Below, in pieces: positions 1 to 64,000 of a stretch of 64,000 nucleotides of DNA. Source of the DNA: Ensifer sp. BR816. Its GTDB lineage: Bacteria > Pseudomonadota > Alphaproteobacteria > Rhizobiales > Rhizobiaceae. The translations under genes were made by a program, and so were the position numbers. Under the pieces are notes generated by a model. It was not told the origin of the DNA. It saw only the letters and a list, made by a program, of their open reading frames with translations, and ran no database searches. Numbering within the stretch: position 1 is the first letter of the stretch; each line of letters starts with the position of its first letter. Where the stretch lies: positions 3,431,342 through 3,495,341 of the forward strand of contig NZ_KB905370.1 of NCBI RefSeq assembly GCF_000378985.1, in the 5' to 3' direction.

Positions 1-1997
1 CCGAAGTTCGCGCTTGTCGTGATCGAGATGTATTTCATCGTGTTGGCGAACGACTTGCGCCCGTCGTCGATGCCGCGAAGAACGACATTCAGGTCGCGCT
101 TCAGCAGCACGATATCGGCGGCTTCCCGCGCAACATCGACAGCCCCGTCCACTGAGATGCCGACGTCAGCCTCGTGAAGGGCGGGCGCATCGTTGATGCC
201 GTCACCGAGATAGCCGACCACATGACCGGCACGGCGCAGCGCCTCGATTACCCGCTCCTTCTGGTTTGGATCAATCTCGACGAAAAGATCGACATCGGGC
301 GCGCGCGCAAAAAGCGAGTCCCTCGTCATTTTCGACAACTCCTCGCCTGTCATGACGCGCGAGGAATGCAAGCCAATAGTCTTCGCGAGATGCACGGCGA
401 CATGGCGGTTGTCGCCCGTGATCATCTTCAAGCTGATGCCACGCCTTGCAAGAGCGGCAACGGTCTCGGCGATGCCCGCTTTTGGTGGATCGAGGAAAAG
501 CAGGAAGCCGACGAAACAAAGGTCCTCTTCCTGCTCCCTACCGTAGGTCGGCAGAGGGGTCGACATTCGAGTGGCGAGAGCAAGCACCCTGAAGCCTTGA
601 GTGCTCCACGCGCGAAATTTCGTGTCGATCGCCTGCCTCTGCATGTCCGTCAACGGCGTGACCGCATCCCCGTGCAACACCGAGGAACAGACCGACAGAA
701 CATTCTCAACTGCTCCCTTGCAGATCAGCAGGTCGCTGTCTGTATGGCTTTCCATTCGCACGACCACGGATAGCCGCTTTCTAACAAAATCGTACGGAAT
801 CTCGTCGATCTTCGAATAGAGGGAGTAGTCCGGTGCACGATCGGCCGCAACAATTGCCTCATCAAGCGGGTTTTGCAGGCCCGTTTGCATCGACGCGTTG
901 AGCCGCGCCCACAAATAAATCCTCGGCGAAGGCTTGCCATTCACGTCAAGACAGGCGTCGAGGCGAACGACGCCTTCGGTAAGTGTGCCGGTCTTGTCGG
1001 TGCACAGCAGGTCCATGCTACCAAGGTTTTCGATTGCTTCGAGACGACGGACGAGGACGCCGTTTCTTGCCATCGTGCGGGCACCACGCGAAAGCGTGAT
1101 GCTGATGATCGCCGGGAGAAGCTCGGGGCTCAGGCCTACGGCCAACGCGATGGAGAACAACAGGGAGTCGACCAGTGGGCGATCGAGAAGCAGGTTGGCA
1201 GAAAACACGACGATGACGATCACCAGCATGATCTGGGTCATCAGATAGCCGAACCGACGAATCCCGCGCGCGAATTCGGTCTCGGGGCTCCGGCGTTCAA
1301 TCGCGGCGGCAATGGCCGCAAATTCTGTGGTCTCGCCGGTCCGGATCGCAATAACGCTTGCGGTACCGCTACGAACCGAGGTTCCCGCGAAGACCGAATT
1401 CGATCTTCGCGACAAGGGCGCATTGGGCTCTGTCATTCCCGGAAATTTCGGGACGGGGAAAGCCTCGCCTGTGAGCGCGGCTTCGCCCACGTTGAAATCG
1501 CGCGCTTCCAGTATGAGGCCGTCCGCCGGGATCAAGTTGCCTGCGGAAAGCTGAACGATATCGCCGGGTACGACATCCACCGCCGAAATCGTCTTTGTTG
1601 TTCCGTCCCTAAGTACCACTGCCCTTTTAGCAATGCGCTTGCGCAGCGCCTCGACGGCTCGCGAAGCGCGGTATTCCTGCATGAAGCTCAATATCGAGCT
1701 CACCAACACTATCAGGATGATGATGGCAGCGTCGTTTTGCTCGCCCACCAACGTGGACACTGCGGCTGCGACCACGAGGATGAGCACGAGAGGGCTGCGG
1801 AACTGCCGGATCAGAACGGAAAGGGCAAGAAACCTTTCTCCTCGCGCCACCGAGTTGCGGCCGCAGCGCGCCAAACGCTGGCGTGCCTCCACGCTGCTCA
1901 ACCCTGTCGCGCGCGTGCCGTACTTGCTCATCAGGTCAGTGGCCGGGAATGCCCAAAATGGAGCTTCTCCACCAAGGTCGGACGGTGATGAGCTCAT
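1..1997 (-). CDS. Magnesium-type P-type ATPase (MgtA-like), 3' end beyond the window
   Basis: Reading the minus strand from an ATG at 1997 gives 665 codons that stay open to the window edge, so the C-terminal membrane part is missing. Visible P-type ATPase marks are the TGEA actuator motif (about residue 176), CTDKTGTLT with the phosphorylated Asp at about residue 334, MITGDN and GDGINDAP. The membrane motif GLSPELLPAI (about 288-297) resembles the PE(M/L)LP of P3B Mg2+ ATPases rather than the CPx of heavy-metal pumps, which points to Mg2+ import across the inner membrane. The start is set by AGAGGAGG five bases upstream. It is divergent from the acyl-CoA-synthetase/GNAT gene, and a FixK-type box (2106-2119) lies between them. 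The Mg2+ assignment rests on motif and family resemblance only. Confidence 0.85.
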   Translation of the reverse strand, partial: MSSSPSDLGGEAPFWAFPATDLMSKYGTRATGLSSVEARQRLARCGRNSVARGERFLALSVLIRQFRSPLVLILVVAAAVSTLVGEQNDAAIIILIVLVSSILSFMQEYRASRAVEALRKRIAKRAVVLRDGTTKTISAVDVVPGDIVQLSAGNLIPADGLILEARDFNVGEAALTGEAFPVPKFPGMTEPNAPLSRRSNSVFAGTSVRSGTASVIAIRTGETTEFAAIAAAIERRSPETEFARGIRRFGYLMTQIMLVIVIVVFSANLLLDRPLVDSLLFSIALAVGLSPELLPAIISITLSRGARTMARNGVLVRRLEAIENLGSMDLLCTDKTGTLTEGVVRLDACLDVNGKPSPRIYLWARLNASMQTGLQNPLDEAIVAADRAPDYSLYSKIDEIPYDFVRKRLSVVVRMESHTDSDLLICKGAVENVLSVCSSVLHGDAVTPLTDMQRQAIDTKFRAWSTQGFRVLALATRMSTPLPTYGREQEEDLCFVGFLLFLDPPKAGIAETVAALARRGISLKMITGDNRHVAVHLAKTIGLHSSRVMTGEELSKMTRDSLFARAPDVDLFVEIDPNQKERVIEALRRAGHVVGYLGDGINDAPALHEADVGISVDGAVDVAREAADIVLLKRDLNVVLRGIDDGRKSFANTMKYISITTSANF

Positions 1998-2105
1998 GCG
2001 AGCCTCCTCTCGGGGTGCGGACGGTGGCAACCGCGACGACAGTGGCACCTCGGCGGCGGCCAGTGCATTGAGGAAGGTCAATTTTCCAAGAACGAACACG
2101 GTGAT

Positions 2106-2119
2106 TTGAGCGCGATCAA
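2106..2119. promoter_or_regulatory. FixK/FNR-type box TTGAGCGCGATCAA
   Basis: Exact TTGA-N6-TCAA in the divergent gap between the Mg2+ ATPase (start 1997) and the acyl-CoA-synthetase/GNAT gene (start 2174). Its centre is about 61 bp from the latter start, suitable for a class II activator site. FixK/FNR binding is inferred from the consensus. Confidence 0.7.
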
Positions 2120-2173
2120 CACACCGTCAAAGCGCTGCGATATCTTCACGCCAGAAAGGTGGAGATCGAGGTC

Positions 2174-4873
2174 ATGACCATTCGCAACCTTCATCACGCC
2201 ATCGATCCGAACTCCCTCGCAATCATCGGCGCATCAAGTCGCGCCGGATCGCTTGGGCGCGTCGTCCTCGAAAACGTACTGGCGGCGGGCTTCGAGGGCG
2301 AAATCTGGCCGGTAAATCCGAAATATGAGGAGGTGGCGAGCCTCCACTGTTATCGGCAAGTGGCGGACATTCCCGGCATTCCCGAGCTCGCGATCATTGT
2401 CACACCACCAAAAACCGTTCCGGCGCTCATCCATGACCTGGGCGTTAAGGAAACCCGCGCAGCGGTCGTCATCACGGCAGGCCTCAATGCTGACCAAGAG
2501 CTCAAACAGGCGATGCTCGATGCCGCGAAACCATTTCTCCTTCGCATCATCGGCCCAAACACGGTGGGTCTCATCGTCCCGAAAAAGAAACTAAATGCAA
2601 GCTTCGCTCACCTGCAGGCACGACCAGGTGGAATCGCCCTGCTTTCGCAATCGGGCGCGATCGCGACGTCGCTGATCGACTGGGCGGCCGACAACAATGT
2701 GGGGTTTTCCAAGATCATCTCCCTTGGCGACATGGCGGACGCCGACGCCGGCGATTTCCTCGACCTGCTCGCGGGTGACCCCGAGACGCGGGCCATCGTC
2801 ATGTATCTCGAAACCATCCCAAGCCCCCGGAAGTTTCTGTCTGCGGCGCGCGCCGCCGCGCGAGTGAAGCCGGTCGTCGCCATCAAATCCGGGCGTCATG
2901 CCGCTGCAGCCAAAGCGGCCGCCACACATACCGGCGCACTTTCAGGGGCCGATCAGGTCGTTGACGCAGCTTTGCGCCGCGCGGGTGTCTTGAGGATCGA
3001 GGGGCTTGGCGAGCTGTTCGATGCTACCGAAACAATCGCGCGCTTCCCTCCTCTCGAGCGAAGCCGCGTATCAGTCATCACCAACGGGGGCGGAGCCGGC
3101 GTTCTCGCCGTTGATCGCCTGGTGGATCTTCACTGCGTGCTGGCTGATCTTTCTTTCGAGACCGTACATGCCCTTGACCAGGTCCTGCCTCCCAACTGGT
3201 CGCGGGCAAATCCCGTCGACATCATTGGCGATGCATCGCCCGAGCGATACAGGGCGGCGGTCGAGATTGTCGCTGGGGATTCAGGAGTGGATCTCCTGAT
3301 CGCGATGAATTGCCCGACCGGCCTTGCCTCGCCCGTCGATGCAGCGCGCGCTGTCGCTTCGCTGGCGCAGTCGGGCACCATCTCAGGCAAACCCGTCTTG
3401 ACGTGCTGGTTGGGCGGCCAAACCGCCCGTAAGGGCCGTCAAGTGCTACAGGAGGCCGGATTGGCGAGCTACGACACCCCTTCCGATGTCGCCTTGGCCA
3501 CTTCCTACCTTGCTCGATGGTCGAAGGCGCAGGAGGGCCTGCTGCGGGTGCCCTCGAGGAAGGGCGACGAAACGCCTTTTGATCGCGGCTCGGTGCAATC
3601 CATCTTCCGGCGGGTTGCAGCCGAAGATCGCCGGATGCTGAACGAACCGGAGGCCAAGGCGGCCATCGCTGCCTATGGTATTCCCGTCCCTCGAACGGTC
3701 GTTGCAAAGTCGCCACAGGAGGTGGAAGCGGCTGCCGCATCGCTATTTGCGGAAGCGACGAGAGTCGTCGTCAAGCTGATCTCGAAGTCGATCACTCATA
3801 AATCCGACGTAGATGGCGTCGTCCTCGATATCATGAGCCCGGCCGCCGCTTGCGAAGCCGCCGAGACCATCGCTGCGCGGCTCAAGGACCACGACCCTGC
3901 GGCAATAGTCGACGGCTTCGCCGTCCAGCCGATGATCGAGCGCAGGAACGCGTGGGAATTGATCATAGGCATGAGCCGGGACAAGATCTTCGGTCCGGTC
4001 ATCCTATTCGGATCGGGAGGCGTCTCCGTTGAAGTGGTCGCGGACACCGCCGTCGCCTTGCCTCCGCTCGACACCGTGCTCGCCGGCGACCTGATCGCCG
4101 AGACGCGGATCGGGAGGCTTCTCGCCGGGTTCCGCAACGAGCCGCCGGCAGACAGAGCAGCGATCTGCAAAGCGCTTGCGGCGCTCTCGCAGATGATTGT
4201 CGATTTCCCCTGCATTCTTTCTATGGATATCAATCCGCTCGTTGCCAGCGCCGAGGGCATCATTGCGCTGGATACCCGCATCGAAATAGACCCGCAGGCA
4301 ATCACACGTCCCGGCCCCAGCCGTGACCTCGCAATCCGACCATATCCGAGCGACTGGGAAAGACAGGTCGCGATCGCGGGGCGCGCTTACGAGCTGCGGC
4401 CAATCAAACCAGCCGACGCGAGCCTCTATCCGGATTTTCTGGCGAGGACGTCCGCGGCAGACATCCGATTTCGTTTTCTGGCATCCCGCAGTCACTTTAA
4501 CGACCAGATGCTCGTGAGGCTCACGCAGGTCGATTTCGAGCGCGAGATGGCTTTCGTCGCGCTCGATAAGGAAAGCGGCGAGCTTGCAGGAATTGCCAGG
4601 CTTTACGCAGATCCCGATCACGAGTCCGCGGAATATGGCTTGCTCGTCAGAACCGACCTGCAGGGGCATGGTCTTGGCTGTGCTCTCCTCGCTCTCCTCA
4701 AGGACTATGCTGCGGCCGACGGTCTTCATCGCCTCGAAGGTCTCGTTCTGAGTGACAATGCGAAGATGCTCAGAATGTGCCGCGAGTTTGGATTTTCGAT
4801 CGCGCCGCACCCGTCCGATGCCACCCTGAGGGTCGCAACACTGCCACTGCAATCCCAGGCGGAAGCTCCTTGA
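2174..4873 (+). CDS. ADP-forming acyl-CoA synthetase-like protein fused to a GNAT acetyltransferase (Pat/PatZ-like)
   Basis: The 899-residue protein has the architecture of protein lysine acetyltransferases of the PatZ/Pat type. It has an N-terminal CoA-binding Rossmann region (about 1-130, with IIGASSRAGSLG), succinyl-CoA-ligase-like domains (about 140-450), an ATP-grasp region (about 470-700, with VVKLISKSITHKSDV) and a C-terminal GNAT domain (about 730-895). Such proteins acetylate acetyl-CoA synthetase and other enzymes in the cytoplasm; whether the synthetase half is active here cannot be told. An in-frame GTG lies at 2159, but ATG 2174 is preferred because AAGGTGGAG sits about nine bases before it. 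A FixK-type box lies about 61 bp upstream. The stop codon overlaps the FixK box of the next gene. Confidence 0.85.
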   Translation: MTIRNLHHAIDPNSLAIIGASSRAGSLGRVVLENVLAAGFEGEIWPVNPKYEEVASLHCYRQVADIPGIPELAIIVTPPKTVPALIHDLGVKETRAAVVITAGLNADQELKQAMLDAAKPFLLRIIGPNTVGLIVPKKKLNASFAHLQARPGGIALLSQSGAIATSLIDWAADNNVGFSKIISLGDMADADAGDFLDLLAGDPETRAIVMYLETIPSPRKFLSAARAAARVKPVVAIKSGRHAAAAKAAATHTGALSGADQVVDAALRRAGVLRIEGLGELFDATETIARFPPLERSRVSVITNGGGAGVLAVDRLVDLHCVLADLSFETVHALDQVLPPNWSRANPVDIIGDASPERYRAAVEIVAGDSGVDLLIAMNCPTGLASPVDAARAVASLAQSGTISGKPVLTCWLGGQTARKGRQVLQEAGLASYDTPSDVALATSYLARWSKAQEGLLRVPSRKGDETPFDRGSVQSIFRRVAAEDRRMLNEPEAKAAIAAYGIPVPRTVVAKSPQEVEAAAASLFAEATRVVVKLISKSITHKSDVDGVVLDIMSPAAACEAAETIAARLKDHDPAAIVDGFAVQPMIERRNAWELIIGMSRDKIFGPVILFGSGGVSVEVVADTAVALPPLDTVLAGDLIAETRIGRLLAGFRNEPPADRAAICKALAALSQMIVDFPCILSMDINPLVASAEGIIALDTRIEIDPQAITRPGPSRDLAIRPYPSDWERQVAIAGRAYELRPIKPADASLYPDFLARTSAADIRFRFLASRSHFNDQMLVRLTQVDFEREMAFVALDKESGELAGIARLYADPDHESAEYGLLVRTDLQGHGLGCALLALLKDYAAADGLHRLEGLVLSDNAKMLRMCREFGFSIAPHPSDATLRVATLPLQSQAEAP

Positions 4874-4883
4874 CCGGGATCAA
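4870..4883 (+). promoter_or_regulatory. FixK/FNR-type box TTGACCGGGATCAA
   Basis: Exact TTGA-N6-TCAA starting inside the stop codon of the GNAT-fusion gene, with its centre about 72 bp before the first universal stress protein. Binding is inferred from the consensus. Confidence 0.75.
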
Positions 4884-4948
4884 AGTAGTTACCCGCATAT
4901 GGCGTAGATTAGCTTTCAGAAAGCAACCCGATTGGGGAGACCGCAGCA

Positions 4949-5773
4949 ATGACCTACAAGACAGTTCTTCTCGTGCTCGACGCAAGCCAGTATGAAGCGG
5001 ACCTCACAGCGGCGGCAGATCTTTGCGTTGCCGCCAACGCCCATCTGTCGGTCCTCCTGGTGAAGGTCGCGGCCCCACCTCAATTTGGGGATTATGCGGC
5101 TCTTTCGGTCGCATGGCTCGACATACAGGCGGCAGAGCTCGAACAGCTCGACAAGGCCGTCGAGGCGGCACGAACGACGCTCAAGGACTTTGGTTTATCG
5201 TTCGACGTCGCCGGCGAATACACCGAGCCTGCGCGGGCGGACGACCTCGTCGGAGAGCGGGCACGCTATGCTGACGTCACGTTGATCGGGACCAGCATTG
5301 ATCCTTCGTTGCGGGCGCGCGCCATCGAGGGTGCACTTTTCTATTCGGCGCGCCCGGTCCTGCTTGCAGCTCATCGCCAATCGGTGACCTTGTTCCCCAA
5401 GAGGATTTTGCTGGCGTGGAACTCCAGCTTCGAATCCACGAGGGCTGCTCGTGAAGCGCTAGACATGATGAAAGACGCCGACGGCGTGAACGTGGTATTG
5501 ATAGACCCTGCGGCCTCTCGCTGGAACGCCCACGAACCCGGCGCAGATGTCGCGACTTATCTTGCGCGTCACGGCGTTAGAGTCACAGTCGATAGGCTTC
5601 CCAGCGCCGGACGTCGGGTCGACGAAGTTCTCAACCAGCATGCGATTGATTCCTCCGCCGACCTGATCGTCATCGGCGCATACGGACATACACGTCTTCG
5701 GGAGAGAATTTTCGGGGGCGTTACCAAGGCGATGATTGAGGCGCCCATTGTGCCAGTTTTGATGGTTCGCTGA
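4949..5773 (+). CDS. Universal stress protein, tandem UspA domains (paralogue 1)
   Basis: This 274-residue soluble protein contains two UspA-like domains. The first (about 1-140) begins YKTVLLVLDAS and is divergent. The second (about 145-274) ends with the nucleotide-loop-like GAYGHTRLRERIFGG followed by PVLMVR. The family is cytoplasmic and linked to survival under oxygen limitation and growth arrest; a precise biochemical role is not known. GGGGAG before the ATG supports the start. It is closely similar over its whole length to the next gene (shared start MTYK, shared C-terminal block), which indicates tandem duplication. A FixK-type box upstream suggests low-oxygen induction. Confidence 0.9.
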   Translation: MTYKTVLLVLDASQYEADLTAAADLCVAANAHLSVLLVKVAAPPQFGDYAALSVAWLDIQAAELEQLDKAVEAARTTLKDFGLSFDVAGEYTEPARADDLVGERARYADVTLIGTSIDPSLRARAIEGALFYSARPVLLAAHRQSVTLFPKRILLAWNSSFESTRAAREALDMMKDADGVNVVLIDPAASRWNAHEPGADVATYLARHGVRVTVDRLPSAGRRVDEVLNQHAIDSSADLIVIGAYGHTRLRERIFGGVTKAMIEAPIVPVLMVR

Positions 5774-5841
5774 CATCAGCCAAGCCACATGGAAGCGTGG
5801 ACGCAACCGCAAGGACGGTACCGCGCCGGAGGCCGCGCTTC

Positions 5842-5855
5842 TTGACTACGATCAA
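5842..5855 (+). promoter_or_regulatory. FixK/FNR-type box TTGACTACGATCAA
   Basis: Exact TTGA-N6-TCAA about 72 bp (centre) before the second tandem universal stress protein. The same spacing as in the first copy suggests that promoter and gene were duplicated together. Confidence 0.75.
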
Positions 5856-5920
5856 TGTAGCAACGGTCGCCTGGAGTACATTGCTCATGTAGCTGCCAAA
5901 CGGGTTCGGAGGAAAAAGCA

Positions 5921-6754
5921 ATGACCTACAAGAACATTCTTTTGGTGATCAGTGCCGACGAGCACGCAAATGACATAACAGCGGCAGCAGATCTTTGCGC
6001 CGCCGCCGATGCGCACCTTTCGGTTCTCCTGGTCAAACTCGCCGCTCCACCTCCGATCGGAGACTTTGCAGTCTTGTCGGCCGCGTGGCTCGAGGAACGG
6101 GCAAGCGATATAAAGCACTTGGATGAGGCAGTGGAGAGAGCTCGCGCCACTCTGAAGGGCCTCGGGATCTCATTCGATGCAAATGGCATCTACTGCGAGA
6201 CAGCATGGGCCGACGACGATGTCGGCAAGCGCGCACGCTATGCCGACGTCACATTAATCGGCACGAGCCTGAAGCCGGATGCGCCATTGCGAGCGCGGGC
6301 GATTGACGGGGCGCTCTTCTATTCAGCGCGACCAGTTCTGCTCGCAGCCAATCGCCAATCCGTCACCTTGCGTCCGAAAAAGATTCTTCTCGCATGGAAC
6401 TCGACCGTGGAATCCGCCCGAGCGGCACGGGAAGCCTTGGACATGATGGAAAGCGCCGAGGAAGTGAATGTCGTGCTGGTCGATCCGACCGCCGCTTCGG
6501 CGAGAAATGGCGAAGAACCGGGCGCAGACATCGCCGCCTACCTCACTCGCCACGGCATCAAGGTGACGGTCGATCGGCTTCCGAGTGCCGGACGCCTGGT
6601 GGAAGAAGTTCTCAGCCAGCATGCCATCGATACCTCTGCCGATCTGATCGTCATGGGCGCGTACGGGCATACACGTCTTCGCGAAAGAATATTCGGCGGA
6701 GTTACCAGGGGGATGATCGAGGAACCCATTATACCGGTGCTGATGGTGCATTGA
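5921..6754 (+). CDS. Universal stress protein, tandem UspA domains (paralogue 2)
   Basis: This 277-residue protein is a paralogue of the preceding gene, with the same two-domain layout and the same GAYGHTRLRERIFGG block near the C terminus. GGAGG lies before the ATG. It has its own FixK-type box 65-79 bp upstream, so the two copies are probably separate transcripts. A strong hairpin follows at 6776-6802. Cytoplasmic stress role by family; ligand and partners unknown. Confidence 0.9.
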   Translation: MTYKNILLVISADEHANDITAAADLCAAADAHLSVLLVKLAAPPPIGDFAVLSAAWLEERASDIKHLDEAVERARATLKGLGISFDANGIYCETAWADDDVGKRARYADVTLIGTSLKPDAPLRARAIDGALFYSARPVLLAANRQSVTLRPKKILLAWNSTVESARAAREALDMMESAEEVNVVLVDPTAASARNGEEPGADIAAYLTRHGIKVTVDRLPSAGRLVEEVLSQHAIDTSADLIVMGAYGHTRLRERIFGGVTRGMIEEPIIPVLMVH

Positions 6755-6775
6755 ATAAATCTCTGCCCCACCGAA

Positions 6776-6802
6776 CAAGGCGCCGCAGAACACGGCGCCT
6801 TG
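6776..6802. terminator. Bidirectional hairpin terminator
   Basis: A perfect 10-bp stem (CAAGGCGCCG / CGGCGCCTTG) with a 7-base loop lies between the convergent universal stress protein gene and the flavin-fold gene on the other strand. Only a weak T-rich tract follows. Confidence 0.65.
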
Positions 6803-6812
6803 CTATATTCCG

Positions 6813-7268
6813 TCATGCTTCGCCTTCGAATGCGGCGCGGCCGGTCATCTCTTCGATATCGACGCAGAAGAAGACATGCGGCGAAGCGGCTGCTATCTCC
6901 GGCTTGCCCGGCTTCAGCCCGCCCGGCTCCCACCAATTTGGCCGCGACTCGAGAAGCGACCAGGCATGCATGCATTCTCTTTGCCATCGCCCCTCCGGAG
7001 GAAGTTCCTGGTAGCGGCCGAACACAAGGACGCTTTTCCACTTCCGCTCGCCTGAAAACTCATCGACCTGGAGGCAAACATGCGGGTTGGTGCGCATCCA
7101 GTCGATCTTCTGGCCAGGCATGGAGAAGCAGTAAAGGCATTTGCCAGCGAAAGCATAAGTGATGGGCACGATATAAGGCCTGCCTTCATTACAGCAGGCA
7201 AGTCGAGCCACGTGAGCGGCCTGGACCACGCTGTTGCATTCGTGGCGGGACAATTCCTTGATGAACAT
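6813..7268 (-). CDS. Pyridoxamine 5'-phosphate oxidase-family (flavin-fold) protein
   Basis: The 151-residue product (MFIKELSRHECNSVV start, RPYIVPITYAF, FSMPGQKIDWMRTNP) matches the split-barrel PNPOx/NimA-like family, which binds FMN or F420-type cofactors in the cytoplasm; the substrate is unknown. The same frame stays open upstream to 8078, but that part is antisense to the BON gene. The start at 7268 is fixed by GGGAGGGAG just before the ATG. It is divergent from the BON gene, with a FixK-type box between them. Confidence 0.85.
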   Translation of the reverse strand: MFIKELSRHECNSVVQAAHVARLACCNEGRPYIVPITYAFAGKCLYCFSMPGQKIDWMRTNPHVCLQVDEFSGERKWKSVLVFGRYQELPPEGRWQRECMHAWSLLESRPNWWEPGGLKPGKPEIAAASPHVFFCVDIEEMTGRAAFEGEA

Positions 7269-7329
7269 GATCTCCCTCCCAAAGACGTGACCTATGGTGA
7301 GATTAAAATCTCCATTGGACGCTCGTGCC

Positions 7330-7343
7330 TTGACGTCCCTCAA
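7330..7343. promoter_or_regulatory. FixK/FNR-type box TTGACGTCCCTCAA
   Basis: TTGA-N6-TCAA in the divergent gap between the flavin-fold gene (start 7268) and the BON gene (start 7413), centred about 68 and 76 bp from the two starts. It could serve both. The inner bases are less symmetrical than in the other boxes. Confidence 0.6.
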
Positions 7344-7412
7344 AGACCGCTGGTCGGGAATGGCCAATACTCGGCCACCGCTTGGTAATCGGTTTAGAGG
7401 AAGGAGACGACA

Positions 7413-8087
7413 ATGAGCGACATTCGCCTGCGCCAGGACATCCTGGATGAGCTCGAATATGAACCCAGCATAGACGCCGCGAACATTGGAGTGACGGTCG
7501 AAGACGGCGTTGTCACTTTGACGGGCCATGTTCACAGCTTTGCGGAAAAACACACTGCGGAACGCGTTGCCCAAAGGGTGAAGGGAGTGCGCGCGATTGC
7601 CGAGGAAATCGTCGTGCGTTTGCCAGAGAACAAGAAGGCTGCCGATGACGAGATCGCCAGCCGCGTGGTAAAAATTCTTGCGTGGGGAGCCGCAAACGCC
7701 GATCTCAAGGACATCCAAGTCAAGGTCGAAAACGGTTATGTGACCCTCGAGGGGACGGTCGAGTTCTATTTCCAGCGCAATGCAGCCGAGAGCTTGGTCC
7801 GTCGCTTGACGGGTATAACGGGCATCGACAACCGCCTCAGGATTCGTCCCGTGATGGACGTGCTCGACATCAGACATGGCATCAGAGAGGCGCTCAAGCG
7901 CAATGCCGAGATAGAGGCCGAAAACATCGACGTAGAAGTGTCCGGCAGTCATGTCACCTTGCGTGGGAGGGTTCAAAGCCGCCGCGAAAGAGCCGTGGCC
8001 GAGCGAGCGGCTTGGTCGGCTCGAGGCGTCACGGCCGTTGAGGACCGTTTGACCATCGGCGAACCGCAAGGTCGGCACAATTCCTGA
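7413..8087 (+). CDS. Triple BON-domain protein
   Basis: The 224-residue protein contains three consecutive BON domains (about 1-70, 75-145, 150-220), each with the pattern V.V.dG.VTL.G.V. No signal peptide or membrane segment is visible, so it is probably cytoplasmic, unlike the exported OsmY. BON domains are thought to bind phospholipids or other surfaces; the role here is unknown. AAGGAG lies about seven bases before the ATG. It sits just upstream of a P2A-type ATPase (gap 14 bp), so the two are probably co-transcribed from the promoter carrying the FixK box at 7330. Confidence 0.88.
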   Translation: MSDIRLRQDILDELEYEPSIDAANIGVTVEDGVVTLTGHVHSFAEKHTAERVAQRVKGVRAIAEEIVVRLPENKKAADDEIASRVVKILAWGAANADLKDIQVKVENGYVTLEGTVEFYFQRNAAESLVRRLTGITGIDNRLRIRPVMDVLDIRHGIREALKRNAEIEAENIDVEVSGSHVTLRGRVQSRRERAVAERAAWSARGVTAVEDRLTIGEPQGRHNS

Positions 8088-8101
8088 ATGGAGTGCTTCG
8101 G

Positions 8102-10813
8102 ATGACCTGCGCGACCCTACCCGATCTCGCTTCGCGTACGGGAGCTCTGGTCGGTAACGAGGGTGTCGGACTTACCGAAGAAGAGGCTCGCCTGCGCCTT
8201 GCGCAATTTGGCGAGAACAGCCTTCCCGAACCACAAGCCTCTTCGCTGGCGATTACTTTCCTGCGCCAGTTCCGCAGCCCGCTGATCTATATCCTGCTGG
8301 CCGCGGCACTTGTGTCTGTCATTGTTAGCGATTTAAAAGATGCGCTTTTCATCGGCATTGTGCTCATCGCAAACGGCATCATCGGGTCTCTGCAGGAGCA
8401 CACCGCTAGCAAAGCCGCATTGGCATTGCGCCGGCTGGAGCAGCCGAATGCGAACGTCATCCGCAATGGACGGTTGCGGGAAATCGACGCTCGGCTCCTG
8501 GTGCCGGGCGACATGGTGGCTATTGAGGCGGGCGGACGCGTACCGGCCGACATCCGGCTCCTGTCGGCGACCGATCTTGTTTGTGACGAGTCCCTGCTCA
8601 CCGGTGAATCAGCACCGGTGCACAAACCCGGCCCGGTCGCCGAGGCTGCTCCTGGAGAGGGCGGGCGCCCCATGGCCTTTGCGGGCACTCTGGTTACGCG
8701 CGGTCGCGGACGTGGCGTTGTCGTCGCCACGGCTGCGGCCACAGAGATGGGAAAGATTGCCGCAGAGATTGGCAAGGCGTCCGTCACCAAGCCCCCATTG
8801 ATGATCAGGTTGGAGCGCTTCTCTCGGCTCATCGCGTGGATTGTCGCGGCTGCCGTCGCTCTTCTCGTCCTTGTTGGAATTGCCCGCGCGATGACGCTCA
8901 ACGAGCTGTTCATGATGTCCGTAGGACTGGCGGTAAGCGCAATCCCTGAAGGCCTGCCGATAGCGATCTCGGTCGCGCTGGCAATCAGCATGCGCCGTAT
9001 GGCCAAAACACACGTTATTGTGCGCCGAATGGCCGCCGTGGAAGCTCTCGGCTCCTGCACGATAGTTGCCACCGATAAGACCGGCACATTGACGCTCAAT
9101 GAACTAACCGTGACGGATATCCGCTTGCCGGACGGCACCGATATGGTCTGCGATACGGCCGCCGATCTGGACGCCTGGACGATCCACGGCGATGGAACCC
9201 CTCCCCCGGAGGCACGGGAACGTGCCCTTGCCTTGTTCAAGGCCGCGTCGCTGCCCAACGAAGGATCGCTGGTCAGGGAAGCGAACGGCTGGACCTCCGT
9301 GGGCGATACGGTCGACGTTGCATTACTCGCAGCCGCCTACAAGGCGGGCCTCCCGCGGAAGGATATCGAGAATGACTATCCTCTTGTCGCCCGGATTTCC
9401 TATGAGCCGGACCTCAAATACGCTGCCTCATTCCACCGGCACGGCGACAGCGTTCGCATCTTTGTCAAAGGAGCCGCGGAGACCCTGATCGACATGGCCG
9501 ACCGGATGGACATGGCCGGTCGTGCCGAGCCGATCGATCGGGAAGCCCTGCTGCGGCAAAAGGAAGAGATGGCCTCGCGTGGGCTGCGAGTCCTTGCCTT
9601 TGCGGAGGGCGAAACGGCGATCGAGTCGGATGGAGGCTACGGTCGGCACCTCCTCGTCGATCTGGTTTTCCTAGGCCTTGCCGGAATGCAGGATCCGGTG
9701 CGGCCGGAGGTGCCGCAGGCAATTCGCGATTGCCACTCAGCAGGCGTGGACGTGGCGATGGTCACTGGCGACGATCCTAAGACCGCAGCGGCAATCGCCA
9801 CCGATGCCGGGCTGATCTTCACTCAAGATCAGGTCGTCACCGGCGAAGACGTGCGCAGGGCTGAGGAAAATGGACCGGAGAGCCTCGACGACCTGACCCG
9901 TCGCGGCCGCATCTATGCGCGCGTCGCCCCCGCGCAAAAGCTGGCGATCGCCCTCTCGCTGTCTCGCAACGGCCACTTCGTCGCCGTGACGGGCGACGGC
10001 GTCAACGATGCGCCTGCCTTGAAGCATGCACATATCGGCGTGGCCATGGGTCACAAGGGCACCGAGGTCGCCAAGGAGAGTGCCGACATCGTCATTACCG
10101 ACGACAATTTCGCATCGATCGTGAGCGGCATCCGAGAGGGCCGCGTCGCCTACGCCAACATTCGCAAGGTCATCTTCATGCTGATGTCGACGGGTGCCGC
10201 AGAGCTGCTGCTGTTTTTGTTGGCGATTCCCCTCGGTATGCCGATGCCGCTGCTGCCGGTGCAGTTGCTCTGGCTCAACCTCGTGACCAACGGCATCCAG
10301 GATGTGGCGCTCGCGGGCGAGCGGCCGGAGGGCGATGAACTTGCGCAGGCACCTCGCAAGCCGAGCGAGCCGATCTTCGATGGAGTGATGATCCGGCGGA
10401 TCTTGCAATCTGCCGTTGTCATGGGCGGCGGAGGGTTCGCAATGTTTTACCTCGCGCTGCAACAGGGCTACGGCGAAAGCGAGGCACGCAATCTGCTGCT
10501 GCTGCTCTTCGTCCTGTTCGAGAACTTCCAGACCTTTGCAAGCCGTTCCGAACGCAAGTCCGCCTTCGCGCTCGGCGTCTTCGGCAACCCGCTGCTGCTC
10601 TTCAGCATTCTAGCCGCCCAGGCGCTCCATATCGCCGCCATGTACACGCCCATCCTCAGTGACATCCTGCAAGTCGCACCGATATCATTGTACGAATGGG
10701 CAATCCTGCTGATTGCGGCGTCCTCCGTCCTGTTCATGATGGAATTCGACAAATGGCGGGTTCGTGCGAGCGCCCGTCGACATGCGCGCCTTGTCCGTTC
10801 AACACGGTCGTGA
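8102..10813 (+). CDS. Cation-transporting P-type ATPase, P2A (Ca2+-like) type
   Basis: The 903-residue protein shows TGES, IPEGLP in the fourth membrane helix, ATDKTGTLT with the phosphorylated Asp at 325, VTGDDPKTA, and VTGDGVNDAPALK, plus a C-terminal six-helix block. IPEGLP is typical of P2 ATPases of the SERCA type; the exported cation is likely Ca2+ or another divalent ion but is not determined. An in-frame GTG exists at 8093, but ATG 8102 has GGAG eight bases upstream and is preferred. It follows the BON gene by 14 bp. Its last 15 bases overlap the 3' end of the convergent kinase gene. Confidence 0.9.
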   Translation: MTCATLPDLASRTGALVGNEGVGLTEEEARLRLAQFGENSLPEPQASSLAITFLRQFRSPLIYILLAAALVSVIVSDLKDALFIGIVLIANGIIGSLQEHTASKAALALRRLEQPNANVIRNGRLREIDARLLVPGDMVAIEAGGRVPADIRLLSATDLVCDESLLTGESAPVHKPGPVAEAAPGEGGRPMAFAGTLVTRGRGRGVVVATAAATEMGKIAAEIGKASVTKPPLMIRLERFSRLIAWIVAAAVALLVLVGIARAMTLNELFMMSVGLAVSAIPEGLPIAISVALAISMRRMAKTHVIVRRMAAVEALGSCTIVATDKTGTLTLNELTVTDIRLPDGTDMVCDTAADLDAWTIHGDGTPPPEARERALALFKAASLPNEGSLVREANGWTSVGDTVDVALLAAAYKAGLPRKDIENDYPLVARISYEPDLKYAASFHRHGDSVRIFVKGAAETLIDMADRMDMAGRAEPIDREALLRQKEEMASRGLRVLAFAEGETAIESDGGYGRHLLVDLVFLGLAGMQDPVRPEVPQAIRDCHSAGVDVAMVTGDDPKTAAAIATDAGLIFTQDQVVTGEDVRRAEENGPESLDDLTRRGRIYARVAPAQKLAIALSLSRNGHFVAVTGDGVNDAPALKHAHIGVAMGHKGTEVAKESADIVITDDNFASIVSGIREGRVAYANIRKVIFMLMSTGAAELLLFLLAIPLGMPMPLLPVQLLWLNLVTNGIQDVALAGERPEGDELAQAPRKPSEPIFDGVMIRRILQSAVVMGGGGFAMFYLALQQGYGESEARNLLLLLFVLFENFQTFASRSERKSAFALGVFGNPLLLFSILAAQALHIAAMYTPILSDILQVAPISLYEWAILLIAASSVLFMMEFDKWRVRASARRHARLVRSTRS

Positions 10814-12331
10814 GTCACCGGCAAGCTTCAGGATTTCTGCGACGATTTTGTTTGCTGGCTGATTGGCATCCATTCTGTGCCAATCGATGCCGCCGAGGTC
10901 GTAAGCCAGTTGCCGGGAAAGGACATTCAGGTCGGCATCGGAGGGCCCTACGGTCCTTTCCGCCACGCGGCTTCGAAGGACGGATGGGCTCGCGTCCAGC
11001 CAGATGGCCGTGCATGGAACGTGAGCGTCACGCGCAGCCGCCTCGATGCGCCGACGATTGGGGAGCTTGTCAAAGACGGCTTCCGCGACCACGGATCCTC
11101 CCGCACGCAGGATCGCGGATGTCCGGGACGTCATCTCGCCGTAAACCTTCTCCGAAATCTCCGAACGATAGGCGTCCGCGGGGAGTCGCGTTTCGGCGAC
11201 CACGTCGAACATCGCCTTGCGGACGCGATCGCTCTCAATGATCCGCGCGCCCGGAGGCGAACCGCACTGCGCAGCCAACATCTCTGCTACGGTCGTTTTG
11301 CCGGAACCACTCAACCCGCCGATGACGATCAACCGAGGCGGCTTCGGTTCAAGCAGGAGAAGCGCCAGGTCGAAATAGGATCGGGCCTCGGCGACGAGCG
11401 CGTCCGATCGCCCGCCACTCTCTTCGATCTGGGTGGCTGTCACATGCGCCCTCACCGCAGCGCGGATCGCCATAAAGTAAGGCAGCAGCACGAAGCCATC
11501 CTCGTCGCCCGATTCGTCGAGATACCGGTTCATGGTGAGATTGGCGAGTTGCGGAAAACCGCGGTGCCAAAGATCCATGAGCAGAAAAGCAAGGTCGTAC
11601 AGCGTATCGACGGTAGCGATCTGATCGCTGAACTCGATGCAGTCGAACAGCCGTGGCTCTCCGTCGAGCAGGCATATGTTGCGCAGATGCAGATCACCGT
11701 GGCATCGCCTGAGCTTGCCGGCTGCCTCACGCGCATCGAGCAGCGGTGCATAAGCCGCGAGGTTGCGCTCGAACGCATGTTCGAATTCGGCAAGCGTGGC
11801 TGGGTCGAAGAGCCGGCTTGTGGCAAAGCCGGCCGCGTTGACACGGAGCACGGCGGCGATGTTGGCGGAGCCGGATCCCTGGTGGACAATCGGGGCCTCG
11901 CGATGAAAGCGGGCGATCATGCGAGCCGTCCGGGTCATCAGCCCGGCATTCAGCCTACCGTCCACCGCCCTGCGATCGAACAGCGCCTCCTGGTCGAAAC
12001 GGACCATTTCGATGACCGCATCGAGGAGCTCTTCGCCCTCATCATAGGCAAGGCGACCGTCGCGACTACGCATGATGCGGCGCACGCCGAGATACAAGCC
12101 AGGCGCAGTGGCGCCGTTCAGCTCGACCTCCTTCTCGCAGGCCGCGAGCCTCAGTTCGGGCGTCGAGAAATCGACATAGGGAAGCTTCACTGCACGCTTC
12201 AATTTCAAGGCGCGATTCCCCACAAGGAAGATGCGGGAGATATGCGTCTCGATGGTTTTGATCTCATTGACGCCGTGAGAACGAGGTTCATTCAAGAACG
12301 CGATTGCCGCCGACTGATCTTGTGCAAGCAT
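10799..12331 (-). CDS. Aminoglycoside-phosphotransferase-like / P-loop kinase fusion
   Basis: The 510-residue protein has two parts. Residues about 1-330 resemble the APH/choline-kinase fold, with the catalytic-loop-like CHGDLHLRNICLLDGEP followed by FDCIEF. Residues about 335-510 form an AAA/zeta-toxin-like P-loop kinase with Walker A GGLSGSGKTT. Proteins of this combined type are widespread in proteobacteria, but the substrate is unknown. The gene is divergent from a UspA gene, with a FixK-type box between them (12443-12456), and its 3' end overlaps the ATPase by 15 bp. Confidence 0.85.
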   Translation of the reverse strand: MLAQDQSAAIAFLNEPRSHGVNEIKTIETHISRIFLVGNRALKLKRAVKLPYVDFSTPELRLAACEKEVELNGATAPGLYLGVRRIMRSRDGRLAYDEGEELLDAVIEMVRFDQEALFDRRAVDGRLNAGLMTRTARMIARFHREAPIVHQGSGSANIAAVLRVNAAGFATSRLFDPATLAEFEHAFERNLAAYAPLLDAREAAGKLRRCHGDLHLRNICLLDGEPRLFDCIEFSDQIATVDTLYDLAFLLMDLWHRGFPQLANLTMNRYLDESGDEDGFVLLPYFMAIRAAVRAHVTATQIEESGGRSDALVAEARSYFDLALLLLEPKPPRLIVIGGLSGSGKTTVAEMLAAQCGSPPGARIIESDRVRKAMFDVVAETRLPADAYRSEISEKVYGEMTSRTSAILRAGGSVVAEAVFDKLPNRRRIEAAARDAHVPCTAIWLDASPSVLRSRVAERTVGPSDADLNVLSRQLAYDLGGIDWHRMDANQPANKIVAEILKLAGDSRPC

Positions 12332-12442
12332 GTTTATACGCCTCGCTCAGCGCGTCTTTCCGCGCTCACATTCAGGATGCCCCGCCGCGGCTTCGAGGCT
12401 GGGACGCCATGAAAATGATGAGCCGCGCCAGATTGCTTCTCA

Positions 12443-12456
12443 TTGATACGGATCAA
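12443..12456. promoter_or_regulatory. FixK/FNR-type box TTGATACGGATCAA
   Basis: Exact TTGA-N6-TCAA (inner bases T..A) between the divergent kinase-fusion gene (start 12331) and the UspA gene (start 12573). Its centre is about 118-123 bp from either start. Confidence 0.72.
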
Positions 12457-12572
12457 CGCTCGACCAAGCGATTTCTGTATGATTGAAGCTAAATTCATTC
12501 AGACCGTGGATCGTTTGCGAAAGGGAGGCGCTTCTTCCGATGAGATCGCGCGAGACCACAAAGGAGGGCGGC

Positions 12573-13094
12573 ATGACCAAGCACATTCTTGCCGCAACCG
12601 ATGGATCCGACAAAGCTCGAGAAGCAGTAGCGATGGCGGCGAACTTGGCCAAAGGGCTCGGTGCAAGGCTTACCATCCTTCATGTCGTCTTGCATGGGCT
12701 GAGAGCGGCAGAGGCCGGCCGCCTCGCCGAAGCGGAGCGTGTCCTACGTCGCGTCACGGCCACCGCTGTACCGCGAATGGAGAACCGGCCCGCCTCGATG
12801 GGCGACCTCTTCGAGACATCGCCGGGCGGCATCGGCGAGATCGTTGCGGTTCTCGGTGACGGCATTGCCGAGGAGGCGGCCGACGAAGCGCGCAGCATTG
12901 GTGCAAGCAACGTGGATACGCGCGTGGAGCTCGGCGATTATGCCGAGACTATTCTTTCGGTCGCCCAGGAAATCGGAGCGGACATGATCGTCGTCGGCAG
13001 TCGTGGGCTGGGCCGATTTCGCGGCATGCTGCTTGGGAGCGTTTCGCGGAAGATCGCCCAACATGCACATTGCTCTGTCATGGTAGTGCGCTGA
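12573..13094 (+). CDS. Universal stress protein, single UspA domain
   Basis: The 173-residue protein starts MTKHILAATDGSDKA and ends with GSRGLGRFRGMLLGSVSRK, the G-2x-G-9x-G(S/T) loop of ATP-binding UspA proteins. An in-frame ATG at 12483 would add 30 residues of unlikely composition; ATG 12573 is chosen because AAAGGAGGG precedes it. A FixK-type box lies about 120 bp upstream. Unlike the tandem paralogues at 4.9-6.8 kb it is a single-domain form with an intact nucleotide loop. Confidence 0.9.
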   Translation: MTKHILAATDGSDKAREAVAMAANLAKGLGARLTILHVVLHGLRAAEAGRLAEAERVLRRVTATAVPRMENRPASMGDLFETSPGGIGEIVAVLGDGIAEEAADEARSIGASNVDTRVELGDYAETILSVAQEIGADMIVVGSRGLGRFRGMLLGSVSRKIAQHAHCSVMVVR

Positions 13095-13191
13095 GCTAAT
13101 GCCACGAGGAGGTTATAAGGCGCACTTCCCTCCCCGTTCTCAGCAATGCCTGCTCCGCGGAACCAGCCGGCTAGCTCACATGCGGAAGCCG

Positions 13192-13869
13192 TTAACGCTG
13201 CTGAATGAACCTGCTTTGCCAGCGCCGGGGTATTTGGACCGCGACTCCCGTCAAAACCAGGGCAGCGACCGACGGCAGCCATAGAGCGAGGCTGCCCATT
13301 TGTTGCACGAAAACCGCCCCGGAAATTGCTCCTGCCATCATGCCGAGCCACGGCACGATTTGAATGACCCAATGCGTGTTGCGGATGCCCATCGCCCAGC
13401 GTCCCAATCCTCGTCCGAAGCGGGACAGTGCGCCGGTGACATATGTTAGCCCAACCGGCAGCCCTTCGATCTGCTCGACGGAGGCATTGATGGCCCCCAT
13501 GGCAAAGATAAGTAGAAGGAAACGCAGCTCTCTTTGATCACCTAGCAGCGCCGCGCATGCGAGCAGCACGGATACAAGCAACAAAACAGCTTGCGGCCTG
13601 AACCTGATCGAGACCATCACTCCCGCGGCGTTCCCGATCACGAAGGCGATTAGTCCCACGATGAGAAGCACTCCCCGTGCGACGTCGCCTTGCACGAGGG
13701 AGACGGATGCGCGAGTCGTGTTGCCGCTCATGAAGGACACGAAGTCTCCGAGGGACATGAGGCCGATGGCATCGGTCATGCCTGCAAGGAACGAGATTCC
13801 AGCGACGAGCGCCAAACCAACAGAACTCCTCTGACGCTTAATGATGCGCCGCCGCCGCTGTACCGTCAT
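13192..13869 (-). CDS. YoaK/DUF1275-family membrane protein
   Basis: The 225-residue protein is very hydrophobic, with about six membrane segments, and shows the family marks GLALVAGISFLAGMTDAIG near the N terminus and FVSFMSGNTT. The YoaK (DUF1275) family lies in the inner membrane and has no firmly known function. A TTG in frame at 13926 is possible, but ATG 13869 gives the usual family length; neither has a strong ribosome site. It is divergent from the Nia-like ATPase. Confidence 0.8.
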   Translation of the reverse strand: MTVQRRRRIIKRQRSSVGLALVAGISFLAGMTDAIGLMSLGDFVSFMSGNTTRASVSLVQGDVARGVLLIVGLIAFVIGNAAGVMVSIRFRPQAVLLLVSVLLACAALLGDQRELRFLLLIFAMGAINASVEQIEGLPVGLTYVTGALSRFGRGLGRWAMGIRNTHWVIQIVPWLGMMAGAISGAVFVQQMGSLALWLPSVAALVLTGVAVQIPRRWQSRFIQQR

Positions 13870-14002
13870 TTGTGATAATCCAATTGTAGCCCAGCCAAGG
13901 AAAGCAAACGCGGCCCGGAGTTGCAAGATCGCATGCGCGCAAGAAGGGCGCCGCCATCCACTTCGTCATGCAGCTTTTTACCTTGGCGGCCGTGCAGCGC
14001 TT

Positions 14003-14016
14003 TTGCGCGGGATCAA
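14003..14016 (+). promoter_or_regulatory. Imperfect FixK/FNR-type box TTGCGCGGGATCAA
   Basis: One mismatch (TTGC for TTGA) to TTGA-N6-TCAA. Its centre is about 58 bp before the inferred TTG start of the Nia-like ATPase, the same geometry as the other boxes in the island. Confidence 0.45.
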
Positions 14017-14067
14017 GGTAACGATCCCGTCATCGAATATCCTTCACGAGATCTGAGGGAGAGCACC

Positions 14068-16395
14068 TTGAGCAAGAGCCGAGGCTTCGAGCCATTTTGG
14101 CAAGGTGGAGAGCTGGGCAAACGTCTTCTCCTTGTCGTCATCACTTTAGCGTTGATCGCAGGCGCTGTCGCTTGGCTCGCGGGACGTCCCGACATTAGCG
14201 CCTCGTCTTGGGCCGCCGGGACGGCGGTTATCCTTGCGAGCCTCATTACCGAGATCGCGATCAGCCTCGGAAGGAAGGAATTCGGGCTGGATCTCATCGC
14301 AGCCCTCGCAATGGGCGGCGCCCTGCTTCTCAGCGAATACCTCACCGGCAGCATTGTTGCACTGATGTATACGGGTGGACAGGCGCTCGAGGATCTCGCT
14401 CAAAGACGGGCACGCCGAGAACTAACGGCGCTGCTCAATCGGGTACCACGTACCGCCGCTCGCTACGCGGACGGGCAGTTGCAGGAAGTTTCCGTCGAAG
14501 AGCTGAGCCCTGGAGACCGTATCCTGGTACGCGGCGGCGAGGTGGTGCCCGTTGACGGAAGCGTTACGGATGGCACCGCCGTTCTGGACGAGTCAGCCCT
14601 GACGGGCGAGGCGATGCCGGTTCGCCGCTGCTTGGGCGAGCCAGTGATGAGCGGCACGACGAACGCCGGCGGCGCCTTCGAGATGCTTGCCTCAAATGCG
14701 GCGCGCGACAGTACCTATGCGGCAATCGTCAGACTGGTGGAGGAGGCAAGGTCCGCGAAGGCGCCCATCGTACGGCTCGCCGACCGCTATGCGCTTGTGT
14801 TTCTCGCGGTGACGCTACTCCTGGCCGGAGGCGCCTGGGCCGCGAGTGGTGATGCTATTCGTGCGCTCGCCGTCCTGGTCATTGCAACACCGTGCCCGCT
14901 GATTCTCGCGGTCCCGGTGGCGATAATCTCGGGCGTCTCCCGCTGTGCTGGTAAAGGCGTGCTTGTGAAAAGCGGCGGCGCCCTCGAGATGCTCGCCCGC
15001 ATGAAAACGGTGGTCCTCGACAAGACCGGAACGATTACCGATGGTCGCGCTCGTCTTATCGAGATCAAATCCCGGTCCGATGTCGACCCTCTGGAAGCGC
15101 TGCGTCTCGCGGCATCGCTCGATCAGGGCTCACACCATGTCATCGCGCGTGCGCTGGTCGCAGCCGCAAGAGAGCGGGGATTAAAACTTGTCGCACCATC
15201 TGGATCCAGTGAAGCGGCGGGTTCCGGCGTGACCGGCCACATAGATGGTCGCGAAATTGCGGTGGGCGGCTGGGATTTCGTCAACGCCAGGATCGAGGAG
15301 ACCGCCTTCTCCCAAGAGGTCCGAAAATGGATTAGGAGGGAGGGCACCGTCTCGGTTCTCGCCGCCAAGGAAGGGATTCTGGTGGGCGCGTTTCTGCTGG
15401 CGGACGAGGTCCGGCCGGAGGCGGGCACTGTGCTAAGGCAATTGCGCGAAGCCGGCGTTGACCGGATCGTACTGGCGACCGGGGATCGCACCGAACTCGC
15501 GGAAAGCCTGCAGTCCTTCCTGGGTCTGGACTGCGTCGTCGCCGAATTGAAGCCGGAAGACAAAATCCGCATTGTGGAAGCGGAAAAATCGGCAGGCCCG
15601 GTCATGATGGTCGGCGACGGCGTCAACGATGCGCCGGCACTCGCCGCCGCTGACGTCGGGGTGGCCATGGGCGCGCGCGGGGCGGCTGCCTCCTCCGAAG
15701 CGGCCGACGTCGTCATCCTCGTGGACAGGCTCGACCGCCTCGTCAGCGCCATCCGGATCGCACACCGCTCACGCGCCATCGCCCTCCAAAGCGTCTATAT
15801 GGGGATGGGCTTGTCCGTCGCCGGAATGATCACCGCCGCTCTGGGCTACCTGACACCGGTTCAGGGCGCCCTCTTGCAGGAAGCGATCGACGTCGTCGCA
15901 ATCCTGAATGCGCTGCGGGCGCTTAGTCATCCCTTCCGCGGCTGGCGGAAAACAGCACTTTTGCCGTATGCGGAGCTCCTGGAACTCGAAGCCGAGCATC
16001 GCGCCCTGATGGATGTGGTGGACGAGATACGACATACGACCGAACGCATCCAGCACCTTTCCGAATCGGAAGTCCGCAACGAGCTTGCGGCCTTGGACGC
16101 TCTGCTGCGACGACGTCTTCTGCCGCACGAGCGGCAGGACGACGAGGAACTCTATCCAAGACTACGTAGACAGGCGGGTACGCCGGATGCCTTTGCGGGC
16201 ATGAGCAGAACTCACATGGAGATCCAGCGCCAGGTCCACAGCCTGAGTTCTCTTCGAAAGGCCTTAGGTGAGCATGGGCCGAGCCCGGCGCAGCGCTACG
16301 AGATTCAGCGCCTGCTTCACGGGCTCGAAGCGATCACCCGGCTGCACTTTGCCCAGGAACTGGAAATCTATCGGTCGCTGGAGGACGAGAACTAG
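14068..16395 (+). CDS. nia: P1B-type metal ATPase with C-terminal hemerythrin domain (Nia-like, P1B-5)
   Basis: This is a 775-residue heavy-metal ATPase without an N-terminal metal-binding domain. Key motifs are TGEAMP, the membrane metal motif TPCPL (T274-L278), DKTGTITDG (Asp318) and GDGVNDAPAL. From about residue 630 a hemerythrin-like domain follows, with His644 (EAEHRAL), PHERQDDEELYP, RTHMEIQ and LHFAQELEIY as likely di-iron ligands. TPCP plus a hemerythrin tail is the hallmark of P1B-5 pumps such as S. meliloti Nia, which exports Ni2+/Fe2+. An upstream TTG at 13921 is in frame, but TTG 14068 is chosen because GAGGGAG precedes it at good spacing. An imperfect FixK box lies upstream. Confidence 0.85.
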   Translation: MSKSRGFEPFWQGGELGKRLLLVVITLALIAGAVAWLAGRPDISASSWAAGTAVILASLITEIAISLGRKEFGLDLIAALAMGGALLLSEYLTGSIVALMYTGGQALEDLAQRRARRELTALLNRVPRTAARYADGQLQEVSVEELSPGDRILVRGGEVVPVDGSVTDGTAVLDESALTGEAMPVRRCLGEPVMSGTTNAGGAFEMLASNAARDSTYAAIVRLVEEARSAKAPIVRLADRYALVFLAVTLLLAGGAWAASGDAIRALAVLVIATPCPLILAVPVAIISGVSRCAGKGVLVKSGGALEMLARMKTVVLDKTGTITDGRARLIEIKSRSDVDPLEALRLAASLDQGSHHVIARALVAAARERGLKLVAPSGSSEAAGSGVTGHIDGREIAVGGWDFVNARIEETAFSQEVRKWIRREGTVSVLAAKEGILVGAFLLADEVRPEAGTVLRQLREAGVDRIVLATGDRTELAESLQSFLGLDCVVAELKPEDKIRIVEAEKSAGPVMMVGDGVNDAPALAAADVGVAMGARGAAASSEAADVVILVDRLDRLVSAIRIAHRSRAIALQSVYMGMGLSVAGMITAALGYLTPVQGALLQEAIDVVAILNALRALSHPFRGWRKTALLPYAELLELEAEHRALMDVVDEIRHTTERIQHLSESEVRNELAALDALLRRRLLPHERQDDEELYPRLRRQAGTPDAFAGMSRTHMEIQRQVHSLSSLRKALGEHGPSPAQRYEIQRLLHGLEAITRLHFAQELEIYRSLEDEN

Positions 16396-16444
16396 GACGG
16401 GTTGGAGGTCGTTACGAATGCTGTTCCCTCCATCATCGATCCGT

Positions 16445-16458
16445 TTGACGAACATCAA
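16445..16458. promoter_or_regulatory. Orphan FixK/FNR-type box TTGACGAACATCAA
   Basis: Exact TTGA-N6-TCAA between the 3' ends of the convergent Nia-like ATPase and cyclase genes. No supported gene starts next to it. The surrounding bases closely match the box at 19947, including the following AAAGTC. Confidence 0.5.
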
Positions 16459-16515
16459 AGTCAGGGAAGCCTTCCTCCCGTTTGCTGGGTAGAGTTCAAA
16501 ATCTGCACCGGCGCT

Positions 16516-17877
16516 TCAGCCGCTGGGCCGACAAAGAATCGCCAGATGCTCGCCGCGCCCACCCAGCGGCTCACGACCGACCTCCTTCCATGCGCGTTGT
16601 TGCCCAGCCTGCACCACCACAGTCTCGGAAGCCAGAAGCTCTGTATTATACTGCTTGGTAGCCTGCTCAATCTTGGCAGCCACATTGACAGCGTCGCCAA
16701 GCACGGTGAACTCTAATCGTAGGTCGTCCCCGACGAGCCCCCAATATATCTCACCCGTGTGTATGCCAATCCCTACCCGGACAGGCGGATCAAATCCGCG
16801 TTTGACGTTCCACTGATCCAGCAGCGCAAGAAGCCTGTGGGCACACGCAATAGCGCGGGCGCTATCGTCGCTCTGGGGTTGTGGAATGCCAAATACGAGG
16901 AGAGCGCCATCCCCAATGAACTTATCGACCACACCGCCGCTTGCCTCCGCCGCACGCATCACCCGTCGTCGAAAAGAGGAGACGAAGATCGATAGCCTCG
17001 CTGGATCCATTTTTTCGGCGAAAGCCGTGAACCCCCGTATATCGACGAACAATATTGTTGCCTGCTGGCGGCGACCTTGCCGCCAGGTGGCAAGGTCATT
17101 TTCACCCGCCAGTGGCGCGATCTCGGCCGGCAGGAACCGAGCAAGGTTTGCGCGGCGGGCCGTCTCGCTGACGGCGCGCATGAGCAGACGCCGAGAGCGC
17201 GCCATTGCTAGTGCCGTCGTCAGACCGGTCAGCGTCAGCATGACCGCGCGCATGAGATAAGGCGACAGCGAAAAAAGGCGGTCGACGCTTGCTTCCACCT
17301 CGCCCAGCGATGCGTGAACCTCAAGTTCAGTCAGGAACACGCGAAAACCAAGCGTGGAGACGACCCCAACCACAGCGATCATTATAGCAATGATGGCCCA
17401 TAATTGGACCAGTGGCCGATAACGAAGCGCGCCGACCGCCAGGAGCAGGGGTACGGCCCAGATAGTCGGCATCGCTGCGACCCAATTACCCTCCAGTCCA
17501 ACGCCATCCAGGCCAAGAAAAAGACTGATTCCGAGAATTGCTGCGTCGCCGGTGACAAGGACGAATGCCATCCAAGGTCTGAACCAGCGAGTGACAACAA
17601 GGAGAAACGACGTGATGCCGAGGACTAAAAAGGCGCCAATCGTGAACAGCGCCGCAAAGCGAACCTGGATCAGGTCGTGCCCTTCTGTGCCGACGGGCGT
17701 CCCCGAGGAAACGAGGAAACCACTCGTGAACAGGGTGAGGCCCAAAGCGATCCGAACCCATCCGGTCGTATATTCGGCCTCATTTTCCGATTCACGGAAC
17801 AGGTCTTCGACCGAGGCGATGGTCAGAGCCGAGCGGCCCACGTTGGATCGATAGGTATCCAGTTGAAAAATCCTCAT
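16516..17877 (-). CDS. Class III adenylate/guanylate cyclase, membrane-bound
   Basis: The 453-residue protein begins with about 60 soluble residues, followed by roughly six membrane segments (about 60-230) and a C-terminal class III cyclase domain. The domain shows the metal-binding ILFVDIRGFTAFAEK and DKFIGDGALLVFG. It would make cAMP or cGMP at the inner face of the membrane; the nucleotide is not decided by the sequence alone. A GTG six codons upstream (17895) is in frame, but ATG 17877 has GAGGG at proper spacing. It converges on the Nia-like gene. Confidence 0.88.
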   Translation of the reverse strand: MRIFQLDTYRSNVGRSALTIASVEDLFRESENEAEYTTGWVRIALGLTLFTSGFLVSSGTPVGTEGHDLIQVRFAALFTIGAFLVLGITSFLLVVTRWFRPWMAFVLVTGDAAILGISLFLGLDGVGLEGNWVAAMPTIWAVPLLLAVGALRYRPLVQLWAIIAIMIAVVGVVSTLGFRVFLTELEVHASLGEVEASVDRLFSLSPYLMRAVMLTLTGLTTALAMARSRRLLMRAVSETARRANLARFLPAEIAPLAGENDLATWRQGRRQQATILFVDIRGFTAFAEKMDPARLSIFVSSFRRRVMRAAEASGGVVDKFIGDGALLVFGIPQPQSDDSARAIACAHRLLALLDQWNVKRGFDPPVRVGIGIHTGEIYWGLVGDDLRLEFTVLGDAVNVAAKIEQATKQYNTELLASETVVVQAGQQRAWKEVGREPLGGRGEHLAILCRPSG

Positions 17878-18135
17878 GAGCAAACCCTCTGTCACGGACG
17901 ATCGGCGGACCCGCCGACGAGAGCATCGCGTTCTGCGCCTAACAGGCCCAGGTGGGGCGCAAGCCCTTCAATCATCTGGACAGTGTCAGTCCAACGATGG
18001 GCTTCGATCGCCTGAACAAACTGACCCGTTGAGGCGCGGTTCGCGAGACAAAAAACGCGCAGAGCGCCAGCACGAGAATTCCATCCAGAGCGTGATGGGC
18101 ATTCGATTGCTTTTTTGGAGCGAGCAAGCGCCGAT

Positions 18136-18285
18136 TTAGCTTTCCAGCCAGCCTAAAGCCAGTTCGCCGACAGTGACCATCGAAGATATCAGAATCAACA
18201 TTCCCTGGAGAATGTCATTCTTGCCGACAGCACTGTCGGGATCCTTTCGGCGAAAATCGCCCAGTGATCCAACGACCTTCTGCAC
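18136..18285 (-). CDS. Possible 49-residue small membrane protein
   Basis: A GTG-started frame on the minus strand encodes 49 residues. Its C-terminal half is hydrophobic (from about residue 24, NDILQGMLILISS, then TVGELALGWLES) and could form one membrane helix. Its start lies about 78 bp from the centre of the palindromic FixK-type box at 18357, which is the distance seen for other genes here. The ribosome site is weak and no family is recognised, so it may be chance or a relic. Confidence 0.25.
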   Translation of the reverse strand: MQKVVGSLGDFRRKDPDSAVGKNDILQGMLILISSMVTVGELALGWLES

Positions 18286-18356
18286 TCACGCCAACTCGTC
18301 AAACAGCCAGGTTCTTCATCGCTCGATGCAGTTTGCCAGTGTCGATGGATGATGCC

Positions 18357-18370
18357 TTGATGCGCATCAA
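18357..18370. promoter_or_regulatory. Palindromic FixK/FNR-type box TTGATGCGCATCAA
   Basis: Perfect 14-bp palindrome matching TTGAT-N4-ATCAA, the best match in the window. No established gene starts close by; the nearest candidate is the small minus-strand frame ending at 18136. Confidence 0.6.
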
Positions 18371-18640
18371 AGCTTGGCCCGAGTCGGGCCCCGCGACACC
18401 TGAGCACAAGACTGGTTTCTGCTCGCGGCGGCAACAAATGCCATGTTTAGATTACGACCAGGATGGGCAACTGAACTTCTCGCCCCTTCGACGGCAGTCG
18501 ACGCTCGGCGCCTTTTTGCTCGACGGCGCATTCAGGCGGGGCGATACCTCTGATCGGAACGGGCACGGTTTTGTTTGGACCGGCCAGGGGCGATGCGGCC
18601 GGCTCTGCCCGCGATGGGTGCATGGCCAATCCCAGTAGTA

Positions 18641-18654
18641 TTGATCCGGGTCAA
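18641..18654 (+). promoter_or_regulatory. FixK/FNR-type box TTGATCCGGGTCAA
   Basis: Exact TTGA-N6-TCAA centred about 133 bp before the pentapeptide-repeat gene. Confidence 0.65.
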
Positions 18655-18780
18655 AATATTCCGAAGTAAAATCCGATAATTTGCAACAAGCTGTACTTTT
18701 CGCCTTCCTGCTGCCGGTCCAGGCTTCGCTTCGTCATGGACTCCCCAGCCGCAGCCTTGAGATCATTTCGGTAAAACGCA

Positions 18781-19560
18781 ATGAAGACCACTGATGAGAC
18801 CCCGAACCATATTGCCTATATCCATCCCGCGGGGGTCAGACGCTCTGCCAGCGCGGCATATGCCAGTGCACGCAGAGCGGTCATCCACGCACTCCTTACC
18901 GCAGCTCTTGCCCTGATCTGGGCGGGTTCCGCGGCAGCCACGCATTGCAAGAACGCGCCTGCGCCGGGACTAGACTGGAGCGACTGCAAGAAAACCCGCC
19001 TTATGCTCAGAGAAGCAGACCTTGAAGGCGCCAATCTTTTTAGCGCCGACTTCACTATGACCGATCTCCGTGATGCCGATCTAAAATCGGCGAATTTCGA
19101 AAAGGCGAAACTAGTGCGCGCGTCGCTCGCCGGTGCAAATGCTGAGAAGGCAAACTTCGCTAGGGTCGAAGCTCACCGGGCCAGCTTCGCAGGCATCTCT
19201 GCCAAAGGCGCTTCCTTCGCGAATGCCGAATTGCAGCGCACCGACTTCAGCCGGGCACGTCTGATTGGAGCGAACTTCGAAAGGGCCGAACTCGGGCGCA
19301 GCAACTTCGACGGAGCCAAATTGAACGGCACCCGGTTTTCGCTTGCTAACCTTTCAAGGGCTGATCTTAGCGGCGTAATCATCAAGGGGCCGGTCGCGTT
19401 CGACCGCTCTGTTCTCTTTCTCACCAGGATCGAGGGGCTCGATCTCTCGGCGGCAACGGGACTGCAGCAGGCGCAGATCGATCTGACCTGCGGCGATGAT
19501 GCGACGAAACTTCCGCCTGGACTTTCCGTACCAGCACGGTGGCCATGCGAGTTCGATTGA
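18781..19560 (+). CDS. Exported pentapeptide-repeat protein
   Basis: The 259-residue protein has a hydrophobic, signal-like stretch (about 37-57, ALLTAALALIWAGSAAA) after an unusually long N-terminal region. It is followed by about 25 pentapeptide repeats of the A(D/N)LXX type (LEGANLFSADF, LKSANFEKAKL and so on) that form a right-handed quadrilateral beta-helix. Two Cys pairs flank the helix (CKNAP...CKKTR near the start of the mature part and LTCGDD...WPCEF at the end). The location is probably periplasmic. The function is unknown; DNA-gyrase mimicry is known for some cytoplasmic relatives but is not implied here. A FixK-type box lies upstream. Confidence 0.85.
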   Translation: MKTTDETPNHIAYIHPAGVRRSASAAYASARRAVIHALLTAALALIWAGSAAATHCKNAPAPGLDWSDCKKTRLMLREADLEGANLFSADFTMTDLRDADLKSANFEKAKLVRASLAGANAEKANFARVEAHRASFAGISAKGASFANAELQRTDFSRARLIGANFERAELGRSNFDGAKLNGTRFSLANLSRADLSGVIIKGPVAFDRSVLFLTRIEGLDLSAATGLQQAQIDLTCGDDATKLPPGLSVPARWPCEFD

Positions 19561-20019
19561 AGCCCCCGCCATTCAGCATGTCGGCTTGCGCGACAGACTC
19601 GTTACGTTCCGCTGCAGAATCTGCAACAGGGCGATACGACGACACGTCCTTCAGCGCAACGCCGACATCGGCGAGGCCCCGTCGCACACCTTCACCGAAA
19701 TCCCGAGTCCGAGAGAGGTGGTGTAGGAGTCCGGTATCCGCCAGCGTATCAAGGATGTTCCGCTGCCGCTGAGGAAGATCGGGTGCGCAATTTCAAGGAA
19801 ACGAACACGCGTCGCCCGCTACGTTGCGGGAAGGTCTGGACAGAGGTTCGGCGAACGCTCTCTCCGCGCTCCTTGTCTTGTTACCCATCGTAGATCCATG
19901 ACTTAAGGACGAGTAGTAGCCGATTTGTGCCTTCCATCGGACCCGTTTGAGGGACATCAAAGTCCTTTGGGCCCAACCCCGATAGGATGCCCGAAATTTT
20001 GAATTCCAGGCTGGGCACC
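19561..20019. other. Intergenic region before the alpha/beta hydrolase
   Basis: About 460 bp with no convincing gene on either strand. It carries the FixK-type box at 19947-19960 close to the hydrolase start. Confidence 0.45.
19947..19960 (+). promoter_or_regulatory. FixK/FNR-type box TTGAGGGACATCAA
   Basis: Exact TTGA-N6-TCAA. A class II site centred at 19953.5 would place transcription start near 19995, which favours ATG 20020 over ATG 19987 for the hydrolase. Confidence 0.7.
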
Positions 20020-21069
20020 ATGGGCCGGATTGGACGGATCTTATCGGTTGTCTCTATTGCTGCAGTAGTTGCAGGCGGGCTGATCTGTCTCTCATACAGC
20101 AATGACATCAACGGTGCGCGGTCTGCAGTCGCCAGCGGCGCGCAGATTGCGAATACGGTCGCAGGTCCAATCGAATATGCTGAACAAGGGGACGGCATTC
20201 CGCTCCTGTCCATCCACGGCGCGGGTGGAGGATGGGATCAGGGGCTGACCAATGTTGCGGAGCTCGTCGGAGATGGCTTTCGTGTGATCGCGCCGTCACG
20301 CTTCGGGTATCTCGGGACGTCGATTCCGTCCGATGTTTCGCCCGCCGCCCAGGCCGATGCGCATGTGGCGCTGATCTCCTGGCTGAAAGTCGACAGAGCC
20401 GTCGTCGTCGGGGTCTCGGCTGGCGCACGCTCGGCGATCGAACTGGCGCTTCGCCATCCGGATAAGGTGTCCGCGCTTATTCTGATCGTCCCTGGAACTT
20501 ACGCGCCCGACAGCCCGGTGATGGTCGAGGGGAGTCGTGGCAGCGCCTTTGTCTTTTGGCTGGTCAATGCGGGCGCCGACTTCGCCTGGTGGGCAACCGA
20601 GAAGATTGCGCCCTCGGTGCTCATTCGCTTCATCGGGGTACCGCCTGAACTCGTCGAAGTGGCTCCGGCGGAACAACGTGATCGGGTGATGGCTATTGTT
20701 CGCAGCATCGAGCCGCTCTCGCGCCGCTTTCCCGGCATCAACATAGACAGTGCTCCCGATCTCCACCGCTTGCCTCTCGACAAGATCACCGCTCCCACCC
20801 TGGTCGTCTCGGCCCGTGACGACCTCTTCAATACGCTTCCCGCCGCCAAGTTCGCGGCGGACAAGATCCCAAAAGCCAAGCTGGTCGTCTACGACTCCGG
20901 TGGGCACCTGCTCGTGGGACATGAAGAGGATGTCAGAAAGGTCATCAGCGACTTCCTTGTCGGGGCGGGCATAGGGCCCTCCTCAACGTCGCCCGTTTGG
21001 GCGTCTCTTCGGGCAAGCCAGCATGCATATGGCAGGCAATGGCAGGGTTTTGCGGAGGGCTTCCGATGA
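20020..21069 (+). CDS. Alpha/beta-fold hydrolase, membrane-anchored or exported
   Basis: The 349-residue protein has an N-terminal hydrophobic helix (about 5-28), then an alpha/beta hydrolase domain with the oxyanion region SIHGAGGGWDQG, nucleophile elbow GVSAGAR, acid region SARDDLFNT and catalytic His in GGHLLVG. The substrate is unknown. An in-frame ATG at 19987 would lie before the transcription start predicted from the FixK box, so ATG 20020 is used; the ribosome site is weak either way. The stop overlaps the next start by ATGA, so both genes form one operon. Confidence 0.82.
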   Translation: MGRIGRILSVVSIAAVVAGGLICLSYSNDINGARSAVASGAQIANTVAGPIEYAEQGDGIPLLSIHGAGGGWDQGLTNVAELVGDGFRVIAPSRFGYLGTSIPSDVSPAAQADAHVALISWLKVDRAVVVGVSAGARSAIELALRHPDKVSALILIVPGTYAPDSPVMVEGSRGSAFVFWLVNAGADFAWWATEKIAPSVLIRFIGVPPELVEVAPAEQRDRVMAIVRSIEPLSRRFPGINIDSAPDLHRLPLDKITAPTLVVSARDDLFNTLPAAKFAADKIPKAKLVVYDSGGHLLVGHEEDVRKVISDFLVGAGIGPSSTSPVWASLRASQHAYGRQWQGFAEGFR

Positions 21070-21647
21070 CCACGCGCATCGCAATTATCCAAGGCCACCC
21101 AGACCCGGCCGGTCAGCACCTCTTGCACGCCATGGCTGACGCCTATGCCGAAGGTGCCGCGGCAGCGGGACACGAAGTGCGGCGCATAGAGGTGGCCAAG
21201 CTCGAATTTCCTCTACTGCATACACAGGAGGATTTCGAGAGCGGCGCATTGCCTCCGAACCTGGAGCAATCCCGGGAGGATATGCGCTGGGCAGAACACT
21301 GGGTCTTTCTGTTTCCCCTTTGGCACGGAACGATGCCGGCCCTGCTCAAGGGTTTCCTCGAGCACATTTTCAGGCCTGGTTTTGCAATGGAATACAAGAA
21401 AGGCGGCTTTCCGAAGAAGCTGCTCGCCGGGCGCTCGGCGCGCATTATCGTCACCATGGGAATGCCAGTGCTCCTGTACCGGTGGTACTTCGGCGCATAT
21501 GGCGTGCGCAGCTTCGAGCGCAGCATGTTGGGCTTCGCCGGAATTAAGCCTATTCGCGAGAGTTTCTACGGCCTCTCGTTCGCCGATGCGAAGAAGCGCT
21601 CTCGCTGGATCAGCCACATCCGCGATCACGGCAGGCGTGCCGTCTGA
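21066..21647 (+). CDS. NAD(P)H:quinone oxidoreductase-like flavodoxin-fold protein
   Basis: The 193-residue protein starts TRIAIIQGHPDPAGQHLLHA and has FPLWHGTMPALLKGFLEH, the FMN/FAD-binding pattern of the NQO1/KefF family (Flavodoxin_2). Such enzymes reduce quinones with NAD(P)H at the cytoplasmic side. The start overlaps the hydrolase stop (ATGA), giving translational coupling under the upstream FixK-type promoter. Confidence 0.88.
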   Translation: MTTRIAIIQGHPDPAGQHLLHAMADAYAEGAAAAGHEVRRIEVAKLEFPLLHTQEDFESGALPPNLEQSREDMRWAEHWVFLFPLWHGTMPALLKGFLEHIFRPGFAMEYKKGGFPKKLLAGRSARIIVTMGMPVLLYRWYFGAYGVRSFERSMLGFAGIKPIRESFYGLSFADAKKRSRWISHIRDHGRRAV

Positions 21648-21781
21648 GAACTACAGTCCCAGACGAATATGAACACTGTCAGCGCGTCTCCGGCTCTGCC
21701 CCGACTCCGGATGTCTTGTCGGCAGATCGTGCGACGACCATAGCGGCAACGTGCGCGGCGCACGCTTATCTGGATCCAAGT

Positions 21782-21795
21782 TTGACGCTGATCAA
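21782..21795 (+). promoter_or_regulatory. FixK/FNR-type box TTGACGCTGATCAA
   Basis: Exact TTGA-N6-TCAA after the quinone oxidoreductase gene, about 114 bp before a small ORF and 388 bp before the cytochrome c gene. Confidence 0.68.
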
Positions 21796-21901
21796 ACGGT
21801 TTCGGTGCTCTCGGGCGATAATAGATGCATCGAAACACGGACTCGAGCTGGAGACTCGTTTCTGTGCCGGAAGGACGAAATGCCCTTGAGATAGATCAGT
21901 G

Positions 21902-22105
21902 ATGAAGACGTCGGGTGACGAGGCGCTTCTGATCATGGAAAGAGACATCGGAGGCAACGAGTGCCGGCTGCAGGAATATGCACCGGTTTTCAGCGACATT
22001 GCTTCCAAGAAGTTTAACGGCAGGGAGCTCACCTTCGACGGGCTCGTCAGAATAACAGCAACTGACGTGTCGGCTTGGAAAGCTCACCTCCCCGATGCGG
22101 CTTGA
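21902..22105 (+). CDS. Hypothetical small protein
   Basis: A 67-residue frame (MKTSGDEALLIMERDIGGN start) with balanced composition and no signal or membrane segment. No family is recognised. It lies between a FixK-type box and the cytochrome c gene and could be the first gene of that transcript. There is no clear ribosome site, so it is a modest call; one alternative is a long untranslated leader. Confidence 0.4.
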   Translation: MKTSGDEALLIMERDIGGNECRLQEYAPVFSDIASKKFNGRELTFDGLVRITATDVSAWKAHLPDAA

Positions 22106-22175
22106 GATATTCGACGCAACTATCGCCGGCAGCAAGAAGGAACAGTTGCTGGCGAAAACAGGAGGACGCGCTGCA

Positions 22176-22499
22176 ATGGATGCCATACGCGGTCTGCAAT
22201 GTGCTGTGATCCTTGCTTTCGTACTCGTGGCCATTGACGAGAGCGCCGCCGCCGACCGGGCCCATGGACGCAGCATCGCACAACGCTGGTGTAGCGAGTG
22301 TCACGTCGTTGCGCCCGGACAACGTCACGGCTCTGACACCGTGCCGACATTCGCTCAGATTGGGGCATCGGAGCAATTTGACGAAGGCAGACTCTCGGCC
22401 TTCTTAGCTGCACCTCACCACTCCCGGATGCCCAATCTCTCGTTAACGCGCTCCGAGATCGCCGATCTCGTGGCGTACATCAAGGCGAAACAACCTTAG
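22176..22499 (+). CDS. Small periplasmic c-type cytochrome
   Basis: The 107-residue protein has a signal peptide (about 1-26) and one heme motif CSECH (Cys39, Cys42, His43). A Met in HSRMPNLSLT is a plausible sixth ligand, typical of class I cytochromes c. It would carry electrons in the periplasm, partner unknown. AGGAGG ten bases before the ATG sets the start. The FixK-type box at 21782 is the nearest promoter signal. Confidence 0.88.
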   Translation: MDAIRGLQCAVILAFVLVAIDESAAADRAHGRSIAQRWCSECHVVAPGQRHGSDTVPTFAQIGASEQFDEGRLSAFLAAPHHSRMPNLSLTRSEIADLVAYIKAKQP

Positions 22500-22574
22500 T
22501 TGTTCCTGCCATCCGCGCAGGTCAGCATTAGAGGCAAAAAAGGTTTCCGACGTGCATGAAATATTGTGAGCGCA

Positions 22575-23006
22575 ATGACTGAAATCAGCTTTCTCTGGCC
22601 GCTGACCGGCGGTCTCCTGATCGGCATATCGGCTGGCCTATATCTCCTGTTGAACGGCAGGGTAGCCGGAATTTCCGGGCTCGCAGCCGCTTCAGTCGGC
22701 TTGACACATGACGGCTCCAGCAAGTTGGGAGTGGGTTTCCTCGCGGGCGTCGTCGCAGGCGCGTGGCTGGCGGCCTCCCTTGTGCGTCGACCCGATATCG
22801 TTGTCACTGCTTCGCCAGCACTGTTGATCGCCGCCGGACTCTTCGTTGGCTACGGCACCCGACTTGGATCGGGCTGCACGAGCGGCCACGGTGTTTGCGG
22901 ACTTGCCCGTCTTTCACCGCGTTCGCTTGCTGCCACGGCAGTCTTTATGACCGTTGCGGGAGCAACGGTCTTCGTCTCGCGACACATCCTGGGAGCGCAG
23001 CCATGA
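22575..23006 (+). CDS. YeeE/YedE-family membrane protein, first half
   Basis: The 143-residue protein has four hydrophobic segments and the Cys-containing signature GSGCTSGHGVCGLARLS of YeeE/YedE sulfur-compound transporters. It is one of a pair of half-size proteins; the second starts within its stop codon. In other bacteria such pairs (PmpA/PmpB type) move thiosulfate or other sulfur compounds. A GTG three codons upstream (22566) is equally possible. Confidence 0.8.
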   Translation: MTEISFLWPLTGGLLIGISAGLYLLLNGRVAGISGLAAASVGLTHDGSSKLGVGFLAGVVAGAWLAASLVRRPDIVVTASPALLIAAGLFVGYGTRLGSGCTSGHGVCGLARLSPRSLAATAVFMTVAGATVFVSRHILGAQP

Positions 23007-23443
23007 GGACCAGCATGATAGCGTCGATCGTCTGCGGACTTATCTTCGGAGCAGGTCTGGTAATCTCCGACATGGTCAATCCTGGACGTGTGCTGGCATT
23101 CCTCGATGTCGCGGGTAGCTGGGATCCCTCGCTGGCCTTTGTCATGGGTGGCGCGCTCGTCCCCTCTGCCGTGGCCTATGTCATCCGCCGGCGCCGCTCC
23201 GCGCCCTTGCTCGATAGCCGCTTCCATGTACCAGCGAACACAGCGATCGATCGGAGATTGGTCGCTGGCGCGGCCTTGTTCGGAATTGGATGGGGGCTGG
23301 TGGGGTTTTGCCCCGGCCCCGCCATCGCTGCATTGTCGACGGGGCGCTGGGAGGCCGTTCTGTTCGTTGCGGCCATGCTGGTCGGCATGTCGGCGTACCG
23401 CGTATCGTGGGGCCAGCGCCTTCCGAACGACTCGGCAGATTGA
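23003..23443 (+). CDS. YeeE/YedE-family (DUF6691) membrane protein, second half
   Basis: The 146-residue protein has about four membrane segments, an ISDMVNPGRVLAFLDV block and GWGLVGFCPGPAI, the second conserved Cys loop of the family. It overlaps the first half by ATGA and is translated with it. Together they form a probable inner-membrane sulfur-compound channel; the substrate is not shown by the sequence. Confidence 0.82.
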   Translation: MRTSMIASIVCGLIFGAGLVISDMVNPGRVLAFLDVAGSWDPSLAFVMGGALVPSAVAYVIRRRRSAPLLDSRFHVPANTAIDRRLVAGAALFGIGWGLVGFCPGPAIAALSTGRWEAVLFVAAMLVGMSAYRVSWGQRLPNDSAD

Positions 23444-23838
23444 AGTATACCTCCTGCGAGCACGATGAACGTACTTGATGAGCTTAGAGCCGACCTTCGG
23501 GCGAAGGTCGAATCGCCGGAATCAGCTTAAGCACGGCGGCTGGCGAATAGTGGGAGGGGATATCGCGCTTTCCCGGTCAGATCCAAGCTGTAAAGGATTA
23601 AGGCGACCTATGCGCCGGGAGGCTGTAGAGCGTCCAGATCACGCGGATCGGGCGACCTAAACCAATGTCAGGGATTGACCCATTTAAGAGCGCCCGTTTC
23701 CTTGTGGTAAACATTACCCTTCGATCGCCCTGCCGCCCTAGCTGAACCAGTCCAGAGCCTCGGCCCGGAAGCTCATCACGCCGAAAAGTGCCTTTCGATC
23801 AGTTCCATTTGTGCGCCTTGGCCGGGTGCCGGCTCATA
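23444..23838. other. Intergenic region without recognised features
   Basis: About 395 bp between the YeeE pair and the converging formylglycine-generating enzyme gene. No gene, box or hairpin could be supported. Confidence 0.4.
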
Positions 23839-24807
23839 TTACGCGGCCTCCCTCCTGATGCAGCGGAAGCCTAGATGGCAGGTCGAGGTATCGATCGGTT
23901 GAGCCATTCGCGCGGCGGGGCGATATCGCTGGCAGTAGTTGGGAGCGCATAGAAACGAGCCCCCCTTGGTGACCCTGCGTGGAAAGCTGAAGTCGGGGTT
24001 ATGAGGATCGAAGCTCGCCTCGCGGGTACCACCACGCGGGTTTCTGATCGTGCAGCAGCCATTTTCGGCATGACCGAACTCCCGATACCAGTCCGCTGTC
24101 CATTCCCAGACATTGCCGGCCATGTCGTAAAGCCCATAGCCGTTGGATGGAAACGCGCCCACCGGGGAGGTCCACTCGTAGCCGGCGTTGTCGCGTTTGT
24201 GATACGGGAATTCCCCGCACCACGTATTAGCCATCTGCTTCCCCCCCGGAGTGAGTTCGTCACCCCAGACGAACTCGGCGCGATCCAGCCCGCCGCGGGC
24301 GGCGAACTCCCACTCGGCTTCCGTGGGCAATTCCTTTCCAGCCCATTCGGCAAAGGCGGCTGCATCCTGATAGGCGATATGAACCACCGGATGATCGGGC
24401 AGGCAGCGGCTCGCCGGTCCACGCGGATGACGCCAATCCGCTCCCGGTACGTATTCCCACCAGTTGTACGGATTGTTCAAATCGACCGGGTGCAGCGGTT
24501 TCTTGAAAACGGACGAGGCGGGCGCAAGCATGTCCGGCGCGGCCCCCGGATAGTCCGCAGGATTCGCCGGCAGTTCGGCCAGCGTCACGTGCCCGGTCTC
24601 GCGGACAAAGCATTCATAATCCCGATTGGTCACCACGCAGCGATCCATCCAGAAGCCGTCGACGGCAACCCTACGGGCCGGGGCTTCCTCGGGATAATGC
24701 GCGTCCGAGCCCATAATGAATTCTCCGCCGTGGATCCACACCATGTCGGGCGACGGAGGAGCGCCGGGACCGTGTTCCCGGCGTTGCGTGTCAGATGCCG
24801 TGCTCAT
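23839..24807 (-). CDS. Formylglycine-generating enzyme (sulfatase-modifying factor)
   Basis: The 322-residue protein belongs to the FGE-sulfatase family: MVWIHGGEFIMGSD at the start, GKELPTEAEWEFAARGG in the middle and GGSFLCAPNYCQRYRPAAR at the end. Cys287 and Cys292 correspond to the redox Cys pair of true oxygen-dependent FGEs, so it is expected to oxidise the active-site Cys of the adjacent sulfatase to formylglycine. The frame is open to 24891, but ATG 24807 has GGGGG at correct spacing. It follows the sulfatase by about 110 bp on the same strand. Confidence 0.9.
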   Translation of the reverse strand: MSTASDTQRREHGPGAPPSPDMVWIHGGEFIMGSDAHYPEEAPARRVAVDGFWMDRCVVTNRDYECFVRETGHVTLAELPANPADYPGAAPDMLAPASSVFKKPLHPVDLNNPYNWWEYVPGADWRHPRGPASRCLPDHPVVHIAYQDAAAFAEWAGKELPTEAEWEFAARGGLDRAEFVWGDELTPGGKQMANTWCGEFPYHKRDNAGYEWTSPVGAFPSNGYGLYDMAGNVWEWTADWYREFGHAENGCCTIRNPRGGTREASFDPHNPDFSFPRRVTKGGSFLCAPNYCQRYRPAARMAQPIDTSTCHLGFRCIRREAA

Positions 24808-24916
24808 GCCGATTGCCCCCTGTGGTCGGATACGATGCCGAAAACCGGCGCCCATGCACACATGGTCCAAAGAAACGAACAGCCCCGCCACGCCTCAGAA
24901 TGAACCGCCAAATCGC

Positions 24917-26422
24917 TCAATCTCCGACATTGAACATTTCGGCCGGGTCGGGCAGCGCGGTGTCCGAGCGCAAAAGCAATCGCACGGCGTCCTGCAGGAT
25001 GAAAGGAGGAGACATCTGCGAGGCGAGTTCGATAACCCGCGCCTGCAGTTTCTGGACCATTTCGGGGTTCTGATCGGCAAGGTTTGTGGTTTCGGACGTA
25101 TCCTTCGAAAGATCGAAGAGTTCGACTTTCGGCGGCAACGTCGCCTTCCACAGAAGCTTCCAATCGCCCTGGCGCACGGCGGCCGTCATTGGTTCGATGT
25201 TGTAGACGATCTCGGTGCGTGGCGATGGCTTTCCCTCGCCAAGCATCGGCCACATGTCCACCCCGTCCAGCGGTTTGTTCTTGCCGAGCTCAGCGCCGGC
25301 CAGAGCCGCCAAGGTCGGGTACATGTCGACGACATGCATCATTCCGTCGGCAGTGCCAGGCTCGATCTTTCCCGGCCAGTTGACCAGGCCAACGACGCGC
25401 GTGCCTCCCTCATAGGTTGTCCCCTTGCCCTCCCGGTAAGGACCGTTGTCGGCCGGAAGCTTGCCCTTGACATCGCTTTCCCCCGCAAAGAACGCGTTGA
25501 CCACGCCGCCATTGTCGCTGTGAAAGACAATGAGCGTATTCTCGCGCATGCCGCGCTTTTCGAGAGCTTCGACGACTCTGCCGATGCCATCGTCCATCAC
25601 CGAGATCATCGCGGCATAGTTTCGCCGGCTCTCGTCGGCGATGTGGCTGTTGCGTTCAAGATATTCCTTCGGCGCCTGGAAGGGCGTATGCGGCGCCGTG
25701 AAGGCCAGATACAGGAACAGAGGTTTCGACTGATCGTGCTCGTTGATCACTCGCACGGCTTCGGTAGCGAACAGGACGTTGTCAAATCCTTCCTCCTCAA
25801 TGGCGTTGTTGTCCCGGTACCAGTCCGCGTTGCCGTTTGCCGACTTATGCGTGAAGTGATCGATCTCGCCAAGCAGAGCGCCATAGAATGAATCGAATCC
25901 GCGCTGACGCGGCCAGAATGCCGCCTTGGCGTGACCGAGGTGCCACTTGCCGCTTGCGGCAGTGGCATAGCCTGCCTCCTTCAGCATTTCCGGCAAGAGA
26001 TAGTCGTCGAGCGCCAGGCCGTAGGTGCCGCCCTGGGGAATGACGGCGGTCTGCATGCCGTAGCGGAACGGGTAACGGCCCGTCATGAACGCCGCCCGGG
26101 TAGGCGTGCACATGGGCTGGGCGTAGTATTGCTCAAGCCGGGCGCCTTTTTCTGCCAGTTCGTCGATGTTTGGCGTCTTTATGTCAGAGCCGTGAAATCC
26201 GACATCCTTCCAGCCCAGATCATCGGCCAGGATAATAACAATGTTCGGCTTCGCCGACTGTGCCAGCGCGGCAGCTCCGGAAGCAAGCGCGGCGGCCAAT
26301 CCGCACACGCCAATCCTGCCAGCGAATTGCGCCGCCGCCAGCGAACCGCCAGTCGTGAGCATTGCCCGGCGCGTAAACCCTTTTGGGCCGATATGACCGA
26401 CCTCGTTATCAGCGTTCTCCAT
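24917..26422 (-). CDS. Cys-type arylsulfatase-like sulfatase, exported
   Basis: The 501-residue protein carries KPNIVIILADDLGWKD (metal-binding Asp pair) and the sulfatase signature CTPTR, whose Cys105 would become formylglycine. An N-terminal export signal with a Tat-like TRRAMLTTGG and a hydrophobic stretch to about residue 55 sends it to the periplasm. The frame is open to 26566; ATG 26422 is preferred because GGGGGAG lies about nine bases before it. The maturation enzyme is the next gene. The sulfate ester substrate is unknown. Confidence 0.9.
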   Translation of the reverse strand: MENADNEVGHIGPKGFTRRAMLTTGGSLAAAQFAGRIGVCGLAAALASGAAALAQSAKPNIVIILADDLGWKDVGFHGSDIKTPNIDELAEKGARLEQYYAQPMCTPTRAAFMTGRYPFRYGMQTAVIPQGGTYGLALDDYLLPEMLKEAGYATAASGKWHLGHAKAAFWPRQRGFDSFYGALLGEIDHFTHKSANGNADWYRDNNAIEEEGFDNVLFATEAVRVINEHDQSKPLFLYLAFTAPHTPFQAPKEYLERNSHIADESRRNYAAMISVMDDGIGRVVEALEKRGMRENTLIVFHSDNGGVVNAFFAGESDVKGKLPADNGPYREGKGTTYEGGTRVVGLVNWPGKIEPGTADGMMHVVDMYPTLAALAGAELGKNKPLDGVDMWPMLGEGKPSPRTEIVYNIEPMTAAVRQGDWKLLWKATLPPKVELFDLSKDTSETTNLADQNPEMVQKLQARVIELASQMSPPFILQDAVRLLLRSDTALPDPAEMFNVGD

Positions 26423-26802
26423 CAGTTCTGTCTCCCCCTTGCTCACCGGTGTGTCCGGCATTTCGCGCAAGAACAGTTGGTTGATGATCATCACCCGCCA
26501 ACGTATGGCTGTGCCAATACCCAAAGTAGAAATTCCGGGCTGGCGAGCATCCAAAATGCCCCTCACCCCTCTCTGTATCGATGCCCCTTGCTACCCGGCA
26601 TATGCGCCCCAGCCTTCAGACCTCAGGCTTCCCGAAGCTGACCCAGAACGCACCGCAACTCGCTACAGCGATTATTGCGCGCTTGAAAAGACGCGCGGCG
26701 CCATAGAAGGACGCCGCTGCCAGCTTCCTCCACGGAGTCACGCTCGCGCCAATCACGCGCAGTTTCAACTAACCTTATAGGATGACCGTATAGGATGACC
26801 GG
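26423..26802. other. Intergenic region upstream of the sulfatase
   Basis: About 380 bp between the sulfatase start and the frameshifted barrel gene. It probably holds the sulfatase promoter. No FixK-type box or hairpin was seen. Confidence 0.4.
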
Positions 26803-27593
26803 CTAAAAACGGACTACCAGACCGAGCATCGGACCCTGCTGCACGACGTCGAACACAAATCCATCCTTGCTGTAGTCCACGCCCAGGGCGCGGTATCCAG
26901 CCACGGCTGAAACCGTGTCGCCGACGCGGTAACCGATCGCCGCGGCGACATCCCAGTCGAGGTCGGCGCCGCCGGCGCCGACAAGGCCCCATCCGGTCAG
27001 GTAGATTTCAGGCGTGAGCGAATAGGTGCCGCGCAAGCCGGCCAGCCCGTCCACCCAGGTTGCGTCATCCGTTCTGGAAACCCCGTCGAGAAGACCGCCG
27101 CTGAAGGAGAGCTCGCTTTCGACGGACCAGACGCGCAGGCCGGCCGCAATATATACGCGCGCGGCGCTATCTTCGTAGATCGCGTATCCGGCCCCGAGGA
27201 AGCCGGCGAAGATCTCGGACGAGAGCTCGACATCGTCGGCAAGGATGCCTCTCGACGTGCCGCCCTGGCCCGAAATCTTCGTATACATCACATCGGCGAA
27301 GATGCTGTATGGTCCGTATCGGGCTTCCCCGATCGCCATCGCGCCGAAATCGAGTTGATCGAAGATGTCGCTGAAGCTCGCATCGACATGGGCCGCAGGC
27401 AATCCGAACTGCGCGACGTCGCCCGAAAGCCCGCCGCCCAGAAATAGGGCGCGAAGGAGAACGTCCAGCCGCTTTCGGTCGTGGTTTGTTGAACCTGTGG
27501 CGTCATCGGTGAATAGATGTCGGCGGCCGTGGTGCTGCCGGCAATGAGGAGCCCTCCGGCGGTTGCCAGGCCTCTAATCAGGCAAGATCTCAT
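26803..27593 (-). pseudogene. Frameshifted outer-membrane beta-barrel-like protein
   Basis: The start (ATG 27593, preceded by GGGGGAAAA) encodes a signal peptide (MRSCLIRGLATAGGLL...) and the barrel-like SGWTFSFAPYFWAAG. Around 27430-27440 the frame must shift by one base to continue as LSGDVAQFGLPAAHVDAS and on to the C-terminal VVRF, a typical terminal aromatic residue of outer-membrane barrels. The break is in a G/C-rich run (GGCGGCGGGC), so a sequencing error or a true one-base deletion are both possible. If repaired, the product would be about 263 residues. Confidence 0.7.
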
Positions 27594-27933
27594 TTTTCCC
27601 CCTACGTTCGCCGGCGCTGCTTCGATTCCGCTCTCCATGTGATCATGATCGAGCGCCGTGGTTTGACCAAGAACTTTTTACACCCTTCGTTAGATGCCTC
27701 TACAGGGCACAATTTTCGGTGATGGCCCTGACCTTGCCCGCAGATGCCTTCAGTGAGCTCCATCCTCGGTTGTTCTCATATGAGCTAACTGCCTCCGGTA
27801 TTAGTACAACTATCCTGAGTTTCCTTTTTTAACTACAATTCGCCTGTCACGTAGCCGCCAGCAGCTATGTGCACAGGGGGTACATCAACAGGTCCGTTCG
27901 CATTTCACCTGATCTCAACAACAGGAGGACGCT
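27594..27933. other. Divergent intergenic region
   Basis: About 340 bp between the frameshifted barrel gene and the DUF1254 gene, more AT-rich than its surroundings (27660-27860). It presumably holds both promoters; no operator was recognised. Confidence 0.4.
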
Positions 27934-29418
27934 ATGCGTGCACTGGCGAATGATGACAGAAACCAGTTCTGCAAACTGAGGCCGGCCGCTTCTCTCGCTC
28001 TTGGCCTCGCGGCCTTTTCGATCGGCGCGGCAGATGCGAACGCCATCACCGAAGAGGAAGCGCACGTAATCGGTGTGGACGCGTACGTTTATTTCTATCC
28101 ACTGCTATCGATGGACATCACCCGGAAGCAATTGACCAACGTCGAAGCCAAGAAAGGTGCGATCGGCGGCCCGCCCAATCAGTTCAACAACATCCGAGAG
28201 TTCCCTCCGGCAGACATGAAGGTGGTGGTCCGGCCGAATTTCGACACGCTGTATTCGAGCGCCTGGCTTGATCTAACGAAAGAACCGGTCGTGGTTTCGG
28301 CGCCCGACACCGGTGGACGCTTCTACCTGCTGCCCATGCTCGACATGTGGACGGATGTGTTTGCGGCACCGGGCTGGCGGACCACCGGAACCGCGGCCGG
28401 CCATTTCCTGATTGCCCCGCCCGGCTGGCAGCCCGAACTCCGTGAGGGCTTCGATGAATTCAAGCTGCCGGAAGGAACGCAAAGGATCGATGCACCCACG
28501 CCCTATGTCTGGATCATCGGACGGACGAAGACCGACGGACCGCCCGACTATGACGCCGTTCGCAAGATCCAGGATGGTTATACGGTCACATCGCTCTCCG
28601 AGTGGGGCAAGGAGCTAAAACCGGCTGAGGTGAAAATCGACCCGTCCGTGGACATGAAGACGCCACCCAAGACCCAGGTCGACACCGCCTCGGCCGGAGC
28701 CTATTTCGCCTACGCCGCCGAGCTCCTGAAACTCCATCCGCCGCACATCACCGACCAGCCCATCATTGCCCGAATGAAGCGGATCGGCATCGAGCCGGGC
28801 AAGAGCTTCGATCTTTCCAAGGCAGACGCGATCGTCCAGAAGGCGCTCGAGACGGTCCCGCAGGACGCTCAGGCGCTCATGACCTGGAAGGTGAAGACCA
28901 TGGCACGTGTCGCCAATGGCTGGTCGATGAATACCGACACAATGGGTGCCTATGGCAATTACTACTTGAAGCGTGCAATCGTTGCGCAGCAGGGTCTCGG
29001 CGCCAACCTGCCTGAGGACGCCATCTATCCGCTCAATCTTGCGGACGAAAACGGCCACCCGCTCGACGGCGGAAACAACTACACGATCCACTTCGACAAG
29101 GATCAAATTCCGCCGGCCCAAGCCTTCTGGTCTGTGACGCTGTATGATGACAAGGGGTTTCAGGTCGCCAATTCCATCAACCGCTTCGCGGTCAGTAGCT
29201 GGATGCCGTTCAAGTACAACGCCGACGGCTCGCTCGATCTCTATTTCCAGCACGAGAGCCCCGGCAAGGACAAGGAATGGAACTGGCTGCCCGCGCCCGA
29301 AGGACCGTACAACCTGACCATGCGGCTCTACGCCCCCAAGCCCGATGCTCTCACGGGCAAGTGGAACCCGCCGCCGGTCACGAAGTCCAGCGCGGCATCT
29401 CCGCTCGCGGCGCAATGA
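27934..29418 (+). CDS. Exported DUF1254/DUF1214 protein
   Basis: The 494-residue protein has a signal-like N terminus (hydrophobic about 18-36, ending ADANA), then a DUF1254 domain (about 60-190, with YVYFYPLLSMD and PNFDTLYSSAWLDL) and a C-terminal DUF1214 domain (about 360-475, with FWSVTLYDDKGFQVAN). The family is common in proteobacteria and its biochemical role is unknown. AGGAGG before the ATG supports the start. It stands alone between divergent and convergent neighbours. Confidence 0.9.
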   Translation: MRALANDDRNQFCKLRPAASLALGLAAFSIGAADANAITEEEAHVIGVDAYVYFYPLLSMDITRKQLTNVEAKKGAIGGPPNQFNNIREFPPADMKVVVRPNFDTLYSSAWLDLTKEPVVVSAPDTGGRFYLLPMLDMWTDVFAAPGWRTTGTAAGHFLIAPPGWQPELREGFDEFKLPEGTQRIDAPTPYVWIIGRTKTDGPPDYDAVRKIQDGYTVTSLSEWGKELKPAEVKIDPSVDMKTPPKTQVDTASAGAYFAYAAELLKLHPPHITDQPIIARMKRIGIEPGKSFDLSKADAIVQKALETVPQDAQALMTWKVKTMARVANGWSMNTDTMGAYGNYYLKRAIVAQQGLGANLPEDAIYPLNLADENGHPLDGGNNYTIHFDKDQIPPAQAFWSVTLYDDKGFQVANSINRFAVSSWMPFKYNADGSLDLYFQHESPGKDKEWNWLPAPEGPYNLTMRLYAPKPDALTGKWNPPPVTKSSAASPLAAQ

Positions 29419-30020
29419 CCGAAATTGAGAACGTGAAACGCATTGTGTTGCGTGCATAGTGTTACGCCAAGGAGGCCGGCTTTCGTCGACGTCCTTGGCG
29501 GACGTACAGGGTCCCTTAGCGGGTTAGAACTGGGACTTCGATTCTCGCGGCGTCAGCTTCTGGAACGCAATGAAGCCTTCTGCGGAGCGGCTCCCGAACT
29601 TCCGCTCCCCACCCTCTCGCGACGGATGGGAACCGGAAAGATCATCCCCCCCGCGACGCTGATGAAGGCGAATTCTCGACCCGAAGCGGCCACTGCTGGT
29701 CGATGGCGCAAAGGTCCGTAGTGGCTGGCGTTTCGGGTCGTTCCACCCGAGCCAGCCAGCCGGATACCACATCCGGCGGAGAAGCCCATCGCGGCGAAGG
29801 AATCGATGGTAGAGGCCTACCCCCCCCTCTGGGATACCAGCAGGCCGACGATCAAGAAGCCGCCTATGTCATAGGCAGTCCTTGGAGAATATCCAGTGAA
29901 GTTCGGCAAGATTGTGCCGGGACCGCCCATAGAAGAACCGGCTGCTGCCCGCGGGGGTTTATGTTCCCGCTTGAGCACACGAAATCCGTGCTGCGCACGT
30001 CGGCCTGGAACCGGCGAGCA
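29419..30020. other. Intergenic region, about 600 bp, no gene supported
   Basis: Short frames on both strands lack family features. A weak stem (GCCAAGGA / TCCTTGGC, 29466-29499) after the DUF1254 gene may act in termination. Nothing else was recognised. Confidence 0.4.
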
Positions 30021-30827
30021 CTATAGTTCCCGTGCTGCGTAGAGGCATCGGATCATGTCGCTGGCAAACGTCTGCATCCGCGCCCTTGCCGATTCCGCGC
30101 TTTCGCGTTCCGCGAGGTCGAGATAACAGTCGAGCAGGAACTCGCAGAGAGGCACCAGCCGTCCCGGCACGTTCTCCGAAACGTGATCCAGGAGAGGCGT
30201 TACGCCAGGAGGATCTTCCGACAGAGCAGCAGCCCGCTCGAGCGCCTCGTTGGCCAAGCCGGCCAGCCGCCCCGAGTGTTCGCCTAGCAGATCCGAGAGC
30301 CGCCTCTCGAGCGCCGGAAGGTCGCCTCTGACGGAACCGGATTCGCCGCGGCGCAGTTCGTGAAATGCCCGACGCCGCTCGCGACGCAGCGTGGCGACGT
30401 GGCCCAGCTCCTCCCTTGCCAGCCGCTCGGCAGCCTGCCTGATTTCGTCGGAAGGCGCGTGCGCCGCCGCATATGTCCAGAAGACAAAGGCCCGCTCCTC
30501 GTTGCGGACCGCCATGGAAAAGGCGCGGTACGACGTCAGCAGCTCCGGAGCGACAACCCCTGCCCCCTCGTCGTCGAAGAGCGGTTCAGCAAGATTGACG
30601 GGCTCCGCCGCCCGGTCACCAAGCCATTCGTCCACCTTTCCGAGATGTCCCCTTTCTTCCGCGACAAGACGCTCGAACACGGCTGCGAGGTCGGGGCGGC
30701 TTTCGGCCCGCATCCGGGCCGCCAGGGCGACATAGCCATCCACGGCCTCCTGCTCCATCGCTCGGGCAAACGACAGCAGTTCGCTCATCGAAGCCATTAC
30801 CCATGGCTCGCTTCCTCTTTCCGGCAT
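30021..30827 (-). CDS. Ferritin-like/rubrerythrin-related protein
   Basis: The 268-residue, mostly helical protein has ferritin-fold metal-ligand patterns: AMEQEAVDGY, AEERGHL, NEERAFVFW and REELGHVATL, about as expected for a four-helix di-iron site within residues 15-160. The C-terminal 100 residues are helical and of unknown role. GGAGGAGAGG before the ATG supports the start. It is divergent from nosR, and the FixK-type box at 30907 lies between, about 86 bp from its start. A role in iron or peroxide handling under low oxygen is inferred. Confidence 0.75.
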   Translation of the reverse strand: MPERGSEPWVMASMSELLSFARAMEQEAVDGYVALAARMRAESRPDLAAVFERLVAEERGHLGKVDEWLGDRAAEPVNLAEPLFDDEGAGVVAPELLTSYRAFSMAVRNEERAFVFWTYAAAHAPSDEIRQAAERLAREELGHVATLRRERRRAFHELRRGESGSVRGDLPALERRLSDLLGEHSGRLAGLANEALERAAALSEDPPGVTPLLDHVSENVPGRLVPLCEFLLDCYLDLAERESAESARARMQTFASDMIRCLYAAREL

Positions 30828-30906
30828 GACCTCTCCTCCGGTTTGGCACGCGCAAGTTGTGCTTTGTGGTTCTGGTTCTCTGGACCTCAGACAGATTGGC
30901 CCTAGT

Positions 30907-30920
30907 TGAGTTTAATCAAG
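30907..30920. promoter_or_regulatory. FixK/FNR-type box TTGAGTTTAATCAA in the nosR promoter
   Basis: Exact TTGA-N6-TCAA between the divergent ferritin-like gene and nosR, about 87 bp from each start. FixK/FNR control of nos genes is well established in rhizobia. Confidence 0.75.
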
Positions 30921-30921
30921 T

Positions 30922-30935
30922 TGATTTGGCGCAAA
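30922..30935 (+). promoter_or_regulatory. NnrR-like box TTGATTTGGCGCAA
   Basis: A TTG-N8-CAA site with the right half GCGCAA, one base after the FixK box. It resembles the alphaproteobacterial NnrR consensus TTG(C)G-N4-CGCAA on its right side only. Nitric-oxide control of nos through it is inferred. Confidence 0.4.
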
Positions 30936-31000
30936 GAAAATCATTTCCAGCCGTGTGAAATGGCTGCAATGCAGTGGCCAACCGCGGCCCAGGAAAACCG

Positions 31001-33271
31001 ATGTACCAGGCAGCGACCGATAAGATGCAAGTGCAACGCCTTCTCCGCGCGGTCATCGTTTTCTTTGTAGCGATGTTGCTCGCCTTTCCCAGCATGGCCG
31101 CGGGTCAACTGTCCACCTATCTGCAAAAGGTGCAGCCGGAGGAGATATTTCCGGGCGCGACCCGTTTCGGCGATGTGACCGGCGATCCGCCGATCGCGCC
31201 AGTCTTCCGCGGCGACAGCCTGCTGGGCTACGCCTATCTCAATTCGGATGTCACGAGTTCCGTCGGCTATTCCGGCAAGCCCATCCATATCGTCGTTGGA
31301 ATCGGTTCCAAGGGCGTCGTGCATGGGCTGAAGCTGGTCGATCACAAGGAGCCTATCGTTCTCATCGGCATTCCGGAAGCCAAGGTCGTCGCCTCGGTCA
31401 ACGCGCTGATCGGAAAGGACCTCGGACGCGTCTCGGCGGGGACTGAGCGGCCGCCGCAAGTCGACATCGTCAGCGGAGCCACGGTGACCGTCCTCGTCAT
31501 GGGCGACAGCGTCGTCCGCTCCGCCGTCAAGCTGATCCGCAGCAACAGGCTCGGCGCGGACGCCGCGGCGCAGGCCGGATCCTCCGCCCAGTTGCGGAAG
31601 GTCGATCTCAACAAGACGGACACGAGCGACTGGCAGACGCTGATCGGCAACGGCTCGGTGAGAAGCCTGCGGCTGACGGTCGGCGAGGTGTCGGAGGCAT
31701 TCCGGCAGGCTGGGCAAACGGGCGCTGCCGGCCGGCCCGAGACGCACGGACCCGGCGACCGGTTCATCGATCTCTACATCGCTCCGGTGAGCGTGCCGGC
31801 GATCGGAAGGTCGCTGCTCGGCGACGCCCGCTACGAGCAGATGCGCGCCAAGCTGAAACCTGGAGAAGAGGCGATCGTCGTGGCAGGAGACGGGGCCTAC
31901 TCGTTCAAGGGGTCGGGCTACGTCCGTGGCGGCATCTTCGACCGCATCGAACTGCTTCAGGACGGCCAGGGACTGCGCTTCCGCGACCGTTATCATACAA
32001 GGCTGCCGGCGCTCGCAGCACCTGGCGCGCCTCGCCTCCGCGAAATTGCCCTGTTCGTGGTTCCGGCCGAATTTGGTTTCGACGTGACCGCGCCCTGGGA
32101 ACTGCAGTTGCTGGTCCAGCGCAGCGCCGGCGGGCGCGACAAGGCCGTGCTGCCATACAATCTGGGCTACACCCTCCCCGACGCCTATGTGACTGTCGAG
32201 GCTGCACCCGCGCCGTCGCCGGTCGAACCAAGCGTCGCCGAACAGGCGACTCCCGCCGAGCCGCTCCCGGAAGGGCAGCCCCTCTGGATGAAGATGTGGG
32301 ACATGAACCGCGTGACGGTGGCCGTCACGATCGCGGCCGTGCTTGTCCTCACGCTGATCTTCTTCTTCCAGGACTGGCTCGTGAAGCGGCCGGCACTGTT
32401 TGCCTGGGTGAGGCGCAGCTACCTGCTCTTCACGCTCGTGTGGCTTGGCTGGTACGCCAACGCCCAGCTCTCGGTCGTCAACGTACTGACCTTCTTCAAC
32501 TCTCTGGTCACGGGCTTCCATTGGGAGTTCTTCCTGTCGGCGCCGCTGGTGTTCCTTCTGTGGGGGAGCGTTGCCGCCGCGCTGCTGTTCTGGGGACGCG
32601 GCCCCTTCTGCGGCTGGCTATGTCCGTTTGGTGCGCTGCAGGAACTGACCAACAATGTGGCGCGATGGCTGAAGGTGCCGCAGGTCCGAGTGCCCTGGGG
32701 GCTGCATGAACGGCTCTGGCCGATTAAATACATCATCTTCCTTGGCCTGTTCGGGCTGTCGCTCTACTCGCTGGCGCTGGCCGAAGTGTTTTCGGAAGTG
32801 GAGCCGTTCAAGACGGCGATCATCCTGAAGTTCGCGCGCGAATGGCCTTTCGTTCTCTTTGCGCTCACCGTGCTCTCCGCCGGCCTGTTCATCGAGCGGT
32901 TCTACTGCCGTTACCTGTGCCCGTTGGGTGCCGCGCTCGCCATACCCGGACGGATCCGCATGTTCGAGTGGCTGAAGCGGTGGCCGGAATGCGGCTCGCC
33001 CTGCCAGCGCTGCGCGAAGGAATGCCCGGTCCAGTCGATCCACCCGGAGGGCGGCATCAATGTCAACGAATGCATCTACTGCATGCACTGCCAGGAGCTT
33101 TATCACGACGATCAGCGCTGTCCGCACATGATCCAGGTGCGGCTGAAACGCGAGAAGTTCATGGCGCTTTCCACCCCGGTCTCGCGGGGGGAAGTGCCGG
33201 CGAAGACCGCCGTGACCCACAAGGGCGTCCCGATCAGGAAACCTGAGCCGGCGCCTGAAAATCCCGTCTGA
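31001..33271 (+). CDS. nosR: NosR, membrane flavo-iron-sulfur protein for nitrous oxide reduction
   Basis: The 756-residue protein has an N-terminal signal, a periplasmic FMN-binding domain (about 90-200, with the SGATVT attachment motif), about six membrane segments (from about 440) and CPFGALQE and CRYLCPLGA cysteine loops. Two 4Fe-4S clusters follow near the C terminus (CQRCAKECPVQSI; CIYCMHCQ). NosR passes quinol electrons to NosZ and is needed for its expression. An in-frame GTG at 30974 exists; ATG 31001 is preferred with AGGA upstream. It is the first gene of nosRZDFYLX. Confidence 0.95.
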   Translation: MYQAATDKMQVQRLLRAVIVFFVAMLLAFPSMAAGQLSTYLQKVQPEEIFPGATRFGDVTGDPPIAPVFRGDSLLGYAYLNSDVTSSVGYSGKPIHIVVGIGSKGVVHGLKLVDHKEPIVLIGIPEAKVVASVNALIGKDLGRVSAGTERPPQVDIVSGATVTVLVMGDSVVRSAVKLIRSNRLGADAAAQAGSSAQLRKVDLNKTDTSDWQTLIGNGSVRSLRLTVGEVSEAFRQAGQTGAAGRPETHGPGDRFIDLYIAPVSVPAIGRSLLGDARYEQMRAKLKPGEEAIVVAGDGAYSFKGSGYVRGGIFDRIELLQDGQGLRFRDRYHTRLPALAAPGAPRLREIALFVVPAEFGFDVTAPWELQLLVQRSAGGRDKAVLPYNLGYTLPDAYVTVEAAPAPSPVEPSVAEQATPAEPLPEGQPLWMKMWDMNRVTVAVTIAAVLVLTLIFFFQDWLVKRPALFAWVRRSYLLFTLVWLGWYANAQLSVVNVLTFFNSLVTGFHWEFFLSAPLVFLLWGSVAAALLFWGRGPFCGWLCPFGALQELTNNVARWLKVPQVRVPWGLHERLWPIKYIIFLGLFGLSLYSLALAEVFSEVEPFKTAIILKFAREWPFVLFALTVLSAGLFIERFYCRYLCPLGAALAIPGRIRMFEWLKRWPECGSPCQRCAKECPVQSIHPEGGINVNECIYCMHCQELYHDDQRCPHMIQVRLKREKFMALSTPVSRGEVPAKTAVTHKGVPIRKPEPAPENPV

Positions 33272-33296
33272 CGCCAACACTTAAAGGAGAGGCACA

Positions 33297-35216
33297 ATGT
33301 CAAACGAAGAAACCAAGATGCGTCTGAACAGACGACAAATGCTCGGAACCACCGCCTTCGTCGCGGCTGCCGGCGCAGTGGGCGCCGGTGGAACCTTGAC
33401 GCTCTCGGGCGGCACGGCGACGCCGGCCAAGGCGCAGGAGGCGTCCGGCGGAAGCTACGAGGTCAAGCCCGGCGAACTCGACGAATACTACGTCTTCTTC
33501 TCGTCGGGGCAGTCTGGCGAGGTCCGCGTCGTCGGCGCGCCCTCCATGCGCGAGATGATGCGGATTCCCGTCTTCAACCGCTGCAGCGCCACCGGCTGGG
33601 GTCAGACGAATGAGAGCCGCAAGATCCTGACCGAAGGCCTGCTGCCGGAAACAGTCGAGTTCCTGAAGGACCGGGGCGGCGTTTACACGAACGGAGACCT
33701 CCACCATCCGCATCCGTCGTTTACCGACGGCACCTATGACGGCCGCTATCTCTTCGCCAACGACAAGTCCAATTCCCGCGTCTGCCGCATTCGGCTCGAC
33801 GTCATGAAGTGCGACAAGATCATTCAGCTTCCCAACCAGCACACCGTCCACGGCCTTCGGGTTCAGAAATATCCGAAGACCGGATACGTCTTCTGCAATG
33901 GCGAGGACGCCGTGCCGGTCCCGAATGACGGCAAGACCATGGGCGACAAGAACTCCTACCAGGCGATATTCACCGCCGTGGATGGCGAAACGATGAAGGT
34001 CGCCTGGCAGGTCATGGTCGACGGCAACCTCGACAACGTCGACGCCGACTACCAGGGCAAATACTGCTTCGCCACCTGCTACAATTCCGAAGAGGGCTTT
34101 ACCCTGGCGGATATGATGGCGAGCGAGCAGGACTGGATCGTCATCTTCAACCTGAAGCGGATCGAGGAGGCGGTCGCCAAGGGCGACTACAAGGAAATCG
34201 GCGGCGTGCCGGTGCTCGACGGCCGCAAGGGTTCTCCCTACACGCGCTACGTGCCCGTCCCGAACAGCCCACACGGCATCAACACGGCGCCCGACGGCAT
34301 CCACGTCGTCGCGAACGGCAAACTTTCGCCGACGGTGACAGTCTTCGACGTGCGCAAGTTCGACGATTTGTTCGAGGACAAGATCAAGCCGCGCGACACG
34401 GTCGTTGCCGAACCGGAACTCGGCCTCGGGCCGCTGCACACCGCCTACGACGGCAAGGGCAACGCCTACACGACCCTGTTCATCGACAGCCAGGTCTGCA
34501 AATGGAACATCGAGGACGCCAAGCGGGCCTATGCGGGCGAGAAGGTCGATCCCATTCGCCACAAGCTCGATGTCCACTACCAGCCCGGCCACAACCACAC
34601 GTCCATGGGACAAACCAAGGAAGCGGACGGCAAATGGCTGATCTCGCTGAACAAGTTCTCCAAGGACCGCTATCTGAACGTCGGTCCTCTGAAGCCGGAA
34701 AACGACCAGTTGATTGATATTTCGGGCGACGAGATGGTGCTCGTGCACGACAATCCGACCTTTGCCGAACCCCATGACGCGACGATCGTCCATGCCTCCA
34801 AGATCAATCCCGTCCATGTCTGGGACAGGAACGATCCGTTCTTCGCCGACGCGGTCGCCCAGGCGAAGGCCGACAACATCGACCTGATGGTCGATTCGGA
34901 GGTCATCCGTGACGGCAATAAGGTCCGCGTCTACATGACATCCGCCGCCCCGGCCTTCGGGCTCGACGACTTCACCGTCAAGCAGGGCGACGAGGTCACC
35001 GTCTATGTGACGAATATCGACGAGGTCGAGGACCTTACGCACGGGTTCTGCATCGTCAACTACGGCGTCAACATGGAAATTGGACCGCAGGCGACCGCTT
35101 CCGTCACCTTCAAGGCCAGCAAGCCGGGCGTCTACTGGTATTACTGCACGTGGTTCTGCCATGCGATGCACATGGAAATGAAGGGCCGCATGCTGGTGGA
35201 GGCGCAGGGAGCCTGA
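33297..35216 (+). CDS. nosZ: NosZ, nitrous oxide reductase (clade I)
   Basis: The 639-residue precursor has a Tat signal ([16 protein letters not shown]), the mark of clade I NosZ. The N-terminal beta-propeller carries the Cu4S His ligands, including LHHPHPSF and [15 protein letters not shown]. The C-terminal cupredoxin domain has the CuA site [12 protein letters not shown] (Cys617, Cys621, His625, Met628). It reduces N2O to N2 in the periplasm. AAAGGAGAGG precedes the ATG, and the stop overlaps the nosD start by one base. Confidence 0.97.
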
Positions 35217-36583
35217 TGGCCCGTCCGAACTTACCGACCCTGGGAATGGCGGCGCTGGCCGTCGCCATCCTCGCCTGTCCCGCATGGGCGGCGACGATCC
35301 GCAAGGCTGCCGACGGATCGCCGCTCCAGCCTGTGCTCGACCGCGCCCAGCCCGGCGACGTCGTCGTCCTGGAAGGACGCGAACACCAGGGGCCAGTCAC
35401 GATCGACAAGACGCTGACGCTCGAAGGCGAACCCGGAGCCGTCGTCCTGGGCAACGGCAAAGGCAGCGTGATAACCGTGACGGCGCCGCGGTCGATCGTC
35501 CGCGGGCTGGAGGTCAGAGGGTCAGGCAAGGACCTTTATGGAATGGACTCCGGCATCTTCGTGGCACAAACGGCAACCGAAGCGCGCGTCGAGAAAAACG
35601 CGATCATTGGCAATCTCGTTGGCATCTATCTGCACGGGGCAGAAGGTTCTTCGGCGCAAGGCAACACGATCATCGGCTTACGAGAGGGCAGGATCAGCGA
35701 GGCGGGAGACGGCGTATCGGTCTGGAACGCGCCAGGTGCGCAGGTCATTGACAATGACATCAGCTACGGGCGGGACGGTATCTTCAGCAAGGCGAGCAAG
35801 CGCAACGTCTTCAGCGGCAATCGCTTTAGTGACTTACGTTTTGCAGTCCATTACATGTACACAAACGACAGCGAGATTAGCAACAACGTCTCGACGGGCA
35901 ACGCTGTCGGCTATGCGATCATGTATTCCAATCGCCTCAAAATAAGGGGCAACCGCTCAGACGGGGATCGCGATCACGGTCTGCTGCTGAATTATGCGAA
36001 CAGTTCCGAGGTCACCGGCAACATGGTCCTCGGCCGCCTTCAGCCGGCGGACCGCTGGCGAGGGGTGCGATCCTTAGAGCATGGCGTTCCGAAGGCCGAG
36101 AATGAGAGCCAGACGGCAGGCGAAGATCGCCGCCTGGGGCCGGAAAAGTGCGTCTTCATCTACAATGCCAACAGGAACCGCTTCGCAGACAATCTCTTCC
36201 GGGGCTGCGCGGTCGGCATCCATTTCACGGCCGGTTCCGAAGGCAACCGCATGAGCGACAACTCCTTCATAAACAATCGCAACCAGGTGAAGTATGTCGG
36301 GACGCGCCATCTCGACTGGTCGGCGAACGGCCGGGGCAACTACTGGAGCGACAACCCGGCCTTCGACCTCGATGGCGACGGGATCGGCGACAGCCCATAC
36401 CGGCCGAACGACCTTATCGACCGGGTCCTGTGGACCTCGCCGCAGGCGAAGCTCCTGACGAGCAGCCCCGCGGTGCAGGTCATCCGCTGGGCCCAGGCGC
36501 AATTCCCGGCGATTCTGCCGGGCGGCGTGGTCGACAGCCATCCGCTGATGGTGCCCGCCGCAGACAGGAAGGCCATGCAATGA
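35216..36583 (+). CDS. nosD: NosD, periplasmic copper-site maturation protein
   Basis: The 455-residue protein has a signal peptide (about 1-25) and parallel beta-helix (CASH/NosD) repeats through about residues 60-390, with recurrent NxIxGN-type turns. With NosFY it supplies sulfur for the Cu4S centre of NosZ. The frame is open further upstream inside nosZ; ATG 35216 overlapping the nosZ stop (TGATG) is used. The stop overlaps the nosF start. Confidence 0.95.
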   Translation: MARPNLPTLGMAALAVAILACPAWAATIRKAADGSPLQPVLDRAQPGDVVVLEGREHQGPVTIDKTLTLEGEPGAVVLGNGKGSVITVTAPRSIVRGLEVRGSGKDLYGMDSGIFVAQTATEARVEKNAIIGNLVGIYLHGAEGSSAQGNTIIGLREGRISEAGDGVSVWNAPGAQVIDNDISYGRDGIFSKASKRNVFSGNRFSDLRFAVHYMYTNDSEISNNVSTGNAVGYAIMYSNRLKIRGNRSDGDRDHGLLLNYANSSEVTGNMVLGRLQPADRWRGVRSLEHGVPKAENESQTAGEDRRLGPEKCVFIYNANRNRFADNLFRGCAVGIHFTAGSEGNRMSDNSFINNRNQVKYVGTRHLDWSANGRGNYWSDNPAFDLDGDGIGDSPYRPNDLIDRVLWTSPQAKLLTSSPAVQVIRWAQAQFPAILPGGVVDSHPLMVPAADRKAMQ

Positions 36584-37494
36584 ACGAGACCGTAAAGATG
36601 GCGGGCGTCAGCAAGCGCTACGGAAATGCCACCGTGGTGCGGGACGTCTCGCTCGGACTCCATGCCGGGGAAACGATCGCGCTCGTGGGTCACAACGGCG
36701 CCGGGAAGACCACCCTCATCAAGCTCATGCTTGGCCTGATCCGCCCGACCGACGGCCTGGTCCGGGTTCTGGGAGAGAACCCCGCGACCGGCGACTTCGT
36801 CGTGCGACAAAGGCTCGGCTACCTGCCGGAAAGCGTCTCTTTCAACATGGCGCTGTCGGGACGCGAGACCCTGCGTTTCTACGCGCGACTGAAGCGTGTC
36901 GATATCGCCGCCGCCGAGGAACTTTTCGAGCGCGTGGGCCTCGCCGCGGAAGCTGTCGATCGACCCGTTCGGACCTATTCGAAGGGCATGCGGCAGCGTC
37001 TCGGCCTGGCGCAGGCCCTGCTCGGCACGCCGCGGGTCTTGCTGCTGGACGAACCGACGAGCGGCCTCGACCCTGCATTGCGGAGAAGCTTTTATGATCT
37101 GATCACGGAGTTGCGGGGCAAGGGCACCACGGTGTTGCTCTCGTCGCATGCGTTGACGGAGCTCGAGGGACGCACGGATCGCGTGATCATCGTCAACAAC
37201 GGCGTGGCGATTGCCGACGGCACGCTCGACGATTTGCGGCGCATCGCGCGACTGCCGACCCGCATCAGCGTCAAGCTCTCGCAAATGGACGTAGCTCCGC
37301 GATGGGCCAACGGTGGGATGAAATGGTCCCGAGACGAGGACGGAGTCCTTGCTGCGGAAGTCCTGCCGGACCGCAAACTCCCATTGCTGCATGACATCAC
37401 TGCAGACGCGGCGCTGATCTCCGGTTTGACGATCACGGAACCGACGCTCGACGACCTCTACGCCCATTTTCTTAGGACCCAGGTGACGAAATGA
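36580..37494 (+). CDS. nosF: NosF, ABC ATPase for NosZ maturation
   Basis: The 304-residue cytoplasmic ATPase has Walker A GHNGAGKTT, a signature region around YSKGMRQRLGLAQALL and Walker B VLLLDEPTSGLD. The ~70-residue C-terminal extension is typical of this subfamily. It starts at ATGA overlapping nosD and overlaps nosY in the same way. Confidence 0.95.
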   Translation: MNETVKMAGVSKRYGNATVVRDVSLGLHAGETIALVGHNGAGKTTLIKLMLGLIRPTDGLVRVLGENPATGDFVVRQRLGYLPESVSFNMALSGRETLRFYARLKRVDIAAAEELFERVGLAAEAVDRPVRTYSKGMRQRLGLAQALLGTPRVLLLDEPTSGLDPALRRSFYDLITELRGKGTTVLLSSHALTELEGRTDRVIIVNNGVAIADGTLDDLRRIARLPTRISVKLSQMDVAPRWANGGMKWSRDEDGVLAAEVLPDRKLPLLHDITADAALISGLTITEPTLDDLYAHFLRTQVTK

Positions 37495-38318
37495 GGAATG
37501 TGCTGACCATAGCCGGCAAGGAGATCCAGGAAGGCACGCGCAACAGATGGGTGCTGGCAACGACGTTGCTGCTGGCCGGGCTTGCCCTGACGCTGTCGTT
37601 CCTCGGCAGCGCCCCGACGGGCAATGTCGGCGTCAACAAGCTCGATGTCGTCATCGTCAGTCTCTCCAGCCTCACAATCTTCCTCGTGCCCCTGATCGCG
37701 CTGCTCCTTTCCCATGACGCCATTGTCGGCGAAATGGAGCGGGGAACCATGCTGCTTCTCCTCAGCTATCCGATCGGTCGCAGCGAGGTGGTGTTTGGAA
37801 AGTTTCTCGGACACCTGGCGATACTCGCCTTCGCAACGCTCTTCGGCTATGGCGCGGCGGCAGCGGCCATCATCGCGACGGGAAACGAGATCGGACCTGG
37901 AAGCTGGCAGGCGTTCGCGTCGATGATTGCCTCGTCCGTCCTGCTCGGCGCCGTGTTCGCCGCGATCGGCTACCTGACGAGCGCCGTTGCCAGCGAGCGG
38001 ACCACCGCCGGAGGCATCGCCATCGGGATTTGGCTGTTCTTCGTCCTGATCTACGACATGGCCCTGCTTGGCGCGCTTGTTGCCGCCCAGGGGCAGGCAA
38101 TCCCGACCGGGCTGCTTGATCTGCTCCTGCTCGCCAATCCCACCGATGTCTACCGGCTGCTCAATCTCGGCTCGGGAGGTGCCAGTGCGCTTTCCGCAAT
38201 GGGCGGAGTCGCCGATCACGCGGGCCTTTCGCCGCCGGTTCTGGTCGCCGCCCTTGCGCTCTGGACGCTGGCGCCGCTGGGCTTCGCCACACTGATCTTC
38301 TCGAGGAGGGAACTATGA
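37491..38318 (+). CDS. nosY: NosY, ABC permease for NosZ maturation
   Basis: The 275-residue inner-membrane protein has about six hydrophobic segments and an ABC-2-type N terminus (RNVLTIAGKEIQEGTRNRW). With NosF and NosD it forms the maturation ABC complex. ATGA overlaps link it to nosF and nosL. Confidence 0.95.
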   Translation: MRNVLTIAGKEIQEGTRNRWVLATTLLLAGLALTLSFLGSAPTGNVGVNKLDVVIVSLSSLTIFLVPLIALLLSHDAIVGEMERGTMLLLLSYPIGRSEVVFGKFLGHLAILAFATLFGYGAAAAAIIATGNEIGPGSWQAFASMIASSVLLGAVFAAIGYLTSAVASERTTAGGIAIGIWLFFVLIYDMALLGALVAAQGQAIPTGLLDLLLLANPTDVYRLLNLGSGGASALSAMGGVADHAGLSPPVLVAALALWTLAPLGFATLIFSRREL

Positions 38319-38872
38319 GACTGGCAATCGTCACGGGAGTCCTGGCCGCAACGCTTCTCCTCGCCGGCTGCACGAACGAAGAGCAGGCGAAGATGCCGCC
38401 CCCCTATTCACTGACGGCCGATGCGATGGGGCGCTATTGCGGCATGAATGTCCTCGAACATCCGGGACCGAAGGGCCAGGTAATTCTGGAGAATATCCCG
38501 GAACCCATCTGGTTCTCGTCGGCGCGAGACGCCATAGCCTTCACCATGCTGCCGGAGGAGCCGAAGGATATCGCCGCCATCTACGTGTCGGACATGGGCG
38601 CCGCGCCGAGCTGGGAGGAGCCGGGAGCCGAGAACTGGATCGATGCGCGGAAGGCGTTCTACGTCGTGGGCAGCACGGTCAAAGGCGGCATGGGAGCGGA
38701 GGAAGCGGTGCCATTCGCCAGCCAGGGCACCGCGCGTGACTTCGCTGCGAAGAACGGGGGCCGGGTGATGGGATTTGCGGAAGTGCCCAAGGACTATGTG
38801 CTGGGGGCCGACGGCGAGCAGGACTCGAACCTGGAAGTCGAAAGCCATGGCAAAGGTTGGACTCATGGATAG
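38315..38872 (+). CDS. nosL: NosL, copper-delivery lipoprotein
   Basis: The 185-residue protein has a lipobox LLLAGC (lipid Cys19) and the NosL signature YCGMNVLEHPGPKGQV, whose Cys and Met take part in Cu(I) binding. As an outer- or inner-membrane-anchored periplasmic protein it delivers copper for the NosZ centres. It overlaps nosY (ATGA) and ends eight bases inside the nosX start. Confidence 0.94.
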   Translation: MRLAIVTGVLAATLLLAGCTNEEQAKMPPPYSLTADAMGRYCGMNVLEHPGPKGQVILENIPEPIWFSSARDAIAFTMLPEEPKDIAAIYVSDMGAAPSWEEPGAENWIDARKAFYVVGSTVKGGMGAEEAVPFASQGTARDFAAKNGGRVMGFAEVPKDYVLGADGEQDSNLEVESHGKGWTHG

Positions 38873-39869
38873 AGGGGTGAAGCGTCGCAGAGTCATCTGC
38901 ATCATCGCGGCGGCGGCCGGTCTGCCGCTGTTCGGTTTTGGGGGAGGAGCCGAAGCCGCTGCCTCGCCGATCACCTGGACGGGCCAGGCCCTGGGCGCGC
39001 CTGGGAAACTGATCCTGAGCCTCGAGGACCGGACCGAAGCCGCGCGGCTGATAGACCGCGTCGTTGCGGAGGTGTCTCGGCTCGAGCGGGTATTCAGTCT
39101 GTACCGGCCGGATTCCGCCCTCTCCGAGCTGAACCGGACGGGAGCGATAGCCGCGCCGCCAGCAGACCTCGTGCGCCTGCTGGAGGCGAGCCGCGACGCA
39201 TGGGAGGCGACCAACGGCGCCTTCGACCCCACCGTTCAGCCCCTTTGGACGCTCTACGCCCGTCATTTTTCGGCAGCCGACGCCGATCCAGCGGCCCCGC
39301 CCAAGGTCGAGATGATGCGCGCATTGTCCCTCGTCGGCCTCGACAAGCTCAAGTTCAACCGCGACCGGGTAGTGTTCACCCGGCCGGGAATGGCATTGAC
39401 CCTCAACGGCATAGCGCAGGGCTATATCACCGATCGTATCGTTGATCTGCTCAAGGATGCCGGCGTTGCAAACAGTCTCGTCAGCATGGGCGAAACGCGC
39501 GCGATCGGGACTCAACCCGACGGTCGGCCCTGGGGGGTCGGTCTCGCGACGAACGAGGATGCCGGCACGCCGGACAGCATTCTGAGGCTCGTCAACAGGG
39601 CGGTCGCAACGTCGAGCCAGGACGGCTTCCATTTCGGAGAGTCCGACCGGTTCGGTCACATCCTCGACCCGCTGAGCGGGGGAACGCCAAGGCTCCATCG
39701 GCGGGTAAGCGTCGTCGCCCCGAACGCAACAACGGCGGATGCCTATTCGACAGCCTTCAGCTTGATGGACACGCCGGCCATCCGCGTCGCCTGCGACGGG
39801 CGTGCGGACCTGGCAGTCGACTTGATCTCGCCGTCAGGCGCGCACGCGCGTTTCGGCTGGACCGGCTGA
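38865..39869 (+). CDS. nosX: NosX, ApbE-family FAD:protein FMN transferase
   Basis: The 334-residue protein has a signal-like N terminus (KRRRVICIIAAAAGLPLFGFG), and ApbE-fold motifs such as ATNGAFDPTVQPLW, NGIAQGYITDRI and GETRAIG. NosX attaches FMN covalently to NosR in the periplasm. The frame is open upstream; ATG 38865 inside the nosL end is chosen by position and hydrophobic signal, ATG 38847 being an alternative. It is the last gene of the nos operon. Confidence 0.93.
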   Translation: MDRGVKRRRVICIIAAAAGLPLFGFGGGAEAAASPITWTGQALGAPGKLILSLEDRTEAARLIDRVVAEVSRLERVFSLYRPDSALSELNRTGAIAAPPADLVRLLEASRDAWEATNGAFDPTVQPLWTLYARHFSAADADPAAPPKVEMMRALSLVGLDKLKFNRDRVVFTRPGMALTLNGIAQGYITDRIVDLLKDAGVANSLVSMGETRAIGTQPDGRPWGVGLATNEDAGTPDSILRLVNRAVATSSQDGFHFGESDRFGHILDPLSGGTPRLHRRVSVVAPNATTADAYSTAFSLMDTPAIRVACDGRADLAVDLISPSGAHARFGWTG

Positions 39870-39912
39870 GCTCGGCGGCAGTCGCGCTTCGTGTGCGCCG
39901 GTCCGAACTTCC

Positions 39913-40212
39913 TTATGACCTGTTCGATACCGGTTCGTTTGCCGGCGCGTTTGCAGTCCGCGCCGTTGTGCGAAGGAAGGTCACCTCCTCGCTTACAATC
40001 CGATCTTCGCTGTTCAGGACGGCGCGCCATATCCGGTTTCCGAGCTTCACGCTTAGGCGGCAGGTGCCGGCGTCTTGCCCCTCGCCGCGTTCGACCATGC
40101 TCGTCAACAGTCCCATTTTGAAGTTCCTGCGTAGGTCATTCATTGAGAGTCTGAAGCGATCGGCGAGCATGGCGGGGTCCAGTATGAAGTCGCCACTGTT
40201 ATCTCGTTCCAT
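39913..40212 (-). CDS. DUF6522-family small protein
   Basis: The 99-residue soluble protein (ILDPAMLADRFRLSMNDLRRN, GKRIWRAVL-like core) matches the small proteins often found next to NnrS in rhizobia (DUF6522). The function is unknown. It is last in the RIC-NnrS operon, and its start overlaps the NnrS end by 14 bp. It converges on nosX. Confidence 0.75.
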   Translation of the reverse strand: MERDNSGDFILDPAMLADRFRLSMNDLRRNFKMGLLTSMVERGEGQDAGTCRLSVKLGNRIWRAVLNSEDRIVSEEVTFLRTTARTANAPANEPVSNRS

Positions 40213-41437
40213 GCCGTTTTTCCCTATGAGTGGGGTGCAGCATCGTCCAAGTCTGAGCTCGCTTTCCGCTGCGCTGGCCGTTGCCAGTGGCGGCGCTGAA
40301 CGCCGGCCTGGGAGGGGGTCCGCTCATCGACGGGAGAAAGGTCACGAGGAAGAGCCCCCACCCCGCCATCCAGCAGGTGGCAGCGGCGGCAACGAGATTG
40401 AAATAGCCATCCTCTATCCAACTGGCGCCGATACGCAGAAGCGCCGAGAGAGACACTAGCGAGAAGGCCCAAGCCATGGTCCGGCTGAGGATCAGGGTCT
40501 CTCCGTCGCGGACCATCGCCGGCCGCATCATGAGGGCGGCCATCATCGTGCCCATCGCCCCCATGGTCAGCGCATGCAGGGAGGCAGCCGGCGGTATCCG
40601 GTCGGGAAAGATAGATGCAAGACCGCCGAGGACGAGCGCCGCCGGAGTCCAAGCGAAGGCGACGTGCAGGATGAACAAGGCCGGATAGCGGCCGGTCTTG
40701 AGGCTTTGCCATCCCTTCATCTGCAGAAGCAGCAGCGGGGCCGAAAACAACAGCAGGACTCCCGACAGATTATGCTGGCTGCCGCCCGCGAGGGTGGCCG
40801 CGAGGATACCCAGGATCGCCATCAGCGAAAGCTCGGGCCGATCGCAGACGGACCTCCCTCCTCCCATCCGGTCCATCCAGCTCCGGGTAAAAGCGGGTAC
40901 GGCGCGTCCCCCAATCACTACGATCAAGAAGATATAGAGCATCGGTACGGAGTTCGCAGGGCTCGGCCCATCATGGAGCGAGAGCACGGAGTTTACAGCA
41001 AGAGCAGCCGTGCCAAGCGGCGCCCAAAGGCGATGCCACGCTCCGCAAGAGACGACTCCGCGCATCAATATCGCAGTCAGGAACACGAAATAGCCGGAGG
41101 TCACGACGGTCGCGGCTTCAAGCGCCAGATGGTCCGGGAAGGCCGCCGTCAGCCGCGCGGCACCCCAGAGGCAGGCGGCGATCACGGTAACGGCCGGCGG
41201 CACGGGTCCTCTCCTCGTCCAGGCTGGGAGAGCTGTCAGGAGATAGCCTCCGGCCGCAGCGCCGCCCATGCCGAACAGCAGCTCGCGGCTGTGCCATCCA
41301 ACCCTCTCCGGCACGAGTTCCTCCGGCAGAAGCCAGACCGTCGGGACGACAAGCGCCCATAGTCCCGCGAGAAGAAACAGGAGGCGGTAAGGCTTGCCGC
41401 AAATAGAAGCCCGGCGGAACGAAACCGCTTGGGTCAA
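40199..41437 (-). CDS. nnrS: NnrS-family heme/copper membrane protein
   Basis: The 412-residue protein has about twelve membrane segments and the NnrS marks (RLLFLLAGLWA near the start, HSRELLFGMGGAAAGG and SLHALTMGAMGTMM-type His-containing helices). NnrS proteins relieve nitric-oxide stress on metal centres in denitrifiers. An upstream ATG at 41551 would lie inside the RIC gene. TTG 41437 overlapping the RIC stop (TTGA) is chosen because it gives the usual family length and translational coupling. Confidence 0.88.
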   Translation of the reverse strand: MTQAVSFRRASICGKPYRLLFLLAGLWALVVPTVWLLPEELVPERVGWHSRELLFGMGGAAAGGYLLTALPAWTRRGPVPPAVTVIAACLWGAARLTAAFPDHLALEAATVVTSGYFVFLTAILMRGVVSCGAWHRLWAPLGTAALAVNSVLSLHDGPSPANSVPMLYIFLIVVIGGRAVPAFTRSWMDRMGGGRSVCDRPELSLMAILGILAATLAGGSQHNLSGVLLLFSAPLLLLQMKGWQSLKTGRYPALFILHVAFAWTPAALVLGGLASIFPDRIPPAASLHALTMGAMGTMMAALMMRPAMVRDGETLILSRTMAWAFSLVSLSALLRIGASWIEDGYFNLVAAAATCWMAGWGLFLVTFLPSMSGPPPRPAFSAATGNGQRSGKRAQTWTMLHPTHREKRHGTR

Positions 41438-42108
41438 CCGGCCGCCTGCGATTGAGCCTCGAACCGAGGAAACAACACCGCGTTCTCGAGATGCATGTGC
41501 GCCACGAGATCGTCGGTGAACTTGCGCAGCCCCGTATAGAGCGCGGTCCACGAGCCGCAGGCCCCCGGCGGCAACGAGAGGCCGTGGGTGACGTGCTCGA
41601 TGGTCCGAAGATGCTCCACCTCCTCCTCGTGCTCGTGCCGCATCTGCGCGATCGGATGCGCGATCACCGGGCTGCCGCCGCGCCCCATCATCGGGAAAAG
41701 AACCTGCTCTTCCTTCATCATGTGACTCTCAAGCTCGTACCGCAGGTGCTCAAGCACCTGGGAAAGCCCGATCGGTGCCGAAGGATGGTCGCCGTGCACC
41801 CGCTCCACCTTCTGGGCGAGCGGTATGAGCCAGGCGAGTTCTGCGCGGTGCACCTGGTGGTATCGGTCGAGAATATGGGCGATGAGGTCCGATGTCTGGT
41901 CGGGCGCATCACGTCTCGCCGCTTCCACGAGCGCCTGCAGCTCCGACAGCAGCGCCGTCGGCGCCAGACCCGCCTTCTCGGCGGCTTCCGAAAGCGGAAC
42001 GTTGCCGCCGCAACAGAAGCTGATGTCATGGCGGCGGAAGAGTTCCGCGGCACCGGGCAGCTCTGCTGCGATCGCCGCCACTGTGTTGTCTAGATTGATT
42101 TCGGTCAT
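41434..42108 (-). CDS. RIC-family di-iron iron-sulfur cluster repair protein (ScdA/YtfE/DnrN)
   Basis: The 224-residue cytoplasmic protein has an N-terminal ScdA_N domain (PGAAELFRRHDISFCCGG, with the conserved CC) and a hemerythrin-like domain with di-iron ligands at YHQVHRAEL, ESHMMKEEQVLFP, MRHEHEEEVEH and HMHLENAVLFP. It repairs Fe-S clusters damaged by NO. ATG 42108 follows AGGAACAG. It heads the operon with nnrS and DUF6522, and an NnrR-like box lies 117 bp upstream. Confidence 0.92.
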   Translation of the reverse strand: MTEINLDNTVAAIAAELPGAAELFRRHDISFCCGGNVPLSEAAEKAGLAPTALLSELQALVEAARRDAPDQTSDLIAHILDRYHQVHRAELAWLIPLAQKVERVHGDHPSAPIGLSQVLEHLRYELESHMMKEEQVLFPMMGRGGSPVIAHPIAQMRHEHEEEVEHLRTIEHVTHGLSLPPGACGSWTALYTGLRKFTDDLVAHMHLENAVLFPRFEAQSQAAG

Positions 42109-42224
42109 GTGCTGTTCCTGACTCGTTTCGCATGCCGGAACGTCAGCCTGTCCAAGACGGCCAGTTTCGCGCCGATCGCTCCATCCGCATTCGGTGTTTG
42201 TGCAGAAGTAAAGCCCACGGGTCT

Positions 42225-42238
42225 TTGTCCCTGCGCAA
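42225..42238 (-). promoter_or_regulatory. NnrR-like box TTGTCCCTGCGCAA before the RIC operon
   Basis: A TTG-N8-CAA site whose GCGCAA half matches the site at 30922 and the NnrR consensus. It lies upstream of the RIC-nnrS operon, as expected for NO-responsive control. No exact FixK box occurs in this gap. Confidence 0.45.
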
Positions 42239-42420
42239 ACAGCGAACCGGATGGTGTTCCGCGACAGCCTCGGGGCGATCGCAGACAGCCTGCCGAACGG
42301 GGTCGACTGGAAGATGCACCTATGCGGCGGCGCCACCAACCGGCCCGCGGATTTGCGCCTTTCCTTCGTGGCAGCGAGCCCCGTGCCATCTTCGGATCGC
42401 ACGGGGCTCTAGCCGCCCTG

Positions 42421-42447
42421 CCTCGTTCAGGACGGCTGCGGCTAACC
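42421..42447 (-). terminator. Hairpin after pqqE copy 1
   Basis: AGCCGCCCTG and CAGGACGGCT form a 10-bp stem with one mismatch and a 7-base loop, about 105 bp past the pqqE stop. No strong T tract follows. The rest of the 42109-42551 gap holds no gene that could be supported. Confidence 0.4.
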
Positions 42448-42551
42448 CTATATGGTGCCGGGGCCGAGAGCATCTACCTAATCGGGCTAGCTCCAAGTCC
42501 AGTTTGCAAGATGTGCCGCGTAAGCCCCCAAGCTGGAAGGAGCTCGCTGCC

Positions 42552-43670
42552 TCACCGGCCGCGAAGGATGAAATCGCCTTGTGGGGCTGCCGAAAGCCGT
42601 TCGGTTTCCTGCGTCAAGCGCTCGCGCAAGGGTGATCGGATGCACACCGGATCCGTGGCGCCGGCATCGTCGGCGAGCGCCATCGCCTGGCAACGGCAGC
42701 CGCCGAAATCCACCCTCTTGCGCTCGCAGCTTTGGCAGAGCGCCGGCATCCAGCTCTCGCCGCGATAGGCGTTAAAGGCATCGCTCTCGTACCAGATCTC
42801 CGATAGCGAGCTTTCGCGGACATTCAAGAATGACAGGCTCGGGATCGTTTCCGCCGCATGGCATGGAAGCACGCGACCCGACGGGGTGACGTTCAGGCCC
42901 ACCCGGCCCCAGCCGCCCATGCATGCCTTCGGGTACATGGAATGATAGTCGGCGGGCACATAGTCGATCACCAACACGCCCTGGTATTTGTCGCGCGCCG
43001 CGGCGACGGTGCCGGTCGCCCGCTCGACCTGTTCGCGCGTCGGCATAAGCGCGGCCTTGTTGCGCTCGGCCCAGCCATGAAACTGCACCGTCGCAATCTC
43101 GATGCGCCGGGCTTTGAGGCGGATCGCCAGTGCGATCATGGCGTCGATCTCGTGCATGTTCCACCTGTGGCAGACGGCGTTGATCGTCAACGGGACACCT
43201 GAATCCGCCACCCAGTTCGCGACGGCCATTTTGCGTTCATAGCCGCCCTGATAGCCGCTGATCCGATCTGCCTCTTCTGGAGAAACGCCCTGGATCGAGA
43301 GCTGAACGTGGTCGAGCCCGGCATCCGTCAGACTGTTGATCCGGGCTTGCGTCAAGCCAACGCCGGAGGTGATGAGATTGGTGTAAAGCCCCAGCGACGC
43401 GGCTGCCTCCGTCAAATCGACGATATCCCGTCGTGCCGCGGGCTCCCCGCCCGACAAATGCAGGTGCAGCACCCCAAGATCGGCCGCTTGCCGGAATACG
43501 CCGATCCATTCCTCGGTCGCAAGTTCCTCGTCCATCGGCGTCAACGCGATCGGATTGGAGCAATATGGACAAGCCAACGGACAGCGATGCGTCAGCTCCG
43601 CCAGCATCGCCATCGGCGGCGGCGCGCGCGAAACGTCGGGGGCGGCATCGTTTGCAATCGCGATGCTCAT
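42552..43670 (-). CDS. pqqE: PqqE, radical SAM PQQ synthase, copy 1
   Basis: The 372-residue enzyme has the radical SAM motif CPLACPYC near residue 35 and a C-terminal SPASM domain with cysteines in CMGGWGRV, PCHAAE, LCQSCERKR and GGCRC. It joins Glu and Tyr side chains of PqqA in the first committed step of PQQ synthesis. The ATG at 43670 overlaps the pqqD stop. It is the last gene of pqqABCDE copy 1 and is clearly similar to the copy at 60045-61169 (about 80 % of bases in stretches compared by eye). Confidence 0.95.
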   Translation of the reverse strand: MSIAIANDAAPDVSRAPPPMAMLAELTHRCPLACPYCSNPIALTPMDEELATEEWIGVFRQAADLGVLHLHLSGGEPAARRDIVDLTEAAASLGLYTNLITSGVGLTQARINSLTDAGLDHVQLSIQGVSPEEADRISGYQGGYERKMAVANWVADSGVPLTINAVCHRWNMHEIDAMIALAIRLKARRIEIATVQFHGWAERNKAALMPTREQVERATGTVAAARDKYQGVLVIDYVPADYHSMYPKACMGGWGRVGLNVTPSGRVLPCHAAETIPSLSFLNVRESSLSEIWYESDAFNAYRGESWMPALCQSCERKRVDFGGCRCQAMALADDAGATDPVCIRSPLRERLTQETERLSAAPQGDFILRGR

Positions 43671-43963
43671 TGGACGAGCTCCAGCATGCGGCGGAGGGAG
43701 AGTTCCTTTACGAAAGCCACGACGTCATTGCCGATCTGGGCGGCCGGGGCCTCGAACGTGGCGGCAAAATCGGTGGCGATGCAATCAAGGGAGCGCTTGC
43801 CATCGAGGGCTTGCACGATGCGGATGGCGATGTCGTCGAGGGCGATCGCGCGTTCAGGCGCCAGCAGGACCGTCCGACCGCGAACTGAATCCTCGCGCAA
43901 CCGCACGCCACGCGCAAGCTTGACCACACTGGACCCAGAAATCACGGACGCATCGACGGTCAT
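43667..43963 (-). CDS. pqqD: PqqD, PqqA-binding chaperone, copy 1
   Basis: The 98-residue RRE-fold protein has KLARGVRLREDSVRGRTVLLAPE and KELSLRRMLELV, typical of PqqD. It presents PqqA to PqqE. The frame is open upstream inside pqqC; ATG 43963, overlapping the pqqC stop, gives the usual length and matches the start of copy 2. Confidence 0.93.
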   Translation of the reverse strand: MTVDASVISGSSVVKLARGVRLREDSVRGRTVLLAPERAIALDDIAIRIVQALDGKRSLDCIATDFAATFEAPAAQIGNDVVAFVKELSLRRMLELVQ

Positions 43964-44727
43964 TCCGCAGCCTCCCTCGATGTCATTTCGCTGAGCACAC
44001 CCTCCCGACCGTCCCAACCTCCCGGCGGAATGCGGCCGGGTGCCACATACGCCGAATGGAGCGCATCGAGCTGGGCCCAAAGAACATCCGTCTTGAATGT
44101 GAGTGCCGCGGCAGCGGCATCCTGCTTTTCCATCGTGTCGGCACGGTCGAGGACGTAGGAGAGACCGAATTCGACATCGCGGGGCGCCTCGGTCAGCCTC
44201 TGGCGGAAGTAGGCGAGCGCCGCGTCATCGGCGAACGCATAGTGCTCGAGCAACCCGGCGATGCGTTCCGAATGGATCTTGGGCGCGAAAAGCTCGGTCA
44301 GCGAGGATGCCACCGCCTCGAGGAGCGGCTTCTCGCGCACGAACGACACATAGGCGTCCACCGCAAATCGCGTCGCCGGCAGCACGCCCTTCGTCGAAGC
44401 GACGTAGCCGGGATCGAGGCCGACGGCCTCGGCGAGACGCAGCCAACGTCGGATGCCGCCGCCGGCATCGATGCCCCCATCATGGTCTTCGATACGGGAG
44501 CGCCAAGCCCTGCGCAGATCAGGGTCGTCGCATCGCGACAGGAAGGCCGCATCCTTCATCGGAATTCGGCACTGATAGTAATATCGATTGATGACCCAGG
44601 CACGAACCTGCGTCATCGTGCAGCGGCCGCCGTGGAGCATCACGTGAAAGGGATGCTTGTCGTGATAGCGCTCCTTCCCAATATCCAAAAGGCGGGTATG
44701 GAAAGCTTGCTTGTCAGCCAATGCCAT
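43960..44727 (-). CDS. pqqC: PqqC, pyrroloquinoline-quinone synthase, copy 1
   Basis: The 255-residue cofactorless oxidase has HPFHVMLHGG, RAWVINRYYYQ and EHYAFADDAALAYF, characteristic of PqqC, which carries out the final eight-electron ring closure and oxidation. The ATG at 44727 overlaps the pqqB stop (TGATG). A central tract of 192 bp (44254-44445) is almost identical to copy 2, unlike its flanks. Confidence 0.95.
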   Translation of the reverse strand: MALADKQAFHTRLLDIGKERYHDKHPFHVMLHGGRCTMTQVRAWVINRYYYQCRIPMKDAAFLSRCDDPDLRRAWRSRIEDHDGGIDAGGGIRRWLRLAEAVGLDPGYVASTKGVLPATRFAVDAYVSFVREKPLLEAVASSLTELFAPKIHSERIAGLLEHYAFADDAALAYFRQRLTEAPRDVEFGLSYVLDRADTMEKQDAAAAALTFKTDVLWAQLDALHSAYVAPGRIPPGGWDGREGVLSEMTSREAAE

Positions 44728-45587
44728 CAAAGTCGGACCTCCATGCCGTCGAAGCCGACCTCGAAACCGCGGCTCTCGACACTGTCGCGCTCGCTGCCGG
44801 CCCGCCAAATCGGGTTCGTGTTGTTGATGTGGACATAGATCTTTCTGCGAATGTTCAGGGTGCCGAGTGCATCGAGGCTGCCGCCTTCGCCGCCAATCGG
44901 CATGTGGCCCATGCGACGGCCTGTCTTGCACCCCGTGCCGCTGGCGACGTTCAGACGCCTGCCGAGAGCGTCGTTCATCATGGCGCAGCCCGGAATGTAG
45001 TAAATACGCTTGTTGTCGGCTTCGAGCTCGAGACCGACCGTATGTTCGCTCTCCACGGCGAGGTCCGGTTCGCCCTCTTCGAGAAAAAGCGGGACCTTGC
45101 CGGGGACAGCAAAGAGGCGCGCCTCAAGGCTAGGGAGCGGAAAGAATGGCTCTTCGATCGAGACGATCGTTCTCGAGACCAGTTCCGGATCTAGGACGCG
45201 GAAGACCGGATTCTCGGCAATGATTTGGTCGACTGCACCGGTCGAAAATACAGTGAATGCCTGCTTTTCCCGCAGCACGAGGAGTCCCGCCAGATGATCG
45301 ATGTCGCCATTGGTCAGCACAACGCTCTTGATCGGACTGTGGCGCAGCCGACGCGGCTGCAGCGCCAGATTGGCGCCAACTTGTTCACGCATGTCCGGAG
45401 ACGCATTGAAGACCGCCCAGGCCTCGCCATCTAGGCTCACCGCAAGCGACGACTGGGTCTGCGGTCTGAGCGCGGAGGCGGGATCGCGCGCCATCGAGCA
45501 GTTCAGGCAGCCGCAATTCCATTGCGGGAGGCCGCCGCCGGCGGCGGCCCCCAAGACGATGATACGAAGATCGGACATTTTCTTCAC
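44727..45587 (-). CDS. pqqB: PqqB, copy 1, with internal deletion
   Basis: The 286-residue protein of the metallo-beta-lactamase fold starts at GTG, as copy 2 does, and retains QWNCGCLNC and TNGDIDHLAG. Against copy 2 (303 residues) it lacks about 17 residues after PGCAMMNDALGRRL, including the FFDGT...DDEM block that copy 2 carries, removed in frame near 44935-44965. PqqB is reported to act as an iron-dependent hydroxylase on the crosslinked PqqA intermediate. The loss of this block may make copy 1 inactive. Confidence 0.88.
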   Translation of the reverse strand: MKKMSDLRIIVLGAAAGGGLPQWNCGCLNCSMARDPASALRPQTQSSLAVSLDGEAWAVFNASPDMREQVGANLALQPRRLRHSPIKSVVLTNGDIDHLAGLLVLREKQAFTVFSTGAVDQIIAENPVFRVLDPELVSRTIVSIEEPFFPLPSLEARLFAVPGKVPLFLEEGEPDLAVESEHTVGLELEADNKRIYYIPGCAMMNDALGRRLNVASGTGCKTGRRMGHMPIGGEGGSLDALGTLNIRRKIYVHINNTNPIWRAGSERDSVESRGFEVGFDGMEVRL

Positions 45588-45632
45588 GGGAATACCTGAC
45601 GAATTGTGGACCGACCGTCGTGGGACGAAGCC

Positions 45633-45728
45633 TCAGAAGAGGATCGGCTCGTCGCCGTCCGCGGGGACGTAGCGGGTGACTTCCATAGCGCAACTGACTT
45701 CGGTGAATTTTGGTGCGTGCCAGGACAT
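45633..45728 (-). CDS. pqqA: PqqA, PQQ precursor peptide, copy 1
   Basis: The 31-residue peptide MSWHAPKFTEVSCAMEV... contains the Glu-x3-Tyr pair (EVTRY) that becomes PQQ. It starts at 45728 after GGAGAAG. It differs from copy 2 at only four positions. It is first in the pqqABCDE operon and divergent from the alcohol dehydrogenase. Confidence 0.93.
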   Translation of the reverse strand: MSWHAPKFTEVSCAMEVTRYVPADGDEPILF

Positions 45729-46147
45729 GTCTTCTCCTTTACCTGTCGAGGTGGTTGTGCCCGTTCCGGCGTTCGCGGGCACCCTTGCCGGCGGGTCGGA
45801 CACGAGACAAGCTTTGCTCCCGAAGAGCGCCGCTTGGGTGAAGAACCGGGACAGCATTCCGCCGCACCGGCAGGACCCGGCGAGCGCCGTCGCCAGGTTT
45901 TTCGCAAATCGATGTTCTCGCCGGGCACGCGCATCTGCAGCCGCGTACACCGGAATGCCGGGGCCAGGCCTGCGGCCTTCGCTCCCACGCTCACTATCGC
46001 TCTTGAGGCTACCAATCGCGCGCCACCGGCGATGTCGCGCAAGCACACCCGAGGGCCGTGGCGGAAGCCCCCACTCGGAATTCTGCTGGTACGCATCACG
46101 GAACCTCCCCTTTCCCTGGCGAAATGGTAACGACGGCGCGAAGGCTC

Positions 46148-46162
46148 ACAATACGACCTATG
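46148..46162 (+). promoter_or_regulatory. Module motif ACAATACGACCTATG
   Basis: Shares AATACGACCTA with the arms of the inverted repeat at 57350-57403, but the right half is degenerate (TATG instead of TAGGT). Candidate regulator site. Confidence 0.4.
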
Positions 46163-46218
46163 CACAATCGACAGAGGCGTTTCCGTCCGCATCGGGCCGC
46201 GGCCAGGCAGCCGCAGGC

Positions 46219-46233
46219 ATTACGACCAAGGTG
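46219..46233 (+). promoter_or_regulatory. Module motif ATTACGACCAAGGTG
   Basis: Shares TACGACC(A/T)AGGT with the other module sites; its centre is about 97 bp before the alcohol dehydrogenase start. Candidate operator for the LuxR-type regulator at 48163. Confidence 0.5.
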
Positions 46234-46322
46234 CAATATCCGTGCCTTTGGCTCGGGACGATGATCGAAGCCGCCAGACGGTTGCGGCAGCCGCAACTGA
46301 TGCGAGGGAAGGAGACATCGAT

Positions 46323-48089
46323 ATGAACAGATTGATGCTGACTGCCGTGACGGTCCTGTCACTGGCGGGAATGGCCCAGGCGGAGGTGACGGAAGAGGAT
46401 CTCGCCAAGGACGCGACTACGGTCAGCGATGTGCTGACGAACGGCATGGGGAGAGGCCTGCAGCGCTTTTCTCCGCTCGAGACGTTGAACAAGAACAACG
46501 TCAAGAACCTCCTGCCTGCCTGGGCCTTCAGCCTCGGCGGCGAAAAGCAGCGGGGACAGGAAAGCCAGCCGATCGTCCATGACGGCGTAATGTATGTCAC
46601 GGCCTCCTACAGCCGGCTCTTTGCCATCGACATCAAGACCGGCAAGGAGCTTTGGCAGTTCGACGCGCGGCTGCCCGAAGGCATCCTGCCCTGTTGCGAT
46701 GTGGTCAATCGCGGCGCGGCGATCTACGGCGACAACATCTATTTCGGGACGCTCGACGCCCGTCTCGTCGCCCTGAACCGCAAGACGGGCGATGTGGTTT
46801 GGAACAAGAAGATCGCCAACTACAAGGAAGGCTATAGCTACACGGCCGCGCCGCTGATCGTGGACGGCCTCGTCATCACCGGTAATTCCGGCGGCGAGTT
46901 CGGCGTTGTCGGCGAGGTGCAGGCGCGCGACGCCAAGACCGGCGAGCTGGTGTGGACACGCCCGGTCATCGAAGGACACATGGGCACCTACAAGGGCAAG
47001 GAAAGCTCGATGACCGGGACGCTGAACGCGACCTGGCCGGGAGACCTGTGGAAGACTGGCGGCGGCGCCACCTGGCTCGGCGGCTCCTACGACGCCGACA
47101 CCGATACGCTGATCTTCGGCGCAGGCAACCCCGCCCCATGGAACAGCCACCTGCGCAACGCCGGCAAGCCGGTCGAAGGCAACAAGGGCGACAACCTCTA
47201 TGCCGCGAGCCGTCTCGGCATCAACCCCGAAAACGGCGAGATCAAGTGGCACTTCCAGACGACGCCAAGAGAAGGCTGGGATTTCGACGGCGTCAACGAG
47301 GTCGTTCCGTTCATCTCCAAGGACGGCAAGAAGCGGTTCGCGACCGCCGACCGGAACGGCTTCTTCTACATCCTCAACCGCGAGGACGGGAAGTTCGTAG
47401 CCGCCTATCCTTTCGTCAAGAACATTAGCTGGGCGAAGGGCATCGATGAGAATGGCCGCCCCATCTACGTGGAGGAAAACCGCCCCGGCGACCCCACCGT
47501 GGCCGCCGATGGCGGCAAGGGACAGCAGGTCTTCGCGGTACCGTCGTTCCTCGGCGGCAAGAACTGGATGCCGATGGCCTACAGCCAAAAGACCGAGCTC
47601 TTCTACGTGCCATCGAACGAGTGGGGCATGGACATCTGGAACGAACCCATCTCCTACAAGAAGGGCGCGGCCTATCTCGGTGCCGGCTTCACGATCAAGC
47701 CGCTCTTCGAGGACTATATCGGCTCGCTGAAGGCTATCGACCCGAACAGCGGCGAGATCAAATGGGAATACAAGAACGGTGCGCCCCTTTGGGGCGGGGT
47801 GATGGCGACGGCGGGCGGACTGGTCTTCGTCGGGACGCCCGAGGGTGACTTCAAGGCGCTCGACGACGAGACCGGCGAGGTTCTCTGGTCCTTCCAGACC
47901 GGGTCGGGGGTCGTCGGCCAGCCCGTCACCTGGGAGCAGGACGGCGAGCAATATGTGTCGGTGATCTCCGGCTGGGGGGGCGCTGTGCCGCTCTGGGGCG
48001 GCGAAGTCGCGAAGAAGGTCAACTATCTCAACCAAGGTGGTATGGTGTGGACCTTCCGTTTGCCAAAACAACTGGCTTCGGCACAATAG
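46323..48089 (+). CDS. PQQ-dependent alcohol dehydrogenase, lanthanide type (ExaF/PedH-like)
   Basis: The 588-residue quinoprotein has a signal peptide (1-20), an eight-bladed propeller with W-motifs, and the vicinal disulfide Cys124-Cys125 (PCCDVVNRG) near PQQ. Metal ligands are Glu192 (GGEFG), Asn269 (GAGNPAPWN) and catalytic Asp320 in GWDFDGVN. Asp322, two residues later, is the extra Asp that marks lanthanide-dependent enzymes; calcium enzymes such as MxaF have Ala there. Sequence feel and neighbours favour the ethanol dehydrogenase type (ExaF/PedH) over XoxF. ATG 46323 has AAGGAGA upstream. It oxidises alcohols in the periplasm and passes electrons to a cytochrome c or cupredoxin. Confidence 0.9.
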
Positions 48090-48094
48090 AGGAT

Positions 48095-48130
48095 ACCGGG
48101 GCCGGGCTTTGGCAGCTGGCCCCGGTTTCT
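48095..48130 (+). terminator. Rho-independent-type terminator after the alcohol dehydrogenase
   Basis: ACCGGGGCC pairs perfectly with GGCCCCGGT, followed by TTTCT, five bases past the stop codon. It separates the dehydrogenase from the regulator. Confidence 0.7.
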
Positions 48131-48162
48131 CGCGACAACGGCAGAACAATGCGGAGCGCTCA

Positions 48163-48882
48163 ATGATCATCATCCGCAATTCCTTCCAGGCACCGCGGCC
48201 GACCCCACCGCAGGCCCTCCTCAAGCCCGTCGAGCTGCGATCGGCGCTGATCGTAGATGACCATCCCCTGTTCTGCGAGGCGCTGGCGATGACCCTGACT
48301 GGGCTCGTCGGCATCGAGGCGATCGACTCCGTCGGAACCCTGGACGCCGCGCTCGGCCGGTTGGAGGGGGATGCGCCGCCCGACGTCGTGGTGCTCGATC
48401 TCAATCTGCCCGACGTGAACGGGCTGGACGGCGTCGTGCGATTGAGGCAGGCGGCACCCAACATCCCGATCGTCGTTGTCTCGTCGTTGGACGAGCTGAG
48501 GGTCATTCGCGCCTTGCTCAAGGCGGGCATCAACGGCTTCGTGCCCAAGCACGCAGTTCGGGACGAATTTCGCGCCGCCTTCGCGGCGATCGCACGAGGC
48601 GAAATCTACGCCCCGCAGATGGCTCTGGAGCCGGGCGGCACCTCGCTATCCGACGACGCGATCGCCCGTCTGGGCCTCTTGACGCGCCAGCAGGCGAAGA
48701 TCCTGCAACTCGTCTGCTCCGGCCTGATGAACAAGCAAATTGCCTATGAGCTTTCCATCGCCGAGACCACAGTGAAGGCGCATGTCACCGCAATCATGCG
48801 TAAGCTGGGCGTTCAGACGCGGATGCAGGCCGTGTTATTTGCACAGGAGGCTCGGTTTACGGCGCTGACGCCGGAGGAATGA
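48163..48882 (+). CDS. LuxR/NarL-family response regulator (ErbR/AgmR-like)
   Basis: The 239-residue protein has a receiver domain (about 25-145) with Asp32, Asp33 and phosphoacceptor Asp79 (VVVLDLNLPDVNG), then a C-terminal LuxR helix-turn-helix (about 170-235, LTRQQAKILQLVCSGLMNK). It resembles the regulators ErbR/AgmR of quinoprotein ethanol oxidation in Pseudomonas. ATG 48163 follows GCGGAGCGC. Its partner is probably the hybrid kinase two genes downstream, and it is the natural candidate for binding the shared module motif. Confidence 0.85.
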   Translation: MIIIRNSFQAPRPTPPQALLKPVELRSALIVDDHPLFCEALAMTLTGLVGIEAIDSVGTLDAALGRLEGDAPPDVVVLDLNLPDVNGLDGVVRLRQAAPNIPIVVVSSLDELRVIRALLKAGINGFVPKHAVRDEFRAAFAAIARGEIYAPQMALEPGGTSLSDDAIARLGLLTRQQAKILQLVCSGLMNKQIAYELSIAETTVKAHVTAIMRKLGVQTRMQAVLFAQEARFTALTPEE

Positions 48883-48982
48883 TGTCTTCAGGATCCGAAG
48901 CTGCCGCCCTCGAGAGTTCGCAGCGTAAGCGCTGGATTCCGGAGCAGTAACGGCTTTACTCTGGTCGTGGGAGGAAGAGGGA

Positions 48983-50155
48983 ATGAGGACATTGGGCGGC
49001 ATCGCGCGGGAGACGATCGTCCCGCGCGCCAGCGTTCCATCGAGCGACCCTAACGCCGTGGAAACACTGGCGCGGCAACTCGGACCGGGACCTTTTTCGC
49101 TGATCATGCTCTTCGTTTCGCCGACGGCCGACCTCGAGCGCCTGCCCGCCGAGGCAGCGCGGGTCTTCGGCGACATCCCGATCATCGGCTGCACCACCGC
49201 GGGCGAGATTTCCCACACAGGCTATAACGACGACACCATTGTCGCGCTCGCCCTGCCCTCGGAATACTTCCGCATCGAAACGCTCACCGTCCCCAATCTG
49301 GTGCAGCTTGACCCGCCCGATCTCGCCGCCGCCCTCGTTCGAACGCGCGCGGCAATGGCCGACCGCTACCCCGAGCTTGCCCACGAGTTCGCAATTCTAC
49401 TGGTGGACGGGCTGTCGCAGAAAGAGGACGAGCTGACCTCGGCGCTCGCGGCAGGCATGGGAGCCACGCCGATGCTCGGCGGCTCGGCCGGCGACGGAAC
49501 GCGCTTCGCCCGGGCCTTCGTGCTCGACGGCCACCGGTTCTTGCAGAACGCGGCCGTGCTGGCGCTGGTGCGAACGGAATGCCCGGTCCGCGTCTTCAAT
49601 TTCGATCATCTCATACCGACGGAAAAGCGCATGGTGGTGACAGAAGCCGATCCCCGCCGCCGCATCGTCCGCCAGATCAACGCCGAACCCGCCGCAGGAG
49701 AGTATGCACGCCTCGTCGGCATGGATCCCGAACAGCTCAGCACCTTCACATTCGCGGCCCATCCCGTTGCCGTGCGCATGGGAACGCGGCACCACGTGCG
49801 CGCCATCCGTCAAGTAATGGAGAGCGGCGATCTTGTCTTCTTTTCGGCCATCGACGAGGGCGTCGTGCTGACGATTACCGAGCCCGGAGACCTGATCGGC
49901 CAGCTCGGCCGCGAACTCACCCGCCTGTCCTTGCCGGAGCGCCCGACCGCGATCCTTGCCTTCGACTGCATCCTGCGCCGGCTGGAGGCTGAGGAAAAGC
50001 AGATCGTGGGTCGCGTCTCCGAGCTTCTGCGTCGCCACGGCGTCATCGGCTTTTCGACCTATGGCGAGCAGTTCGGTCCGATGCACGTGAACCAGACGAT
50101 GACCGGTGTCGCGATCTATCCGCCAGGCACCGCACTATCCGAGAAGGTTCCGTGA
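48983..50155 (+). CDS. FIST-domain sensor protein
   Basis: The 390-residue soluble protein has FIST_N (about 35-230, IPIIGCTTAGEISHTGY) and FIST_C (about 235-375) domains. FIST proteins are thought to bind small ligands and work with signalling partners; a FIST gene next to a hybrid kinase is also found in the Pseudomonas exa region (PA1975-ercS'). GGAGGAAGAGG precedes the ATG, and the stop overlaps the kinase start (TGATG). Confidence 0.88.
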   Translation: MRTLGGIARETIVPRASVPSSDPNAVETLARQLGPGPFSLIMLFVSPTADLERLPAEAARVFGDIPIIGCTTAGEISHTGYNDDTIVALALPSEYFRIETLTVPNLVQLDPPDLAAALVRTRAAMADRYPELAHEFAILLVDGLSQKEDELTSALAAGMGATPMLGGSAGDGTRFARAFVLDGHRFLQNAAVLALVRTECPVRVFNFDHLIPTEKRMVVTEADPRRRIVRQINAEPAAGEYARLVGMDPEQLSTFTFAAHPVAVRMGTRHHVRAIRQVMESGDLVFFSAIDEGVVLTITEPGDLIGQLGRELTRLSLPERPTAILAFDCILRRLEAEEKQIVGRVSELLRRHGVIGFSTYGEQFGPMHVNQTMTGVAIYPPGTALSEKVP

Positions 50156-52359
50156 TGGCCCGCATCTCCGACTGGCTAATCGATCCTGCCGACAACGCCG
50201 AGCGCAACAAGGAGAAGCTTCTGACCATCGCCGAAGTGCTGATGCGCCAGGTCGAGCAGGCTTCCGGCGACCGGGGGATCGCCTACGAGCAGTTCCAGCG
50301 CGCCGCGCTGCTGGAGGAGCGGGTCCGACAGCGCACGTCCGATCTTGAATCGACGCTGAAGGTGCTGAACGACACGAACGCGCGGCTCGCCGACGCCAAC
50401 AGCGCGACCGAGCTTGCTCGCCGCAACCTGGCCGACGCCATAGAGGCCGTGGAAGAAGGCTTCGCCCTCTTCGATGCCGGCGAATTCCTGGTGATGTACA
50501 ACTCCCGTTTCTGCCGCGATCTCCAGGATGTGCGCGCCATTCTTCGCCCCGGCCTGCCGTTTGCGGACTACGTCGGAGCCGCCAGCCGTTCGCGCTTTCT
50601 CGCCTTGCCGGAGGACGAAACGCCGGCCGACTGGATGGCGACACGGATGCAGCGCCATCGCACACGTAGCGTCTTCAAAGTCGCGCTTGTCGGGGACCGT
50701 TGGCTTCAGATCAGCGAACAGCCGACGTCCGACGGCGGTACCGTCGTTCTCCAGACAGACGTCACCGAGATCATACGCATGGAGCGAAGCGAGCGCGGCA
50801 GGATGTTGGATGACCAGGCCCGGCTGATCCGCGCGACGCTGGAACATATCAACCAGGGCATCTGCATCTTCGACTCCGACGGTCGACTGGTCGGCTGGAA
50901 CGAGCGGCTCCGCCTGCTGCTCGACATTCCGGTGACCGTGTTGCGCACCGGCACGGGGTTCGACACGCTGCAGCGGTGGATTCATCGCGACAGCGAACTC
51001 GTCAGCGGTATCACTCCGTCGGGCCTTGCCGCCTGGGCGGTGCAGAAGACACCGCGGGCGCCCCTCTCCCTGGAGATCCGGCGCGCCTCGGGAATGATCC
51101 TCGTGGTTTTCGCCGAGGCGACGCCGGATCGAGGCTTCGTAATGTCCTTTGCCGACGTCACGCGCGAACGCTTGGCAATCCAGGCGATGCAGCGCGCCAA
51201 TGCCTCGCTCGAAGCGCGGGTGGCAGCCCGTACCGAAGATCTGCGCGCCGCCCTTGCCGATGCAGAGCGTGCCAATTCCACCCGCGCACGTTTTGTCGCG
51301 GCCGCCAGCCATGACCTCCTGCAACCGCTGTCCGCCGCCAAGCTCTTCGTCGCCTCGGCCCGTGACGAGATGGACGACGATCACGCCGGCAGCACCCTGG
51401 ACAAGGCTCACAAGGCGCTGGCAAGCGTGGAGGCGATCCTCGGCGCCCTGCTCGACATCTCGCGGCTGGACGAGGCGATCGTCGAGATTTCGCCCGTGCG
51501 CCTTGCGCCGCTGATCGCCCAGCTCACCGACGAGTTTGCGCCGATGGCCGACCGCAAGGGTTTGAAGCTTGCGATCCTGCCCTGTGCACTGACGGTTTAC
51601 AGCGACCCGTCCTATTTGAGGCGCATTCTGCAAAACCTTATCGGCAATGCGATCCGCTACACGCGCACGGGCCGCGTGCTCGTGGGACCGCGGCGGATGC
51701 CGGCGGGTGTCCGCATCGAGGTGCACGATACCGGTCCCGGCATCCCCGCAGAAGAACAGCGGGCGATCTTTCGCGAGTTCCACCGATTGAACGCCTCGGC
51801 TTCCGCCTCCGAAGGCCTGGGGCTCGGCCTCGCCATCGTCGAGCGCGCCTGCGCTCTGCTCAATCACCGACTGACGCTGCGCTCGACGCCGGGGCGCGGC
51901 ACATGCTTTGCCATCGAGTTGCGACAGGCGCCGGTACACGCCCCTGCAAGCTACCATCGAGGTGACGCTGTGGAAGACGGATCGCCGGGCGACGGCGGCG
52001 ATCGGATCGCACTTCTCATCGAAAACGACGAGGAGCTGCGCCACGCGATAAGCCTGCTTCTGGAGCGTCGCGGCATCACCGTCCTCGAGGTCGCAAGCGG
52101 TGAGGAAGCGCTGGAGCTGGTCGATGAGATGGGCATCGTGCCCGACCTCTATCTGGTCGACCAGCAGCTCGGCGACGGACTGACGGGCGTCGAAACATTG
52201 AAGGCCCTCAAGATACGCCACGGCGACCGGCCGGCGAGGATCATCACCGCCGACAGGACGCCGGGCGTTCGTGAGGCCTGTGCCGAGGCCGACGTCGAGA
52301 TCATCTACAAGCCCATCGACCCCGAGGTGCTCGAAGCCTTCGTCGCCCGAGCAGGATGA
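50155..52359 (+). CDS. Hybrid histidine kinase with PAS domains and C-terminal receiver
   Basis: The 734-residue protein has no clear membrane segment. A coiled-coil-like stretch (about 40-95) precedes two PAS-like domains (about 95-220 and 225-350), a HisKA domain with His386 (AASHDLLQPL), a HATPase domain (about 490-600, with HDTGPGIP and GLGLGLAIV) and a receiver domain (about 615-734) with phospho-Asp669 (YLVDQQL). The layout matches ErcS'-type kinases of the Pseudomonas ethanol-oxidation network. ATG 50155 overlapping the FIST stop is preferred to GTG 50152. Confidence 0.9.
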   Translation: MARISDWLIDPADNAERNKEKLLTIAEVLMRQVEQASGDRGIAYEQFQRAALLEERVRQRTSDLESTLKVLNDTNARLADANSATELARRNLADAIEAVEEGFALFDAGEFLVMYNSRFCRDLQDVRAILRPGLPFADYVGAASRSRFLALPEDETPADWMATRMQRHRTRSVFKVALVGDRWLQISEQPTSDGGTVVLQTDVTEIIRMERSERGRMLDDQARLIRATLEHINQGICIFDSDGRLVGWNERLRLLLDIPVTVLRTGTGFDTLQRWIHRDSELVSGITPSGLAAWAVQKTPRAPLSLEIRRASGMILVVFAEATPDRGFVMSFADVTRERLAIQAMQRANASLEARVAARTEDLRAALADAERANSTRARFVAAASHDLLQPLSAAKLFVASARDEMDDDHAGSTLDKAHKALASVEAILGALLDISRLDEAIVEISPVRLAPLIAQLTDEFAPMADRKGLKLAILPCALTVYSDPSYLRRILQNLIGNAIRYTRTGRVLVGPRRMPAGVRIEVHDTGPGIPAEEQRAIFREFHRLNASASASEGLGLGLAIVERACALLNHRLTLRSTPGRGTCFAIELRQAPVHAPASYHRGDAVEDGSPGDGGDRIALLIENDEELRHAISLLLERRGITVLEVASGEEALELVDEMGIVPDLYLVDQQLGDGLTGVETLKALKIRHGDRPARIITADRTPGVREACAEADVEIIYKPIDPEVLEAFVARAG

Positions 52360-52442
52360 GGAGTGCGTATGCGGCATTGCGCCCGCATCCGCGTCTCAAT
52401 CTATCTGAAGCAATCATCTTTTGACCCTCCACCGTTTCGACC

Positions 52443-52459
52443 GGCACCAAGGTCGCATT
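52443..52459 (-). promoter_or_regulatory. Module motif (minus strand AATGCGACCTTGGTGCC)
   Basis: Aligns base for base with AATACGACCTAGGTACC of the repeat arm at 57356, with three substitutions. It lies about 68 bp before the pseudoazurin gene. Confidence 0.45.
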
Positions 52460-52518
52460 GCATCGCCCTGCCCTTTCGATGTTTGCTTTTGTCAGTTTCA
52501 AACCGCAGGGAGAGATGA

Positions 52519-52953
52519 ATGCTGAGAAGAATGGGTATCATGGCGGCGATCGTGCTCGTTGCCGGCGGGGCCTTCGCTGGGGAGCACGAAGTGAAGATGC
52601 TGAACAAGGGAGAGAGCGGAGCCATGGTTTTCGAGCCGGCCTTCGTGAAAGCCGAGCCCGGCGACACGATCCGCTTCCTGCCGGCCGACAAGGGCCACAA
52701 TGTCGAGTCGATCAAAGGCATGCTGCCCGACGGCGTGGACAAGTTCAAAAGCAAGGTCAACGAGGAATACGTGATGACGGTCACAGTGCCCGGCCTCTAC
52801 GGCGTCAAATGCTCGCCGCACTTCTCCATGGGGATGGTGGCACTGATCCAGGTGGGCGATGTGCCGGTCAACGCCGAAGCCGTGAAGGCGGTGAAACTGC
52901 CGAAGAAGGCCGACGAACGGCTGAAAGCCGCGCTTTCCGGCGCGGCGCTTTGA
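52519..52953 (+). CDS. Pseudoazurin (blue copper protein)
   Basis: The 144-residue precursor has a signal peptide (1-20) and a cupredoxin fold with copper ligands His60 (KGHNVES), Cys98, His101 and Met106 ([10 protein letters not shown]). Pseudoazurin shuttles electrons in the periplasm, commonly to nitrite and nitrous oxide reductases. Here it sits within the alcohol-oxidation module, with a copy of the module motif upstream, and could link the dehydrogenase to NosZ or an oxidase. GGGAGAGATGA precedes the ATG. Confidence 0.92.
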
Positions 52954-53040
52954 GCAGTCGGAACCCACAAATTCTCGGCGCCGCGCGTCTCACAAGAGCC
53001 GCGGCGTCGTAACGTTTTGATCGATTCAAGATGACCTTCG

Positions 53041-53949
53041 CTATTGGATTTTCCGGCCGGCAAGTTCGCGCGCCGGATCATAGCCCCAGATCGCACCAGC
53101 GCCGAAGACCGCGAGCGCCACGATCGTAACAGCAAGGGCGAGCGGCTCGGATTTCGCATGGAGGGCGAAACGGATGAGTTCCACCGCATGTGTGAACGGA
53201 TTGACGGCGCAGATGTCACGCAGACGCGGCGAGGCTTCTGCCATCTTCCACAGCGGATAAAGGGCGGATGAGAGAAAGAAGACCGGGAAAATGACGAAGT
53301 TCATCACGCCGGCGAAGTTTTCCAACTGGCGGATGAACGAGGAAAGTACAAGCCCCAGCGCCCCTACCATCAGCGCGGCAAGCATGATCGCAGGAAAAGC
53401 GGCAAGGTATCCGCCCAACGTGAAGCGGATTCCCCAGGCTGCTGCCACGGCGAGAAAGACGTAGGCCTGCAGTACCGAGATCAGACTGCCGGCGACGAGC
53501 TTGCATGCCAGCAGCCACCAACGTGGCGGCGGGGCGGTCAGCAACAGACGCATCGAACCCATTTCGCGGTCGTAGACGAGGCTCAGCGAGGACTGCATGC
53601 CATTGAACAGAAGGATCATGCCGACGAGGCCGGGGGTGATATATATCTCGTAGGTAATGTAGGTCTGGTAGGGCGGCGTGATCGAAAGGCCGAGCGCAGC
53701 GCGGAACCCAGCGGCGAAGACAATCAACCATACGAGCGGACGCACGAGCGCCGCAAGAAGGCGGCCCCGCTGGCCGAGAAAACGCAGCGCTTCCCGCTTG
53801 AGGATTGCGCCGAGGGCGACTGCGGCCCGATGAGAAAGGGCGTGCGCAGCTTTCCGCCTGACATCCCCGTCCAGATCGTCGGCATCGACGACGTTCAAGA
53901 CCTCTGGTCGGTGCGGCGCGAAAGCGTCCCGATCTGGCGCGACGTTCAT
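53041..53949 (-). CDS. ABC-2-type permease of the PQQ-alcohol-dehydrogenase cluster (PedC-like)
   Basis: The 302-residue inner-membrane protein has about six hydrophobic segments in an ABC-2 arrangement, after a soluble N-terminal region of about 55 residues. Genes of this type accompany PQQ alcohol dehydrogenases in many proteobacteria (the PedC type); the substrate is unproven. It overlaps the ATPase gene by ATGA and converges on pseudoazurin. Confidence 0.87.
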   Translation of the reverse strand: MNVAPDRDAFAPHRPEVLNVVDADDLDGDVRRKAAHALSHRAAVALGAILKREALRFLGQRGRLLAALVRPLVWLIVFAAGFRAALGLSITPPYQTYITYEIYITPGLVGMILLFNGMQSSLSLVYDREMGSMRLLLTAPPPRWWLLACKLVAGSLISVLQAYVFLAVAAAWGIRFTLGGYLAAFPAIMLAALMVGALGLVLSSFIRQLENFAGVMNFVIFPVFFLSSALYPLWKMAEASPRLRDICAVNPFTHAVELIRFALHAKSEPLALAVTIVALAVFGAGAIWGYDPARELAGRKIQ

Positions 53950-54653
53950 GAGTGAGCTCCCGTTAAGGCGATGAACCGGCCGGAGAGATCGCCTCCGCCG
54001 ATCTCTCCGGCCTCGCCGGTGTCAAGCACGCGGCCGCGATGCAGAATGACGAGCCGGTCCGGCGGCCGGATCTCGTCCACGAGGTGGGTCGCCCAGAGCA
54101 CGGTCAGGCGGTCCTCGGCGGCAAGGCGATGTACATGGTCGACGATGGCGACGCGAGCGGCGGCATCGAGGCCGACAGTAGGCTCGTCGAGGAGCAGGAC
54201 CGACGGGCGATGTATGAGCGCGCGCGCAATCTCCATCCGTCGCCGGTGGCCGCCGTTGAGCGCTCCGGCCCGTTCGCCGGCACGTTCCGCCATTCCGAGC
54301 CGTTCGAGAACCGCCGTTACCCGCATCTCGGCTCGGCGTCCGGCAAGGCCATGCAACGCAGCGAAGTAAAGTAGATTGCGCCGGACCGTCAGATCGAGGT
54401 CGATGGTCGGCTGCTGGAAGACGACACCGATGAGCTGAAGAGCGGCATACGGATTACGCGCAAGGTCGTGGCCGGCAACAAAAATGCCTCCGGCTCGCGG
54501 CGTGAAGAGCCGGGTCAGCAGACCGAAAAGCGTCGACTTGCCGGCGCCATTCGGCCCGAGCAATGCGCAAAACTGACCCGGTACAACGGAAAAACTGACC
54601 TCTTCAAGGGCGCGCCGCGTGCCCCAATCATGCGTGATCGCCTCGACCTTCAG
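53946..54653 (-). CDS. ABC ATPase of the PQQ-alcohol-dehydrogenase cluster
   Basis: The ATPase domain shows Walker A LLGPNGAGKST, an altered signature NGGHRRRMEIARAL (N for the usual S) and Walker B VLLLDEPTVGLD. The first in-frame TTG (54563) would cut off the N-terminal strand, yet the frame continues upstream as LKVEAITHDWGTRRALEEV, typical for the family. No ATG, GTG or TTG exists in that extension; CTG 54653, preceded by a G-rich stretch, is the best guess and gives 235 residues. The stop overlaps the permease start. Confidence 0.8.
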   Translation of the reverse strand: MKVEAITHDWGTRRALEEVSFSVVPGQFCALLGPNGAGKSTLFGLLTRLFTPRAGGIFVAGHDLARNPYAALQLIGVVFQQPTIDLDLTVRRNLLYFAALHGLAGRRAEMRVTAVLERLGMAERAGERAGALNGGHRRRMEIARALIHRPSVLLLDEPTVGLDAAARVAIVDHVHRLAAEDRLTVLWATHLVDEIRPPDRLVILHRGRVLDTGEAGEIGGGDLSGRFIALTGAHS

Positions 54654-54670
54654 CCCCCCACAGTCGCCCC

Positions 54671-55126
54671 CTATTCGATGGTAATGGCCACCCTCTGCAG
54701 TGCGCCGCTGGTGCCCGGCACCTTCATCTCGTAGCTGCCCGGCCGGACGGCGATGAAGCTGATCTCTGCCTCGCCCGCTTCGTCGAACTCCAGCGAATCG
54801 ACGCCGAGCGGGCGCACCTCGATGCCTTCAATGACGATCTCGTTCACCCAGATCGCGCGGAAGAACCCAGCGCCTTCGAGCGCCAGTTCCTGGCTTCCGT
54901 CCGCCTCTATCTTCAGCTTGTAGTATGTTCCGGACTTCAGCCTCATCGGCTCGGAGGTGAGCGCCGCACCGGCAGCAAGGGTCAGCTTCGGCAGGTCCTT
55001 CCGGTTGGGCGCGGAAAGCAGCCCGGCAAGACCCGCATGCGCCGCCTCGTCAGCCTCCTCGGCGGTGGCGACAACCGTTGGCAAGACCATGGCCAGCATC
55101 ATTGCAAGCAAGATCGTATGCCTCAT
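54671..55126 (-). CDS. Exported hypothetical protein of the alcohol-oxidation cluster
   Basis: The 151-residue protein has a signal peptide (about 1-21) and a predicted beta-rich domain. GTYYKLKIEADGSQELAL and RPGSYEMKVPG give it a cupredoxin-like look, but no copper Cys is present (there is no Cys in the mature part). It lies between the beta-propeller gene and the ABC ATPase on one strand and is presumably a periplasmic partner of the same system. Function unknown. Confidence 0.75.
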   Translation of the reverse strand: MRHTILLAMMLAMVLPTVVATAEEADEAAHAGLAGLLSAPNRKDLPKLTLAAGAALTSEPMRLKSGTYYKLKIEADGSQELALEGAGFFRAIWVNEIVIEGIEVRPLGVDSLEFDEAGEAEISFIAVRPGSYEMKVPGTSGALQRVAITIE

Positions 55127-55152
55127 CCTCTTCTCCTTGGTTCTGAAAGCCG

Positions 55153-56121
55153 CTACGGCCGCATCGCCGCGCCCCAGGGGAAACGCCCAACCTTGACCGA
55201 CTTTATCGGCTCGCGCGCGGCCACATCGACCGCCGTCACGTCGCCCGAGACGCCGTTTGTTGTGAAAAGCTGTTGGTGGTCCGGCGAAAAGGCTACGTGC
55301 CAGACGCGTCGACCGACCAGAACGTATCCTTCAACCTCGAATGTCGTCATGTCGACCACAGCGAGGTGGTTTGCCGGGCCAAGCGCGACGAACGCCGCCT
55401 TGCCATCGGGCGTGAAATCGAAACCGACGGGCTGGATGAGATCGGCATTGATGCCCGTGATACCAAAGCCGATCTTGCTCTTCTCCGACCGCGTGGCGAC
55501 GTCGAACACCGTCACCGTGCCTCCGATCTCGGAGGAGACCCAGAGTTCCTTGCCGTCCTTGGTGAACTCCGCATGGCGCGGCCGGCTGTCGACGAGCGTG
55601 TTCGCAACGATCTTCATCGTCGTCGTGTCGATCCAGTGGGCCATGTTGGTCGTCTCCGACGTCGCCACCACAAGCTTGCCATCGGGCGATACGGCCATGC
55701 CTTCCGGCTCGATGCCGACATTGATCTGCGCCACGACCTCCCTCGTCTCGACATCGACGACGGTCGTTACCGCATCGTCCTCGTTGGCGATCCAAAGGTG
55801 CTTGTCGTCGGGGGCGAGAACGAACTGTTCCGGATCCTCCCCGGAGGGCAGCTCGTGAAGGACCTCACCCGTCTTGGGATCCATCACCTGCACCGCGTCG
55901 CTGTCCGATGCGCAGATGTAGACGCGCGAGTGGTCGGAGTTGAACGTGATGCCACGCGGGCGCTCGCCCGTCTCGATCGTGCGGACGACTTCAAGCGTCG
56001 TGGTGTCTATGACCGAGATATTGTCGTCCTTCTCGTTGGTGACCCAGATTTCGCCGGCAGCCGCGGTAAGGGGAACCGCGGCAACAGCGACGACAACCGA
56101 GCAAGGAAACAGCGATCTCAT
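55153..56121 (-). CDS. Periplasmic YVTN beta-propeller protein associated with PQQ catabolism
   Basis: The 322-residue protein has a signal peptide (about 1-22) and seven YVTN-type repeats (EIWVTNEKDDNISVID, HLWIANEDDAVTTV and similar), matching the PQQ-dependent catabolism-associated beta-propeller family. It has no PQQ dehydrogenase W-motifs or catalytic residues, so it is probably a binding or scaffolding protein. ATG 56121 overlaps the upstream gene's stop (ATGA), which fixes the start. Confidence 0.87.
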   Translation of the reverse strand: MRSLFPCSVVVAVAAVPLTAAAGEIWVTNEKDDNISVIDTTTLEVVRTIETGERPRGITFNSDHSRVYICASDSDAVQVMDPKTGEVLHELPSGEDPEQFVLAPDDKHLWIANEDDAVTTVVDVETREVVAQINVGIEPEGMAVSPDGKLVVATSETTNMAHWIDTTTMKIVANTLVDSRPRHAEFTKDGKELWVSSEIGGTVTVFDVATRSEKSKIGFGITGINADLIQPVGFDFTPDGKAAFVALGPANHLAVVDMTTFEVEGYVLVGRRVWHVAFSPDHQQLFTTNGVSGDVTAVDVAAREPIKSVKVGRFPWGAAMRP

Positions 56122-57305
56122 CTCATCCCCCCAAAGGCCGCGCACGCGCTCTCCGCCCGATCGAGGCCGAGCGTGTCCATCTCGTTTTCCTGGTGCAGAA
56201 AGCCGTCGAGCGGCGCGAGCTCGACCAGGGCGCGCGCGTTGACCACCGGCATCGGCTGGCGCAACTGGCCGTTCCAATCACGATAGCTGAGGGAACGGCC
56301 CTTGAAACCGTCGAGGGCAAAGGCATCCGACAGGATGTAGGCCTTGAGCTTCCCCGGATCGGTGGAGTTCGTCCGCGTCACCGCCTCCCCGACGGTGCGG
56401 AGCGCCGCCCAGGCGGCGTAGTCGCGCGACCGCATCTCCCGCTTGGCAACGCTTTCGAAGCGGTTCTGCAACTGGACGGCACCCCATTGCTCCAGAACGG
56501 GCGCCCATGCCTCACCGCGCAAGCCGTCGGAGCCGGCGATCGGGCGGGGCAGCCAGGTGTTGTCGCCGACATACCGGGCGAAGTCGTCGGTCTCGTCGGC
56601 AATGAGAACGACGTCGTGGTCCGGCAAGTCCTGGGTGAAAAGCGGGACCTCCTTGCCGGCGGCGCGCCTGAGATCCGTGTCGAAGGTCCAAGCCTTTTCG
56701 GCGAGGATTTCGACACCGAACTTTGCCGCCGCGGCACGTAAGGTGGCAGCGAAGGCCTCGTCCCGCGGTCGGGGGCCGACGATCAGGGCGGTGCGCGTCC
56801 AGCGGCGCGCCTTCAGCACCTGCATCAGCGCATCGGCTCGCATCGCGTCCTCGGCGATCGTGTGCAGAAGATTGGGCCGGCAGTCGGCGTCGCGCAGGCG
56901 GCGCTCGCCGGATGCGACGTTGAAAATCAGCGCGCCCTTGGCGTCCGGCAAGTCGGCGACGGCCAGAACGCTCTCGGCAGAGGCATCGAGCAGCAGGACG
57001 GACGAGGCGGCGAGCGCCTTCTTCGCCGCCCCGGCAAGATCACCTCCGGGCGCAACGGAAACCACCTGCAGCTTGTAGTAATGGCCGAGAAAGCTGCCGG
57101 TCGTCTCGGTGTCGGCGAGAGCAACCTGGGCCCCGGCGATCCCCAGGTCCGCGGGGATCGGATCGAGATTGGAAAGCACCGGCGGCGCCTTCTCCTCGTG
57201 ACGCAGGTACGTCAAGGCAATCGTGATCTCCGCCTGCGCGGGAGCGCCAAGAAGCGCGATGAGCAGGCAGGCTGGCACGCTTCGAATGCCGCGGTTTTTT
57301 GGCAT
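56118..57305 (-). CDS. Periplasmic binding protein, branched-chain type, of the PQQ-alcohol cluster
   Basis: The 395-residue protein has a signal peptide (about 1-25) and a periplasmic binding protein type 1 fold (EITIALTYLRHEEKAPP at the mature start). This family accompanies PQQ alcohol dehydrogenase ABC systems. The start codon ATG 57305 has GGAGGAG upstream. It heads the minus-strand operon binding protein-propeller-hypothetical-ATPase-permease, transcribed from the divergent region with the 19-bp inverted repeat. Confidence 0.86.
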   Translation of the reverse strand: MPKNRGIRSVPACLLIALLGAPAQAEITIALTYLRHEEKAPPVLSNLDPIPADLGIAGAQVALADTETTGSFLGHYYKLQVVSVAPGGDLAGAAKKALAASSVLLLDASAESVLAVADLPDAKGALIFNVASGERRLRDADCRPNLLHTIAEDAMRADALMQVLKARRWTRTALIVGPRPRDEAFAATLRAAAAKFGVEILAEKAWTFDTDLRRAAGKEVPLFTQDLPDHDVVLIADETDDFARYVGDNTWLPRPIAGSDGLRGEAWAPVLEQWGAVQLQNRFESVAKREMRSRDYAAWAALRTVGEAVTRTNSTDPGKLKAYILSDAFALDGFKGRSLSYRDWNGQLRQPMPVVNARALVELAPLDGFLHQENEMDTLGLDRAESACAAFGGMR

Positions 57306-57349
57306 TGGATACTCCTCCCGCACACGAGCTTAAGGCGGACAGCGCGGAG

Positions 57350-57403
57350 CGCGGAATACGACCTAGGTACCATGCCAGGCCGCGACCTAGGTCGTATTCC
57401 GCG
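57350..57403. promoter_or_regulatory. 19-bp perfect inverted repeat in the divergent promoter
   Basis: The arms 57350-57368 (CGCGGAATACGACCTAGGT) and 57385-57403 are exact reverse complements, separated by 16 bases. Each arm ends in the palindrome ACCTAGGT. The repeat lies between the binding-protein operon (start 57305) and the cytochrome c550 gene (start 57456), so it could be an operator for both. Operator function is inferred. Confidence 0.6.
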
Positions 57404-57455
57404 GCGCCGGCGGCTGGCGTTAAAAAGCATCAGCGAGATCGTGGAGGAGGAAAAG

Positions 57456-58142
57456 ATGTCCAGGAATCGTTTCCGCGCCGGGCTTGTGGCGCTCACACTT
57501 CTGGCGACTGCGACGATCGTCGTCGCGCATGGTGACGTCGCGCCCCAGCCGGTCAACACCGACGCACTACCGGATGTCGGTGAGGAATGGCTCACCGAAA
57601 ACCCCTATCGCGAGGCCGCGGTCGGACGTGACGTCTGGCTGAAAGCCGTCGAGATCGGCGCGTCCGGATTCACCCAGAATTGCGCCCGCTGTCATGGGCT
57701 TGGCGCCGTATCCGGTGGGCTCGCCCCGGATCTCCGGCTATTGGAAGCGGAGGAATACGGCGACGAATGGTTCATCGAGCGTTTCCGCGACGGCTACACC
57801 CAGGACGGCACGACCAAGATGCCGGCCTTTGGCGACGTTCTCGGCCAGAAGGCCGCCTGGGCGATCCGCACCTATATAGAGACGCGGCCGGAAGACGGGG
57901 CGCTCGACGATCATGCGGACCGGTTGCACGAAGTCAGAGACGAGCTTGCTTCCGCCAAGGTCGAGGACCCCAAGGCGCTGAAAGCCGAGCTTGAGAAAAT
58001 CGCGGCCGAGGTCAAGACAGCCTCCGGTGCGCCGGTTGCCGACAGCGTCGCCTACGAGGCGGCCCGAATCCTCGCCGAAACGCCGGAAAGCTGGAAAAAG
58101 GCGAGCGAAATCCTCACCGTCGGGCTTTCGGCGACGGAGTGA
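57456..58142 (+). CDS. pedF: Cytochrome c550, PedF type
   Basis: The 228-residue periplasmic cytochrome has a signal peptide (about 1-25), a heme motif CARCH (Cys76, Cys79, His80), and Met in TKMPAFGDVL as the probable sixth ligand, followed by a helical C-terminal extension of about 80 residues. It is the likely electron acceptor of the PQQ alcohol dehydrogenase. GGAGGAGG before the ATG defines the start; the frame is open far upstream but antisense to the binding-protein gene. It is co-transcribed with the next gene (gap 3 bp). Confidence 0.9.
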   Translation: MSRNRFRAGLVALTLLATATIVVAHGDVAPQPVNTDALPDVGEEWLTENPYREAAVGRDVWLKAVEIGASGFTQNCARCHGLGAVSGGLAPDLRLLEAEEYGDEWFIERFRDGYTQDGTTKMPAFGDVLGQKAAWAIRTYIETRPEDGALDDHADRLHEVRDELASAKVEDPKALKAELEKIAAEVKTASGAPVADSVAYEAARILAETPESWKKASEILTVGLSATE

Positions 58143-58145
58143 GCG

Positions 58146-59045
58146 ATGAACGCGCGTCGAGCCATGGCGGTCGCCCTACTGGCTTGCGTTCTGCCTGCCG
58201 TAGCCTTCGCGCGATGCGAGGGCTACGTGCCCCAGCCAAGACCGCAGAATACGTTTGCGCAGGATGTCGGGCGCTCATTCGACCGGGTGATCGAGGAGGG
58301 CTGGATAGAGTTCGCTGCCTACGAGGATTTTCCGCCGTGGTCCTATGAAGAGAACGGCCAGGTCCGCGGGATCGATGTGGACATCGGCCGTCTGATCGCG
58401 GCAGCCCTTGGCGTCGAGGCCCGCTTCCGGCTCGTGCAGGCGGGCGAAACGCTCGACGCCGACCTGCTCAATTACGTCTGGAAAGGCGCGACGATCGGCG
58501 GCCACGTCAGCGACGTGATGCTGCACGTGCCCTATGACAGCGTCTATGCCTGCCGGATCGAACAGGTGACTTTCACCGGCCAATATGCGGCCGAGGTCAT
58601 AGCGATCGCCTACGACCGGAAGGACTATCCCGAAAATGGTCCGACCCCGGCCTTCTTCCGTTTCGACAGCGTGGCCGTGGAGAACGATTCCATCTCCGAT
58701 TTCTATCTGACCTCGCTCCTCGGTCCAGTGCACAAGATCCGCCGCTACCGCAGCACTACACTCGCCGTGAAGGGGCTTGCAACCGGCGAGACGATGGCCG
58801 CTATGGCCCCGCGCGCCGAGCTCGAGGCGGGTGTCGCCGCGCAGCCCGAAGCGGGCCTCGCGGTGCATCGGCCGGGACTTGTCGGATTCGCGCGCGGCAG
58901 ATGGACCCTCGGGGTCGGCGTCAATTTCCAGCACAAGGATCTCGCCTATGCGGTCGACGATGCTATCGCGGCGGCCCTCGCCGACGGAAGAATCGCAGCG
59001 ATCTTCAAGCGCTCGAGCGTAACCTTTGAAAAGCCGGAGCGATAA
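58146..59045 (+). CDS. Quinoprotein-associated periplasmic solute-binding protein (MoxJ-like)
   Basis: The 299-residue protein has a signal peptide (about 1-21) and the type 2 periplasmic binding fold (WIEFAAYEDFPPWSYEENG, IDVDIGRLIAAALGVEARF). Such proteins stand beside PQQ dehydrogenases and are related to MoxJ, which helps assemble methanol dehydrogenase. The role here is inferred from context. It follows pedF by 3 bp. Confidence 0.86.
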   Translation: MNARRAMAVALLACVLPAVAFARCEGYVPQPRPQNTFAQDVGRSFDRVIEEGWIEFAAYEDFPPWSYEENGQVRGIDVDIGRLIAAALGVEARFRLVQAGETLDADLLNYVWKGATIGGHVSDVMLHVPYDSVYACRIEQVTFTGQYAAEVIAIAYDRKDYPENGPTPAFFRFDSVAVENDSISDFYLTSLLGPVHKIRRYRSTTLAVKGLATGETMAAMAPRAELEAGVAAQPEAGLAVHRPGLVGFARGRWTLGVGVNFQHKDLAYAVDDAIAAALADGRIAAIFKRSSVTFEKPER

Positions 59046-59062
59046 TGTTCTCACGTTATCGC
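59039..59062 (+). terminator. Short hairpin at the end of the pedF operon
   Basis: GCGATAATGT and ACGTTATCGC form a 10-bp stem with one mismatch, spanning the stop codon of the binding-protein gene. No T tract follows, so termination is uncertain. Confidence 0.35.
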
Positions 59063-59399
59063 CCGCACCATTGACTTGCTTCAACTTGATTGTTGTCGTT
59101 GGAAAGCAAGGCATCGCGGAGCGGCAGCAACTGGATTCCAGATGCAAGCTGCTATCCCGCCCTGTGGCGCAAGCCCCTCATGATCCGGAAGCGGTCTCAA
59201 ATCTCGATGGCGAGCAGCGGGGAGCGGGACCTGGTCGGTGTGCCCAGGCAAACCATTCGACCTTGCGGGTGGCTTCGGAAAACACGCGAGAACTCGCCCT
59301 TGCGATTGGCGCCCCGATCGAGGATCTCTACCGGAATAGCAAGAACCAACCGGAATCGGCTGTCGCCACGACAAGGCCGACGCTCAAAAGCGAAATAGG

Positions 59400-59915
59400 C
59401 GCCGCTCATCCCCATGGCCTGCAGGGCCTCGGCGTTGCGGCGGCCGGCCTCAATGAACTCGGCGCGGCTTCCTCCGAGCTGAGCCAGCCGCTGCATCGGC
59501 TGCCGCAGCGTCACCTCGCTGACCAGTGTCAGGGCGATCAGGATCACCGCGCCGGCGACGGCGAGCCAGCCGAGATAGGCATGGAACAGGAAGAGGATCG
59601 CGAGATAAACCGGCAGCCACGGCATGTCGCAGATCGCGACCGGGCCCTGCCCGCTCTTGAACTGGCGGACCTGGTCGAGATCGCGCAGCGGCTGCGAGAT
59701 CGCCTCCTCCTTCGACATCCGAAGCGGCAGCTTCAGGACGGTATCGAAGGTCGCACCGCCCAGCTCCTCCTCAAGCCGCTGGCCGATCTGGGTGAGGATT
59801 CGTGAGCGGATGACTTCCAGGGAGGCCGAGAAACAGATAGAGGCCGATCGCGAGGATCGACAGCGCCACCAGCGTCGGCACGCTGCGGCTGGCGAGCACC
59901 CAGTGTGCGCCCGAG
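59400..59915 (-). pseudogene. Relic of a type I secretion ABC transporter (PrtD/HlyB-like)
   Basis: On the minus strand, fragments of the membrane domain of a type I secretion permease/ATPase are readable. They run in order: HWVLASRSVPTLVALSI, then (after a one-base frameshift near 59825) LEVIRSRILTQIGQRLEEE, then SKEEAISQPLRDLDQVRQF and MPWLPVYLAI..., ending near ALQAMGM. The N terminus and the whole ATPase domain are missing. Flanking sequence (59063-59400 and 59915-60044) shows nothing recognisable. It is a decayed remnant, probably of an earlier rearrangement. Confidence 0.7.
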
Positions 59916-60044
59916 ACGGAGGACGTCCTGGCCGAGCCGATCCTGATCGTGCCGACCTGGATCATGAGAGTTCGCCGGAGCTTGTCTTCGCTGGCCGACA
60001 GTCCACTCCATACCTTGTCAGGGCGACGATACCTATGAACTGGC

Positions 60045-61169
60045 TTATCGGCCGCGATAGACGAAATCGACTGATGGTGTCGCCGCAAGCGCGTCCGCTT
60101 CGCGCGTCAGATGCTCGCGCAGCGGCGATCGGATGCAGACCGGATCGGTAGCGTTGGCATCGCCGGCAAGCGCCAGCGCCTGGCAGCGGCAACCGCCGAA
60201 ATCGACCGCCTTGCGCTCGCAGCTTCGGCAGAGATCCGGCATCCAATCGTCGCCGCGATAGGCGTTGAACGCATCACTGTCGTACCAGATCCTGGCGAGC
60301 GAGCTTTCGCGTATGGTCTCGAAGGACAGGCCCGGAATGGTTTCCGCCGCATGGCACGGGAGCACCCGCCCCGAAGGCGTGACGTTCAGGCCCACCCTGC
60401 CCCAGCCGCCCATGCAGGCCTTCGGGTATTTCGAATAATAATCGGCCGGCACATAGTCGATCACCAGTATGCCCTGATAGTTTTCGCGCGCCTTCGCCAC
60501 GGTTCGCGTGGCGCGCTCGACCTGCTCGCGCGTCGGCATCAGCGCCGCCTTGTTGCGCTCTGCCCAGCCGTGGAACTGCACCGTCGCGATCTCGATCCTG
60601 CGTGCCTTCAACCGGACCGCCAAGTCGATCATGGCGTCGATCTCGCCCATGTTCTGCTTGTGGCAGACGGCATTGATCGTCAACGGGATGCCGGCATCCG
60701 CCGCCCAGCCCGCGACAGCCATCTTCCGCTCATACCCGCCGGCATATCCACTGATCCGATCGGCGCTTTCCGGCGAAATGCCCTGGATGGAAAGCTGGAT
60801 GTGGTCGAGCCCGGCATCGGCCAGGCTGGCAATTCGGGCCTCAGTCAAGCCCACGCCGGAGGTGATCAGATTGGTATAGAGCCCGAAGGAGACCGCTGCC
60901 CGGGTCAAGTCGACCAGATCCCTGCGCGCCGCTGGCTCGCCGCCGGACAAGTGCAGATGCAGGACGCCGAGATCGGCGGCCTGCTCGAAGACGCCGATCC
61001 ATGCCTCGGTCGAAAGCTCCTCATTTGCCCGCGTCAACGCGATCGGATTGGAACAGTAGGGACAAGCGAGCGGACAGCGATGCGTCAGCTCCGCCAGCAT
61101 CGCCATCGGCGGAGGCGCCCGCGGGGTTTTGCCCATGGCATCGGCTGTCAGCGTGATCGTATCGCTCAT
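60045..61169 (-). CDS. pqqE: PqqE, radical SAM PQQ synthase, copy 2
   Basis: The 374-residue enzyme has the radical SAM CPLACPYC motif and SPASM cysteines (CMGGWGRV, PCHAAE, LCRSCERKA, GGCRC). It is the paralogue of the gene at 42552-43670 and performs the same PqqA crosslinking. The ATG at 61169 overlaps the pqqD stop. Confidence 0.95.
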   Translation of the reverse strand: MSDTITLTADAMGKTPRAPPPMAMLAELTHRCPLACPYCSNPIALTRANEELSTEAWIGVFEQAADLGVLHLHLSGGEPAARRDLVDLTRAAVSFGLYTNLITSGVGLTEARIASLADAGLDHIQLSIQGISPESADRISGYAGGYERKMAVAGWAADAGIPLTINAVCHKQNMGEIDAMIDLAVRLKARRIEIATVQFHGWAERNKAALMPTREQVERATRTVAKARENYQGILVIDYVPADYYSKYPKACMGGWGRVGLNVTPSGRVLPCHAAETIPGLSFETIRESSLARIWYDSDAFNAYRGDDWMPDLCRSCERKAVDFGGCRCQALALAGDANATDPVCIRSPLREHLTREADALAATPSVDFVYRGR

Positions 61170-61462
61170 TCGACGATCTCCAGCATGCGGCGGATGGAAA
61201 GCTCCCGGACGAAGGCCATGACGTCCTCGGCAATCTGGGGTGCGGGAGCGTCGAATTTCTCCGCGAAATCAGCGGCGATCTGATCGAGAGTCCGCTCGCC
61301 ATCGAGGGCTTCGACGATGGCGACGGCGATATCGTCCACAGCCATCGCACGTTCCGGTGCCAAAAGGACCGTCTGACCGCGAACGGCGTCCTCGCGGAGC
61401 CGAACCCCTCGCGCGAGCTTCACGACGCTCGCCCCTGAAATCACCGGCCCATCCATGGTCAT
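61166..61462 (-). CDS. pqqD: PqqD, copy 2
   Basis: The 98-residue PqqA chaperone has the same length and pattern as copy 1 (KLARGVRLREDAVRGQTVLLAPE). ATG 61462 overlaps the pqqC stop. Confidence 0.93.
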   Translation of the reverse strand: MTMDGPVISGASVVKLARGVRLREDAVRGQTVLLAPERAMAVDDIAVAIVEALDGERTLDQIAADFAEKFDAPAPQIAEDVMAFVRELSIRRMLEIVE

Positions 61463-62217
61463 TCCGCCGCCGGCTCGCGAATCACCCCATCCCGGCCGTT
61501 CCAGGCTCCCGGCGGAATGCGGGCGGGTGCGACATAGGCCGAGTAAAGGGCGTCGAGCTGGGCCCAGAGAACATCCGTCTTGAAGGTGAGCGCAGCAGCC
61601 GCGGCATCCTGTTTTTCCCGCGTGTCGGCGTGATCGAGGACATAGCCTAGACCGAATTCGACGTCGCGCGGCGCCTCGGCCAGCCTTTGGCGGAAATAGG
61701 CCAGCGCGGCGTCATCGGCGAAGGCGTAGTGCTCCAACAGCCCGGCGATGCGTTCCGAATGGATCTTCGGCGCGAAAAGCTCGGTCAGCGAGGATGCCAC
61801 CGCCTCGAGGAGCGGCTTTTCCCGCACGAACGACACATAGGCGTCCACCGCAAATCGCGTCGCCGGCAGCACGCCCTTCGTCGAAGCGACGTAGCCGGGA
61901 TCGAGGCCGACGGCCTCGGCGAGACGCAGCCACCGCCGGATGCCACCCCCCTCCCCCAGGCCGCCATCATGATCCTCGATGCGGGAGCGCCAGGCGCGAC
62001 GCAGTTGGGGGTCGTCGCAACGCGACAGGAAGGCCGCGTCCTTCATCGGAATCCGGCTCTGGTAATAGTAGCGGTTGATCACCCAGGCGCGGACCTGCGT
62101 GATCGTGCAGCCGCCGCCATGCAGCATCACGTGAAAGGGATGCTTGTCGTGGTAGCGCTCCTTGCCGATCTGCAGAAGCCGGGCATGAAAATCTTGCTTG
62201 TCTGATGCTGTCGTCAC
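61459..62217 (-). CDS. pqqC: PqqC, pyrroloquinoline-quinone synthase, copy 2
   Basis: The 252-residue enzyme starts at a GTG that overlaps the pqqB stop (GTGA). The motifs HPFHVMLHGG and RAWVINRYYYQ are intact. The tract 61741-61932 is nearly identical to copy 1 (three differences in 192 bases counted by eye). Confidence 0.95.
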   Translation of the reverse strand: MTTASDKQDFHARLLQIGKERYHDKHPFHVMLHGGGCTITQVRAWVINRYYYQSRIPMKDAAFLSRCDDPQLRRAWRSRIEDHDGGLGEGGGIRRWLRLAEAVGLDPGYVASTKGVLPATRFAVDAYVSFVREKPLLEAVASSLTELFAPKIHSERIAGLLEHYAFADDAALAYFRQRLAEAPRDVEFGLGYVLDHADTREKQDAAAAALTFKTDVLWAQLDALYSAYVAPARIPPGAWNGRDGVIREPAAE

Positions 62218-63125
62218 GGGCGGACCTCCATGCCGTCGAACCCGACTTCGAAGCCGCAGCCCTCGACGCGTTCGCGCTCGGCTCCGGCCCGCCAGATCGG
62301 GTTCGTGTTGTTGATATGCACATAGATCGTGCGCCGGATGCCGAGGGCGCCAAGCGCATCGAGGCTGCCGCCCGCGCCGTCGATCGGCATATGGCCCATG
62401 CGGCGGCCGGTCTTGTGGCCTGTACCGGTCACGATCATCTCGTCATCAGAGAATAGGGTGCCGTCGAAGAACACCGCATCGGCGTCGCGGAGGCGCGCGA
62501 CAAGCCCCTCCGTCATCATGGCGCAGCCCGGAACATGGTAGACACGCTTGCCGTCAGCCTTGAGTTCGAGGCCGACCGTATGTTCGCCCTCGACATCGAG
62601 AGCCGGCTCGCCGTCTTCGAGGAAGAGCGGCACCTTGCCGGGAACGGCGAAGAACCGCACCTCAAGACCCGGAAGTGGAAAGAAAGCCTCTTCGAGGACG
62701 ACGATCCTCCTTGAAACCAGTTCCGGATCGAGAACCTGGAAGACCGGATTGTCCGTGATGATCCGGTCGACCGCGCCGGTCGAAAACAGCGTGAACGGCT
62801 GTTTCTCCCGCAGGACGAGGAGCCCGGCGAGATGATCGATGTCGCCATTGGTCAGCACCACGCTCCTGATCGGGCTGTGACGCAACCGGCGCGGCTGCAG
62901 CGGCCGATTGGCCCGCACTTGCTCACGGATGTCCGGAGAGGCGTTGAAGACCGCCCAGGCCTCACCGTCGAGACTCACCGCAAGCGACGACTGGCTCTGC
63001 GGCCTGAGGCCGGAGGCTGGATCGCGCGCCATCGAACAGTTGCGGCAGCCGCAATTCCATTGCGGGAGACCGCCGCCAGCGGCGGCCCCCAGAACGATGA
63101 TGCGAAGATCGGACGTCTTCTTCAC
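62214..63125 (-). CDS. pqqB: PqqB, copy 2, full length
   Basis: The 303-residue metallo-beta-lactamase-fold protein has the intact block ADAVFFDGTLFSDDEM that is missing from copy 1, plus QWNCGCRNC and TNGDIDHLAG. The start is GTG (the next codons AAG AAG ACG contain no ATG), which supports the GTG start in copy 1. It is likely the functional PqqB of the window. Confidence 0.95.
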   Translation of the reverse strand: MKKTSDLRIIVLGAAAGGGLPQWNCGCRNCSMARDPASGLRPQSQSSLAVSLDGEAWAVFNASPDIREQVRANRPLQPRRLRHSPIRSVVLTNGDIDHLAGLLVLREKQPFTLFSTGAVDRIITDNPVFQVLDPELVSRRIVVLEEAFFPLPGLEVRFFAVPGKVPLFLEDGEPALDVEGEHTVGLELKADGKRVYHVPGCAMMTEGLVARLRDADAVFFDGTLFSDDEMIVTGTGHKTGRRMGHMPIDGAGGSLDALGALGIRRTIYVHINNTNPIWRAGAERERVEGCGFEVGFDGMEVRP

Positions 63126-63169
63126 GGCAATCCCTGATGAGTTGGAGGCCGACCCTCGAAAGGCTGCGC

Positions 63170-63265
63170 CTAGAACAGGATCGGCTCATCCCCGTCCGCC
63201 GGAGCGTAGCGGGTGATTTCCATCGCGCAGCTGACTTCAATGAATTTCGGTTTATGCCAGGACAT
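63170..63265 (-). CDS. pqqA: PqqA, PQQ precursor peptide, copy 2
   Basis: The 31-residue peptide MSWHKPKFIEVSCAMEI... contains the Glu-x3-Tyr core EITRY. GGAGGAGAC lies directly before the ATG at 63265. It heads pqqABCDE copy 2. Confidence 0.93.
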   Translation of the reverse strand: MSWHKPKFIEVSCAMEITRYAPADGDEPILF

Positions 63266-63613
63266 GTCTCCTCCGTTCGTCCAGATCAGTGTGCCGCCCT
63301 GCATTGCCGGCGCCTTCGCAACCAGGTCGAACACGAAACAAGCTTTGCCCTCAGGCGCCGCTTGGTGAAAAGCCGGAACAGCCTTCCGCCGCACCGGCAA
63401 AGCCCGGCGTCGCCATCGCCGGGTTTTCGATCGCATCACGCCGCACGCAGCGCCTGGCGGCGGGGCGAACGGGAGACCACGCAAGTCCTCCTCCATGTTG
63501 AATGGTATCACGGTTCAAGGGCCTCACAATTAAGACCAAGGTGGCGGTCGACGCCGCGCTTGCGCGCGCCGAGGCCGAAACGTGGTGAATGGCGCCGGCT
63601 TTGGATGCCCGGC
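63266..63613. other. Intergenic region upstream of pqqA copy 2
   Basis: About 350 bp with no supported gene. It contains a variant of the module motif at 63526-63544 and must hold the pqq promoter. Confidence 0.45.
63526..63544 (+). promoter_or_regulatory. Module motif ACAATTAAGACCAAGGTGG
   Basis: Shares GACCAAGGTG with the site at 46219, and its left part (ACAAT) with 46148. It lies about 260 bp upstream of pqqA copy 2. Weakest of the set. Confidence 0.35.
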
Positions 63614-64000
63614 TTAACGGAACGCGTTCAGGGGATAGGGCTTGGCGACGACCGGCAGGTATCGCGCGCCGGAAGCCAGCAGAAAACGCTCGAACGCCTG
63701 CATCGCAGGGGTGGTGGCACGGTCCGAGCGGGACACGCCGAACCATTGCCGGCGGATCGGCGTATCGACGACATCGAGAATGACGAGACGGCCGAGCTTC
63801 ACCTCCTGCTCGATCGTGTGGGCCGAGATGAAGGCAATGCCCAGGCCGGCAATGACGGCCTGCTTGATCGTCTCGTTCGATGCGATCTCGGTGCCGACCT
63901 CCTCCAGCTTGTGCGGCGTGTCGGTCAGGAAAATCTCGAGCGAAATCCGCGTCCCCGATCCCTTTTCCCGCACCAGGAACTGTTCCTGCGCGATCCGCTC
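63614..64000 (-). CDS. LysR-family regulator, C-terminal part
   Basis: The frame is open to the right edge of the window and encodes about 128 residues of a LysR substrate-binding domain: FLVREKGSGTRISLEIF, SNETIKQAVIAGLGIAFIS and RRQWFGVSR. These resemble CbbR-type LysR regulators, whose effector pocket uses the REKGSGTR loop. The DNA-binding domain lies outside the window, and the target genes are unknown. Confidence 0.85.
   Translation of the reverse strand, partial: ERIAQEQFLVREKGSGTRISLEIFLTDTPHKLEEVGTEIASNETIKQAVIAGLGIAFISAHTIEQEVKLGRLVILDVVDTPIRRQWFGVSRSDRATTPAMQAFERFLLASGARYLPVVAKPYPLNAFR

Follow-up and report, generated by a model that had tools for sequence, protein, structure and literature searches.

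We found a 7-2-7 palindrome, TRCGACC-WW-GGTCGYA, in the intergenic gaps of a PQQ/alcohol-oxidation module of Ensifer sp. BR816, and from sequence comparison we consider it probable (about three chances in four) that it serves as operator for the two-component system encoded in the same cluster. The window, i.e., the whole stretch of 64,000 nucleotides analyzed, codes for a PQQ-dependent methanol/ethanol-family dehydrogenase (ADH; 46323..48089, plus strand; TIGR03075, 773 bits), cytochrome c-550 (pedF; 57456..58142, plus strand; TIGR04494), a pedA/B/C-type ABC transporter operon (53041..57323, minus strand; TIGR03861, TIGR03863, and TIGR03866, with TIGR03864 just under its cut-off), and the precursor peptides pqqA1 (45633..45728, minus strand) and pqqA2 (63170..63265, minus strand), both matching TIGR02107. 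Apart from TIGR03864, all these models score over their cut-offs, as expected of a PQQ/ped alcohol module, and so does TIGR02375 for the pseudoazurin gene (52519..52953, plus strand). The signaling genes stand in one row on the plus strand, in the order regulator, intervening ORF, and kinase known from FlhRS, AfdRS, and RfdRS. They are a NarL/FixJ-type response regulator, the probable binder (48163..48882; PF00072 [Response_reg] and PF00196 [GerE] over cut-off), whose best NCBIfam match is ErdR (NF041830; 159 bits, under the curated cut-off of 390); a NosP-like FIST-domain protein (48983..50155; NCBIfam 374 bits against a cut-off of 450); and a NahK/ErcS-like hybrid histidine kinase with PAS and receiver domains (50152..52359; NCBIfam scores under the curated cut-offs).

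A sequence-only reading had proposed a motif shared by the control regions of the module, and the counts bear this out. With up to three mismatches, AATRCGACCWWGGTVCC occurs nine times in the window against 1.54 expected, a number reached in none of 100 shuffles, and six of the nine are the sites of that reading; the remaining three lie at 23600, 36625, and 63879. For scoring, 35 distinct sites from related clusters (loci L031 to L048) were condensed into a 16-column matrix, with the window itself left out. At 15 bits or more it gave six strand-hits in the window, at five places, against 0.35 expected in order-2 Markov sequence: 57382 (24.9 bits, or 17.5 when this palindrome is read on the opposite strand), 57356 (23.0), 46220 (21.7), 52443 (21.3), and 63530 (16.7). 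The three additional matches scored 10.9 bits (63879) or less than 7.5 (23600 and 36625). All five strong sites are intergenic within the PQQ/alcohol module: the dehydrogenase, pseudoazurin, and pqqA2 genes are each preceded by one, and two lie between pedA and pedF.

The candidate operator of the dehydrogenase gene (46219..46235, plus strand, two mismatches) is centered 95.5 bp before the start codon at 46323, and that of pseudoazurin (52443..52459, minus strand, no mismatches) 68 bp before the start at 52519. The divergent pedA/pedF gap contains two, both conserved in related loci: one on the pedA side (57355..57371, plus strand, no mismatches) and one on the pedF side (57382..57398, minus strand, one mismatch, with CGACCTAGGTCG as its core palindrome), 66 bp ahead of the start of pedF. 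Their centers are 26 bp apart, and together they form the paired arrangement at 57350..57403 that had already been noticed, with perfect 19-base arms (57350-57368 and 57385-57403) inverted to each other. The computed distance of the palindrome from the starts of ADH, pseudoazurin, pedA, and pedF is thus 60 to 100 bp.

The sites near the two pqqA genes are weak or altered and distant from the start codons, which counts against our explanation. While the five strong sites of the sequence-only reading stand, its site in the divergent pqqA1/ADH gap (46150..46166, plus strand, three mismatches, 430.5 bp from the pqqA1 start) reaches only 10.4 bits; since about 4 chance matches per 64 kb are expected at 10 bits or more, where 15 were seen in the window, this site lacks significance on its own. 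The better half of it (GGTCGTATTG, towards pqqA) is also found in S. kostiense and Sinorhizobium fredii NGR234, and 46150..46166 is probably the site on the pqqA1 side. The operator-like site before pqqA2 (63529..63545, plus strand, three mismatches, 272.5 bp from the start), reported at 63526 as the weaker one, has indeed one core base changed and scores 16.7 bits. A site precedes pqqB in five related loci (L036, L039, L042, L043, and L044) and has a similar position in L041, where no pqqB match was found. Searches of the window for RNA families gave none at the gathering threshold, and the leader RNA fold of the pqqA2 copy was no better than shuffles (z, -0.44). A scan of positions 45550-53050 with the sigma-70 consensus gave two matches against 1.0 expected, so we do not claim any transcription start.

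In L031 to L048 the exact core is present in 17 of 18 ADH upstream regions, and all 17 regions upstream of pseudoazurin have a site; NGR234 has the site at ADH, pseudoazurin, and pedA/pedF. In these nearest 18 loci the same operons carry the site, pseudoazurin included, while the pedA/pedF site is found in part of the Rhodobacterales loci. A motif-free count of 8-mers gave ACCAAGGT/ACCTTGGT as the commonest word, present in 50 of 51 upstream regions (ADH, pseudoazurin, and pedF) where about 1.5 were expected. Using homology-based gene calls, which replaced a cruder ORF calling, none of 73 sites with the core RCGACCWWGGT (palindromes merged) lies within module coding sequences, although these make up 64% of the sequence of L031 to L048 (binomial P, 2e-33, an overstatement given the kinship of the loci); as a control, the backward pattern occurred three times inside and never outside. 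Under the cruder calling, 59 of the 118 core sites had been beyond ORFs, against 2 of 21 for the backward pattern. Among the more distant loci (L049 to L110), the exact core site is absent from the fetched flanks in 40 of 62, and where an ADH match lies just before the regulator (n = 19) the core is within 120 bp of ADH in only two.

The genome-wide search suggested by the sequence-only reading yielded 34 matches with at most one mismatch, 4 in the window and 30 outside, against 20 in all for the backward pattern. This abundance in the coding DNA of a GC-rich genome is what a functionless motif, produced by chance or composition, would predict, but the shuffles, the conservation at the same promoters, and the exclusion from module coding sequences led us to reject that idea, to which we give almost no credence. 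We inspected 26 outside matches (the 27 loci L004 to L030 except L017, the pedF site of the module itself), and 22 fall in predicted ORFs; a wide genomic regulon was discarded on this count. The claim that the motif avoids genes therefore holds for the strong sites of the window and fails for the genome. The four matches beyond ORFs (L006, L012, L013, and L014) score 11.2 to 14.3 bits, and the best outside sites (L018, 21.6 bits; L004, 19.8 bits) are in weakly coding predicted ORFs with no Pfam match. Regulon members may exist beyond the module, elsewhere in the genome. The L018 and L004 sites have a ParE-like gene and an integrase gene in their vicinity.

The site also co-occurs with this regulator clade. 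Among 18 pedF-bearing genomes, the pedF promoter has the site in nine of nine with an ortholog of the regulator and in one of nine without. Of the nine ortholog-bearing genomes, six contributed to the matrix and another, G685, is a closely related Shinella; the two distant ones score 16.1 (G060) and 12.5 bits (G284), only moderately above the 95% level of random 300-bp windows from the same loci (11.3 bits; the 99% level, 22.8 bits, is inflated by site-bearing windows). On the side without ortholog, G207 and G083 match pedF only in part, one of them carrying a stop, and G510 (93% complete) has a pedF site of 17.8 bits with no regulator ortholog found (best match, 43%), while in G618 and G655 another regulator (42%) lies within 6 kb of pedF and the site is absent. 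Within the genus, an ortholog of at least 84% identity occurs in 10 of 33 genomes (our own included), each of which has strict 14-mer sites in its cluster; of the 34 strict sites in these ten genomes, 26 are within 15 kb of the regulator gene, and five of the eight out-of-cluster sites were inspected, all five being in ORFs. All 81 sequences compared share the recognition-helix stretch IAETTVKAH.TAIMRKL, with a single V/L/I column varying. Several regulator families could use palindromes of such a size, and binding by the linked regulator is our inference, so that a protein outside the NarL/FixJ family could occupy the palindrome while the linked regulator acts on other targets. We consider this quite improbable given the 7-2-7 layout, the resemblance of the site to the ErdR/CrbR motif tested by experiment, and its occurrence alongside the linked regulator clade.

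The main rival binder is a paralog, above all RR2 (G000 C1:3526100), which would place alcohol and C1 metabolism in one regulon. FIST and NahK-like kinase genes accompany RR2 in the same order, the recognition helix of RR2 is similar to that of the window regulator, and the nearby gene for formaldehyde dehydrogenase (S-(hydroxymethyl)glutathione dehydrogenase) has a promoter with a related half-site. At this flhA promoter, CACTAAGGTCGCAATTG, containing the same half-site, is invariant in the 16 genomes inspected. Still, we regard the paralog as an unlikely binder of the palindrome: RR2-like matches (38 to 42% identity, E about 1e-50 or better) occur in 27 of the 33 genomes of the genus, including 19 that lack the window regulator, and the flhA element reaches only 11.0 bits with a different arrangement. 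Moreover, the 23 genus genomes without the window regulator contain only 21 strict palindromes in total; of 14 inspected, 10 are in ORFs, including metK- and mutT-like genes (named from translations), and 4 are outside called ORFs, one abutting a start codon. Three further regulators of the Ensifer genome match the ErdR model with 216, 204, and 159 bits, all under the cut-off, two of them with the same K-A-H segment in the recognition helix; there are also two weaker ones.

A tentative extension is that two paralogous regulator-FIST-kinase circuits share the half-site GGTCGY, with the spatial arrangement of the sites keeping the circuits separate. In that case the alcohol circuit would use the tight inverted pair (7-2-7), and the formaldehyde circuit tandem half-strength sites 20 bp apart at flhA, where the inner site is invariant in 16 of 16 genomes inspected and 13 of the 16 retain the outer GGTCGC; pseudoazurin, a blue-copper carrier, would stand beside cytochrome c-550 as a partner in alcohol oxidation.

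If the palindrome is the operator of the linked system, the hybrid kinase (50152-52359) would sense a signal of alcohol oxidation, perhaps tuned by the FIST protein, and phosphorylate the response regulator (48163-48882), which would dimerize on TRCGACC-WW-GGTCGYA upstream of the promoters and activate the dehydrogenase gene, pseudoazurin, pedF, pedA/B/C, and both pqqA operons. The regulator gene would activate itself if the genes behind the dehydrogenase are cotranscribed. A single switch would thereby induce the enzyme, its cofactor, the transporter, and the electron carriers at once. In the parts of the NGR234 transcriptome study used here, which do not mention the pedABC genes, the pqq genes, ADH, pseudoazurin, and cytochrome c550 rise together in RNA-seq of Leucaena nodules and bacteroids, and the regulator, FIST, and kinase genes are likewise up in Leucaena bacteroids (PMC3732241). 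The PQQ/alcohol regulon including pseudoazurin, as proposed from the sequence, is thus supported by the conservation at the same operons, the avoidance of module genes, the co-occurrence with the regulator clade, and this joint rise. It would place pseudoazurin in alcohol oxidation and not in denitrification alone, and it offers a possible answer to the question, left open by that paper, of whether the linked signaling genes control the PQQ genes (PMC3732241). It would also provide a candidate operator for the regulator-FIST-kinase (FlhR/AfdR-like) family, for which we found no alphaproteobacterial binding site described in the portions of the literature searched.

NarL is the best match of the regulator among solved structures. 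Escherichia coli NarL operators, which serve the nitrate regulon, consist of two inverted 7-base half-sites starting with TAC with a 2-base gap; the 7-2-7 layout, TAC start included, is alike, but the half-site letters differ. ErdR is the best NCBIfam match of the window regulator. According to the excerpts of the Pseudomonas study used, the ACTU motif of CrbR/ErdR lies immediately before the promoter as an imperfect inverted repeat, is required by these LuxR-family proteins for activation, and controls the acetate genes acs and actP (PMC5715377). All six ACTU sequences that we picked from the 23 in Table 4 of that study fit the register of the module palindrome (P against shuffles, <=0.0055), although ACTU is looser than the module palindrome, two of the six scoring -0.9 and 0.9 bits with our matrix. 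Unlike CrbR/ErdR, the regulator described here is FIST-linked and under the ErdR cut-off, with the PQQ/alcohol module and pseudoazurin as predicted targets. FlhRS of Paracoccus denitrificans and AfdRS/RfdRS of Rhodobacter sphaeroides are formaldehyde two-component regulators (PMC4776306, PMC8879981); compared by gene order and published descriptions, they have in common with our system the extra ORF between the regulator and kinase genes and, as we predict, the control of C1/alcohol oxidation, but they act on formaldehyde dehydrogenase, whose gene in the Ensifer genome neighbors RR2 and not the window regulator. In the Pseudomonas ped cluster, as far as the sections drawn upon describe it, PedS/PedR, AgmR, and ErdR exert control, PQQ alcohol dehydrogenases occur with a PedA1A2BC transporter, and a NosP-NahK question is discussed; these sections describe no operator (PMC12997753). 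Response regulators over PQQ alcohol dehydrogenases would be common to both, while pseudoazurin within the module belongs to the clusters studied here.

The PQQ/alcohol module occupies 45.6-63.3 kb of the window, in a genome of 6.95 Mb and three contigs. It comprises the PQQ-dependent alcohol dehydrogenase (ADH, 46323-48089), a response regulator (48163-48882), a FIST protein (48983-50155), a hybrid kinase (50152-52359), pseudoazurin (52519-52953), a pedA/B/C-type ABC transporter (53041-57323, minus strand), the cytochrome c-550 pedF (57456-58142) and two pqq clusters with one pqqA each. The best copies of the site in its gaps read ATRCGACCWWGGTCGYAT, two inverted 7-base half-sites with a 2-base spacer; in many copies one half is perfect and the other partial, and two copies, whose inverted 19-base arms match perfectly, share the pedA/pedF gap. 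Allowing up to three mismatches, the motif of the sequence-only reading matched the window nine times against 1.54 expected, a count reached by none of 100 shuffles. A matrix of 35 distinct sites from related clusters, the window left out, gave six strand-hits of at least 15 bits (0.35 expected), only at 57382, 57356, 46220, 52443 and 63530, all gaps of the module. The motif had been placed ahead of the module's operons, which holds for these five places but less so for the copy at 46150 (10.4 bits only), whose half-site GGTCGTATTG S. kostiense and NGR234 retain in the same position. Site centers lie 95.5 bp from the start codon of ADH, 68 from pseudoazurin, 66 from pedF and 58.5 from pedA (start approximate), and 430.5 and 272.5 from pqqA1 and pqqA2.

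The leaders directly 5' of pqqA1 (45728-45900) and pqqA2 (63265-63440), both on the minus strand, are conserved, both between the two copies and in NGR234 and S. kostiense, and the conserved part includes a G+C-rich inverted repeat. An Rfam search of the window, leaders included, gave no match, and the pqqA2 leader folded no better than shuffles.

The site keeps its sequence and position at the nearest related loci. A single scan for the regulator returned at least 591 pattern matches, with at least 523 relatives among them; the best 80 loci were kept, the nearest named ones being Ensifer and Sinorhizobium. Among the nearest 18 of these 80, the exact core was found upstream of ADH in 17, upstream of pseudoazurin in 17/17 and in the pedA/pedF gap of all 16 pedF-bearing loci. 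It also precedes pqqB in five, and in a sixth (L041) no pqqB match was found, though the core occupies the corresponding place. Despite covering 64% of the sequence, the module's coding sequences hold none of the 73 merged sites, and the core is the commonest 8-mer of 51 upstream regions (present in 50). The 62 more distant loci of the 80 speak against this: 40 contain no exact core site and 22 at least one, in these mostly at pedF/pedA and at other genes, with 3 of 32 merged sites inside homologous coding sequences; where an ADH match directly precedes the regulator, the core lies within 120 bp of ADH in only 2 of 19 (L089 and L094). A literature search, with subscription journals largely outside its coverage, found no description of the palindrome for alphaproteobacteria.

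In three Rhodobacterales loci, the same core stands directly 5' of a nosR-like membrane protein gene (L060:10805, L066:14982 and L067:14971), with 27 to 30% tblastn identity to NosR and, in L066, on which Pfam was run, a Fer4_5 match. This gene is a possible further regulon member.

The site also co-occurs with the regulator. Ten of 33 genus genomes, our own counted, carry an ortholog (at least 84% identity) and together contain 34 strict 14-mer sites, 26 of them no more than 15 kb away from the regulator gene; the other 23 genomes have 21 strict sites, of which 14 were opened and 10 fell in ORFs. Searches for pedF found 5 among 385 genomes of the class and 15 among 394 of the family, our own counted in both, leaving 18 others. 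Nine encode the regulator (53 to 76% identity), and in the other nine no match above 43% identity passed E 1e-40. The pedF-promoter site is present in 9/9 with the regulator versus 1/9 without (Fisher P = 0.0004, a statistic that ignores relatedness), scoring 12.5 to 24.4 versus at most 5.1, except for G510 (17.8); 95% of random 300-bp windows score below 11.3. The matrix training loci correspond to six of the nine positives and G685, the seventh, comes from a closely related Shinella, which leaves only G060 (16.1) and G284 (12.5) as really independent. Two of the negatives (G207 and G083) are partial pedF matches. The palindromic site of G510 (locus L143) is in an assembly 93% complete, where no regulator ortholog was detected. 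G618 and G655 have a different regulator less than 6 kb from pedF and lack the site, which argues that it tracks the clade of the window regulator. This protein, once phosphorylated, would bind the site and activate the module in response to a signal, and might also regulate itself through the ADH transcript.

NGR234 has the site at ADH, pseudoazurin and pedA/pedF. Within the portion of its RNA-seq data considered here (PMC3732241), ADH reached an RPKM of 1367 in Leucaena bacteroids versus 20 in Vigna bacteroids and 29 in free culture, pseudoazurin 449 versus 20 and 11, cytochrome c550 186 versus 5-6, and the pqq genes 169-580 versus 4-19, with a similar trend along the row pseudoazurin-kinase-FIST-regulator. 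From gene order, NGR_b03130 is probably pedF. The proposal that the regulon includes pseudoazurin is supported by the site before this gene, both at the nearest loci and in NGR234, and, in those partial data, by its rise together with ADH and pqq.

A second regulator (RR2), with its own FIST and hybrid kinase genes, lies outside the window at C1:3516100-3536000 (locus L131), near the S-(hydroxymethyl)glutathione dehydrogenase gene. Its sequences form a separate branch from the window regulator (support 100/100; deeper forks are partly without resolution). For the window regulator, all 81 sequences compared share one recognition-helix stretch, differing at a single column. Upstream of the dehydrogenase, CACTAAGGTCGCAATTG is invariant in the 16 genus genomes opened, and 13 of them also have an intact further GGTCGC, 20 bp upstream of it. 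The half-site is common to both circuits, but the tight palindrome is absent from this promoter; cross-talk is therefore possible, and the arrangement of these elements suggests that site geometry may hold the circuits apart.

Among known systems, the best NCBIfam match of the window regulator is ErdR, below the cut-off. According to the sections of the Pseudomonas study drawn on here (PMC5715377), mutation and heterologous expression established that activation by CrbR (ErdR) needs the ACTU motif, located at -52 to -36 at acs. This motif has the same register as our palindrome, with which six selected sequences of the 23 listed in those sections align, two of them weakly. The gene row regulator-ORF-kinase is that of FlhRS/AfdRS/RfdRS, as far as these are described in the part of PMC4776306 used.
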